A DNA stretch of 39,113 nucleotides from a virus (IMGVR_UViG_3300038701_003367:1-39113); one strand, 5' to 3'. Shown: positions 1 to 39,113, numbered from the stretch's first letter. Notes: a model not told the origin generated them from the letters alone. Numbers and translations are program-made.

Positions 1-89
1 GGGGCCTCAATCCCCGCACGATCCCCCCCAATCAAGATCGCCCCCAACACCGCCCGCTCCGCCTCCATCGAATACGGAATCCTATCCAT
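1..89 (-). CDS. dnaB: Replicative DNA helicase, DnaB-type (N-terminus only, cut by window edge)
   Basis: Only the first 29 codons are present, running off the left edge. They read MDRIPYSMEAERAVLGAILI and onward, matching the start of DnaB family N-terminal domains, which begin with a Pro, then EAE, then a vLGaiL helix. Family knowledge: DnaB is the hexameric replication fork helicase, so the phage probably encodes its own replication module to the left. An in-frame GTG at 104 overlaps the stop codon of the preceding gene (GTGA) and is an alternative, translationally coupled start. The helicase core is not visible, so the call rests on the N-terminal signature alone. Confidence 0.6.
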   Translation of the reverse strand, partial: MDRIPYSMEAERAVLGAILIGGDRAGIEA

Positions 90-100
90 GCCCCGCCCAC

Positions 101-511
101 TCACGACGACACCTTCACACCGAGCATCTTTGCTGCCGCGAGGTTGTATTGATATGCAGTCATATTACCCACCAACCACTGTGGAAACGTCCGACTGTGA
201 GTAGCGTCATTCCAACATATCTGCTCCAGATGCCCGATCATCACCGCACACATTTCCTTGTTCATTACCCTACGAATGATAGGCCCGATCACCCCTGTGA
301 ATTCCTCGTGGTTCATAGGTCCGAAATAGACAACCTTGGGACCAATCGAGGCGCATCCACAGTTGAAACATCCGCCATCGGCGTTGTCATAGCTCGCACA
401 GCAGTTCGTGCATCTAACGCGCCACCACCCGCGCTGCTTCCGCTCCGGGTCCAGCGCTGCCGCGATCTTCGGAATCAACCCCACATCAAATCCACGCTCA
501 TCCCCGGACAT
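101..511 (-). CDS. Hypothetical protein with zinc-ribbon-like cysteines
   Basis: A 136-residue protein of unknown function. Residues 34-52 contain two cysteine pairs (CTNC near 34, CFNCGC near 48) spaced like a treble-clef or zinc-ribbon site. The remainder looks like a normal soluble domain and I do not recognise the family. Its ATG lies inside the end of the DUF5131 gene (14-nt overlap) and its TGA overlaps the possible GTG start of the helicase gene, so it belongs to the leftward early operon. It could be a nucleic-acid-binding accessory to replication, but that is only positional inference. Confidence 0.7.
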   Translation of the reverse strand: MSGDERGFDVGLIPKIAAALDPERKQRGWWRVRCTNCCASYDNADGGCFNCGCASIGPKVVYFGPMNHEEFTGVIGPIIRRVMNKEMCAVMIGHLEQICWNDATHSRTFPQWLVGNMTAYQYNLAAAKMLGVKVSS

Positions 512-1415
512 CTACGGCTCCCCCTTCCACACCTTCGTGCGCTTCGTGCCCTTCGTGGTGCAAATCCCCCGCCGCCCAAAACTCCGGCAACGCCCGCACC
601 CGCAGCCCCCCCGGCCACTCCGACATATCCCCACCCTTCGGGTCCTTCAAACCCATGCACCGATCGAGATACTCCGCGTTCGATCCCAATTGCTTCACAA
701 ACACCGGCACCCCCAGCGCCAGACAATGATCTACGACCTTACAAAGCCACGTAACCTGACACACCCGCGCCTCCGGCCCACTCTCCCCACCGCAAATAAT
801 CCAGTCCAGGTCCGCCAGCCACGGCTCGAGGTTCATCCAACCCAACGCAGGCTCATAACTCACAAAATGCTTCCCCGGCACCGCCAGCAACAACGGCACA
901 TTCCGATCCGCATCCCCCTGCGTCGCCACACTCGTCCCCGTCCACAAGTTACGCGGCCACGCCCCACCCGGGTCCTTCCAACGCCCCGGCACCAACTCCA
1001 GGATATTCTCCGGACGCTTCGTCAACACCAACCACGTCAACCACGGCGTCGCCTCGATCATCGAAAAGAACCGCGCCCGCAAATCCCCCGTCCGAAATTC
1101 CTCCGGCACCCCATCCCGACTCACCACCGGCATCGACGCCTCAAAGGGATCACACATACTCGGAAACACCCGCACCGTCGCCCCCCGCTTCTCCGCCGTC
1201 CGATTCCACCGCACCGGATCCCCCCAATACTTCTCCGACTGACCCAACCGCGAACCCCGCGGGCCCCAGAAGACCCGCCCCCGGTTCCCCTTCCCCTTAA
1301 ACCGATGCACGATCCCCTCCGCATAACAATGCTTACACCCCGCCGCCACCTTCGTACACCCCTGCCAAGGCGACCAACTCCGATTCGTCCACTCAATCCT
1401 CGTATCAACCCCCAT
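498..1415 (-). CDS. DUF5131 family (phage Gp37/Gp68-like) protein
   Basis: About 305 residues. The N-terminus MGVDTRIEWTNRSWSPWQGC followed by a CX6CX2C cysteine triad (C20, C27, C30, then YAE) is the hallmark of the phage Gp37Gp68/DUF5131 family, which is distantly related to radical-SAM enzymes. Later blocks (LTKRPEN, WTGTSV, GGESG, FVKQLG) also match the family. The function is not established; an iron-sulphur enzyme acting on nucleic acid is plausible. The start at 1415 (ATGGGGGTT) overlaps the upstream TGA as TGATG. The last roughly 20 residues (HHEGHEAHEG and onward) come from a dispersed CTTCGTG iteron that has replaced or extended the natural C-terminus after LPEFW. Confidence 0.85.
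   Translation of the reverse strand: MGVDTRIEWTNRSWSPWQGCTKVAAGCKHCYAEGIVHRFKGKGNRGRVFWGPRGSRLGQSEKYWGDPVRWNRTAEKRGATVRVFPSMCDPFEASMPVVSRDGVPEEFRTGDLRARFFSMIEATPWLTWLVLTKRPENILELVPGRWKDPGGAWPRNLWTGTSVATQGDADRNVPLLLAVPGKHFVSYEPALGWMNLEPWLADLDWIICGGESGPEARVCQVTWLCKVVDHCLALGVPVFVKQLGSNAEYLDRCMGLKDPKGGDMSEWPGGLRVRALPEFWAAGDLHHEGHEAHEGVEGGAVDVRG
530..556 (+). repeat. CTTCGTG iteron within the end of the DUF5131 gene
   Basis: CTTCGTGCG/CTTCGTGCC/CTTCGTGGT, three 9-nt units, read on the minus strand as HHEGHEAHEG. Confidence 0.8.
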
Positions 1416-1591
1416 CACTTTCCCCTCCACAGGACCCGAAACCGGCGATACGGAGTCAACACTTCAACCCGAAACAAACAAGGACCGCCGCCCTTCCCTT
1501 GCAGAAAAAAGCCCGTCATTCCGATCTGGACATACAGCCAGCATCCCTTTGCCTGAGATACATAGACACCCCGCTTGACAATCAACCCCAT
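1415..1591 (-). CDS. Small hypothetical protein, 58 aa
   Basis: A 58-codon frame beginning MGLIVKRGVYVSQAKGCW and ending RFRVLWRGK, basic and moderately hydrophobic. Its ATG overlaps the TGA of the upstream gene and its TGA overlaps the ATG of the DUF5131 gene, both as TGATG. This spacing is what makes it look like a real translationally coupled gene rather than chance. No family is recognised. Third-position G/C bias is weaker than in its neighbours, so it could also be a leader. Confidence 0.5.
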   Translation of the reverse strand: MGLIVKRGVYVSQAKGCWLYVQIGMTGFFLQGKGGGPCLFRVEVLTPYRRFRVLWRGK

Positions 1592-2079
1592 CAGCCCTGT
1601 CCCCCTTCGTGTTCTTCGTGCCCTTCGTGGTTCAACGTCCCATACCGCCGCCCACGAATATCCAAAAACTCCCGCAACCGCAACTCAGGATTCGCCTGAC
1701 ACCACACCTCCAACTCCTCCGCCGTCAAAGACGTCAGATCCAACCCCTCCCCCTTCGCGCCTTCGCGGCTTTGCGCGATCTCTTCTTCGTGCCCTTCGTG
1801 GTGCAAATCCCCCGGCGTCACCTTCACCCGCCGCTCCCCCACCCGCAACAAAACCAAATACCCCAACAGATCCCCCACCGCATCCTCATCCCCAGACCCA
1901 TCCCCGCGCATCAACCGACTCAACTTGTCATCGATCCGCACCCGGATCTGCTCCACCGCATCCGCCTTCGAAAAAATACGCACCGGGTCCAACGCACTGT
2001 CCCCATACGCCGCATTTTTCGCCAGCAACATCGCCTCGATCTCACCACAGACCGCCCGGATCTCCTCCGCCGTCGTCAT
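1591..2079 (-). CDS. Conserved phage hypothetical, nucleotide-modification-associated type; contains two iterons
   Basis: 162 residues. The N-terminal 90 residues carry the pattern KNAAYGDSALDPVRIFSKAD followed by VRIDDKLSRLMRG and DLLGYLVLL. I know this from phage proteins annotated as hypothetical or nucleotide modification associated domain 1; the exact family name is uncertain. ATG 2079 follows a GGGGTGGGAGG ribosome-binding site. Two dispersed repeats are read in frame: HHEGHEEEIAQSREGAKGE around residues 92-110 (a CTTCGTG iteron fused to a CTTCGCGCC/TTCGCGG iteron) and LNHEGHEEHEG at the C-terminus. The segment between them (LTAEELEVWCQANPEL) looks like an ordinary small domain. Confidence 0.65.
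   Translation of the reverse strand: MTTAEEIRAVCGEIEAMLLAKNAAYGDSALDPVRIFSKADAVEQIRVRIDDKLSRLMRGDGSGDEDAVGDLLGYLVLLRVGERRVKVTPGDLHHEGHEEEIAQSREGAKGEGLDLTSLTAEELEVWCQANPELRLREFLDIRGRRYGTLNHEGHEEHEGGQG
1603..1640 (+). repeat. CTTCGTG iteron
   Basis: CTTCGTGTT/CTTCGTGCC/CTTCGTGGT followed by TCAAC; forms the C-terminus of the 1591-2079 gene. Confidence 0.8.
1754..1806 (+). repeat. CTTCGCG iteron joined to CTTCGTG iteron inside a gene
   Basis: CCTTCGCGCCTTCGCGGC then TTTGCGCGATC, followed by CTTCTTCGTGCCCTTCGTGG. The first type (read as SQREGAKGE) occurs only once in the window. Confidence 0.75.
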
Positions 2080-2528
2080 CCTCCCACCCCTTCGTGATTC
2101 TTCGTGGTGAAAATCCGCACCGGGTCCAGGTACCGCACCGGAATCCCACACGACTCCGCATGCGCGATCTCCGCCGTCACCCCCACGCTCTCCTCCCAGC
2201 CCTCCAGCTGCAACACCAGCACGACCCGACTCCCCACAATCATCGCCCGGTCATGCTCCGCCCAATATTCAAACTCCACCGGCTCCCCCGCCTCCGCCGC
2301 CAACAGATGCGTCTGCGCAATCGGCGAATACACCCGAAACCCCATCCCCATCAACATCGCCATCGCCCGCACATGCGCAAGCGCCCGCTTCCGCTCAAGA
2401 TCATCATCCCCCTGCGCCGTATACGGACCCGCCAGATACACATCAAACACCTTCCCCGCCCGCTCCGACTGCGCCGCCCACGACATCGCACTCCCAAAAT
2501 CCATCCGCACCACATTCTCACCCGCCAT
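2076..2528 (-). CDS. Nucleoside 2-deoxyribosyltransferase-like / DUF1937 protein
   Basis: 150 residues. Visible motifs are VYLAGPYTA (phosphate/ribose loop of the deoxyribosyltransferase fold), FRVYSPIAQTH, WAEHDRAMI and EIAHAESCGIPVRYL, in the order found in DUF1937 and related nucleoside 2-deoxyribosyltransferase-like phage proteins. Such proteins bind nucleosides or nucleotides; the exact reaction is not deducible here. The roughly 28 residues before VFDVYLAG are atypical, so an internal start is possible. The C-terminus reads TTKNHEGVGG from a CTTCGTG iteron. The gene overlaps both neighbours by a few bases, so it is co-translated in the early operon. Confidence 0.75.
   Translation of the reverse strand: MAGENVVRMDFGSAMSWAAQSERAGKVFDVYLAGPYTAQGDDDLERKRALAHVRAMAMLMGMGFRVYSPIAQTHLLAAEAGEPVEFEYWAEHDRAMIVGSRVVLVLQLEGWEESVGVTAEIAHAESCGIPVRYLDPVRIFTTKNHEGVGG
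2093..2112 (+). repeat. CTTCGTG iteron between two early genes
   Basis: CTTCGTGATT/CTTCGTGGT, two degenerate units; read at the C-terminus of the deoxyribosyltransferase-like gene. Confidence 0.6.
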
Positions 2529-2707
2529 CAGTCAGTCTCCTCCGTAACATGCCGCGTAATCAGGATCTGACCATCCGGCGATAGTTTACGCATCAACCAC
2601 GCCGCCACCTCCCCAACGTCCTCTGCGTTCACATGCTCGAACTTAATCGGCGGATCACTAAAAAGGTCATCATCACGATGACAAACAATCAATTCATAAG
2701 ACTCCAT
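2528..2707 (-). CDS. Small hypothetical protein, 59 aa
   Basis: A 59-codon frame starting MESYELIVCHRDDDLFSDPP and ending ITRHVTEETD, acidic and with a normal soluble composition. Both its start (2707) and its stop (2528) overlap the neighbouring genes as TGATG, and a GGAG lies just upstream of the next start. No family recognised. Codon use is less G/C-biased than the flanking genes. Confidence 0.6.
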   Translation of the reverse strand: MESYELIVCHRDDDLFSDPPIKFEHVNAEDVGEVAAWLMRKLSPDGQILITRHVTEETD

Positions 2708-3165
2708 CAGTCAGTCTCCCCTTCGTGGTTCCAATCATCCCGCCCCCGCCACGCATCCCGCGCCGTAAAAAACACAATCCACCCACTACCCAGCGCCACC
2801 GCGCCCCCCGACGCCACCAGCACCAACTCCGGCCAAAACATCACCACCCACAACGCCCCAACAATGACCGCCCAGGCCCCCAGCACCGCCAGCACCCCCA
2901 CCAAAGGCCCCCAATCCCATCCAGCCCAATTCCCCCAAGAGCAAGGCCGCCACCGGCGGACGCGCGCCCCGCGCGCAGCGCGCCCTCTGTTCCCTCTGCG
3001 CCCTCTGTGGCCAACCCCACCAAGAGCAAGGCGACCGCAGGTCGACGCGCTCCCCGCGTTCACCGCGCTTCGTGCCCCGTCGTGCCCTTCGTCGTCCAAC
3101 CGCGCATCCACACGCTCCACCACCGCCTCCTTCACCGCCGCAACCGGCCCCGACTCATGCACCAT
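2707..3165 (-). CDS. Small membrane protein interrupted in frame by repeat modules
   Basis: 152 residues from ATG 3165, which overlaps the upstream TGA (TGATG). Residues 1-23 (MVHESGPVAAVKEAVVERVD and onward) look like the native amphipathic N-terminus. Residues of about 24-80 are translated dispersed repeats rich in Gly/Arg. Residues of about 81-140 contain two hydrophobic membrane-spanning stretches (around VGVLAVLGAWAVIVGALWVV and LVLVASGGAVALG). A C-terminal NHEGETD comes from another iteron. Seen from the sequence: a membrane protein split by an in-frame module. Its location next to the lipoprotein and near the endolysin suggests a lysis or envelope role, which is inference. Confidence 0.55.
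   Translation of the reverse strand: MVHESGPVAAVKEAVVERVDARLDDEGHDGARSAVNAGSASTCGRLALGGVGHRGRRGNRGRAARGARVRRWRPCSWGNWAGWDWGPLVGVLAVLGAWAVIVGALWVVMFWPELVLVASGGAVALGSGWIVFFTARDAWRGRDDWNHEGETD
2935..3100 (+). repeat. Composite repeat module inside a membrane-protein gene
   Basis: Order: hairpin GCCGCC-ACC-GGCGG, GCGCGCAGCGCGC, CCCTCTG iteron (2983-3012), hairpin GCGACC-GCA-GGTCG, degenerate CTTCGTG iteron. Read in frame through the minus-strand gene. Confidence 0.8.
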
Positions 3166-3389
3166 CACGCCACCAACTCCCGAGACCGCACACCCAATCC
3201 CATCGCCGCCGCCAATTCCTTCCGAAGCGCCTCGAACTCCACCAACTTCCGCAAATACGCCTCCCGATGCTTCGGTCCCATCCGCCGATACACATCCGCC
3301 GCCCGCGTCACCTTCCGGATCTTCACCCGCAAGATTCCCACCCGCATCACCATCCACGCATCACTCAATCCGTGTTCATCAGTGTCCAT
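3165..3389 (-). CDS. Small hypothetical protein
   Basis: The reliable part is the 60 C-terminal residues, VGILRVKIRKVTRAADVYRR to AMGLGVRSRELVA, a basic helical protein. Three starts are possible: 3389, which begins MDTDEHG and comes from a dispersed GTGTTCATCAGTGTCCATCA repeat; 3353 (MVMRVGIL); or a longer one that would overlap the lipoprotein gene. If 3389 is used, the repeat supplies the N-terminus. The stop overlaps the next start as TGATG. Family not recognised. Confidence 0.55.
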   Translation of the reverse strand: MDTDEHGLSDAWMVMRVGILRVKIRKVTRAADVYRRMGPKHREAYLRKLVEFEALRKELAAAMGLGVRSRELVA

Positions 3390-3433
3390 CAGTGGTCTCC
3401 CTTCGTGCTCTTCGTGTTCCTTCGTGGTCCAAT
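3369..3433 (+). repeat. ATCAGTG iteron plus CTTCGTG iteron
   Basis: GTGTTCATCAGTGTCCATCA then GTGG, with two ATCAGTG units, only copy in the window; followed by CTTCGTGCT/CTTCGTGTT/CCTTCGTGGT. Confidence 0.7.
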
Positions 3434-3435
3434 CC

Positions 3436-3933
3436 CTACTCACCACCACCCGACAAAAACCGCTCCAGGAATCCCCCAATAATCCGCTCCACGATCGACT
3501 GCATCAGCCCAGGCGACTCCGCCAGCACCGGATCACCCGCCGCACCCAACACCGCCGCCACCACCCCCGGCACCGTGTCCGGCGCCTTCACGATCGCATC
3601 CGCATACCCCTGCGCCAACACCAACTGCGCCGGGCTCGTCACCTCCGTCGCCCCATTCAAGTCAAAGCGCCACGGCGTCACCCCTGCCACCGCCTCACCG
3701 CTATACACCAGGCTCGTCTCACTCGTCGCATCCCCCCGCGTCTTCACCCGCATCTCAAACTTGTCCACCCCCTCCGCATGCGCCACCTGCTCCTTCACGA
3801 TCACATCATTCAACGAAGGCGCGCCCACGCCCGTCGTCGCGCACCCCGAAAGCGCCGCCAGCACCGCCCCCGCCATCAACACCGCCACGACCATCACCGC
3901 CTCACCATTCAATCCACGCATCCGATCCAACAT
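3436..3933 (-). CDS. Putative lipoprotein
   Basis: About 165 residues. A positively charged start (MLDRMRG) is followed by a hydrophobic stretch and the lipobox LSGC near residue 30, so signal-peptidase II processing and lipid anchoring are expected. The mature part has no motif I recognise. ATG 3933 is preceded by GGAGGAG at good spacing; ATG is preferred over the in-frame GTG and TTG just upstream. It ends (GAGTAG) directly against a GGATTGGACCACGAAGG repeat boundary. Proximity to the endolysin suggests an outer-membrane lysis factor (spanin-like), but no coiled coil or proline-rich region confirms that. Confidence 0.7.
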   Translation of the reverse strand: MLDRMRGLNGEAVMVVAVLMAGAVLAALSGCATTGVGAPSLNDVIVKEQVAHAEGVDKFEMRVKTRGDATSETSLVYSGEAVAGVTPWRFDLNGATEVTSPAQLVLAQGYADAIVKAPDTVPGVVAAVLGAAGDPVLAESPGLMQSIVERIIGGFLERFLSGGGE

Positions 3934-4099
3934 CACCAAACTCCTCCGCGCGCCACGCGCATCAATCCAAAAAAAAAACGGCCGACGGCACCATCAGCTT
4001 CTCACCAACCATCCGCAAGTTAAATAACAACTCACCTCAGTACACAGCACCGCCAGCCAAAGCCACAGACAACAGGCCCGCAGCAAAAAAACGATTCGA

Positions 4100-4420
4100 C
4101 TATTCGTCCGCCTCCCGCGCCTCCAACATTTCATCCGCCATCTGGTACGAGTTGTGCGCGGCCTGACCCAACATCGTCCGCCCAGTCCGCCTCGCAACTT
4201 CACGCAGTGCCTCCCGTGGCTCCTCCAGTGCGCCAGCGGTTACTAACTCCGCCAACATCGCCAGCCCTGCGAAGTAGTCACGAACATCAACCGCATGCCA
4301 AGAAACATCAGCAGTCCGATCATTCTTCAACGAATCGATCTGTTTACGTTGCACATCAATCGTCTTCAGCGCCTCGTCGTACTGCGCCCGCAATTCCTTC
4401 TCACCCAATACGTCCGGCAT
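4100..4420 (-). CDS. Hypothetical protein, 106 aa, helical
   Basis: The N-terminal third (KELRAQYDEALKTIDVQRKQ) is a predicted coiled coil, followed by Ala-rich helices and REVARRTGRTMLG. No family recognised. The ribosome-binding site GGAGGACGGATAG precedes ATG 4420. It lies between the endolysin and the lipoprotein and, like them, is framed by repeat-filled gaps. A small role in lysis timing or host takeover is possible but unsupported. Confidence 0.65.
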   Translation of the reverse strand: MPDVLGEKELRAQYDEALKTIDVQRKQIDSLKNDRTADVSWHAVDVRDYFAGLAMLAELVTAGALEEPREALREVARRTGRTMLGQAAHNSYQMADEMLEAREADE

Positions 4421-4454
4421 CTATCCGTCCTCCTATCCAGTCATCCACTGACCA

Positions 4455-4612
4455 CATCCATGTTCAAGAATGCGCAGCATTCGCGAACCCCGCGCACCGC
4501 GCGCCCTCTGTTTCCTCTGCGCCCTCTGTGGCCAACTCCACCAAGAGCAAGGCCGCCACCGGCGGACGCGCTAACCGCGCCCCGCGCGCTTCGTGCCCTT
4601 CGTGGTCCAAAA
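4455..4612 (+). repeat. Composite intergenic module
   Basis: Hairpin GAATGC-GCA-GCATTC, CCCTCTG iteron, hairpin GCCGCC-ACC-GGCGG, CTTCGTG iteron ending against the endolysin stop. Confidence 0.85.
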
Positions 4613-4615
4613 TCC

Positions 4616-5437
4616 TCAATACCCCTGATACCCCCGCACCTGCCGATACGCCCGCTCAAACCGATCCAACCCATGCCGCCCCCCATTCACCACCTTCCGC
4701 GCCCGCGCCAGGTCCCCCGTCACCAACGCACTCCGGATCCGCCCCTCACTCCGCTTCAAGAACATCGCCAACACCTTCGCCGCCACCATCGGCTCATTCG
4801 CCAGCGCCGGATTCTCCAGCAGGTCCTCCCCGATCGCCGCCCCGATGTCCCGATAATTCGCCTTCCCCGTCACCTGGATGAACCCGCGCCCCTTGTACTC
4901 CGCGCCATCCCCCTTCTTCCCATTCCCCAAGTCCCCGCGAAAGTCATACCGATCAAACGGATGCCCGCTCCCGCTCGTATTCCACCGGCTCACCCCCTCC
5001 GAAATCGGTTCAAACCGACTCGTCTCCGCCGCCACCGTCCCCAACGCCATCGCATGCATCGGCCCATCCCAAAGCCCCACACCCATCAACGCCGCCGTCA
5101 CCTTCTCATAATGCGCCACCGCCTCCCGCGCCGCATACGGAAACACCGCCCGCAACTGCACCCAGTCCAATTTCCGCGCCTCCCCCCACCCCGCCACATC
5201 CGCCACCGACGGCGCAACATCCAATTCCGCGAACGTCAACGGACCCACCACGCCATCATCACGCAGCCCATACGCCAGCTGAAACGCCATCACCCCCGCC
5301 TCCGTCTCCCCACCAAAATTCCCATCCACCGTCCCCACCGGAAAGCCCAATTCATTCAACCGCGCCTGCACCGCCTCCACAGCAGCACCCCGACTCCCCC
5401 GCCAAAGCAAAAGATCCCCATTCCCAAACCGCCTCAC
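4616..5437 (-). CDS. Endolysin: peptidoglycan-binding domain plus GH19-type lysozyme
   Basis: 273 residues. Residues of about 13-68 form a PG_binding_1 domain (AVEAVQARLNELGFPVGTVD, then FGGETEAGVMAFQ). Residues of about 125-260 show glycoside hydrolase family 19/chitinase-like lysozyme features: TVAAETSRF with the likely catalytic Glu, EYKGRGFIQVTGKANY, and a Pro-Ala-Leu-Ala-rich helix. It would cleave cell-wall glycan at the end of the lytic cycle; there is no signal peptide, so a holin is needed. The GTG start overlaps the upstream stop by four bases. The stop is followed at once by GGATTTTGGACCACGAAGG, the typical 3' boundary of the repeat modules. Confidence 0.85.
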   Translation of the reverse strand: MRRFGNGDLLLWRGSRGAAVEAVQARLNELGFPVGTVDGNFGGETEAGVMAFQLAYGLRDDGVVGPLTFAELDVAPSVADVAGWGEARKLDWVQLRAVFPYAAREAVAHYEKVTAALMGVGLWDGPMHAMALGTVAAETSRFEPISEGVSRWNTSGSGHPFDRYDFRGDLGNGKKGDGAEYKGRGFIQVTGKANYRDIGAAIGEDLLENPALANEPMVAAKVLAMFLKRSEGRIRSALVTGDLARARKVVNGGRHGLDRFERAYRQVRGYQGY

Positions 5438-5805
5438 GATTCACCGCCTTCCGCCCTTGCGGGCATCGGCGCCACGTTCACCGGGATCTCCACCTGCTCC
5501 GGATTGCCCGGTGCCTCCAGCACCTTGTAACCCATCACACCATCCTGGTCCGGTCGGTAATACGCATTCATCGTCGCGCCGCTCTCCGCTGGAAGAGACA
5601 ACCCCACCTTCACCGTGATCTCTGGCTGCAACTCGCCCGCCCGGTCATGCTCCGGGACAATCGACACCGTGATCCCCACCTCACGCTTCTTCGTTAGATA
5701 CGGATGCCGCTCAATGTGCTCCAGCGCCTCCCGGATCTTCTCGTCGATACGCCCCGGCAGTAACCCACCCTCGAGTGCCGCGATACCCAATGTCTTCAAA
5801 CCCAT
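5434..5805 (-). CDS. Hypothetical protein, 123 aa
   Basis: Begins MGLKTLGIAALEGGLLPGRI and contains a regular beta-rich middle (VGITVSIVPEHDR, EITVKVGLSLP). It resembles small phage proteins found beside DUF2303-type proteins, but I cannot assign a family. Its TGA overlaps the GTG start of the endolysin, so the two are co-translated. No membrane segment or signal peptide. Confidence 0.65.
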   Translation of the reverse strand: MGLKTLGIAALEGGLLPGRIDEKIREALEHIERHPYLTKKREVGITVSIVPEHDRAGELQPEITVKVGLSLPAESGATMNAYYRPDQDGVMGYKVLEAPGNPEQVEIPVNVAPMPARAEGGES

Positions 5806-5849
5806 CGCATCAATCCTCCACCGCGTCCAGCGCGGTATTTCGTTTCGGC

Positions 5850-6665
5850 TTACAGCTCCCCGTCGTACACCTCGAAGTTCTCACTTACAGCCACCGCCGT
5901 ATCGCGCACATGCTCCACCAGCGCCAGACGCGCCTCCGCGATCCGCTGCTCCAGCGATACCGGCGTGAAGTAGAACCGCGGACGCCCCTTCTGTGTCCGG
6001 ACATACAGCCGCAGGTCGATGCCGCAATCACGGTCATACACCGCGTACACCGGTCCCGTGTACTGCCAAGAAAGCCCCAGCGGGACACTCGCCCCCTTGC
6101 CCTCACCCTTCGGGTCCGGCACCGTGATCTGCAGGGTGCTGTTCACCTTCGCAGCCGCGCCGCCACTCCGCGCGATCTGCACCTCCGCCTCGTTCCTCTC
6201 ATCAATTCGAAGGTGCTCGATCGTCAGCAGCAACGCCTCGTCGATATTCCCCGCCAGCCGCGTCGCCAGGAGCACATGCAACTCCTCATGCGAAAGCCCG
6301 TCCGAACGGGTCAACACCTTCAACGCCTTAAACGGGTCCGCCAACTCCAACGCCACCCCACCCTTCCCTGGGTTGTGCGCGGCATAGTGTTGCTCCCCGC
6401 GGATTGCCGACTCACCCACGAAGATCGTCGGCTTCGTCCCGCCCGACAGCCACGAACAAAGATCCCCGATCGTGTTAAACGTATGCACCAACACCCGCGG
6501 CGGACGCGGATGCTTCACCAACTCCGGATCACCATGCCGTCCCTGGTCGTACAGGTACAGCGTCTCCGCCTCGTAATCCACCACCTTCGTCATCTGCGGC
6601 GCGCCCACATTCAAGCGCACCCAATCCGCCAACGCCGCCCCACCCTCGTTCATCACATTGCTCAT
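5850..6665 (-). CDS. DUF2303 (YfdQ)-like conserved phage protein
   Basis: 271 residues. The overall arrangement resembles the uncharacterised phage YfdQ/DUF2303 family: an N-terminal alpha/beta part (TLYLYDQGRHGD, VHTFNTIGDLCSWLSG), a helix-rich centre (LSHEELHVLLATRLAGNIDE), and a C-terminal beta region (VPLGLSWQYTGPVYAVYDRD, RPRFYFTPV). The assignment is by pattern only and is moderate. ATG 6665 follows AAGGG and its gene lies in the early operon, where YfdQ-like genes are usual. Function is not known for the family. Confidence 0.55.
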   Translation of the reverse strand: MSNVMNEGGAALADWVRLNVGAPQMTKVVDYEAETLYLYDQGRHGDPELVKHPRPPRVLVHTFNTIGDLCSWLSGGTKPTIFVGESAIRGEQHYAAHNPGKGGVALELADPFKALKVLTRSDGLSHEELHVLLATRLAGNIDEALLLTIEHLRIDERNEAEVQIARSGGAAAKVNSTLQITVPDPKGEGKGASVPLGLSWQYTGPVYAVYDRDCGIDLRLYVRTQKGRPRFYFTPVSLEQRIAEARLALVEHVRDTAVAVSENFEVYDGEL

Positions 6666-6696
6666 CAGTCAAACCCTTTCCGCGCGTCCCCGCGCT

Positions 6697-6867
6697 TCAT
6701 CTTTCCAATCCCATCATCCCGTCCAATTCACCACGCGCCACCGCCTCCCGCCGACACCGCCGCCACAACCGCGCCTCCGCCGCCCGCCGACGCTCCCGCG
6801 CCGCGTCCCAACGAAAAAACGCCAGCAAGCCCAAGCCCACCAGCGCCACCAAACCAACCATCACCAT
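6697..6867 (-). CDS. Small membrane protein, 56 aa
   Basis: Starts MVMVGLVALVGLGLLAFFRW, a single hydrophobic transmembrane helix, followed by a strongly basic Arg/Ala cytoplasmic helix (AARERRRAAEARLWRR) and ends GMMGLER. ATG 6867 is preceded by GGAAGGGGGTCGGG, a good ribosome-binding site. Codons are G/C-ended like the neighbours. It lies just downstream of the structured RNAs and a repeat cluster. A holin-like or membrane-anchor function is possible; the single span and basic tail do not decide it. Confidence 0.6.
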   Translation of the reverse strand: MVMVGLVALVGLGLLAFFRWDAARERRRAAEARLWRRCRREAVARGELDGMMGLER

Positions 6868-6885
6868 CCCGACCCCCTTCCTATC

Positions 6886-6996
6886 CAGTCATCCCGTTAT
6901 CCTGTCCAGTCCCAAAAGAGCAAGGCCGCCAAAGGCGGACGCGCGCCCCGCGCACCGCGCGCCCTCTGTTCCCTCTGCGCCCTCTGTGGCCAACCC
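6886..6996 (+). repeat. Composite intergenic module
   Basis: ATCC iteron (ATCCAGTCATCCCGTTATCC), hairpin GCCGCC-AAA-GGCGG, GCGCACCGCGC, CCCTCTG iteron. Confidence 0.85.
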
Positions 6997-7022
6997 TTCA
7001 TGGTTCCAAACAAAAAAAAGCA

Positions 7023-7156
7023 GGTGAACAGGCCGCCCCACGGGAGGGGGGATATAGACCAAAGGACATGGCCAGCCGAACGTGCGTGTAGGGAGTTGCA
7101 GGAAGTACCCTTCCAGGAGAGGCAATCCCCGCCCACTTGAGGGCGACCCATTCACC
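7023..7156 (-). ncRNA. Putative structured RNA, element 2, followed by U8
   Basis: On the minus strand, 7156-7141 (GGTGAATGGGTCGCCC) pairs over 16 positions with 7038-7023 (GGGCGGCCTGTTCACC); three pairs are G-U, valid only for a minus-strand RNA. Inside, 7129-7122 (GGGATTGC) pairs with 7099-7091 (GCAACTCCC, one bulge), enclosing hairpin GGAAG/CTTCC with loop GGTA (7114-7101). GCCC at 7144-7141 could alternatively pair with GGGC at 7134-7131, a possible switch. The outer stem is followed by TGC and T8 (7019-7012). No known RNA family recognised. Confidence 0.6.
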
Positions 7157-7164
7157 AAAAAAAC

Positions 7165-7237
7165 GACCGCGAAGCACCCCGCTCAACACCCAGTCAGGGG
7201 GGGATCGACCAAATGGAGTCAGCTGCACCCCGCGGTC
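7165..7237 (-). ncRNA. Putative structured RNA, element 1, bounded by U7 tracts
   Basis: On the minus strand GACCGCGGGG (7237-7228) pairs with CTTCGCGGTC (7174-7165) over 10 positions, two of them G-U. T7 lies directly 5' (7244-7238), and G then T7 (7163-7157) directly 3', so the 3' end looks like an intrinsic terminator with an unusually large apical region (53 nt). It abuts element 2 without a gap. Confidence 0.5.
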
Positions 7238-7292
7238 AAAAAAACGATTCAACTCTCATCCGCGTCATCCGCGAAATCTGCGGACAAAAAAA

Positions 7293-7532
7293 CTACGCCG
7301 CCGCCGACCCATTCCCCGCCGTCGCATCCGCCTCCCACACCGCACTCTCCAACACCGGACTCACCCGAAACCGCGTCCCCATCCGCTTCACGATCCGACC
7401 CGACACAACCGCCGCCTCCTTCACAAAACACCGCAAGCCATTCCGACCCACCGGCTCCAACCGCCCCACCGCAATCACCCTCGAACTCCCCAACGCCCCC
7501 ATCCCCATCAACCGACTACCAAGATCCGACAT
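7293..7532 (-). CDS. Hypothetical protein, 79 aa
   Basis: Begins MSDLGSRLMGMGALGSSRVI at ATG 7532, preceded by GGGGAGGATTTGGAT. It has a small beta-rich core (IVKRMGTRFRVSPVLESAVW) and ends in an Ala-rich tail. No family recognised. The stop TAG is immediately followed on the same strand by T7, and the next 280 bases hold the structured RNA region, so transcription may terminate or be processed there. Confidence 0.55.
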   Translation of the reverse strand: MSDLGSRLMGMGALGSSRVIAVGRLEPVGRNGLRCFVKEAAVVSGRIVKRMGTRFRVSPVLESAVWEADATAGNGSAAA

Positions 7533-7547
7533 ATCCAAATCCTCCCC

Positions 7548-7692
7548 ACGCGCCACGCGCGCTATCCCGTCATCCAGTCCAATTCCAACTCGAGCAAGGC
7601 GACCGCAGGTCGACGCGCGCCACCCTCTGCTTCCTCTGTGCCCTCTGTGGCCAACCTTCGTGTCCCTTCGTGCCCTTCGTGGTTCAAAATCC
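7548..7692 (+). repeat. Composite intergenic module
   Basis: CGCGCCACGCGCG, ATCC iteron, hairpin GCGACC-GCA-GGTCG, variant CCCTCTGCTTCCTCTGTG iteron, CTTCGTG iteron ending against the stop of the helix-turn-helix gene. Confidence 0.85.
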
Positions 7693-7697
7693 TCACT

Positions 7698-7949
7698 TCA
7701 CCCCTCCCCCAACGCCGCATGCCCCGCAGCCACCCAGGGATTCACCACCCGACGCTTCCCCTTCGGCGCCGCCACCTTCCCCAACGCCCGACGCACATCA
7801 CCCCCATCAAACAAAAGCCGACCCCGACTCCCCGCCGTCCGCCGATACGCCACCCCATGCCGATCCGCCCACGCCCGCACCGAAGCCGTCGTCCGGTAAT
7901 GCAACTTCACCCGAAGATCCCCCGCCGTATAAAAATCCAACTCCGACAT
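7698..7949 (-). CDS. Helix-turn-helix DNA-binding protein (excisionase/MerR-like)
   Basis: 83 residues. The middle (ASVRAWADRHGVAYRRTAGS followed by RGRLLFDGGDVRRAL) is the winged-helix plan of MerR-like/excisionase-type helix-turn-helix domains: a recognition helix, then a beta wing with Arg, then DVxxAL. Such small phage proteins act as excisionases or transcription regulators. Its start overlaps the stop of the preceding gene. Which role it has is inference; an excisionase encoded far from the integrase on the other strand would be unusual. Confidence 0.65.
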   Translation of the reverse strand: MSELDFYTAGDLRVKLHYRTTASVRAWADRHGVAYRRTAGSRGRLLFDGGDVRRALGKVAAPKGKRRVVNPWVAAGHAALGEG

Positions 7950-8179
7950 CACCCATCCCCCACCGGCTCATCAAACCCAGCCGTCTCCAACTCATCCAGC
8001 AACAACCCCCGCAACTTCTCCCCCACCACCGGCTGACCAAACGCCCCAAACGACAACGGATACCGCAAATGATCCACCACCAGTTCCTTCGACTGCTGAT
8101 CCATCCACGCCACGTCATGCCACAGCGCCAACACCAACAACTCCGAACCCCCAAGCCCACTCGACCGCAAACTACTCAT
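7949..8179 (-). CDS. Hypothetical protein, 76 aa
   Basis: Starts MSSLRSSGLGGSELLVLALW and continues HDVAWMDQQSKELVVDHLRY, an acidic helical small protein with no recognised family. The start codon sits inside the end of the upstream gene and the stop overlaps the helix-turn-helix gene start, giving a tight translational chain leftward from the repressor. Confidence 0.55.
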   Translation of the reverse strand: MSSLRSSGLGGSELLVLALWHDVAWMDQQSKELVVDHLRYPLSFGAFGQPVVGEKLRGLLLDELETAGFDEPVGDG

Positions 8180-8465
8180 CACCCGACCCCTTAGCCGTCA
8201 ACTTCGCATGCGCCTTACGTGCGATTTCCGCCATCAAACTCTTTTTCAGGTAATGCACATGCCCAGGCTTCTCATCTCCGAATCCAATCTCCTCAAGCGC
8301 TTCCGTCGCCTCCCGAATCGCCCCCACATTCGTAACACCTGCGTCCTTCAACGCCTTGTTCATCTCAACGAACCGCGCCGCATCCTCCGGGCGAATAAAC
8401 ATCGCCACCGGACCATCCGCACCGCGCACATGAAGCCCATTCCCCTCCAACACATACTCAGACAT
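8172..8465 (-). CDS. Hypothetical protein, 97 aa
   Basis: Starts MSEYVLEGNGLHVRGADGPV at ATG 8465, which overlaps the upstream TGA (TGATG); GGAAGGGGAGGGGAAC provides a purine-rich binding site. The C-terminal half is a charged helix (REATEALEEIGFGDE, HYLKKSLMAEIARKAHAKL). No family recognised. A longer reading upstream would only translate a CTTCGTG iteron, so it is not used. Confidence 0.6.
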   Translation of the reverse strand: MSEYVLEGNGLHVRGADGPVAMFIRPEDAARFVEMNKALKDAGVTNVGAIREATEALEEIGFGDEKPGHVHYLKKSLMAEIARKAHAKLTAKGSGDE

Positions 8466-8563
8466 CAGTTCCCCTCCCCTTCCTGTTCCTTCGTGCTCTT
8501 CGTGCCCTTCCTGGTGACACCCCCAAACACCGCCGCAAGCAAATCCCACTTCCGATCACCCAT
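8465..8563 (-). CDS. Very small protein, 32 aa, half made from an iteron
   Basis: MGDRKWDLLAAVFGGV then TRKGTKSTKEQEGEGN. The first half looks like a short amphipathic helix. The second half is the CTTCGTG iteron read in its Thr-Lys frame. Both ends overlap neighbours as TGATG (stop of the repressor at 8563, start of the next gene at 8465), so it is at least positioned to be translated and may serve to couple the two genes. Confidence 0.4.
   Translation of the reverse strand: MGDRKWDLLAAVFGGVTRKGTKSTKEQEGEGN
8494..8520 (+). repeat. CTTCGTG iteron in the 32-aa gene
   Basis: CTTCGTGCT/CTTCGTGCC/CTTCCTGGT, three units. Confidence 0.75.
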
Positions 8564-8961
8564 CACACAGCCTCCCGTGCATCCCGCGCCACACCAACCG
8601 CAGCGCCCACCCCCAAGGCATCCCCATTGCACTCCCCAGCATCAAGACAAGGTTGCGAAGCAACCGCGGACCCCGCGCACCGCGCGCCCTCTGTTTCCTC
8701 TGCGCCCTCTGTGGCTTCTTCCCCTTCAAGGTGCCCACCATCAAACACCAGCACATCCAGGCTCACCCCCAACGCCCCCGCCACACGCGCCACATTCCGC
8801 GTCTGCGCGAACTGACAATTCCCCGAGAACAGATTCCGAACACACGAAAAGCCCACCCCCGCTTCACCCGCCAACTTCTCAAACGACCAGCCCTTCCGCG
8901 ACAACGCCCCAGAAAGCCCCGCCCCAATCTCATCCGCCGTATGTACCCGAATAATCTCCAT
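8563..8961 (-). CDS. Xre/CI-like repressor with an in-frame repeat insertion
   Basis: 132 residues from ATG 8961. Residues of about 12-72 are a Cro/CI-type helix-turn-helix (LSRKGWSFEKLAGEAGVGFS, then VRNLFSGNCQ, then VARVAGALGVSLDVLVF). It is transcribed away from the + strand regulator at 9075 and faces a shared operator region, the layout of a lysogeny switch. Residues of about 81-105 (EEATEGAEETEG, then AVASQPCLD) are translated dispersed modules, and the remaining Val/Ala tail is low in complexity. No C-terminal peptidase domain is present, so LexA-like self-cleavage is not expected. The start is probably leaderless (see the promoter). Confidence 0.75.
   Translation of the reverse strand: MEIIRVHTADEIGAGLSGALSRKGWSFEKLAGEAGVGFSCVRNLFSGNCQFAQTRNVARVAGALGVSLDVLVFDGGHLEGEEATEGAEETEGARCAGSAVASQPCLDAGECNGDALGVGAAVGVARDAREAV
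8640..8718 (+). repeat. Module inside the repressor gene
   Basis: ATCAAGACAAG flank, hairpin GGTTGC-GAA-GCAACC, CCGCGCACCGCGC, CCCTCTG iteron. In-gene subtype (GACAAG flank). Confidence 0.85.
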
Positions 8962-8996
8962 GCCCAAGTTGTAACACGTTTCAACACGTCTGTCAA
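8961..8996 (-). promoter_or_regulatory. Promoter for the repressor, probably leaderless transcript
   Basis: On the minus strand a perfect -35 TTGACA (8996-8991) is followed by a 17-base spacer and a -10 TACAAC (8973-8968). The expected transcription start falls on the A of the ATG at 8961, so the repressor mRNA would have no leader, as for lambda CI from PRM. The operator candidate lies over its -10. Confidence 0.6.
8969..8984. promoter_or_regulatory. Candidate operator (imperfect dyad)
   Basis: TTGTAACACGTTTCAA is an imperfect palindrome (12 of 16 positions symmetric) that overlaps the -10 and spacer of the repressor promoter. Half-sites of the type AACACGT recur at 8983-8989 and 9033-9039. 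Confidence 0.45.
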
Positions 8997-9030
8997 CAAA
9001 AAAAATGCCTTATACAGGAAACGCCCTGTT

Positions 9031-9044
9031 AAAACACGTGTAAG
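9031..9044. promoter_or_regulatory. Second candidate operator (perfect ACACGTGT core)
   Basis: AAAACACGTGTAAG contains the perfect palindrome ACACGTGT (9034-9041). It lies where a weak promoter for the + strand regulator could run (TGTTAA at 9027-9032 and an AT-rich TGTAAA/TAAATA at 9049-9056), so binding would block the rightward gene. Confidence 0.4.
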
Positions 9045-9074
9045 TTGTTGTAAATAAAGGAGATAAGGTGTACC

Positions 9075-9518
9075 ATGATGGTGGAGAATGTGGTGATGCT
9101 CAAAGACCGGACAGACGAGAAAAGACGACTACGCGCGCAGCTTTACAAAGCATCCGCCTATCACAGCCTGCGCGAAATAGCCGAATCCGTCGGTTGCACC
9201 CCACAAAGTTTGTCCAATTTCAAACAGACCGGACAACTCGGCGCCGAATACTCCCGAAACCTCCTCAGATGGCTCGATAAACACGGCTACACGAAAGACG
9301 ACCAGACCGCCGAAGCCCCCAAGCCCTACGGCGACCCCTCAAACATCGTCGCCAACCGCCTCCAGGCACTCGTCGACACCCTCCGCGACCCCGACCTCCC
9401 CGACTCCACCAAGGTCCGCGCCTTCGCCTCCGAGATTACGCTCTTCCACGAAGAGCTCCAGCCCCTCATAGCCACGCTCGAAAAATCCCTGCAAAACCGC
9501 ACGAAAGAAGCATCCTGA
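9075..9518 (+). CDS. Helix-turn-helix regulator, divergent from the repressor
   Basis: 147 residues. A helix-turn-helix at about residues 28-62 (AYHSLREIAESVGCTPQSLS, then NFKQTGQLG) is followed by a helical C-terminal region (LQALVDTLRDPDLPDSTKVR, ITLFHEELQPL). AAAGGAG at 9056-9062 supports the start at 9075/9078. Opposite orientation to the CI-like gene suggests a Cro/antirepressor-like role or control of the lysogeny arm. The family cannot be named from sequence alone. Confidence 0.7.
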   Translation: MMVENVVMLKDRTDEKRRLRAQLYKASAYHSLREIAESVGCTPQSLSNFKQTGQLGAEYSRNLLRWLDKHGYTKDDQTAEAPKPYGDPSNIVANRLQALVDTLRDPDLPDSTKVRAFASEITLFHEELQPLIATLEKSLQNRTKEAS

Positions 9519-9591
9519 CTCCCAATTCGGCATGAAATCCCACCCTTTCACAGTTTCCTTCCCCAAGAAAACAGTTTAATATAGCAATACG

Positions 9592-9620
9592 ATGACAACG
9601 TAACACATTTACGATACAAT
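9592..9620 (+). promoter_or_regulatory. Promoter for the BamE-like membrane gene
   Basis: ATGACA (9592-9597), 17-base spacer, TACAAT (9615-9620): five of six matches in each box to the sigma70 consensus, in an AT-rich stretch (9519-9676) that contrasts with the GC-rich genome. AAAGGA at 9665 lies six bases before ATG 9677. Confidence 0.6.
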
Positions 9621-9676
9621 CAACGCACAAAAAGATTCTTACCCGCCCCATCATCCGCGCCAACAAAGGAATTCTT

Positions 9677-10414
9677 ATGTCCGACTTCAGAAAAGCATTC
9701 AACTGGGGCGCCGGAATCACCTGCGGCGTCATCGCCGCCATCCTCCTCCTCTTCATCCTCCTCCCCATCACCTGCAACGCCCTTCTCTACGACACCCAGG
9801 ACATGAACACCACCCTCGAAGAACAACAGATGCTCGAAGACATCACTACACTCACGATCATTCAGGAAAAAATCGATAATCTTCGTGGTGACGAGACCTA
9901 CGCTGAAATAGAAGCCAGCTTCGGCGACCCAACACACGCCATCGGCCAACACGTCACCACAGACGGCGACGCCATTCAGTCCTTCGCATGGAAAACCGCC
10001 GCCATGACATTCCAGATCGACTTCAAAAACATGCACCTCCACACCGCGCAAAGGCTCACCGAGATTCCCGCCGATGCCATCACCATGGAAACCTACCGCG
10101 ACCGCATCAGCCAAGACCTGCCCCCCTTCGAAACATCCCCCACCTACGCACCCGACCACACCGAACACTACGCCACCACCACCCCCGAAGAAATCCGCGC
10201 GGACTACAGCAAGACCTATGCAAAGATCCTTCCCGGCGACACCTACCAACACGTCGTCGACCTCCTCGGCGCGCCCCTCCCCAAGACCATGTCCGCCCAA
10301 CTCCCCGGCGGCATCCAGCGCACCACCTACACCTGGCCCCCGCCACACGACTTCCAGATCACCTTCGAAGACAACATCCTCACCCAAACCCCCGAACCAT
10401 GGCCCCAACACTAG
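9677..10414 (+). CDS. Membrane-anchored protein with two BamE/SmpA-like repeats
   Basis: 245 residues. A single N-terminal membrane helix at about residues 11-35 (VIAAILLLFILLPITC) leaves the rest outside the cytoplasm. Two similar modules follow: one around residues 62-115 (YAEIEASFGDPTHAIGQHV, then SFAWK, then FQIDF) and one around 178-236 (KILPGDTYQHVVDLLGAP, then YTWPPP, then FQITFEDN). The pattern gDtyxxVxxlLGaP then xWxxxxxxxxxxFxdn is that of the SmpA/OmlA/BamE beta-alpha fold. It has its own promoter and sits in the lysogeny arm beside the integrase, so it may be expressed from the prophage; superinfection exclusion or envelope modification is inference. Confidence 0.65.
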   Translation: MSDFRKAFNWGAGITCGVIAAILLLFILLPITCNALLYDTQDMNTTLEEQQMLEDITTLTIIQEKIDNLRGDETYAEIEASFGDPTHAIGQHVTTDGDAIQSFAWKTAAMTFQIDFKNMHLHTAQRLTEIPADAITMETYRDRISQDLPPFETSPTYAPDHTEHYATTTPEEIRADYSKTYAKILPGDTYQHVVDLLGAPLPKTMSAQLPGGIQRTTYTWPPPHDFQITFEDNILTQTPEPWPQH

Positions 10415-10448
10415 GCACCCCACCTTGCACCCCACACCCCGCCCCCAA

Positions 10449-10703
10449 GTTCAAGAATGCGCAGCATCACACCTCGTTCCCAAGCTGAAGCTTGGGAACG
10501 CAACTACCAAACGAAGTTCCACTTCGTTACCGCATCCAAGAGCAAGGCGACCGCAGGTCGACGCGCACCCCGCGCGCAGCGCGCCCTCTGTTCCCTCTAC
10601 GCCCTCTGCGGCCAACCCCACAAAGAGCAAGGCCGCCAAAGGCGGACGCGCTAACCGCGCCGCGCGCGCTTCGTGCCCCTTCCCGCCCTTCGTGGTGAAC
10701 CCC
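10449..10703 (+). repeat. Composite module cluster between two plus-strand genes
   Basis: Truncated GAATGC-GCA-GCAT hairpin; long hairpin GTTCCCAAGCT-GAA-GCTTGGGAAC (cut here for length into stem halves); AACGAAGT-TCC-ACTTCGTT; GCGACC-GCA-GGTCG; CCCTCTG iteron; GCCGCC-AAA-GGCGG; CTTCGTG iteron. Same orientation as elsewhere although the genes run the other way. Confidence 0.85.
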
Positions 10704-10704
10704 C

Positions 10705-11886
10705 ATGCGTGAACCCTCCCCCCACGCCATCTACCGCAAGATCAGCGACAAAACCATCCGCATCAACATCCGCCGCAAAGGCGGCGGATCCGACAAATGG
10801 ATCCTCTCCTTCACCCCACCCGGCATGCGCCAACAACGCATCGAAACCGGCACGGTCGACCTCCAACAAGCCATCACCATCGCCGAACGCATCGACTACC
10901 AGGCCGCCTACAACCAAGCCCTCGACCTCCAAGACCCCGCCGAAGCACTCACCGACGACCCCCGCCTCACCAAGCTCGCCCACTGGTACACCGACACCTG
11001 GCTCCCCAACCTCGGCCGCAAACCAGCCTCCATCGACGACATCGCCTACACCCTCGAAGAATTCATCCTCTGGGCCAAGACCCGCCACATCGGCCGCGTC
11101 TCCCAACTCTCCCCCATCAAGATCCAGGAATACACAAAATGGCTCCGGGAGAACACCGGCAACAGCGCCCGCACCATCGAAAAAAAACTATCCGCCATCC
11201 GCGCCGCCCTCAACGCCGCCCAAGAAATCGACATGATCCCCCAATCCCCGATCAGCAAATGGCGCATGCCCGAATTCACCGAAGCCGAGATCGACTTCCT
11301 CACCCCCGACCAACTCCGCGACCTCCTGATCGCCATCCAGCCCCACTGCGGCCCCCACTGGCCCGCCATCCAATTCATCGCCGCCACCGGCAACCGCCCC
11401 AGCGGCGCCCGCACCCTCCTCATCCGCCACATCGACCTCGACCGCCAAATCATCCACCGCCCCGAAGTCAAAGTAGACCGCCTCGCCACCTACCCCATCA
11501 ACACCCTCGCCATCCACGCCATCCACGCCGCCCTCGACCAACCCACACGCACCCACCGCCGCGACAGCCTCATCTTCCTCCACCCCAAGACCCGCCAGCC
11601 CTACGGCAAAAACACCCTCTACAACACCTTTACCCGCGCCATCACCGCCGCCGGCCTCACCGACCAATACAACTGGGTCAACCTCAAGACCCTCCGCCAC
11701 ACCTTCGGCCACATCAACGCCAACTACCCCATCCACAACGGCGCTCCCATGCCCCTCCCCATGCTCCAACAATGCATGGGCCACAGCGACATCAAGACCA
11801 CCATGAAATACATCAAACCCGCCGACGCCGCCCCCTACCTCCAAGGCTACGCCACCCTAATCACCCCCCAAACCCCAAACCAATAG
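10705..11886 (+). CDS. int: Tyrosine recombinase integrase
   Basis: 393 residues. The core-binding SAM-like domain is at about residues 86-175 (LTKLAHWYTDTWLPNL, TRHIGRVSQLSPIKIQEYTK). The catalytic domain is at about 195-375. Catalytic candidates are R231 (ATGNRPSGA), K328-x-x-R331 (NLKTLRHTF), H360 (CMGHSDIKTT) and nucleophile Y369. The usual HxxR box is KxxR here, a known variation. The Glu that usually follows the first Arg is Gly/Ala, which is atypical. It would integrate and excise the phage at an att site, likely the region just 3' of the gene. It is convergent with the late operon, with a hairpin terminator between. Confidence 0.9.
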   Translation: MREPSPHAIYRKISDKTIRINIRRKGGGSDKWILSFTPPGMRQQRIETGTVDLQQAITIAERIDYQAAYNQALDLQDPAEALTDDPRLTKLAHWYTDTWLPNLGRKPASIDDIAYTLEEFILWAKTRHIGRVSQLSPIKIQEYTKWLRENTGNSARTIEKKLSAIRAALNAAQEIDMIPQSPISKWRMPEFTEAEIDFLTPDQLRDLLIAIQPHCGPHWPAIQFIAATGNRPSGARTLLIRHIDLDRQIIHRPEVKVDRLATYPINTLAIHAIHAALDQPTRTHRRDSLIFLHPKTRQPYGKNTLYNTFTRAITAAGLTDQYNWVNLKTLRHTFGHINANYPIHNGAPMPLPMLQQCMGHSDIKTTMKYIKPADAAPYLQGYATLITPQTPNQ

Positions 11887-11965
11887 CCCCAATAGCACCC
11901 ACCCCCCAAACTCCCCGCCAATCCACCCACATCCCGAATCCTCTCTCCGGCACCATTCACAAAGA

Positions 11966-11998
11966 AAACCCCTGTAAGTCCCGTACTTACAGGGGTTT
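11966..11998. terminator. Bidirectional intrinsic terminator between integrase and late operon
   Basis: AAACCCCTGTAAGT (11966-11979), loop CCCGT, ACTTACAGGGGTTT (11985-11998): a perfect 14-base-pair stem followed by ATGTTTTC on the plus strand and preceded by A-rich sequence that gives T residues on the minus strand. The integrase and the late operon converge here. Confidence 0.85.
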
Positions 11999-12065
11999 AT
12001 GTTTTCAGTCCGCCAATAGCACAGATCGCAGATTGGCGGGGATTTACGCAGATCTGCGCGGTTTC

Positions 12066-12090
12066 GGTGCTGTCTGGTGCTGTCTGGTGC
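12066..12090. repeat. Tandem 10-bp repeat near the presumed attP
   Basis: TGTCTGGTGC is repeated twice (12071-12090) after a partial copy GGTGC (12066-12070). It lies between the integrase terminator and the last late gene, where attP and integrase arm-binding sites are commonly found. Confidence 0.5.
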
Positions 12091-12133
12091 TAATGAGTTT
12101 CAAAAGTGGCAAAATTCCTTAGCAAAATCAGCC

Positions 12134-12610
12134 CTACGTCTGCACAAGGAGCACATGCCAATCACCCGCATCGAAGAGAAGCAACGCCCGCTGAAAGTTC
12201 AACGCCACATCAGAACCCCCCGGACAAACCAGATTACCCGTCCCATCCTTCAGCGTGATCACGTCGCTACCGTCCGGACGCACCCACAGCAGATCCCCCT
12301 GGCTCCCGCCATTGATCGTGTCCAGGTCATCCGTAGAACCCGATTCGGCGGCCAAACGCATAAACGGCGGATCAGCAGTCACCACACCCGACGCGATTGT
12401 TGTCAGGGTAGCGCTCCCGATATTCAGAAACGACCCCAGCGTCACCCGTTCCGAGAACGTCGACGCATCATCATGCGTCACCGCCCCGCTATCGCTCGAG
12501 ACATTCCCGCCACCGACATCCAGATCCCCGTCCAACGTCAGATCCGTCGTCACATCCCCATTGATCGCCACGTCCTCGGTGAACGTCGTCGCCTTCAACT
12601 GATTCGTCAT
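12134..12610 (-). CDS. Distal tail/appendage protein, beta-rich
   Basis: 158 residues from ATG 12610 (MTNQLKATTFTEDVAINGDV). The first part is an L-D-G-D repeat stretch (TTDLTLDGDLDVGGGNVSSD) typical of trimeric beta-structured tail appendages. The rest (LWVRPDGSDVITLKDGTGN, then FDAGDWHVLLVQT) resembles C-terminal capping segments of tail fibres. It is the last gene of the late operon, where host-recognition proteins are usually found. The function is inferred from position and fold only. Confidence 0.6.
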   Translation of the reverse strand: MTNQLKATTFTEDVAINGDVTTDLTLDGDLDVGGGNVSSDSGAVTHDDASTFSERVTLGSFLNIGSATLTTIASGVVTADPPFMRLAAESGSTDDLDTINGGSQGDLLWVRPDGSDVITLKDGTGNLVCPGGSDVALNFQRALLLFDAGDWHVLLVQT

Positions 12611-12612
12611 CG

Positions 12613-14778
12613 CTATGCACTCCTCTGCGTCACAGGCACCGCCGCCCGCAAGGTTCCACCACTCGTCACTTCCACATAAGGCCGCCACCGGCCATTCTCC
12701 ACATCAAACACCTGAAACGCCGCCGCCGACGCGCCCACGTAATACGCCGCCTTCTTCGTCTGGTCCGTCGGCGTTCCCCACAGTTCGAAGGTCGCCGACT
12801 CCACCGTCCCCGCCGTCAGGTCGATCTTCACCTGCCGATCACCCCCCGCCGCCAGATAGATCTCCGTCGCGCTCACCACGTCCACCGGCTCCGCGCCCGC
12901 CGATCCGCTGATCGTCGTGTTCTTCAGGTCCAATGCATCCGGGATCCAGATCCGCGCCCGGTTCGCACTCGGCCACATCGCCCGCCAGATCAACGTCGAC
13001 CCCACCCAGAATTCCGTCAGCCCCGGTTCCCGGACAAAACGCACGTTATGCGTCACATCCACGATCGTCTCCAGGCTAAAGTCCGCCGCCGTCCGCACAC
13101 GCCCCGCCGCCTTCCCGTGATACACACCCCCACCATGCACCCCTGCCGGTGCCTCCGTGTTCACCGTCGCCTGCAACACCGTCGTGCTCCCGCTTTCCGT
13201 CGTATCCCCCGACCGATACGCCCGCGCGATCACCCGCACATCCGTCCCATACGCATACGGCCCCAGCACATGCTCCACCACAGCATTCGCGCTCAAGCCA
13301 TTCGACACCCCCAGCGCGATGTCCACCGGCGTATCCGTCGCCGGGTCCGGGTCCGTCCCATCCGTCGTCACATACAGGCGCGCATAATCCCCCGGGCTCG
13401 CATCCTTCCCCAGGTCATAGCTCGCCACCAGGTCCACCTCCCCGCCCGCGATATTCGTCAACGTCACATCCAGCAGATCACTCAAGTCCGGCGTCACATC
13501 GTTCCCGCTCGAATCGATCACCACCGTCTGATACCGCGTATTCAGCCCGATCAACCCATGCGCATTCTGGTCCCGGCACGTCACGTTGATCGTCTTCGTC
13601 CCACTTCCAGGAAGCGCCACCGACACATTCACCGGATACGACGCCCCACTCCCGTCCGGCGTACCATCCCAATCCGGCACCGCGTCCTCGCCCACATGCA
13701 CCCGGTGCACCGCCAGCGCCGTCTCCGCCACCGGATGCTCCCAGCGATACTCATCCCAATACGTCGTCCCGTCATAATCCCACGACCACCGCAACACGTA
13801 CTCGAGTCCCGTCGTCCCCGACACGATGTCCACCGGGAACTCCAGCGTCACCCACACACCACAATTCCCCATGGCCCCGACAGTCCCCCCACTCGCACCC
13901 GTCCCCGCCGTGATACCCGACGTCGGCACCACCCCCGAAGGCACACCAGACCACAGCCCAGACACGATCTCCGTGCCCGAAGCCGCCTGTATCGTGCCCT
14001 CCGCGTCCGCCGCCTCCGTCGCCACCCGCATCCCCGGCACCGGATAAATCACATCATCACTCGCCCCCGCCGCCGCCGTACTCCCCAGCAATGCCCGCCC
14101 CGCCGCGGGCACCGTCAACGTCGTCGCCGTCCGGCTCGTATAGAACACAATCTCCCGCAGCGTCCCCCCGCTCGTCTCGATACGACACCACCCCTGCGCA
14201 GGCCAGCCCAGCGCATCCAGATCCCCCGTCGTCACGACAGACCCCGCGCCCGACGCCGACAGCTGCCCGCCATCGCTCACGCCACTATCGCCCAAGGTCC
14301 CCACATAAACCTTCAGGTTCTCCACAGACAACAGGCTATGGTTATGCAGGATGAACTGCCGAAACAGCGTGAACCCAGACGCCCGCCCCGATTCCGGCAC
14401 CGTCACCGCCCGCGACGGCTGCGTATCCACCGTCATAAACCCGCCCATATTCTCCGAATTAATCCGCGTCACCCGCACCCACGTCCCGTCCGTGTCCCCC
14501 TCGAGCACCTTCGTCTCCCCCGCCGCCACCGCAACACCCGCGCCATACACCGAATCCCCCGGCGCCCGATACGCCAACGTATCCGCATCCGTCGCCTGAA
14601 TAATCCCCTGCCCAATAGCCGTCCGCCCCGCCACCTGCTCCACGATCACATTCGGGATGTCCTGGAAGAACAACGCCGGCCGCCGCACCACCGCCTCCGC
14701 ATGCCGAAGCCCATCAGACGCATCACTCCCCGTCCAATACAACCCCACCGCATCCGCACCCACAAATCCATCCGCCAT
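12613..14778 (-). CDS. Large virion/tail protein, 721 aa
   Basis: A Gly/Thr/Val-rich, beta-dominated protein with no cysteine clusters, signal peptide or membrane helix. The N-terminal 130 residues are conserved-looking (VGLYWTGSDASDGLRHAEAV, VTRINSENMGGFMTVDTQ). The middle (FPVDIVSGTTGLEYVLRWSW, VSVALPGSGTKTINV) resembles immunoglobulin or fibronectin-type sandwich domains. The C-terminal part contains LWGTPTDQTKKAAYYVGASA. The family is not recognised. Position next to the tail-fibre genes suggests a baseplate or receptor-binding component. The gap upstream is filled with repeat modules ending TAACTGGATGATGGGGTTG before the ATG. Confidence 0.65.
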   Translation of the reverse strand: MADGFVGADAVGLYWTGSDASDGLRHAEAVVRRPALFFQDIPNVIVEQVAGRTAIGQGIIQATDADTLAYRAPGDSVYGAGVAVAAGETKVLEGDTDGTWVRVTRINSENMGGFMTVDTQPSRAVTVPESGRASGFTLFRQFILHNHSLLSVENLKVYVGTLGDSGVSDGGQLSASGAGSVVTTGDLDALGWPAQGWCRIETSGGTLREIVFYTSRTATTLTVPAAGRALLGSTAAAGASDDVIYPVPGMRVATEAADAEGTIQAASGTEIVSGLWSGVPSGVVPTSGITAGTGASGGTVGAMGNCGVWVTLEFPVDIVSGTTGLEYVLRWSWDYDGTTYWDEYRWEHPVAETALAVHRVHVGEDAVPDWDGTPDGSGASYPVNVSVALPGSGTKTINVTCRDQNAHGLIGLNTRYQTVVIDSSGNDVTPDLSDLLDVTLTNIAGGEVDLVASYDLGKDASPGDYARLYVTTDGTDPDPATDTPVDIALGVSNGLSANAVVEHVLGPYAYGTDVRVIARAYRSGDTTESGSTTVLQATVNTEAPAGVHGGGVYHGKAAGRVRTAADFSLETIVDVTHNVRFVREPGLTEFWVGSTLIWRAMWPSANRARIWIPDALDLKNTTISGSAGAEPVDVVSATEIYLAAGGDRQVKIDLTAGTVESATFELWGTPTDQTKKAAYYVGASAAAFQVFDVENGRWRPYVEVTSGGTLRAAVPVTQRSA

Positions 14779-14807
14779 CAGTTCAACCCCATCATCCAGT
14801 TACCAAG

Positions 14808-15108
14808 GTTCAAGAATGCAAAGCATTCGCGAACCCCGCGCAAAGCGCGCCACAATCACCCTCACAAGGCACAAGAATGCAAAGCATTCGCGGGACCCGC
14901 GCGCAGCGCGCCATCCAGTCATCCCGTTATCCTGTCCAACCCCACAATGAGCAAGGCCGCCAAAGGCGGACGCGCTAACCGCGCGCAGCGCGCCCTCTGT
15001 TCCCTCTGCGCCCTCTGTGGCCAACCACCAGGAGCAAGGCGACCGCAGGTCGACGCGCGCCCCGCGCCCCGCGCGCTTCGTGCCCCTTCGTGCACTTCGT
15101 GGTCCAAT
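14808..15108 (+). repeat. Composite intergenic module cluster
   Basis: Fills the 333-base gap between two tail genes: two GAATGC-AAA-GCATTC hairpins, ATCC iteron, GCCGCC-AAA-GGCGG, CCCTCTG iteron, GCGACC-GCA-GGTCG, CTTCGTG iteron. No gene seen in the gap. Confidence 0.85.
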
Positions 15109-15111
15109 CCC

Positions 15112-15648
15112 CTACACCGCATCCACCACCACCTGTCCCCCAGCCTTATCCCACGCCACCGTCACCGCAGGCGCCTCCGGATTCCGCATCACCGTAAACG
15201 TAAACTCCTGCGCGTCGCCCTCATAATCACGCGCATCGATCGGCGTCACCCGATACTGCGCCGCCGTCCCATCCCCCAGCACCGTCGTCCGGAACTGGAT
15301 ATACCCCGACCCATCATTCCGCACCGGCGATCCCGACGCCTCCGCCCACGCGCTCCCCGTGTAATACTCCACCTTCCAATGTTCAACATCCGACCGCCCC
15401 CGCCACTGCAGGATTCCATACGCCGGATTCGCCACCGTCGCCGCCGTCCCCGTCGAATCCGCGTCCCGCACCTCAATGATCGGCGGTTCCGTCTCCCCAT
15501 CATGCTCCAGGGTAATCTCCGTCAGCTCCGTCTGCTGCAACAGGAACTCCCCATCCGCGCCATACACATCAAACGGCGCCGTCCCGCTCCAGCTATACCG
15601 ATGCCCAAAGCCACCCACCGCCTCCACCGCTGTAATTGCCACCGCCAT
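15112..15648 (-). CDS. Putative tail protein with fibronectin-like beta fold
   Basis: 178 residues from ATG 15648, overlapping the upstream methyltransferase TGA (TGATG). Regular beta strands (YSWSGTAPFDVYGADGEFLL, WKVEYYTGSAW, QYRVTPIDARDYEGDAQEFT) suggest a fibronectin type III or immunoglobulin-like virion domain. No exact family. It ends TAG directly against GGGATTGGACCACGAAG, a module boundary. Confidence 0.55.
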   Translation of the reverse strand: MAVAITAVEAVGGFGHRYSWSGTAPFDVYGADGEFLLQQTELTEITLEHDGETEPPIIEVRDADSTGTAATVANPAYGILQWRGRSDVEHWKVEYYTGSAWAEASGSPVRNDGSGYIQFRTTVLGDGTAAQYRVTPIDARDYEGDAQEFTFTVMRNPEAPAVTVAWDKAGGQVVVDAV

Positions 15649-16709
15649 CAGAACAACCTCCCCTGCGCCACGTCCGCCTTCAGGCGCGCCAATGCACCGG
15701 AATGATTCTTCGAACACATCTCCACACCAACGAATTGCCGTCCGGTCTCATGGCATGCCACCGCCATACTCCCACCACCCGCAAAGGGATCAAACACAAT
15801 CGCATCCTCCCGCGTACTCACTTCCAGAATGTGCCGCAGCAATGCCTGCGGCTTCTCACACGGATGCTTGCCCGGATACGATTGCACCGGCTCAAAGTCC
15901 CACACATCGGACCATTGCTTCGACGCGCTCACAGCGAAAGGCCGCCGCAGGTCCTCGTACTCCCGCCGCAGGTCCTCGTACTCCCGCCGCAGGTACGCGC
16001 CGCGATCAACACCGTGGCGATTCGCGTAGTCCTGCAACTTCGCATAGTTCTCCTCAGTCGGCAATGCCCATTGGGATCGGCTCATATAGTGCGACGCCAT
16101 CTGCGTCCCCGTGGCCTTCGTGACATCCTTCGCGACTAACCCCGCGCGCGCCCACTCATCCGCCAGGTACTTCCGCAAGGGCTCAAAAACGAACCCCCGT
16201 AGTTCATCGCACTTCGCCACATACCCCGCCTCACCCTTCGCAATATTGTCCGCACCATAATGCTCCGCGAAGATCACCCGCTCCGATGCGGGGAAAAAAT
16301 TGCGCAGTGCTTCCTTCTCCACATGGTTCCCCCGCGTCGCCAACTTTCCACCCACGGCACCCTTCCGCCACACGATAGGACTCAACACGTTAAACCAGGA
16401 CCGGATCACCACCTCGACCCGTGCCGCCATCGACACACTTGCGAAAAAGTAGAGTGATCCATTCGGCCTTAGAATGCGCTGAAACTCCACGCACAGATCA
16501 CCCACCCATGCGAGAAACGCCGCCGGATCGTCCCATTGCCGGTCCCAGGGCTCATCGACCACCCGGAAGTACGGCGGATCCGTCACAATCGCATCCACGC
16601 TATTCGATTCCATACCTGCCATCACATCCCGACAATCACCCAACCACAGCGCATGGCGGCCTACATCAAACCGCACCGGCGCCGTCATCTCCACCGCCAC
16701 CGCCATCAC
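15648..16709 (-). CDS. Site-specific DNA methyltransferase (adenine-N6 or cytosine-N4, beta class)
   Basis: 353 residues. The catalytic motif DPPY is at residues 44-47 (motif IV) and precedes the AdoMet-binding motif DPFAGGGSMAVA near the C-terminus (motif I), the beta-class order. LWLGDCRDVM at 21-30 is the usual motif before DPPY. Residues of about 262-278 contain a tandem heptapeptide repeat, LRREYEDLRREYEDLRR, encoded by a 21-nt direct repeat, which I have seen as a feature of related phage methylases. It is expected to modify phage DNA against host restriction. It is unusual to find it embedded between tail genes. Confidence 0.85.
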   Translation of the reverse strand: MMAVAVEMTAPVRFDVGRHALWLGDCRDVMAGMESNSVDAIVTDPPYFRVVDEPWDRQWDDPAAFLAWVGDLCVEFQRILRPNGSLYFFASVSMAARVEVVIRSWFNVLSPIVWRKGAVGGKLATRGNHVEKEALRNFFPASERVIFAEHYGADNIAKGEAGYVAKCDELRGFVFEPLRKYLADEWARAGLVAKDVTKATGTQMASHYMSRSQWALPTEENYAKLQDYANRHGVDRGAYLRREYEDLRREYEDLRRPFAVSASKQWSDVWDFEPVQSYPGKHPCEKPQALLRHILEVSTREDAIVFDPFAGGGSMAVACHETGRQFVGVEMCSKNHSGALARLKADVAQGRLF

Positions 16710-19429
16710 TTCACCTCCAACAATTGCGCCGCGCCATACGCATTCAGAATGTAGATCTCGCCCATATCGATGTCATAGGTATGCGTCGCCGTGTACCGCT
16801 CCCCAATCGTCCACGTATGCGTCGCCGTCCCCGCCTCCACAGGCCGCCACAGATGCCCATACGCCCCCGCGCCCCCCGGCTGATTCGACGCCGCCGCCAC
16901 ATGATCATCCACACACCGGTACAACCGCCCATCCGCGCCGGTCACCAGGTTGTCCTCCGTCAGCGATTGCGCCGACCGCGCCCAGGTATACCGGTCCTCC
17001 CAATCCCCGTCCGGCCCGAACGGATACTCGTTCCAGAAGGTCCGGTACCGCTCGATCGAAAGGTAATACAGGTTCGTGTCCGTGTCCCCATCCACCCAGT
17101 CCACCGGGTCCCGGCTCGTCCGCTTCACGAAGAACCCCGTCAGCAGGTCCTTCATCCGCTCCCGAAGGTCCAGGATCAACTGCCCGCTCAGGTCCGCCCC
17201 GTGCGTCAGCAGCAGGTTATACCGCTCGTCCTCGGTGTAATCGCTCATCACCCCCACATCCACCGGCGCATCATTCACATAGACGTTCCACGGCCCCTCC
17301 GGCATGTTCTCATACCGCTGGATCCGGTCGTTCCCCGTATCCGCGAAGTAATAGATCCCCACGCTGTCAATCGCAGCGCCCCAGGGCGTATCAAAGCCCC
17401 GCGCACCGGTGCCAGACCCACCCGTCAGCCGCCCGTCCGCTTCGAAGTTATAGATGAAGAACGACGCATCCGCAGGTGTATAGTCAATCGTCCCCAGCCC
17501 GACCCGATTGTTGTCGCGATACGTCCACACCGCCAGCCCGTCCCCGTTCACCGCGATGCTCCGCGCCGTCAACGGTAGCTGCCCCTGATAGTCCCCGCTC
17601 GCGTTGTACACCTCCACGCGCCCCAGGCTCCCGATGTCGCACACCAGCAACCGGTCCACGTTCGTGTCCCACCACAGGCTCTCCGGCGTCTGCAGCACCC
17701 CCGTCCCCTTCGTCCCCTTCGAATTGAACTGCGACACGTAGGTCCCTGTCGCGCTGAATTTCTGGATGCGCGCGTTCCCCGTGTCCGCCACGTACACGTT
17801 CCCGCTCTCGTCCACCGCCACCCCACGCGGCCCGCTGAATTGCCCGTTCCCGCTCCCCGTGCTTCCCCACTTCCCCTGGTACACGCCCGCGCTGTTAAAG
17901 TACTGGATCCGGTCGTTCCCCGTGTCCGCTACGTACAGATACCCGTTACTCGCACGAATCGCGATCTGATACGCCCCGTCCAGTTGCCCGTTCCCGCTCC
18001 CAAAGCTCCCGAATTCACTGTCAAACACGCCCGCCGTGTCATACTTCGCGATCCGGTTCCCGTCCCGGTCCACCACCCACACATCGTCCGCGCTCGTTAT
18101 CGCGATCCCCGTCGGCGATTGCAGCGCCGTCCCGCCAAACCCGAAGCCCTGATTCGTAAAGTCATAGTCCAGGTCACTGTCCCAACGCTGCACCCGCGCC
18201 CGCGTCGTGCCCGAAGGCGCCTCGTCCAGCTGTTCCCCCGTGTACAGGTTCGCGCTGCTGTCCATCGCCATCGCCTGCACCGCGTCCAGCGCGCCCGCAT
18301 CACTCCCGGCTGTCCCCAGCGTCCGCGCCCACACCCCCGCCGTCGTAAACTGCTGCACCCGACGCCCGCCAGCGTAATTCAACGCCGTCACCCCATCCAC
18401 CACACTCAGGAAGCCCCCCGCTTCCACGATCTGACTCCGCGCCGACTGCAGGATCGTCCCATCCCCGGACCCATCGTCATTAAAGTCCGCCGGACCCCCA
18501 TACTGGTCCTGATACACGAAGCTGCTGTTGTACTCCGTGATCCAGAATTCGTTTCGGAACACGCCCCCATTGACGGACGCAATCTTCTTCTGCTCAATCA
18601 GAAACAGATCGCCCGAGCTCGTCACGCAACCGTGGATCACATCCCCCACCTCAGACCGCACTGTGTCCGTCGGCACCCCCAGATCGGTCAACATCTCCGC
18701 CGTCACGATACCGGAAGCAATCAGCACCTGGTCAAACACCCCCGCGTTCGTGTACCGGCTCACCCCCTGCTCATGGAAGATCAACACCCGATCACTCGCA
18801 TCGATCTCCAGGTCCGGCGTCGTGCTAATCACATCGGATCGGTTGATCGGATTCCCGCCAAACGAGTCCGAGTAATGCGCCACACTGCCCCGCAGCCACG
18901 CCCCCGTCGCCGTCAGTTGCCCATACTGCAGATAGTCCTCGATCCCCGGCTGATGCTTCTTCACAAAGGTCGACACCGTGTCATACGGCCCCAGGTACGC
19001 CCCGAAATTCAGCAGCAAACTCCCGCTGCTGTCATACTTCTTCCCGATATATGGGTTGTAGGTAAACGCCGACGTGAAGCTCGACTTCGTGATCCACATG
19101 TTCCCACTGCTGTCCACCGCCAACCGCTCCGCGTCCGCATCCAGCGTATACGTCGCCTGATACGCCCCGCTCGCGTTGTACTTATACACCTTCCGATCAC
19201 CCGATCCCGCCGCCGTCGCCAACACATACAGGTTGTCACTCGAATCCGTCGCCACATCCCAGACCCGCGTAAACGCCACCCCACCGCCCGTCCCGCCAAA
19301 GGCCCCCACCTCCAGCAACAACGTCCGCTCCCGGAAATTCACCACCTCCATCAAATCCGTGATGTCCTTCCCATACCGCGGCTCCCCGCCAAACGGAAAA
19401 TGATACGCCGCTTTCTCCTCCACCCCCAT
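16706..19429 (-). CDS. NHL-repeat beta-propeller tail protein
   Basis: 907 residues. Several NHL blades are visible from residues of about 75 to 690, each with the pattern VxVDxxGNVYVADTGNxRI, for example YLYVADTGNDRIQ, VYVADTGNARIQ and YYFADTGNDRIQ, plus degenerate blades (LYVLATAAGSGDRKVYKY, MWITKS, VWVVDRDGNRI). The N-terminal 45 residues (PFGGEPRYGKDITDLMEVVN) and a C-terminal non-repeat domain (ERYRTFWNEYPFGPDGDWED, DHVAAASNQPGG) flank the propeller. Family knowledge: NHL propellers bind protein or glycan partners. In a phage tail this suggests a receptor-binding or baseplate protein, which is inference. It overlaps neighbours by one to four bases. Confidence 0.85.
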   Translation of the reverse strand: MGVEEKAAYHFPFGGEPRYGKDITDLMEVVNFRERTLLLEVGAFGGTGGGVAFTRVWDVATDSSDNLYVLATAAGSGDRKVYKYNASGAYQATYTLDADAERLAVDSSGNMWITKSSFTSAFTYNPYIGKKYDSSGSLLLNFGAYLGPYDTVSTFVKKHQPGIEDYLQYGQLTATGAWLRGSVAHYSDSFGGNPINRSDVISTTPDLEIDASDRVLIFHEQGVSRYTNAGVFDQVLIASGIVTAEMLTDLGVPTDTVRSEVGDVIHGCVTSSGDLFLIEQKKIASVNGGVFRNEFWITEYNSSFVYQDQYGGPADFNDDGSGDGTILQSARSQIVEAGGFLSVVDGVTALNYAGGRRVQQFTTAGVWARTLGTAGSDAGALDAVQAMAMDSSANLYTGEQLDEAPSGTTRARVQRWDSDLDYDFTNQGFGFGGTALQSPTGIAITSADDVWVVDRDGNRIAKYDTAGVFDSEFGSFGSGNGQLDGAYQIAIRASNGYLYVADTGNDRIQYFNSAGVYQGKWGSTGSGNGQFSGPRGVAVDESGNVYVADTGNARIQKFSATGTYVSQFNSKGTKGTGVLQTPESLWWDTNVDRLLVCDIGSLGRVEVYNASGDYQGQLPLTARSIAVNGDGLAVWTYRDNNRVGLGTIDYTPADASFFIYNFEADGRLTGGSGTGARGFDTPWGAAIDSVGIYYFADTGNDRIQRYENMPEGPWNVYVNDAPVDVGVMSDYTEDERYNLLLTHGADLSGQLILDLRERMKDLLTGFFVKRTSRDPVDWVDGDTDTNLYYLSIERYRTFWNEYPFGPDGDWEDRYTWARSAQSLTEDNLVTGADGRLYRCVDDHVAAASNQPGGAGAYGHLWRPVEAGTATHTWTIGERYTATHTYDIDMGEIYILNAYGAAQLLEVK

Positions 19430-19662
19430 CAGCTGCTATCCCCACTCCACGGCACCCAACGCTGCCCACTCGACTTCCGCACAATCGCATCATCCGTCCG
19501 CGTAATCACGATCCGGTCCCCCGTCCGCCGCACCTCAATCCCCGGCCCCGCCACAATCGAATCCACGATCCGCCGCTGCAACTCATTAAACAAATCCGCC
19601 GAAACCCCATCCCCCGACCGAACCGGCGCAAACCCACCCTGCCCATGATTACCACCACCCAT
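19429..19662 (-). CDS. Small virion-associated protein, 77 aa
   Basis: Starts MGGGNHGQGGFAPVRSGDGV and continues LFNELQRRIVDSIVAGPGIE, then VRRTGDRIVI. I know this as a pattern in short tail or fibre-associated phage proteins (a helix followed by a G-I-x-V-R-R-x-G-D-R-I-V-I beta hairpin). The start overlaps the stop of the 22-codon gene upstream. Its stop overlaps the start of the NHL protein, so the two are probably made together. Confidence 0.55.
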   Translation of the reverse strand: MGGGNHGQGGFAPVRSGDGVSADLFNELQRRIVDSIVAGPGIEVRRTGDRIVITRTDDAIVRKSSGQRWVPWSGDSS

Positions 19663-19730
19663 CACTCAACTCCTCGAACGCCATGTAATTCAAGTATCGC
19701 CTTGCCCCATTCCTCAAGCTGCTCACTCAT
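19662..19730 (-). CDS. Tiny coupled gene, 22 aa
   Basis: MSEQLEEWGKAILELHGVRG plus two residues. It starts directly after a GGGATGACAGGATG repeat end and finishes with TGATG overlapping the next gene. A short acidic amphipathic helix is predicted. It could be a leader peptide that recruits ribosomes after the repeat cluster 19731-20018. Confidence 0.3.
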   Translation of the reverse strand: MSEQLEEWGKAILELHGVRGVE

Positions 19731-20018
19731 CCTGTCATCCCGTTATCCTGTCCAATTCCACCAGGAGCAAGGCGACCGCAGGTCGACGCGCGCCCCGCGC
19801 GCAGCGCGCCCTCTGTTCCCTCTGCGCCCTCTGTGGCCAACCCACCAAGAGCAAGGCCGCCAAAGGCGGACGCGCTACCCGCGCGCAGCGCGCCCTCTGT
19901 TCCCTCTGCGCCCTCTGTGGCTAACCCATCAGGAGCAAGGCGACCGCAGGTCGACGCGCGCACCGCGCAAAGCGCGCCACCCTTCCCCCCTTCGTGCCCT
20001 TCGTGCCCTTCGTGGTTA
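19731..20018 (+). repeat. Composite intergenic module cluster
   Basis: ATCC iteron, then three hairpin units (GCGACC type, GCCGCC type, GCGACC type) alternating with two CCCTCTG iterons, ending with a CTTCGTG iteron touching the tape measure stop codon. Confidence 0.85.
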
Positions 20019-21785
20019 AGCAAACCGCGCCGTAGCCCCCTGATTCTTGATCTGCTGCAAAATATCCACCACCCGCGCGATCTGCGGGTCCCACACCTGC
20101 ACCTGGCCCCCAGCCCCCGCACCAGCACCACGGCCACCACCGCCACCCCCAGCGATACGCCCCATCGTCTGCGCCCCCGTCAACGCTTCCACCGCCTTCC
20201 GCCCCAACGCCCCGCGCGTATCAAACACCGCATTCCCCGGCAACCGCCCGATATGCGGCACATTCATCCGACGCACACCATCCGCCCCAGTCGTCTCATC
20301 CGAAGCACCCCCCGGCACAATCCCACGAAACGCCGTCCGCGCCGCACTCCCCACCCCCGCCGTATTCAACGCCGCACGAAGCTCCCGCACCCGGTCCACC
20401 AACCGCTGCAACCGGTTCCCCGCATGACTCGCCGCCTTCTGATACGTATCCAGCCCGATCACCCCATTCGACAACATCTCATTCAACAGGCTCATCTGCT
20501 CAATGAACCCCTGCTGCGGCGTCTTGATCTCCGCCAGAATCGGCTCCTTCAACTTCTCCAATTCCGCCAACCGCTTCGCACGCTCCTCCAACGCAATCGC
20601 GCCCGGGTCCACACCAGCGCCAGCATCCCCCGCCCTGATCTTCGCCGCCGCGTCCGCCGTTTTCTCCGCGTTCTTCACAAACTCGCTCAGCTTCTGCTGA
20701 CTCTCCCGCCCCGCGATCTTCCGCGTCTTTCTGGCCACGTTGTCCAGCGACCCCTCCACCCCCTTGTAGATCTCCTCCAGCGCCTTCCCCACCATCGCCG
20801 TGCTCTCGAACTCCTTCCCCGTAATCGCCTCCACGCCCTTCTGAAGCCCCTGACGAATCACCAGCGGGATCGCCGCCGCGCTCTTCCCCAGGCTCGCCAG
20901 AAAACTGCCCCCAAGGCTCACCCGGTCCAGCACATCCGCCAACGCCATCGCCTTCTCCTGCAGGGAGTCCAACACACGCCCCACGCGCGTCCCCATGTCC
21001 TCCCCATTCACCGCCGCAGACACAAACTTGTCCGACAACGCCGTCACCAACGGCGCCACATCAATCGCGATCTGCGTCTTCACCCCTTCCCACGCCGCCG
21101 ACATCTTCGTGATCGCGTCGTTCGCCATCTCGATCTTCGCCGCGTCCACACGGTCAAAGGTGATCCCCAGCCGATCCGCCTCGTTCCCCAGCCGTTCAAT
21201 CCCCTCACGCCCCAGCGCCAGTGTGTTCACCAGGTCCACGCCCTCACTATCGAACAACTTGAACGCCAGCCGCACCCGCTGACTCTGGTCCTGCACCCGG
21301 TCCATCGCGTCCGCAATCGCCAGAAACTGATCCTCCGCCTTCAACTTCGCCAACGCCTGCGCGTCCACGCCCAGTTCCTTCAGCGCACCCTGCGCCTCAC
21401 CCGTCCCCTCCGCCGCTTCCGCGATACGCCGCACCATCCGCTGCAGCGCCATGTTCGTCTTCTCAATCTGCACCCCCGTCAGCTTCCCCGCGAACTGCAA
21501 CCGCCCCAACCCCTCCGTCGTCGCCCCGATCTTGTCCGCCGTCTTCGTCGTCTTGTCCATCTTCTCCATCTGCTCCGACACCGCCCCCATCCCACGCGCC
21601 AACGTAAACGCCCCCAACGCCGCGCCCCCCAACGAAAGCATCCGACGATTCAACACCCCCACCGCCCGACTCGTCAGGTTCGCCTGCCCCCGAAACTTCG
21701 CCAACCGCGACCCACTCGAACGCATCCCACGGTTAAACCGCCCCGTCCGCGCCACCAAATCAACCGTCAAATCAACCTTAGCCAT
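20016..21785 (-). CDS. Tail tape measure protein
   Basis: 589 residues. It shows the typical opening of tape measures of siphoviruses (VDLTVDLVARTGRFNRGMRS, then RRMLSLGGAALGAFTLARGM) with a following Lys/Thr-rich block (MDKTTKTADKIGATTEGLGR). There are long helical and coiled-coil regions and a Gly-rich C-terminal part (GRIAGGGGGGRGAGAGAGG). It sets tail length and is ejected with DNA. At roughly 1.5 angstrom per residue it predicts a tail of about 90 nm, which is short. Its stop TAA touches CCACGAAGGG of the next module directly. Confidence 0.85.
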   Translation of the reverse strand: MAKVDLTVDLVARTGRFNRGMRSSGSRLAKFRGQANLTSRAVGVLNRRMLSLGGAALGAFTLARGMGAVSEQMEKMDKTTKTADKIGATTEGLGRLQFAGKLTGVQIEKTNMALQRMVRRIAEAAEGTGEAQGALKELGVDAQALAKLKAEDQFLAIADAMDRVQDQSQRVRLAFKLFDSEGVDLVNTLALGREGIERLGNEADRLGITFDRVDAAKIEMANDAITKMSAAWEGVKTQIAIDVAPLVTALSDKFVSAAVNGEDMGTRVGRVLDSLQEKAMALADVLDRVSLGGSFLASLGKSAAAIPLVIRQGLQKGVEAITGKEFESTAMVGKALEEIYKGVEGSLDNVARKTRKIAGRESQQKLSEFVKNAEKTADAAAKIRAGDAGAGVDPGAIALEERAKRLAELEKLKEPILAEIKTPQQGFIEQMSLLNEMLSNGVIGLDTYQKAASHAGNRLQRLVDRVRELRAALNTAGVGSAARTAFRGIVPGGASDETTGADGVRRMNVPHIGRLPGNAVFDTRGALGRKAVEALTGAQTMGRIAGGGGGGRGAGAGAGGQVQVWDPQIARVVDILQQIKNQGATARFA

Positions 21786-21787
21786 CA

Positions 21788-21978
21788 GCCCAATCCCATC
21801 ATCCAGTTATCCTGTCCAGTTCCAAAGAGCAAGGCGACCGCAGGTCGACGCGCTAACCGCGCACCGCGCGCCCTCTGTTCCCTCTGCGCCCTCTGTGGCT
21901 AACCCACAAAGAGCAAGGCGACCGCAGGTCGACGCGCGACCCGCGCTTCGTGTCCCTTCGTGCCCTTCGTGGTCCAAA
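21788..21978 (+). repeat. Composite intergenic module cluster
   Basis: ATCC iteron just before the tape measure start, hairpin GCGACC-GCA-GGTCG, CCCTCTG iteron, a second GCGACC hairpin, CTTCGTG iteron. Confidence 0.85.
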
Positions 21979-21985
21979 ATCCCCA

Positions 21986-22783
21986 TCACGGAAACACCGT
22001 CCGGAAATCCTTCGGCCGATACAGATCCGCATAGTAGATCCCCGTCCCCTGCACCAGATTCGGCGGCGGTTTCCCCCCTTCCCGCGCATCCCGGAAATAC
22101 ACCAACGGATTCCACCCTTCCGGCTGATACTGAAACTCAAACGAGAACCGCCACCGCGGCGGCGTCGCATCCAGATACACCGGACTCGCCGGTGCCCCCG
22201 TACACAGCCACGTCCCCGGCGCACCCCCGGCCCACCACGTACCATTCACCGCACCCACCCAGTCCGCCGCGAAAAACAGCGGGTTATACGTCCGGATAAT
22301 CCCCGTCGCCCGCAGCCGCATCTGCGGCAACAACACCGGCGGCTCCCCCAGCTGCGTCCGCGTCTCACTCGGATAATCATCGTCATTCGCCGGGAAGGTA
22401 TGCGACACCACCAGCGCATTCCCCCACCGGTCATTCTGCGTCTGCTTCTGCTGCAGCCCCGCATCCACATGAAACCGGAACGTATTGTCCTCCTGGCCAA
22501 TCGCCACATACGTCACCGAACCCTCCACCGTATCCGTCGACCCGCTGACGCTCGTGATCTGCACCTCCGTCAACGTCAACCCCGGCTCCCCCGTCGGCGC
22601 GCTGTTATACGTATACCCCGCCGAATTCAACGCCGACCGCGCCGCCTCCGCCAACTGCCAATCCGTCTCCCCCGTCAACCCCGTCACCTTAAACCGCCGC
22701 ACCAACCGCGAAGGCGACCCATCCCGCTCCAGATACGAGATCCCGCCATCCGCATCCAACATGTCCATATACACCGTCGCCAT
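21986..22783 (-). CDS. Unrecognised virion protein between tail chaperones and tape measure
   Basis: 265 residues. An N-terminal helical/beta domain (MDMLDADGGISYLERDGSPS, WQLAEAARSALNSAGYTYNS) is followed by a long beta-rich part with many aromatic residues (GTWWAGGAPGTWLCTGAPAS, RWRFSFEFQYQPEGWNP, DLYRPKDFRTVFP). No family is recognised. This place in siphovirus genomes normally has only the chaperone pair and tape measure. It may be a structural protein acquired later. Repeat arrays lie on both sides. Confidence 0.6.
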   Translation of the reverse strand: MATVYMDMLDADGGISYLERDGSPSRLVRRFKVTGLTGETDWQLAEAARSALNSAGYTYNSAPTGEPGLTLTEVQITSVSGSTDTVEGSVTYVAIGQEDNTFRFHVDAGLQQKQTQNDRWGNALVVSHTFPANDDDYPSETRTQLGEPPVLLPQMRLRATGIIRTYNPLFFAADWVGAVNGTWWAGGAPGTWLCTGAPASPVYLDATPPRWRFSFEFQYQPEGWNPLVYFRDAREGGKPPPNLVQGTGIYYADLYRPKDFRTVFP

Positions 22784-22825
22784 CGCTAAAACCCCATCAT
22801 CCAGTTACCACATCCACATTCAAGA

Positions 22826-23411
22826 CCGCCGCGCCGCGTTCCCAAGCGCCAACTCAGAAACGCAACGACCAAACAAAGCCCCAGCTTCGCCACCCCACCA
22901 AGTTCAAGAATGCGCAGCATTCGCGAACCCCGCGCACCGCGCGCCCTCTGTTCCCTCTGCGCCCTCTGCGGCCAACCCCATCCAGGAGCAAGGCCGCCAA
23001 AGGCGGACGCGCTCACCGCGCCACGCGCGCCCTCTGTTCCCTCTGCGCCCTCTGCGGCCAACCCCATCCAGGAGCAAGGCCGCCAAAGGCGGACGCGCTC
23101 ACCGCGCCACGCGCGCCCTCTGTTCCCTCTGCGCCCTCTGTGGCCAACCCACCAGGAGCAAGGCGACCGCAGGTCGACGCGCTAACCGCGCGCAGCGCGC
23201 CCTCTGTTCCCTCTGCGCCCTCTGTGGCCACCCCACCAAGAGCAAGGCGACCGCAGGTCGACGCGCTAACCGCGCGCAGCGCGCCCTCTGTTCCCTCTGC
23301 GCCCTCTGTGGCCACCCCACCAAGAGCAAGGCGACCGCAGGTCGACGCGCTAACCGCGCGCAGCGCGCCACCCTTCCCCCCTTCGTGCGCTTCCTGCCCT
23401 TCGTGGTTCAA
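22826..23411 (+). repeat. Largest module array (six hairpin units, five iterons)
   Basis: Fills the 633-base gap between the tail chaperone and the 265-aa gene. A decayed GTTCCCAAGC hairpin, one GAATGC unit, two near-identical GCCGCC units of about 87 bases, three near-identical GCGACC units of about 83 bases, each but the last followed by a CCCTCTG iteron, then CTTCGTG. No gene supported in the gap. Confidence 0.9.
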
Positions 23412-23417
23412 AAATCC

Positions 23418-23723
23418 TCACTCCTTCACCGCCCGATCAAACACCGCCATCATCTCCGCCACCGTCTGCCCATCCCCCGTCGCCCGATCAATCGGACCAT
23501 CCCCATACGGCAACACAAAATCCGTCCAATGCACCGCATCCGCCTTGCCACACTGCGCACAGACCAGCGCCGCACCAATCTGCGCCACCATCATCTCCAG
23601 CCGCATCTGCGGCAACCCCTCCACCGAAGCAAACGCGCGCCAGGCCCGATACTCATGCCCGGACAGGCGCGCCACCTCCACCAAACTCATCCCCAACGCC
23701 GCCGCCAACCGATGCCGATGCAA
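23418..23723 (-). CDS. Tail assembly chaperone, downstream (T-like) frame reached by -1 frameshift
   Basis: 101 codons from TTG 23723, but no convincing independent start. The frame is open upstream to the slippery site at 23744-23750. Content: VARLSGHEYRAWRAFASVEG, then MRLEMMVAQIGAALV, similar in plan to gpT of lambda-like phages (a helix with EW/AW, then MR-E then A..A..). The true product is likely a fusion with the preceding gene (about 325 residues if the longest upstream start is used). Function: chaperone that holds the tape measure and recruits tail tube protein. The stop is followed by GGATTTTTGAACCACGAAGG. Confidence 0.7.
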   Translation of the reverse strand: MHRHRLAAALGMSLVEVARLSGHEYRAWRAFASVEGLPQMRLEMMVAQIGAALVCAQCGKADAVHWTDFVLPYGDGPIDRATGDGQTVAEMMAVFDRAVKE

Positions 23724-23740
23724 CCGGTCCGGCGACGCCC

Positions 23741-24394
23741 TCAGTTTTTTTCCTCTTCCTCCGCCGCCGACGCACTCAACCCATTCACATCCAGGATCAC
23801 ATCCAGCAACCGATCCAGCGCCGCCGCACTCTTCTGCTGCAGCACCGCCACATCAGAATCACGGAACACCCGATTCCCTTCCGCGTCACACACCCCCAGC
23901 GCCACCAGCCGCTCCCGCGTCTCATTCGCCCCCTTGCCCGCGCCCTGCACATACGACTCATACGCCGCCCGCTCCGCGCCCGTCATCGCACGGACATAGA
24001 ACGTCCCACCCCACTCCGGCACAGCCACCGCCACCGGCGTCAAATCCTCCGCACCCAACGCCATATTCCGCAACCGCGCCGCATCAAACCCCACCACCGT
24101 CCCCACATCAGGAGCACCGCCCGCCGCGCCAGACACACCCTTATCAGGACAAGAATGCGAAGCATTCGCGGACCCCGCGCAAAGCGCGCCCTCTGTTCCC
24201 TCTGCGCCCTCTGTGGCTACCCCACCAGGACAAGGTTGCGAAGCAACCGCGGACCCCGCGCGCAGCGCGCCCTCTGTTCCCTCTGCGCCCTCTGTGGCCA
24301 ACCCTTCAGGACAAGGTTGCGAAGCAACCGCGGACCCCGCGCGCAGCGCGCCACCCTTCCCCCCTTCGTGCTCTTCGTGCCCTTCGTGGTTCAA
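23741..24394 (-). CDS. Tail assembly chaperone, upstream (G-like) frame, with repeat-encoded N-terminus
   Basis: The conserved part is the last 107-120 residues: LTPVAVAVPEWGGTFYVRAM, then TGAERAAYE, as in tail chaperones of lambda-like and Gram-positive siphoviruses. It ends EEEEKN followed by TGA. The open frame runs back through three repeat modules to TTG 24394; alternative starts are ATG 24064 or GTGs near 24100. All hairpins in this stretch are of the GACAAG-flanked subtype seen only inside genes, which favours translation of at least part of it. The C-terminal codons GAA AAA AAC TGA contain the canonical A-AAA-AAC slippery heptamer. Confidence 0.75.
   Translation of the reverse strand: MNHEGHEEHEGGKGGALRAGSAVASQPCPEGLATEGAEGTEGALRAGSAVASQPCPGGVATEGAEGTEGALCAGSANASHSCPDKGVSGAAGGAPDVGTVVGFDAARLRNMALGAEDLTPVAVAVPEWGGTFYVRAMTGAERAAYESYVQGAGKGANETRERLVALGVCDAEGNRVFRDSDVAVLQQKSAAALDRLLDVILDVNGLSASAAEEEEKN
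23744..23750 (-). promoter_or_regulatory. -1 ribosomal frameshift site A AAA AAC
   Basis: On the minus strand the zero-frame codons are GAA AAA AAC TGA, giving the canonical slippery heptamer A-AAA-AAC one codon before the stop. The -1 frame continues CTG AGG GCG TCG and reads without a stop into the T-like frame ending at 23418. This is the conserved arrangement of siphovirus tail chaperone genes. Confidence 0.85.
24146..24394 (+). repeat. Module cluster within/at the start of the tail chaperone gene
   Basis: Hairpins GAATGC-GAA-GCATTC and twice GGTTGC-GAA-GCAACC, all with GACAAG flanks, alternating with two CCCTCTG iterons, then CTTCGTG units next to the upstream stop. Confidence 0.85.
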
Positions 24395-24395
24395 C

Positions 24396-24665
24396 CTACT
24401 TCTCCTTCTTCAATTCCGCCTTCGCCTCCGCCATCACCTGCTTCGCCGAAGCCTCCTGCGCCGCAGCCGCCTGCGCCGCAATCTCCTCACGCGCCAGCGC
24501 ATCCTCCTCCTTCTCCACGATCCCCGACCGCGCATACTTCTCCGCCAACACCGCCGGCAGATCCGCCGTCACCCCACGCACCAACACCCGCGGATTCCCC
24601 TTCACATCACGCGGCCCCAAGTCCGGCGCCACACTCTTCAAGATCCGACATGCAACAGTACCCAT
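24396..24665 (-). CDS. Hypothetical tail-region protein, 89 aa
   Basis: Starts MGTVACRILKSVAPDLGPRD behind a clear AAAGGAGATTGAG ribosome-binding site, with a helical Ala/Glu/Lys-rich C-terminal half (EEDALAREEIAAQAAAAQEA, then AKAELKKEK). It lies between the tail tube and the tail chaperones. A small virion or assembly protein is likely. No family recognised. Confidence 0.65.
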   Translation of the reverse strand: MGTVACRILKSVAPDLGPRDVKGNPRVLVRGVTADLPAVLAEKYARSGIVEKEEDALAREEIAAQAAAAQEASAKQVMAEAKAELKKEK

Positions 24666-24689
24666 CTCAATCTCCTTTCACGCGCCACG

Positions 24690-24893
24690 CGCGCATCCAG
24701 TTCATACCTTCCAATCCAAGTTCAAGAATGCGCAGCATTCGCGAACCCCGCGCAAAGCGCGCCCTCTGTTCCCTCTGCGCCCTCTGTGGCTAACCACCAG
24801 GAGCAAGGCGACCGAAGGTCGACGCGCTCCCCGCGCGCAGCGCGCCCTCTGTGCCCTCTGCGCCCTCTGTGGCTAACCCTTCGTGCTTCAACA
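24690..24893 (+). repeat. Composite intergenic module cluster
   Basis: CGCGCCACGCGCG, GAATGC-GCA-GCATTC, CCCTCTG iteron, GCGACC-GAA-GGTCG (the only GAA-loop copy of this stem), second CCCTCTG iteron, short CTTCGTG remnant before the tail tube stop. Confidence 0.85.
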
Positions 24894-24895
24894 CC

Positions 24896-25279
24896 CTAGC
24901 TCGTCGTCCGCGTAATCGCGCCCGCCACCTTGATCTCCGCCGTGAACTCCATCTTCTCCTCGATCTGCGCCCCCGCCGCGAAGTTCGTCATAAACCCACT
25001 GAACGCGCAAGTCAGACCACTCCCGCCCCAGTCGATCGTGATCGTCTCCGCCGCCGCGTCAATCGGCGGATCCTGCGCGCCCGTGTAATGGCCCCGCACC
25101 GTGATGCTCCCGCCATCCGTCAGATCACCTGGTACAAACGCCCGCGTCGCGCTCGTACCCATGTGCGTACAATCGATCGCTTCCCGGCTCTCCCCGCTCT
25201 CATTCACCTCGAGCAGTTCAAACGCGAACGAGCTCGTCCCGAATGTAATCGTCGTTCCTGTTCCCAAATCACACGCCAT
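24896..25279 (-). CDS. Major tail tube protein (putative)
   Basis: 127 residues, starting MACDLGTGTTITFGTSSFAF after an AGGAGGCG binding site. The sequence is beta-rich (DGGSITVRGHYTGAQDPPID, TITIDWGGSGLTCAFSGFMT, KMEFTAEIKVAGAITRT), typical of the small tail tube proteins of siphoviruses (DxGS-x-T-V then final K-V-T-G-x-I). Position after the tail completion protein and before the chaperones also fits. It polymerises as hexameric rings around the tape measure. Confidence 0.7.
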   Translation of the reverse strand: MACDLGTGTTITFGTSSFAFELLEVNESGESREAIDCTHMGTSATRAFVPGDLTDGGSITVRGHYTGAQDPPIDAAAETITIDWGGSGLTCAFSGFMTNFAAGAQIEEKMEFTAEIKVAGAITRTTS

Positions 25280-25302
25280 AACAATCGCCTCCTATCGCCG
25301 CG

Positions 25303-25725
25303 CTATGCGGCACGGCTCCAAACACGCCAACGCTGCACCACCCGAAACACACCATAGGTCTCACCAAGCTCAGGCTCATCCGGTTCGTCCCGGTCATCCT
25401 TCAAAAAACACTGTTCAATCACGACATCCTCACCATCCACATCCACCGTCCCGCCAAAGCGGTCCAGCCGCGCCTCCGCCAGATCCGCAATCGCCTGCGC
25501 CTGCTGCAAATGCTCCCCGACCCATACAAAGTCATACACCTGATCCACCAGATCGCACTTGCCAGCCATGTGATCAACACGATCACGCGACACCCGACGA
25601 TACGCACCCAGCGGCAACTGTGTATGCCCACCATCGCCCAACGGAAACACCCGGGTCCCCACATACCCCGCCAACGAAGCATCCCCCAGCAATCGGGTCA
25701 CCAAGGCATCCGCCACCGTCGCCAT
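25303..25725 (-). CDS. DUF3168-type tail completion/terminator protein
   Basis: 140 residues. MATVADALVTRLLGDASLAG then YVGTRVFPLGDGGHTQLPLG is the standard N-terminus of DUF3168/HK97 gp10-neighbour proteins (tail terminator), followed by YDFVWVGEHLQQAQAIADLA, then EARLDRFGG. It would cap the growing tail tube. The ATG overlaps the stop of the upstream gene by one base. Confidence 0.75.
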   Translation of the reverse strand: MATVADALVTRLLGDASLAGYVGTRVFPLGDGGHTQLPLGAYRRVSRDRVDHMAGKCDLVDQVYDFVWVGEHLQQAQAIADLAEARLDRFGGTVDVDGEDVVIEQCFLKDDRDEPDEPELGETYGVFRVVQRWRVWSRAA

Positions 25726-26267
25726 TAACGCGCACCCCCGGCCCGCGCCTTCGTCGTCGCCTTGCGCAACAGATCCAACAGCGCCGTCCGAAACACACCC
25801 GGCGTCACCTGCACCCCCGCATCAAAGGCCCGCCGCAGGAAATGCGACGGCTTCGCGCCCGGGTGCTGCACCCGGCCACCACCACGTCGCCGAATCGTAT
25901 GCGCCCGCGTACCCCGCTCTACCAAGTGAATGTAGTTCGCCGGATTCCGGCGCGCCGCCCGACGCGATAGCGCGCCCTGGCCACGACGCGCCAGCCGCGC
26001 CGCATTCCGCTGGGACCGCGCCTTCGCACCCCTCACCGCCCCCACCTTCGTAATGATCGCGCTGCGGATCGTCTTCTGTTTCACCCCCAGCGCCCGCTTC
26101 AGGCTCCCGGTCTCGGTCGGGGCGTTCGACTTCGCCGTGGTCAACACGCGCCGCCACGCCTTCCGGCCCGCACCGCGCACCGCCTTCTTCGTCTCGGCAC
26201 CAGACAGATCACGGAACATCGCCGCAACCGCCGGGTCCCCGCTCATATCAAAACGCAGCATGCTCAT
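25725..26267 (-). CDS. HK97 gp10-family head-tail connector component
   Basis: 180 residues. An N-terminal helical part (AVAAMFRDLSGAETKKAVRG then AGRKAWRRVLTTAKSNAP, TETGSLKRALGVKQKTIR) matches the HK97-gp10 pattern in which a basic helical stretch with APxxTGxLxxal is diagnostic. The C-terminal part NYIHLVERGTRAHTI then HPGAKPSHFLRRAFDA is also typical (Y-xxxxExGT...H/P-G...F-LR-A). It functions in the head-tail junction. Confidence 0.8.
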   Translation of the reverse strand: MSMLRFDMSGDPAVAAMFRDLSGAETKKAVRGAGRKAWRRVLTTAKSNAPTETGSLKRALGVKQKTIRSAIITKVGAVRGAKARSQRNAARLARRGQGALSRRAARRNPANYIHLVERGTRAHTIRRRGGGRVQHPGAKPSHFLRRAFDAGVQVTPGVFRTALLDLLRKATTKARAGGAR

Positions 26268-26851
26268 GCCCGACCGTCCCCGCTCGCCGCGATCGCGCCG
26301 ATCAGCAGTTCCCGCCGTTCACCCTCCACCGGCACGATCCCGTCAATCTCATGCACCACAAGCTCGATCACCGTCGCATCCTCGGCATGCGCCGCCGGGC
26401 TCGTCCCATACTCATCCCGCACCACCGTCCAACCCGTCGTCCCGAAGCCAGCCGTCACCCGCACAATCTCATCGTCAACCCGTGCCAGGAAGTCCCCATA
26501 ATCCGCCAGCGGCATCATCGCCGCGCTGTCCACCGTCCACCCCGTCTCCGTCGCATCCACCGCCGCCGCCAACTGCGTCCAGTGCCGCGGCACCAGCAGC
26601 CGATAGGTATCCCGCAAGTCCTGACGCCACCGCGTCCGCACCTCCGCCTCACCCGGCACCGCCACCCCGCCATACCGCGGATCCTCCCCCGCCATACGCG
26701 GCGTCACCGCGCACGGCATCCAACCCGAAAGCGACCACGCCCGCGAATCCACACTCCCCCCAGCGCCCCGCGTATCCGTCGGCACCAGAATCCCCACCTG
26801 CAACCGATACGCCCCCGCCCGCGCCTGAATCACATCACCACGAACCGGCAT
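26264..26851 (-). CDS. Head-tail adaptor-like protein with fused C-terminal beta domain
   Basis: 195 residues from ATG 26851 (MPVRGDVIQARAGAYRLQVG). The first two thirds look like a head-closure/adaptor of the SPP1 gp16 type (ILVPTDTRGAGGSVDSRAWS, EVRTRWRQDLRDTYRLLVPR). The C-terminal block FLARVDDEIVRVTAGFGTTG then WTVVRDEYGTSPAAHAEDA is a small beta module (IDDEIxxVT...GT..xVxRgxxGT.aaaHa.Ga) that I know from other phage virion proteins. The fusion of the two is notable. It overlaps the gp10-like gene by four bases. Confidence 0.6.
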   Translation of the reverse strand: MPVRGDVIQARAGAYRLQVGILVPTDTRGAGGSVDSRAWSLSGWMPCAVTPRMAGEDPRYGGVAVPGEAEVRTRWRQDLRDTYRLLVPRHWTQLAAAVDATETGWTVDSAAMMPLADYGDFLARVDDEIVRVTAGFGTTGWTVVRDEYGTSPAAHAEDATVIELVVHEIDGIVPVEGERRELLIGAIAASGDGRA

Positions 26852-26867
26852 CAGCCACACCCCCCAT

Positions 26868-27254
26868 CAAGTTCAAGAATGCGCAGCATTCGCGAACCCC
26901 GCGCAAAGCGCGCCCTCTGTTCCCTTTGCGCCCTCTGTGGCCAACCACCAGGAGCAAGGCCGCCAAAGGCGGACGCGCGACCCGCGCAAAGCGCGCCACA
27001 ATCACCCCCACAAGGCACAAGAATGCAAAGCATTCGCGAACCCCGCGCAAAGCGCGCCATCCAGTCATCCCGTTATCCTGTCCAACCCCACAATGAGCAA
27101 GGCCGCCAAAGGCGGACGCGCTAACCGCGCAAAGCGCGCCCTCTGTTCCCTCTGCGCCCTCTGTGGCTACCCCACCAGGAGCAAGGCGACCGCAGGTCGA
27201 CGCGCGACCCGCGCACCGCGCGCTTCGTGCCCCTTCGTGCCCTTCGTGGTTCAA
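26868..27254 (+). repeat. Composite intergenic module cluster
   Basis: Fills the gap between connector genes. Its parts closely match the cluster at 14808-15108: GAATGC-GCA, CCCTCTG, GCCGCC-AAA, GAATGC-AAA, ATCC iteron, GCCGCC-AAA, CCCTCTG, GCGACC-GCA, CTTCGTG. Confidence 0.85.
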
Positions 27255-27259
27255 AATCC

Positions 27260-27886
27260 TCACCCGCACCAATCCGGCCCCCCATAGATCACCGCCGCAT
27301 GCGCGATCAACCGCTCCACCTGATTCGGCACCTCACTCACGATCCGACCAATCACCACCGGCTCCCGGTGCTCATACCACCCCGCCACCAGCTGACGAAT
27401 CGCCACCCGCGTCGTCTCCGGCACATCACTCCCCGCATCCCCATACCCCGCCACAAACTGAATCTGGATCGGCGCCACATAATCGTGATTCACCCCCGGC
27501 CAGCAATACCCGCTCGCAGGCACAATCGCGCCAAAGGTCCCCGACGTGTCCACCTGATAGTTCGCGCTGTCAATCGTCGTCAGCGTCCCGTTCCCGTCCA
27601 CATACTTCACATGCGTCACGGACTGCAGCGGCGGTTTCGGTACACAGATCGCCCCGGTCCCACCCGGCCAATCCTGCAGCGTCCAGTTCCAGGTCTGCGT
27701 AATCAGCGCCCGACCCTGCTCCTCCGCCACCAACTTCACCGCCGCATCCAGATACGCCGACAGCAAGTCATCATCATGCGAACCCACGATCCGCAGATGC
27801 TCCCGCAATTGCGCCACGGTCAAAGGGTCTGCGGCAGGCGCCGTTTCCAGCGCCAGCCGCACACCCGTCTCAACCAAAGCACCCAC
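27260..27886 (-). CDS. Head-tail connector, gp6-like (phiE125 gp8 family)
   Basis: 208 residues. LTVAQLREHLRIVGSHDDDL followed by LLSAYLDAAVKLVAEEQGRA is the diagnostic N-terminus of gp6/phiE125 gp8-like connectors (Leu-xxx-LRI...DDxLL..yi.aA....E..tgr). The later part (TWNWTLQDWPGGTGAICVPK) fits the family. It lies between the decoration/unknown proteins and the adaptor. Stop TGA leads directly into GGATTTTGAACCACGAAGG. Confidence 0.8.
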   Translation of the reverse strand: MGALVETGVRLALETAPAADPLTVAQLREHLRIVGSHDDDLLSAYLDAAVKLVAEEQGRALITQTWNWTLQDWPGGTGAICVPKPPLQSVTHVKYVDGNGTLTTIDSANYQVDTSGTFGAIVPASGYCWPGVNHDYVAPIQIQFVAGYGDAGSDVPETTRVAIRQLVAGWYEHREPVVIGRIVSEVPNQVERLIAHAAVIYGGPDWCG

Positions 27887-27889
27887 AGG

Positions 27890-28348
27890 CTAGTTCACGA
27901 TCTCGTCCACGCTCGCCACGTCGCCGTCGCTCGCCGGACCATGCGCGATGCCATAGGTCTGCACCACCGCCGCCGTCAGGCTCGCCGCCGTCGCCGTCGT
28001 CACCTCGACCGCGAAATGGGTGAAACCGTTGTTCACATCCAGTTCTTCGGCCAGGACCTCGAGCAGCACCTGCTTGTTGTTGTCACTGCCCGCCTCGGTC
28101 AACTGCGTGATCGCCTTGCCGCTGATGTCTTTCTTGCCGGTGCCGCTGCTGTCCGTCGCCTGCACCAGCTTCGCGTCCACCGTGCTGTTCGACGTCATCG
28201 CGCCCACCAACACAATCGCCAGACCGCGCTCGGCCTCGGCGAGTGACGCATAGTCACTCACACGCGCGCCCGCACTCTGGTCAATCGGATCCAGCGCACC
28301 CGCCGTCCGAATCAGTTCACTCGGTCGCGCATTCAAATTGATACCCAT
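27890..28348 (-). CDS. Conserved hypothetical downstream of the capsid gene
   Basis: 152 residues. QVLLEVLAEELDVNNGFTHF then AVEVTTATAASLTAAVVQTY matches a conserved small protein usually found just after the major capsid protein in HK97-type phages; it may be a decoration or structural protein. AGAGGAG precedes ATG 28348. The beginning (GINLNARPSELIRTAGALDP) is also family-like. Function not established. Confidence 0.6.
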   Translation of the reverse strand: MGINLNARPSELIRTAGALDPIDQSAGARVSDYASLAEAERGLAIVLVGAMTSNSTVDAKLVQATDSSGTGKKDISGKAITQLTEAGSDNNKQVLLEVLAEELDVNNGFTHFAVEVTTATAASLTAAVVQTYGIAHGPASDGDVASVDEIVN

Positions 28349-28380
28349 CGTCGTCTCCTCTGACCGGTTCCCCGGTTCGG

Positions 28381-28845
28381 TTATTTCTTCTTCGCTTCCG
28401 CTTCCGCTTCCGCCGCAGCAACCAGCGCCGCGACCTCCTCCGCACTTGCGCCGTCCGTCAGGTCCCGCGGAATATCCAACGCCGCCGCCTTCTCGATCAG
28501 CGCCACCAGGTTCAACGGTTCCGACTTCTCCGCGTCACCACCAGCGCCGTCCGTTTCCCCTTCGTGATCTTCGTGCCCTTCGTGGTTCAAAGGCTCCTCC
28601 ACCTTCTCTGCCTTCTCCTTCACCACCGGCACCGCCACCGCCAGATCACCATCGAAGCCCGCAGGCGCAGCAATCGCGCCACGACGCACCCAGCGCGCCA
28701 CCTGGTCTGGACGCAGCGCAACGCGCTCGCCCTTCCGGATCGCTTCATCGGGTCCCGTCTCCTGCGGATAGGTATCCCGAAGAAACAGGTGTTTCGCCTC
28801 CCCGCCCTTCTTCGCCGCAGCCGCCTTCTTCTTTGCACTTGGCAT
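28381..28845 (-). CDS. Hypothetical head-region protein, with in-frame iteron
   Basis: 154 residues with a Lys/Ala-rich start (MPSAKKKAAAAKKGGEAKHL) and a middle that resembles FluMu/Mu N-terminal-like segments (GERVALRPDQVARWVRRGAI). Residues of about 85-96 (LNHEGHEDHEGE) are a CTTCGTG iteron read in frame in a charged linker. The C-terminal helix (EEVAALVAAAEAEAEAKKK) is low complexity. A hairpin lies just upstream (28862-28894). Function unknown; a head-associated role is inferred from position. Confidence 0.55.
   Translation of the reverse strand: MPSAKKKAAAAKKGGEAKHLFLRDTYPQETGPDEAIRKGERVALRPDQVARWVRRGAIAAPAGFDGDLAVAVPVVKEKAEKVEEPLNHEGHEDHEGETDGAGGDAEKSEPLNLVALIEKAAALDIPRDLTDGASAEEVAALVAAAEAEAEAKKK
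28558..28592 (+). repeat. CTTCGTG iteron inside the 28381-28845 gene
   Basis: CTTCGTGAT/CTTCGTGCC/CTTCGTGGT, read in frame as NHEGHEDHEGE. Confidence 0.8.
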
Positions 28846-28861
28846 GGTTTAGTCTCCTGAA

Positions 28862-28894
28862 CCCCAGCCCCTTGAATCACTCAAGGGACTGGGG
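28862..28894. other. Hairpin between capsid gene and next gene
   Basis: CCCCAGCCCCTTGA (28862-28875), loop ATCAC, TCAAGGGACTGGGG (28881-28894): 13 of 14 positions pair. No T-run follows on the minus strand; instead the AGGAG of the next gene follows. It may stabilise the capsid mRNA 3' end or partly attenuate the operon. Confidence 0.6.
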
Positions 28895-28906
28895 GGGTTA
28901 GGCCAA

Positions 28907-30292
28907 TTAGGCGCGCGCCGCCAGCGTGATGTACTGCGACTTCGTGTTGCTGCCGTTGTCCGGTTCCACCGGCGCACTCAACAACGGAAGACCACCGATG
29001 CGGTAGGTCCACCTGAATGCGCCAACGTCATAATCAAAATAGAGATGCGCGCTGAACGCGCCCTTGATCCCGCTCACCTTCGTCGCGCAGGCATACCCAC
29101 TCAGATCGATGAACTGAAGATCGCCCTCGTCGCCAAGGGTCTTGGCGTGCTCGGTTTCGATATACGGCAGGGTCGCAATCCGCTCGCTCACGCCAGCATC
29201 CTGGATGCGGTCGGTGTACGCTGGACGATCCCCGATGACCATGCCGCCGAACTGCGGATAGATGTCGGAATTACCCAGCGCAACCCACCGGTGCCCGGGA
29301 CGGACCAGGCGCCGCGCGCGCATCTTCATCACGTTCGCCGCAACAATGGTGTCAGCGCTCTGCCCGGATTCCTTGGCCACCGTCACCTTGCCGCCGCCAG
29401 CATTGAATCCCAGCGGCTTACCCGTGCCGTCGCCATAGAGAATTGCAGCACTCGCCTTGTAGTTGATCGCCCGGCCTGCATCGCGCGTCAGTTTCTGCTC
29501 AATCACAGAAATATCTTCGCGCTCTTCTTCGGTAACTTCGGCCAGCACACCAAGTTTGTGAAGACGACGGATGCTGTCATCCATCTTCAGCTTGCTGGTC
29601 GTGAGTTGGCTACCTTCCGCCACCCAGTATGCTTGGATACCGGTCGAACCCCATGGCGTCGTCTCGTCCCGGACCACCTGGAAAGCGTTGGACTCGACCT
29701 GCTTCACGTCGATCATGTTGAGGATGTCGTTGTTCTCGTCCGACATGACGGCTTCCCACAACGCCATTCGCATCGCGGGAGGGGCGAGATAACCACCTTC
29801 TTCACCCACCTGCTCACGGTGCGGACCTGCCGGTGCCGCGTAAAATTCCCCGCGCATCTCGGCATTCTCCATGCCCACCATCAGGCGAGGATCGAAGACA
29901 GCTCCCCCCTTGCGATCGGCGGCCATCACCGACGCGGCGAAATCACCGATATGCTTGAAGCCCATCCATGGGTCGCGGTCGACACCTTCACCCTGGTACT
30001 CCACGCCGGAACCACCACCAGCACCCGCCGCCGGTGCAACCGGACGCGAACGCCGGCCGCCGCCCGTCTGCTGCTGCTCACTGATCCCGCCGCTGACCTC
30101 CAGCGCCTTGATCGCTTTCGTGTTCTTCTCGTACTGCGCCTTCTTGGCGTCAAACTCCGCCTCCAGCGTCTCCTGCTGCTCCGCCGCGTCCTCGGCATCA
30201 CTCTCCGCCAACGCGACAATCTGGTCGCCCAGTGTCTTGATCTCCGTGTCCAGCGCCTCATTCGCCGCACGCAGTTCATTCAATTTACTCAT
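28907..30292 (-). CDS. Major capsid protein, HK97 fold
   Basis: 461 residues from ATG 30292. The N-terminal roughly 90 residues are a coiled-coil scaffold/delta domain (ELRAANEALDTEIKTLGDQI, then AEQQETLEAEFDAKKAQYEK, a Gly/Arg-rich linker after it). The mature capsid begins near EFYAAPAGPHREQVGEEGGY then LAPPAMRMALWEAVMSDENN. The family features NAFQVVRDETTPWGSTGIQA, GDGTGKPLGF and the C-terminal FDYDVGAFRW are clear. Cleavage of the delta domain by the S49 protease gene upstream is expected. A short perfect hairpin lies directly before its AGGAG binding site. Confidence 0.9.
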   Translation of the reverse strand: MSKLNELRAANEALDTEIKTLGDQIVALAESDAEDAAEQQETLEAEFDAKKAQYEKNTKAIKALEVSGGISEQQQTGGGRRSRPVAPAAGAGGGSGVEYQGEGVDRDPWMGFKHIGDFAASVMAADRKGGAVFDPRLMVGMENAEMRGEFYAAPAGPHREQVGEEGGYLAPPAMRMALWEAVMSDENNDILNMIDVKQVESNAFQVVRDETTPWGSTGIQAYWVAEGSQLTTSKLKMDDSIRRLHKLGVLAEVTEEEREDISVIEQKLTRDAGRAINYKASAAILYGDGTGKPLGFNAGGGKVTVAKESGQSADTIVAANVMKMRARRLVRPGHRWVALGNSDIYPQFGGMVIGDRPAYTDRIQDAGVSERIATLPYIETEHAKTLGDEGDLQFIDLSGYACATKVSGIKGAFSAHLYFDYDVGAFRWTYRIGGLPLLSAPVEPDNGSNTKSQYITLAARA

Positions 30293-30303
30293 CACCGTCT
30301 CCT

Positions 30304-30318
30304 GCGGGCCCCGCCCGC
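30304..30318. promoter_or_regulatory. Perfect hairpin immediately upstream of the capsid ribosome-binding site
   Basis: GCGGGC, three-base loop, GCCCGC. On the mRNA it ends one base before GGAG of the capsid gene (ATG 30292). It could influence capsid translation. The three-base loop is the same design as the dispersed mini-hairpins. Confidence 0.45.
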
Positions 30319-30540
30319 GTCTTGCACCACCGCGACGCACACAAAAAGCCCGCCGCGAAACCTGATCCACCTGCGCACATCGCACATGGATCCGCTTTCA
30401 CGCCGGGCTCGGCCAGCGCCTAAACTATGTCCAGTCCCCACACAACGCGGTCGCGCGAAGCAGGAAACCTCAATCAATACCCATTACATAACACCCATCC
30501 GGCATCATGTCCAGACCCATATTCCGAAACTCGGAAACAC
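30319..30540 (-). other. Leader region of the capsid gene
   Basis: About 220 bases without repeats or a convincing gene between the module cluster at 30541 and the capsid hairpin. It contains a possible weak minus-strand promoter (TGGACA, 19-base spacer, TGTAAT near 30510-30480) and a small CCGA-GTT-TCGG hairpin near its start. Reading the capsid frame further upstream (to 30385) has no ribosome-binding site. Confidence 0.3.
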
Positions 30541-30736
30541 CACCCAAGAGCAAGGCCGCCAAAGGCGGACGCGCGACCCGCGCCCCACACCTCGTTCCCA
30601 AGCTTCAGCTTGGGAACGCAACTACCGAACGAAGCCCCAGCTTCGTCACCCCATCCAAGTTCAAGAATGCGCAGCATTCGCGAACCCCGCGCAAAGCGCG
30701 CCCTCTGTTCCCTCTGCGCCCTCTGTGGCCAACCAC
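30541..30736 (+). repeat. Composite intergenic module cluster
   Basis: GCCGCC-AAA-GGCGG; long hairpin with stem GTTCCCAAGC and loop TTC; ACGAAGC-CCC-AGCTTCGT; GAATGC-GCA-GCATTC; CCCTCTG iteron ending at the S49 protease stop. Confidence 0.85.
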
Positions 30737-30737
30737 C

Positions 30738-31646
30738 CTACCGCAGCACCCGCGCCTCCGCCCGACGTCGCCGCGCACTCTCCACCCGACGCCGACGCCC
30801 CGTCGCCTCCTTCATCGTCGCCGATACCGTCTCGTCCATCCCCCGAATACCATCAATCAACCCCCGCTTCTTCGCCTCCCCGGCGTACCAGGTCCGACCG
30901 TCCGCGCTCGCCTTCACCTCCGCCTTCTTCATCCCCCGGCCCTTGGCCACCTCCGACAGAAAAGCATCAAACAGGAAGTCCGCGGATTCCTGCAGATACG
31001 CCTCGTGGTTCTCCGTCACCGGCAGGCCCATCGCACCCAGACTCTTGTACTCCCCGGTATCAATCGCCACCGGACGGATCTTCGCCTCTTCGAATAGCCC
31101 CGAATAGTCATACATCAGCATCCGCACCCCGATGCTCCCGACCTCACCCATCCGGCCCGCATAGATCTTCCGCGCCTGACTCCCCACCCAATACGCCGCG
31201 CTCGCACAGATCCCCATCACCTGCACATGGGTCGGCTTCCGCTTCGCCAGGAAGGCAACCGCCTCCCCGAGCTCGGCGACACCATCCGCCAGCCCGCCCG
31301 GACTGTCCATCGGAATGATGACGCCGTTCACATCGTCATCCTTCGCCAGCGCAAGGATTTCCCGTGTCAACCGTGCCGTGTCCAGAAGACCAAAGAACGC
31401 CTCCGCCACCGGCCCGCAATCCTTGTAAAACACCCCCTTCATCGGCACAACCGCCACACCGCCAGCACCGCCCTCGCGCGTCGTCGCAAGCCCCTGCGCC
31501 GCCAGCAGCGCATCACCATCCAGACCCGCCGCCAACGCCCGCGACTGCGCATCCACCCAGCCGTCCTGCGCCCGCTGCATCACCGCCGCCACCATCCCCG
31601 GCACCGACTCATGCACCGCCCACAAACCCTGCTTCTCACGCATCAC
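30738..31646 (-). CDS. S49-family prohead protease
   Basis: About 300 residues of a SppA/ClpP-fold serine protease: VAVVPMKGVFY, VNGVIIPMDSPGG, then GICASAAYWVGSQA with nucleophile Ser149, and DTGEYKSLGA with general base Lys201. These blocks are diagnostic for phage S49 head maturation proteases. It cleaves the capsid delta domain and internal proteins during assembly. ATG 31643 is the likely start. Its Arg-rich C-terminal tail is followed by TAG and a module that begins with the CCACAGAGGGCG iteron. Confidence 0.85.
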   Translation of the reverse strand: MMREKQGLWAVHESVPGMVAAVMQRAQDGWVDAQSRALAAGLDGDALLAAQGLATTREGGAGGVAVVPMKGVFYKDCGPVAEAFFGLLDTARLTREILALAKDDDVNGVIIPMDSPGGLADGVAELGEAVAFLAKRKPTHVQVMGICASAAYWVGSQARKIYAGRMGEVGSIGVRMLMYDYSGLFEEAKIRPVAIDTGEYKSLGAMGLPVTENHEAYLQESADFLFDAFLSEVAKGRGMKKAEVKASADGRTWYAGEAKKRGLIDGIRGMDETVSATMKEATGRRRRVESARRRRAEARVLR

Positions 31647-31680
31647 ATCACCTCTCAGCGCTCACCTGCGCCATCCAGTC

Positions 31681-31744
31681 ACCACATCCATGTTCAAGAA
31701 TGCGCAGCATTCGCGAACCCCGCGCGCAGCGCGCTTCGTGGTCC
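31681..31744 (+). repeat. Short module (hairpin only)
   Basis: GAATGC-GCA-GCATTC followed by CCGCGCGCAGCGCGC and a single CTTCGTGGT unit; the CCCTCTG iteron is missing, as if deleted. Confidence 0.8.
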
Positions 31745-31746
31745 AA

Positions 31747-31962
31747 TCAAGGCCCACGCCGCACCCCATGATCCTGACTCGTCTTGTTCCCGTCCCGCGC
31801 CGCAAGCAAACCCAAACCCGTCATGAATAGCGCGAACGCCTCACCCAGCGCGCTACCATCCACCGTCTCACCAGACACCGCCTGAAACACAAGACCACCC
31901 GCAGTCAGAATCGCCGCAATCCCTGCCGCCGTCGTCTTCCAACTTTTCAACAGACTTTTCAT
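31747..31962 (-). CDS. Small membrane protein, holin-like, 71 aa
   Basis: Starts MKSLLKSWKTTAAGIAAILT and has two hydrophobic segments (TTAAGIAAILTAGGLVFQAV and GEAFALFMTGLGLLAARDGN). It ends in a charged tail. I have seen this pattern (KSWKTTxAGIxAILTA...GLL.ARDN..TSE) in small phage holin-like or hypothetical proteins. The lysis cassette is otherwise far away in the early operon, so this may instead be a virion/membrane accessory. Confidence 0.6.
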   Translation of the reverse strand: MKSLLKSWKTTAAGIAAILTAGGLVFQAVSGETVDGSALGEAFALFMTGLGLLAARDGNKTSQDHGVRRGP

Positions 31963-31998
31963 TACGTTCTCCTACGGACCCCAAGGCCCGCGATCACT

Positions 31999-32346
31999 CT
32001 ATCGCTCTTTCGCAAATGCACGAAACTCGGTTGTCAGCACAGCCACCGCGCTACGCAATTCACTGATCTCGGTCGAAATCAGGGAGTACGTCGCATTCGC
32101 CTCGGTTGCTGTGTATCGGTTCGATTCGATGGTATTCAGACGAAGTAGGGCAGACACCACCGTGTCCTCGTTCTGATCAATACGAACTTCCAGCCGCTCC
32201 AGTGAGGATTGGATCTGATCTAGCGCACCAATCTGCGCGCGCATGACAAGACCACCACCGGATCCCAAGAGAAGAATCACGACACCCACAAGGGTTATCG
32301 CAAGCCATTCCCAAGTGATCGTCCGATCTTTACTATTAGCAACCAT
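31999..32346 (-). CDS. Single-span membrane protein with coiled coil
   Basis: 115 residues from ATG 32346. After a short charged start, a strongly hydrophobic helix (WLAITLVGVVILLLGSGGGL) is followed by a heptad-rich region (IQSSLERLEVRIDQNEDTVV, then LISTEISELRSAVAVLTTEF), so a membrane-anchored coiled coil is seen directly. This plan is common for lysis accessory or spanin-like proteins; no further evidence. Confidence 0.6.
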   Translation of the reverse strand: MVANSKDRTITWEWLAITLVGVVILLLGSGGGLVMRAQIGALDQIQSSLERLEVRIDQNEDTVVSALLRLNTIESNRYTATEANATYSLISTEISELRSAVAVLTTEFRAFAKER

Positions 32347-32397
32347 CAAACTCACCACTTCCTATCCACGTTCCCGGCGCCTATCTGCGTCTCCCGA

Positions 32398-32523
32398 CTA
32401 GCCCAGCGCCGCCACAAGCCCCAACACGATCTCCAGCACAAAGCCCAACGCACCGCCGGCCTCCGCCGCCAGCTCACCCAACAGCACCAACAGCAACTCC
32501 ACAAACACATCCAGATCGAACAT
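32398..32523 (-). CDS. Small hydrophobic protein, 41 aa
   Basis: Starts MFDLDVFVELLLVLLGELAA and continues EAGGALGFVLEIVLGLVAAL plus Gly. ATG 32523 is preceded by GAGGAGATTGGTG. A highly hydrophobic acidic peptide with two possible membrane segments. Position among other small membrane genes suggests a holin/antiholin or pinholin-like unit, which is inference. Confidence 0.5.
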   Translation of the reverse strand: MFDLDVFVELLLVLLGELAAEAGGALGFVLEIVLGLVAALG

Positions 32524-32540
32524 CACCAATCTCCTCGCTT

Positions 32541-34370
32541 CTATTCCGCCAACACGGGCTCACCAGTGCCCGCGTACTGTTTCAAGTCTTCCAGGATCGA
32601 CGTTGCCATCAGCGGCGCAAGTGATTCATCGCGCGCGGCTTCGGGGTGCTGAAACAAATGACGACCACTGATCACCACCTGTTCCGAAACACGATCGTTG
32701 ACCAGCCGCCCGACCATATCTGCATCAGCGTCGACCAGCTGACCCGCGCCCACCAGCGCCGGACGCATACACGCATCCACGAACGACTGGTGCTCCGGAC
32801 TTCCAATAAACGCATCCACCCAAGCCCGCCAGGCATGGGAATCGTCCTGCAACTTCTCCCACTTCCGCGCCGCGGCCCGATCTTCCTTCCGCCACACCCG
32901 CGCAATCCCATCCGCCAGCACCGGCACAAACACCCGCACATCAGGACAAGAATGCGACGCATTCACAGACCCCGCGCAAAGCGCGCCCGCTGTGTCTTCT
33001 TCACCACCAGGAGCAAGGCCGCCATCGGCGGACGCGCGCCCCGCGCGCAGCGCGCCCTCTGTTCCCTCTGCGCCCTCTGTGGCTAACCCTTCGTGGTTCC
33101 CATCCCCATCATCATCCGGCGTCCCGCGCTTCCGCCCGCCCGACGCCACACCCTGCTTCCGACTCCGCAGATCCGCCGTGTCCAGTGTCGCCAGGTTCGT
33201 CGCAACCATGTGCTTGTCGCCGTCCCGTCCGATACCGTTCTCGCCCAGCTTCTGCCGCACTTCGTTCGTGGTGTACGCACCCACGCCGAACATCTTCGCC
33301 AGGAAGTCCCCGAACGCCTGCTGGTCCCCGCGCAACAGCGACTCCATGTCAAAGGCGTAATAGAGATCCCCGGACCCGTCCAGCAACTTCACGTCAATCT
33401 CATTCGAGATTGCCCGGGTATACGGCACAACCGCCGTCATGATGAAGCGCCGCATGTCGTCCTCGAGTTTCGAGTATGGCGTGTTTTCCATGTCACTCAG
33501 GAAACTCGAAGGGACCCCGGTATAGCGACTGATCTCCCGAATCTGGAAGGTGCGTGTATCGTTCAGCAGCGCATCATGGGGCGATCCACTGATCGACTTG
33601 TATTCCATGTTCGACGGCAGGACCGCCAGTCGGTGTTTCTTTCTTCCGCCCCACCACCCGTTCGCCTGAACTTCGAATTCCTTGCGCTGCTCAGGCGTCA
33701 TTTTCTTGTCGGGAACCAGGATGCCGCCGGGCATGGCGTTGTTCCCGAGATAGGTCTGCTGGAACTGGTCCGCGCCCAGCGCAAGCCCAAGCGCCTCACG
33801 ACCAACCCGGGAAAGTCCCAGCCCGCCCAGGCCATCGAAACTCATGGACGGCAGGTGAAAGATGTCCTCCGGCGGAAAATCAGCGTATGCCCCGCGATCA
33901 TTGTGGACACGATAGAACAACTGCGCAGCATCATCCTGGGTGCGCAACTTCTCCACATGCTTCCCCACGATCGGCCACAGCCCCACCGCCTGCGTCCCCG
34001 CGCGCTCAATCTCCCAGAATCCGTCGCCACCCATCACGGTGTTGATCATCAGGGAACGCCACAGGGAGAAGGCGGTGATCTCGGTATTCGGCTGCATACT
34101 CAGCAACCGGGAAACCGGGTGCGCGGGTAGCGCCTCGGAATTGCCGTCAGGCTTTCGCTGATGGACGCACTTGTCCATCATGGCAATAATGTTCGCGTAG
34201 GTCAGCGCAGCGGCATAGGCCGCGGAATGCGCCAGCGCCCGCTCCTCGTCGATACGAACGCCCGCGGTCGTTTGACGCGGCACACCGATCGGACCGTAGA
34301 CACCCCCGCTGCCCGGGTATTGGCCCCGGTGCGTGAACGCCGCCGCCATCATTTTTACAAACTCAAACAA
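32541..34370 (-). CDS. Portal protein, HK97 type, with in-frame repeat module
   Basis: 609 residues. Residues of about 1-400 are a normal HK97 portal (PAHPVSRLLSMQPNTEITAF, then LWRSLMINTVMGGDGFWEIE, then FQIREISRYTGVPSSFLSDM then ENTPYSKLEDDMRRF). Residues of about 425-473 (GNHEGLATEGAEGTEGALRA, then GSVNASHSCPD) are translated dispersed modules including two mini-hairpins. Then comes a C-terminal domain of about 135 residues (FVPVLADGIARVWRKEDRAA and onward). The insertion is located at the linker between portal core and C-terminal domain, so the protein is probably still functional. Portal forms the dodecameric DNA gate. Confidence 0.9.
   Translation of the reverse strand: MFEFVKMMAAAFTHRGQYPGSGGVYGPIGVPRQTTAGVRIDEERALAHSAAYAAALTYANIIAMMDKCVHQRKPDGNSEALPAHPVSRLLSMQPNTEITAFSLWRSLMINTVMGGDGFWEIERAGTQAVGLWPIVGKHVEKLRTQDDAAQLFYRVHNDRGAYADFPPEDIFHLPSMSFDGLGGLGLSRVGREALGLALGADQFQQTYLGNNAMPGGILVPDKKMTPEQRKEFEVQANGWWGGRKKHRLAVLPSNMEYKSISGSPHDALLNDTRTFQIREISRYTGVPSSFLSDMENTPYSKLEDDMRRFIMTAVVPYTRAISNEIDVKLLDGSGDLYYAFDMESLLRGDQQAFGDFLAKMFGVGAYTTNEVRQKLGENGIGRDGDKHMVATNLATLDTADLRSRKQGVASGGRKRGTPDDDGDGNHEGLATEGAEGTEGALRAGRASADGGLAPGGEEDTAGALCAGSVNASHSCPDVRVFVPVLADGIARVWRKEDRAAARKWEKLQDDSHAWRAWVDAFIGSPEHQSFVDACMRPALVGAGQLVDADADMVGRLVNDRVSEQVVISGRHLFQHPEAARDESLAPLMATSILEDLKQYAGTGEPVLAE
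32938..33100 (+). repeat. Module inside the portal gene
   Basis: GACAAG-flanked GAATGC-GAC-GCATTC, a degenerate iteron (CCCGCTGTGTCTTCTTC), GCCGCC-ATC-GGCGG, CCCTCTG iteron, one CTTCGTGGTT unit. In frame. Confidence 0.85.
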
Positions 34371-34474
34371 TCACGCCCCGAAGTCACCGCCCCCAATGAA
34401 CACAACAAAGACCCCGCGCAGCGCCATCTACACCACCCCAGCATCCGTGGTGTATCAAACAACCGGTCCGCTGT
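34371..34474. other. Gap between zinc-ribbon gene and portal
   Basis: An 18-codon minus-strand frame (34427-34371, MALRGVFVVFIGGGDFGA) ends overlapping a possible TTG start of portal. Otherwise nothing recognisable; no dispersed module here. Confidence 0.25.
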
Positions 34475-34681
34475 CTACCCTTCCGTTCCGGTTCTCGGAA
34501 TCACCCGCACCGCGTTGCTTGAATACCGGGTGAACTTCTTGCGCCAGCCACACTGACAGCTCCGGTAAACGATCTGCTCCCCTTCGTGCGCACCAGGGAT
34601 CACACCATCACTCTTTGGCCGCGCCCCGCACTTGGGGCACACTGGCACGACCTCCACATACCGCTCCGTCGTCTGGCCCAT
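34475..34681 (-). CDS. Zinc-ribbon protein, 68 aa
   Basis: MGQTTERYVEVVPVCPKCGA then ...RSCQCGWRKKF: two CXXC/CXC knuckles form a likely zinc ribbon, with a basic C-terminal. ATG 34681 with AAAGGG about 10 nt upstream. It overlaps the upstream small gene by about 70 bases in another frame. Possibly a DNA-packaging accessory given its position between terminase and portal; family not recognised. Confidence 0.55.
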   Translation of the reverse strand: MGQTTERYVEVVPVCPKCGARPKSDGVIPGAHEGEQIVYRSCQCGWRKKFTRYSSNAVRVIPRTGTEG

Positions 34682-34841
34682 ACCGCAACCCTTTCTCCCC
34701 CGCCTTCTTTTCCCTGCATGTCGCGCAGATTCCGAATGTGGCAAACTCCAGCCCCACGGATTGCACCATGCGCTCAAGCACGACGGATACAACCGCCGTG
34801 TAATCACCGCACCAGTCACAGACCCCCGCGTATTCCGCCAT
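34608..34841 (-). CDS. Cysteine-pair protein, 77 aa
   Basis: MAEYAGVCDWCGDYTAVVSV ... FGICATCREKKAGE: two CXXC pairs 30 residues apart in a likely zinc-binding fold. The start overlaps the terminase stop (TGATG). The last roughly 24 codons overlap the following zinc-ribbon gene in another frame, so the true functional part is likely the first 53 residues. Function unknown. Confidence 0.5.
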   Translation of the reverse strand: MAEYAGVCDWCGDYTAVVSVVLERMVQSVGLEFATFGICATCREKKAGEKGLRYGPDDGAVCGGRASVPQVRGAAKE

Positions 34842-37369
34842 CAACCCGACCCTCCACCAATCGTCAGGAACTCCGACGCCATGGGCCCGCTCTCACCATG
34901 CGACCAGGACGCGCGCCCGGTCGACATGATCATCGCCACGGGTCCGTCGATCTTCTTCCGGCCCTTCTGTTTGTCCGGCTTGATCAACCCACCACTGTCC
35001 ACCAGGGTGACAACGTTCCCGATCTCCCAGTTCATCACCGGATTGTTGTTGTGGAGCAGCCGCCCCTGAATAATCAGCCGCTCGGTCGCGCGCATCGGTG
35101 CGTTGATTGATATCGCACCGAACCGGTGCTTCAACATCTCGATCCCGTGATCTTCGTCCAACTCCCGCACCAGCCGCGTGGCCATGTGCGGGTCAAAGCA
35201 GATCTCGTCCACCTCGTAGTCCTGGCACAGTTCAACAATGCGATCGCGCACGAAATCCAGATCCACCACCGGCCCGGGTGTCGCCTCGATCCACCCCTCC
35301 TCGATCCAGTGGTGATACGGCACCAGGTGCTTCTTCGACAGTGCCTTCACCTTGTCCCCCGGCATGAAATGCCACGCCAGCAACCAGAAGTAGGGACTGC
35401 CCGCGCTCGGCTCGAAGGTCAGCGTGAAGCTCGTCAGATCGTCGGTCGCACTCAGGTCCAACCCACCCCAGCACCGGCGACCCTTCAGATCCGCCGGCTT
35501 GAATGTCATCGCGCAGGCGGACCACTTGTCATAGTCAACCCAGCGATCCTCCGTTTGGCTCCAGTCGTTCAGCCGGTACCGGCGAAACTGCGCCCAGTCG
35601 TTCCCGCCCAGCGCATGCGCGGCACGGCACAGCGCGCCAAAACGTTCCGGCGCAATGATGTCCCCCCACCCCGGATTCACACGGGCCCACACGGCGGGAT
35701 CCATCGGGTCCTCACCCTTCTGGATGCCATACACCCGCGCCAACATCGTCGGGTCGACCACGCGCCCTTCGATGATCGATACGGCCTTGTCATGCACCAG
35801 CCAGCCGATCGTCTCAATGTCGTATTCGCCCGCCGTCGTGATCACGAAGAACAACGGCTGCTTCCGGGATTCCCCGCCATAGTACAGCGTATCGTACAGT
35901 TTCCGCGTCTTGTGGACGTGCATCTCGTCAATGTTTGCGAAGGAAATGTTCAGCCCTTCGTGCGATTCAACCGCCGCGCTCAACACTTCCTGCTTGCTGA
36001 AATTGTGCCGCCAGTGCATCTGCTTCTTGCTCGGTACGATGCGGATGCATGCATCCAGGACCGGACTCTGTTTGACGATCCGGGTGCTCTCCTCGAAGAC
36101 CATCCCGGCCTGCTTCGAATCGACCGCCGCGTTGTAGCACTCCGCCGCGTTCTCCCCGTCCGCGATCAGCATGTAGGGATTCACACCGGAGACGAGGGTG
36201 CTCTTGCCGTTCTTCTTCGGCACCTCGACGTACACGAACCAGACCAACCGCAGCCCGCTCGCCTGACGCCAGCCGAAGGTCGGCCACACGACGTCCTCCC
36301 GCTGCCACCGTGCCGCGACCAGTGGAAGCCCGCCATACGCCCCCTTCGACTGCACACAGAAAAGGCGCAGGAAGTCCGTCGGACGCTGCGCCAATACCCC
36401 ATCGAAATACACGCCCTCCGGCGCGCCCTCCGGCAACTCCGGCACAAACGCCGAAGCCCCCGCCATCCCCCGAATCCCTACACCAGAAACACCACCAGAC
36501 CCCGCACCCCGCGCGCCCGCTGTGGCCACGCCATCAAGACAAGAATGCGAAGCATTCGCGGTCCCCGCGCGCAGCGCGCCCTCTGTTCCCTCTGCGCCCT
36601 CTGCGGCTACCTCATCAGGACAAGGTTGCGCAGCAACCGCGGACCCCGCGCACAGCGCGCCACCCTTCCCCCCTTCGTGCTCTTCGTGGTGAACCCAGTC
36701 CCGCACCCCCGCCCAGGCCGCGCCTTCGAAGACACACGCCGCCCACGGTGCCTCCCTAAACTCATCCAGACGCCACCCCGCGTCCCGCGCCGCCAAACAC
36801 TCCCGACCATAAAACCGCTGATACGCCTCGTTGTCCGCATCACCCCACGCCGTCACCCCACCGGCATCACTCTCCGCCTTTAGCGCCGCCCACTGCTTCC
36901 GGATCGTCGCCCAGTCCGGCGCCCGCGTGTGAAAACCCGCCGCCAGGCGACCCTGACAGAATCGCACCAGGCCAAGGTCACGCGCGCCTCGAAACCCATC
37001 GGACGCGCCCGCCCCGTCCCCGATGGCATCATCACCGTCGGAATCAGCACCAACACGCCCAGCAGCACCAGCACCAGCCGTATCACATTCCAGATCATCC
37101 GCACAAACACCTCCACCCGATAGACGACCCCCAGCGCCCTTTTCTTGCACACCGCCACCGATATGCACCCCAGGCACACCACAACTGATCGCCCAGTCCG
37201 GCGCCCGCTCACTGCGCACCCCCAGCGCCCGCGCCACCGCCTCCGCACCCTCCAGAAACGGCCACACATGGCCCGACCACAAGAACGCCCGCCACGCCAC
37301 GGAAACGCCCGAACCAGACCCGCGCCCCCCACGCCGTCCAACTACATAAACACTCTTCTGCTTCGCCAC
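34841..37369 (-). CDS. terL: Terminase large subunit, with repeat-containing N-terminal extension
   Basis: Residues of about 305-842 are a standard large terminase: Walker A VPKKNGKS (383-390), Walker B ISFANIDEMH with D481/E482, coupling motif FFVITTAG, and nuclease acidic residues at D638 (GGLDLSATDD) and D726 (ICFDPHMA). Residues of about 228-285 are translated dispersed modules of the in-gene subtype. Upstream of them, residues of about 135-225 look coding (VRFCQGRLAAGFHTRAPDW, EAYQRFYGRECLAARDAGW) but are not part of a usual terminase. Codon composition suggests that about residues 95-134 are not coding in this frame, so the true start is probably GTG at 36967. It packages DNA into the head by ATP hydrolysis and cuts concatemers. 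Confidence 0.9.
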   Translation of the reverse strand: MAKQKSVYVVGRRGGRGSGSGVSVAWRAFLWSGHVWPFLEGAEAVARALGVRSERAPDWAISCGVPGVHIGGGVQEKGAGGRLSGGGVCADDLECDTAGAGAAGRVGADSDGDDAIGDGAGASDGFRGARDLGLVRFCQGRLAAGFHTRAPDWATIRKQWAALKAESDAGGVTAWGDADNEAYQRFYGRECLAARDAGWRLDEFREAPWAACVFEGAAWAGVRDWVHHEEHEGGKGGALCAGSAVAAQPCPDEVAAEGAEGTEGALRAGTANASHSCLDGVATAGARGAGSGGVSGVGIRGMAGASAFVPELPEGAPEGVYFDGVLAQRPTDFLRLFCVQSKGAYGGLPLVAARWQREDVVWPTFGWRQASGLRLVWFVYVEVPKKNGKSTLVSGVNPYMLIADGENAAECYNAAVDSKQAGMVFEESTRIVKQSPVLDACIRIVPSKKQMHWRHNFSKQEVLSAAVESHEGLNISFANIDEMHVHKTRKLYDTLYYGGESRKQPLFFVITTAGEYDIETIGWLVHDKAVSIIEGRVVDPTMLARVYGIQKGEDPMDPAVWARVNPGWGDIIAPERFGALCRAAHALGGNDWAQFRRYRLNDWSQTEDRWVDYDKWSACAMTFKPADLKGRRCWGGLDLSATDDLTSFTLTFEPSAGSPYFWLLAWHFMPGDKVKALSKKHLVPYHHWIEEGWIEATPGPVVDLDFVRDRIVELCQDYEVDEICFDPHMATRLVRELDEDHGIEMLKHRFGAISINAPMRATERLIIQGRLLHNNNPVMNWEIGNVVTLVDSGGLIKPDKQKGRKKIDGPVAMIMSTGRASWSHGESGPMASEFLTIGGGSG
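36500..36706 (+). repeat. Module cluster inside the terminase gene
   Basis: Degenerate CGCCCGCTGTGGC unit, GACAAG-flanked GAATGC-GAA-GCATTC, CCCTCTG iteron, GACAAG-flanked GGTTGC-GCA-GCAACC, CTTCGTGCT/CTTCGTGGT iteron. In frame. Confidence 0.85.
36880..37098 (-). CDS. Possible small membrane protein overlapping the terminase N-terminus
   Basis: 72 codons in a frame different from the terminase. It starts MIWNVIRLVLVLLGVLVLIP at ATG 37098, 10 bases after GGAGGT, with a clear single membrane helix and G/C-ended codons in its first half; the terminase frame is T-ended in the same place. The last roughly 25 residues are Arg-rich and may be shadow coding. I favour a real small gene just before terminase, ending within it. 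Function unknown. Confidence 0.35.
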   Translation of the reverse strand: MIWNVIRLVLVLLGVLVLIPTVMMPSGTGRARPMGFEARVTLAWCDSVRVAWRRVFTRGRRTGRRSGSSGRR

Positions 37370-37422
37370 CCGATCTCCACACTCACCACCCCTAAACCAT
37401 CAACTACTTCGAAATCAAAATG

Positions 37423-37731
37423 CTACGCCTCGTCATGTGTGCCCACCGACTCATCTTCTAAGAATGCCCGCCGCGCAGCCTCGACCCGTCTCGTTATTCG
37501 CTCCAGTTCTTCCACCAGGATCGGTTGAATCTTTTTCGACAACTCCGGTCCAAGTTCGCATTCATAACGCACCTCAGACGATTTAAGCAATACAAAATCA
37601 TGCTCGACGCCCGTGAATTTTCTGGTTATATGTTCCAGTCGCTCCCGCTGCTGCTCTTGTCGACAAAGTTCCCCAAGCCACGAAGGAACAGTGCTTGTTT
37701 CTGACACATCTCGTCCCGTACCCATACCCAT
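37423..37731 (-). CDS. Hypothetical protein, 102 aa
   Basis: Acidic helical protein (VPSWLGELCRQEQQRERLEH, VEHDFVLLKSSEVRYECELG, then ELSKKIQPILVEELERITRR). No family recognised. Codon use is noticeably less G/C-biased than surrounding genes (many AAT/ATA/TTT), suggesting a more recent acquisition. It lies between the methyltransferase and terminase genes. Confidence 0.6.
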   Translation of the reverse strand: MGMGTGRDVSETSTVPSWLGELCRQEQQRERLEHITRKFTGVEHDFVLLKSSEVRYECELGPELSKKIQPILVEELERITRRVEAARRAFLEDESVGTHDEA

Positions 37732-37740
37732 CTCAACATC

Positions 37741-37764
37741 TCCCTTCGTGCTCTTCGTGGTGTA
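37741..37764 (+). repeat. CTTCGTG iteron between methyltransferase and hypothetical gene
   Basis: CTTCGTGCT/CTTCGTGGT directly 3' of the methyltransferase gene. Confidence 0.7.
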
Positions 37765-37770
37765 GCTGCC

Positions 37771-38454
37771 CTACGCCGCATCAACCACCACCCCCGGCCA
37801 ATCCCAACTCAACACCCGCGCAGGCGTCTCCGGGTCCATCTTCCGCCGATACACCGTCATCACACACCCCCGCGGATTCGTCTCCTGTTTCAGCGGATAG
37901 TGCATCAGGTAATTCACACGCGGACAAAGATTGATAATCTCGTCCGCATGCAGCTGCGCAAAGCGCGCCCACGCCTGCTCTACCCCCGGCAACCCGATCA
38001 CCACCACCACATTCCCCCAACACCGGGTCGCCTCCGCATGCGCCTTCAGATGCCACGGATACACATCCGCAAAACCCGGATTACACCACGCGCGCGCGTA
38101 GCCTTTCGGGTCCGCGGACTCCCGAAGCCAGCGCAAACCCGGATCGAGCGCATCACGCGCCTCATCAAAGAACACTTCACACTTCGTATTCACCTTTGAC
38201 GCGCAGACATCCACCTGAAACCCATACACCGCCTGCACCGCTGCCCAGAAGTCCGGCGGCGTCTCACACCGCTGCAGCAGCGCCACCCGCTCCGCCTTCG
38301 TTAATGCGGCCTCCGCCGATGCCCGTTGTGCCTCCAGCTTCCGGATACCCGCCCGCATTTCCTTGTATGAGATCTCCTCCGCAGCCCGCGCCGCCTCGAG
38401 ACGCGCATACTCCGCCACCCACGACTTCGGATACGTATCAGAAAACACCATCAA
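37771..38454 (-). CDS. Phage N6-adenine methyltransferase (Dam-like)
   Basis: 227 residues. An N-terminal coiled-coil region of about 70 residues (EARAAEE..., IRKLEAQRASAEAALTKAE) precedes the catalytic part: CETPPDFWAAVQAVYGFQVD, then VCASKVNTKCEVFFDEARDA, then WCNPGFADVYPWHLKAHAEA. This order (TPxxfw, then D-v-CA, then WCNPPf) is that of the phage Dam-type methyltransferases. The catalytic NPPF is NPGF here, a substitution worth noting. It probably protects phage DNA. Located directly beside the terminase, as often in siphoviruses; start overlaps the terminase small subunit stop. Confidence 0.8.
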   Translation of the reverse strand: MMVFSDTYPKSWVAEYARLEAARAAEEISYKEMRAGIRKLEAQRASAEAALTKAERVALLQRCETPPDFWAAVQAVYGFQVDVCASKVNTKCEVFFDEARDALDPGLRWLRESADPKGYARAWCNPGFADVYPWHLKAHAEATRCWGNVVVVIGLPGVEQAWARFAQLHADEIINLCPRVNYLMHYPLKQETNPRGCVMTVYRRKMDPETPARVLSWDWPGVVVDAA

Positions 38455-38952
38455 TCACATCTCCCCAGCCGGCCGCCCTGGACCCTTCCCGGGGTCCGGC
38501 GCCTCCACACCCAACGAATCACTGTACTCCTTCAACAGCCGCAGCATGTCCCGCCGCACCGCCACCATCGGATGCGCCTTTGTTTGCCCGAACCGGTCAC
38601 ACAATACCGCGCCATCCGCCTGCACCATGCGTCGCGCCTCCTGCGCCGCGTCATAGGCCTCCAGCGTCGCCTTCAACATCAACAGACCATTAAAAGCAAA
38701 CTGCACCGTCGACACGTACCAGTACCACCACTGCCGCGCCTCCGCGCTCAACGTGTCCGGTGCCTCCCACAACTGCTTCGCCTCCCCATCCACCAGCACA
38801 GAGATCTTCCGCAAAGGCTGCTCAAACACCACCCCGCTCGCCTTGCTCCCAGCCCCCGCCCCCGCCTTCAGTTTCGCCGCCGCCGTCGTCGGTCTCGCCT
38901 TTGGTTTCGCCTTAACCTTCCGCTTCCCGTCCGCCTTCTTCTTCGTCACCAT
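38455..38952 (-). CDS. terS: Terminase small subunit, P27-like
   Basis: 165 residues. A Lys/Ala-rich basic start (TKKKADGKRKVKAKPKARPT) is followed by a helical DNA-recognition region typical of P27-family small terminases: WEAPDTLSAEARQWWYWYVS, then LLMLKATLEAYDAAQEARRM, then KAHPMVAVRRDMLRLLKEYS and a Pro/Gly-rich tail. GGATGGAGG precedes ATG 38952. It binds the packaging site and recruits the large subunit; in such phages the pac/cos site is usually close, possibly in the 160 bases to the right. Confidence 0.75.
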   Translation of the reverse strand: MVTKKKADGKRKVKAKPKARPTTAAAKLKAGAGAGSKASGVVFEQPLRKISVLVDGEAKQLWEAPDTLSAEARQWWYWYVSTVQFAFNGLLMLKATLEAYDAAQEARRMVQADGAVLCDRFGQTKAHPMVAVRRDMLRLLKEYSDSLGVEAPDPGKGPGRPAGEM

Positions 38953-39094
38953 CCAACAACCTCCATCCGTTCAACCCAACACAACACCGACCACCCCAGC
39001 ACCGCCGCAACAACCGAACCCACATCTCCCCAACGCCATCGCCTACACCACCCCGGAATTTTTTCCACTAACAATTATTTTTTCCCGCGCGCGA
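38953..39094. other. Non-coding region upstream of terminase
   Basis: No gene supported. Contains GGATGGAGG for the small terminase, and two copies of GGAAAAAAT about 20 bases apart (39090-39058). As the region directly upstream of terS, it is a candidate for the packaging (pac/cos) site, by position only. Confidence 0.3.
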
Positions 39095-39110
39095 GAGGGC
39101 ATACGCCCTC
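39095..39110. other. Perfect hairpin at the right edge
   Basis: GAGGGC, loop ATAC, GCCCTC. It stands 140 bases before the terminase small subunit start, in an AT-mixed non-coding stretch (38953-39113) that contains a duplicated GGAAAAAAT motif. Possibly a terminator for a gene outside the window or part of a packaging site. Confidence 0.35.
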
Positions 39111-39113
39111 CTT

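What the first reader, a model, noticed from the sequence alone, without database searches (positions are those of the whole stretch)
8640..36640. Copies inside genes are a different subtype from copies between genes
The GAATGC and GGTTGC hairpins located in reading frames (8650, 24155, 24234, 24313, 32951, 36545, 36623) all have the flank GACAAG and mostly GAA loops followed by CGCGGACCC. Those between genes have TTCAAG or GCACAAG flanks with GCA or AAA loops and mostly CGCGAACCC. In the frame used by the genes, the TTCAAG flank reads TTGAAC, with a TGA stop, while GACAAG reads TGTCCT/TGTCTT (Cys-Pro/Leu). So either stop-bearing copies were purged from genes or a coding-compatible subtype exists.
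Basis: seen in the sequence. Interest (0 to 1): 0.82.

Follow-up and report, generated by a model that had tools for sequence, protein, structure and literature searches.

The report
Phage hairpin repeats: coding and spacer versions
This bacterial virus carries more than 40 copies of a two-hairpin DNA repeat, nearly all packed between its genes, and one sub-version that has no stop codon in one reading frame is the only type-A version that also sits inside genes such as the portal gene, much like the known "selfish" palindromes of Rickettsia genes but here in a phage.

Summary
Of 16 full hairpin copies, 7 read TTGTC(C/T) after the hairpin on the gene strand (GACAAG), 7 read TTGAAC (TTCAAG) and 2 read TTGTGC (GCACAAG). 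Spacer and loop changes are linked to the flank, so these are sublineages. The coding placement is only partly right. The portal copy is truly inside a gene, in the linker before its C-terminal part. The repressor copy is read through at the C-terminus. The two TerL copies lie upstream of the TerL core, in frame with coding sequence above them, but that region is frameshifted. The three at 24.2 kb lie between genes and are translated only if a TTG at the array's first codon, which has a Shine-Dalgarno site, is used. All four TTGTC loci share one reading phase. In that phase TTGAAC copies carry TGA; in TTGTC copies it is the only reliably open phase. A start module, CACGAAGG, lies in five more gene positions, in the same phase. 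Best reading: a phage-borne REP/RPE-like palindrome array; copies in genes must be stop-free. No relative carrying the repeat was found, so the subtype/context link (p about 0.02) rests on one genome.

The parts
32942..33101 (-). In-gene array S-B-A1 in the portal gene (32541-34370): linker between portal core and C-terminal helical part; peptide NHEGLATEGAEGTEGALRAGRASADGGLAPGGEEDTAGALCAGSVNASHSCPD
   Evidence: Codon bias in the same frame on both sides; no stop in that frame; four relatives have core, acidic linker and helical C-terminus
36535..36694 (-). Array S-A1'-A1 upstream of the TerL core, in frame with TerL and with the coding stretch above it
   Evidence: gene status uncertain because of frame switches at about 36973 and 37159
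24145..24394 (-). Array S-A1'-A1'-A1 between a gene ending at 24396 and the tail assembly chaperone core; possible N-terminal extension from TTG 24394
8640..8715 (-). K block + A1' unit read as the C-terminal tail of an XRE-type repressor ORF (8563-8967)
4460..4616 (-). Intergenic array S-B-A2, upstream of the gene at 4100-4420, downstream of an endolysin gene
14800..15112 (-). Intergenic array S-B-B-G-A3-A2 before gene 12613-14778
22895..23417 (-). Intergenic array S-B-B-B-B-B-A2 (84-86 nt units)
24715..24895 (-). Intergenic array S-B-A2
26866..27256 (-). Intergenic array S-B-B-G-A3-B-A2
30540..30737 (-). Intergenic array A2-N-B before the capsid gene
31690..31745 (-). Intergenic array S-A2 before the S49 protease gene
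10450..10697 (-). Intergenic array S-B-B-N-A2 (last A2 truncated)
19729..20016 (-). Intergenic array S-B-B-B-G after the tape measure gene
21793..21975 (-). Intergenic array S-B-B-G before the tape measure gene
28556..28590 (-). Start module S alone, in frame in the middle of gene 28381-28845 (PLNHEGHEDHEGET)
   Evidence: codon bias 1.26 upstream and 1.16 downstream in the same frame; translation
1785..1806 (-). Start module S inside gene 1591-2151, same phase (DLHHEGHEEE)
   Evidence: codon bias 1.42 upstream and 1.21 downstream
1600..1635 (-). Start module S at the C-terminus of gene 1591-2151, same phase (LNHEGHEEHEG)
528..563 (-). Start module S in the C-terminal tail of gene 498-1430 (phrog_2045), same phase
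2713..2733 (-). Start module S fragment at the C-terminus of ORF 2707-3357, same phase (WNHEGETD)

Best explanation
The repeats are one family of composite palindromic elements, mostly built as ordered arrays: start module S (CACGAAGG)n, then internal two-hairpin units B, then a terminal two-hairpin unit A. All point the same way as the genes, and they fill most gaps between genes of this phage. The terminal unit exists as sublineages. A2 (TTGAAC) has a TGA in one phase and ends most intergenic arrays, usually as the last unit before the next start codon. A1 (TTGTCC) lacks that TGA and is reliably open only in that phase. Elements that land in or next to reading frames survive only when read in a stop-free phase, in linkers or protein ends. 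That gives the link between A1 and coding context. Shown: anatomy, orientation, linkage of sites, open phases, portal placement, compensatory stem changes. Inferred: that insertion or copying followed by selection against stops produced the pattern, and that the palindrome rather than the peptide is what is maintained. The mobilising machinery is unknown.
For: All 71 counted module instances lie on the minus strand and none on the plus strand, as do all called coding segments. 37 of 39 first hairpins are followed by a perfect second hairpin, of four stem types. Stem pairing in A units is 100%, with two pairs changed on both sides and 0 of 500 shuffles as high on cells changed or covariation score. 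Phase openness of each unit. All four A1 loci are in the same phase as the adjoining gene. Of eight in-gene S modules counted, seven are in that phase, p = 0.0026 against one third and 0.035 against one half. The portal array lies in the variable linker: relatives L133 and L136-L138 have core, acidic linker and helical C-terminus. The portal model has no secondary structure across 405-480 and helices at 481-600, though at low confidence. In-gene elements lie outside the conserved domains found. Literature precedent: REPs inside ORFs, more than half as dimers or groups, many at ORF ends (PMC3733652); RPEs in frame in unrelated genes (PMC10969869).
Against: Only one genome is available, with four independent A1 loci, one of which (24 kb) is probably intergenic and one (TerL) uncertain. 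Stop avoidance does not explain why A2 is never in genes in its two open phases, nor why A3, open in the coding phase, is not in genes. Insertion is not shown: no empty site in a close relative. Homology of the portal C-terminus to relatives is not significant by itself. RNA folding of whole arrays is not clearly better than shuffled sequence (z -0.14, -2.02, -0.74, -0.02).
Confidence: 0.6

Rival explanations
1. Descent and small numbers: A1 is simply one local sublineage of intergenic arrays. Its overlap with ORFs is mostly an artefact of a GC-rich sequence with few stops; only the portal copy is a real in-gene insertion.
For: Three of seven copies lie between genes, two more are upstream of the TerL core, and one is a C-terminal tail. 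Under the strictest count p = 0.18.
Against: All four A1 loci are in the same phase as the adjacent gene with no stop (1/81 by phase alone if phases are equally likely). S modules show the same phase bias in five further gene positions. TTG 24394 has the only well-placed in-frame Shine-Dalgarno site for the chaperone.
Confidence: 0.22
2. One reading: a dedicated coding-compatible subtype maintained because its peptide (ATEGAEGTEGALRAGSAVASQPCPD) is useful or at least kept, for example as a linker.
For: The peptide is nearly the same at four loci; tandem A1 units are exactly 81 nt (27 codons) and the first-hairpin spacing in the portal array is 69 nt.
Against: Compensatory stem changes alter the peptide (N to V, H to Q, S to P) while keeping the hairpin. 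Codon-bias scores inside the arrays are near zero. Intergenic arrays often also have spacings divisible by 3 (84, 81, 63).
Confidence: 0.08
3. Regulatory reading: intergenic A2 units act as start-associated elements (translation insulation by TGA, or leader function) of the phage late genes, and A1 is the version used where translation must run through.
For: A2 is the last unit of nearly every array that has it, close to the next start codon; all units are co-directional with genes; start-associated repeats of unknown function exist in Cluster K mycobacteriophages (PMC3203893).
Against: Distances from A2 to the start codon vary widely; several arrays have no A2; whole-array RNA folding is not exceptional.
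Confidence: 0.1

Closest known systems
Rickettsia palindromic elements (RPE)
   Same: Palindromic repeats found both between genes and in frame within unrelated genes, encoding a short conserved peptide, tolerated at permissive sites (PMC10969869)
   Different: Here in a phage, as tandem two-hairpin units of 81-86 nt in ordered arrays; most copies intergenic; no sequence match to an RPE family was tested; separate open-phase and stop-bearing sublineages
REP elements (GTAG- and CGTC-tagged palindromes), including intragenic REPs of Opitutus terrae and Rickettsia conorii
   Same: Short palindromes in high copy, mostly between co-directional or convergent genes, sometimes supplying stop codons, sometimes inside ORFs as clusters of 43-82 amino acids (PMC3733652)
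   Different: Stems of 5-6 bp with 3-nt loops and no GTAG tag; B units do have CGTC just 5' of the stem but not the 8-9 bp stem, 4-5 nt loop or CCA tail described for CGTC families
Start-associated and extended start-associated sequences of Cluster K mycobacteriophages
   Same: Phage-borne repeats with inverted-repeat parts just upstream of start codons, nearly all one orientation (PMC3203893)
   Different: Those are 13 bp plus 17 bp inverted repeats, not tandem arrays and not described inside genes in the passages read

Membership tests
CGTC-tagged REP (PMC3733652) | CGTC tag at one end of the palindrome | tested here: met
   B units read GCGCGTC + GACCTGCGGTC or CGCC...GGCG; A units lack it
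CGTC-tagged REP (PMC3733652) | Stem of 8-9 bp, loop of 4-5 nt, CCA-like tail | tested here: not met
   Stems of 5-6 bp with 3-nt loops, followed by CTTG
GTAG-tagged REP | GTAG tag at one end of the palindrome | tested here: not met
   No GTAG adjoining either hairpin in the listed units
REP with RAYT transposase | Associated Y1 (RAYT) transposase gene | tested here: inconclusive
   No transposase among the window ORFs scanned; not every ORF was scanned; host genome not available
Rickettsia palindromic element | In-frame residence in unrelated protein genes | tested here: met
   Portal, repressor tail and five S modules in other genes read in one phase
Rickettsia palindromic element | Homologous gene without the element (empty site) | tested here: inconclusive
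   Portal relatives at about 24% identity have a different linker at the same place; no close relative found
Rickettsia palindromic element | Sequence match to a described RPE family | not tested
   RPE consensus sequences were not at hand; the window has no Rfam hit
Start-associated sequences of phages | Fixed position next to start codons of a subset of genes | tested here: inconclusive
   A2 is usually the last unit before the next gene but at varying distance

The most novel reading that the evidence does not exclude
A repeat family with two sublineages of opposite reading-phase behaviour: one (TTGTCC) reliably open only in the phase that the other (TTGAAC) closes, the first spreading through coding sequence and the second confined to gene borders, so that one palindromic element has split into a coding and a spacer form within a single phage genome.
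Probability: 0.15. Interest if true: 0.7.

Novelty: new variant of a known kind. Interest (0 to 1): 0.5.

Why it matters
Intragenic palindromes such as RPEs are known from bacteria; my searches turned up no paper describing such arrays through a phage's structural gene cluster, including inside a portal gene. If relatives confirm the split into an open-phase and a stop-bearing sublineage, this would be a compact test case for how selfish DNA adapts to, or is filtered by, reading frames.

Tried and rejected
Eight viral-contig scans found no contig with the repeat. Plasmid and phage DNA searches gave nothing useful. Samples of Myxococcota, Poribacteria, Chloroflexota and Acidobacteriota gave only chance-level hits; genomes of the Planctomycetota/Verrucomicrobiota kind, which I suspected from memory, could not be reached. 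Rfam has no match. Transcript hairpin function was not supported by folding. 'All seven copies are inside genes' was rejected after codon-bias and gene-end analysis. Membership in CGTC REPs was considered because B units carry the CGTC tag, but stem, loop and tail do not fit. The AlphaFold model of the portal is of low confidence (mean pLDDT 42, six sequences) and is used only as weak support.

Full report
The window is a complete IMG/VR record of 39,113 bases. It carries an HK97-type structural cluster: TerL, portal, S49 protease, major capsid protein, head-tail adaptors, tail chaperone, tape measure protein, an endolysin and two DNA methyltransferases. A codon-bias model trained on the homology-supported genes calls coding sequence only on the minus strand.

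On the gene strand a full unit is a block CCACAGAGGGCGCAGAGGGAACAGAG, a first hairpin GCGCGC-NNN-GCGCG, a short spacer, a second hairpin and CTTGNNC. 37 of 39 first hairpins are followed by a perfect second hairpin with a 3-nt loop, of four stem types: GAATGC, GGTTGC, CGACC and CCGCC. The CGACC and CCGCC units (type B) are internal. The GAATGC and GGTTGC units (type A) usually come last. Most arrays begin with a start module S made of CACGAAGGG repeats, and most of those with an A2 unit read S, B repeated, A2. All counted modules lie on the minus strand and none on the plus strand. Arrays fill most gaps between genes.

Type A has three flanks. A2 (TTGAAC, TTCAAG on the plus strand) has 7 full copies and one truncated copy, all between genes. 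A3 (TTGTGC) has 2 copies, between genes. A1 (TTGTCC or TTGTCT, GACAAG) has 7 copies at four loci. Spacer and loop changes are linked to the flank, and the GGTTGC stem occurs only in A1. So the subtypes are real sublineages, not single point changes.

Coding context. The portal array (S-B-A1) is a true in-gene case: strong codon bias in the same frame on both sides, no stop, and four relatives (L133, L136-L138) show a portal core, a variable acidic linker and a helical C-terminal part at that place. The pairwise and profile tests of the C-terminal part alone are not significant. An AlphaFold model of low confidence shows no secondary structure over the array and helices after it. The repressor copy at 8651 forms a C-terminal tail. 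The TerL array lies in front of the TerL core; some relatives start right there and others have about 45 more residues. It is in frame with coding signal upstream, but that signal changes frame twice, so fusion is uncertain. The three copies at 24.2 kb lie between a gene that stops at 24396 and the tail chaperone core. However, TTG 24394, the first codon of the array, has AGGAG at 7 nt, the only well-placed in-frame Shine-Dalgarno site before the core, so they may be an N-terminal extension.

Reading phase. All four A1 loci are read in one phase (ATEGAEGTEGALRAGSAVASQPCPD or ...ANASHSCPD). In that phase A2 has TGA. A1 is closed in a second phase by TCCTGA and often in the third by TAG, so the shared phase is the only one that A1 keeps reliably open. 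A2 is open in the two others. The start module alone lies in five further gene positions (557, 1629, 1800, 2727, 28584), all in the same phase, with one exception at 2106. Counting these with the portal and TerL start modules, 7 of 8 share the phase, p = 0.0026 against one third.

What is maintained. The GAATGC/GCATTC and GGTTGC/GCAACC stems differ by two double compensatory changes. A-unit pairing is 100%, and the covariation score is above all 500 shuffles. In coding copies these same changes replace N by V, H by Q and S by P. This favours the palindrome over the peptide as the thing kept. Folding of whole arrays as RNA is not exceptional, so a DNA-level role is at least as likely as a transcript structure.

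Comparison. The system works like Rickettsia palindromic elements and intragenic REPs (PMC10969869; PMC3733652). It meets in-frame residence in unrelated genes but fails the stem, loop and tail features of CGTC REPs and the GTAG tag. For phages the nearest published case I found is the start-associated sequences of Cluster K mycobacteriophages (PMC3203893).

Verdict on the finding: subtype differences are real and the stop logic is correct for one phase, but only the portal copy, plus the repressor tail, is securely inside a gene. The association is significant only when TerL is counted (p about 0.02; strict count p = 0.18).

Noticed in passing
window 557, 1629, 1800, 2727, 28584 (minus strand): The start module CACGAAGGGCACGAAG lies alone inside five gene positions, always in the same phase (NHEGHEEHEG).
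   Followed up: yes
window 36973-37302 (minus strand): Coding signal upstream of terL switches frame twice, suggesting a decayed gene or assembly indels.
   Followed up: partly
window 7740, 23440, 27290, 4640 (minus strand): Several intergenic arrays open with TGAGGATTTTGAACC or close variants; in the commonest form TGA occurs twice in one phase, so the array start may supply the stop of the upstream gene, as reported for GTAG REPs.
   Followed up: partly
window 10475-10500, 30593-30618: A second palindrome CGTTCCCAAGCTTCAGCTTGGGAACG occurs twice, next to A2 units.
   Followed up: no
window 6895-6910, 14925-14940, 19740-19755, 21800-21815, 27075-27090 (minus strand): A further shared module GGACAGGATAAC(G/T)GGATGACTGGATGG lies between B units and A3 units or gene starts.
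   Followed up: no
window 16706-19429 (minus strand): A 907-aa protein with NHL repeats in the tail region.
   Followed up: no
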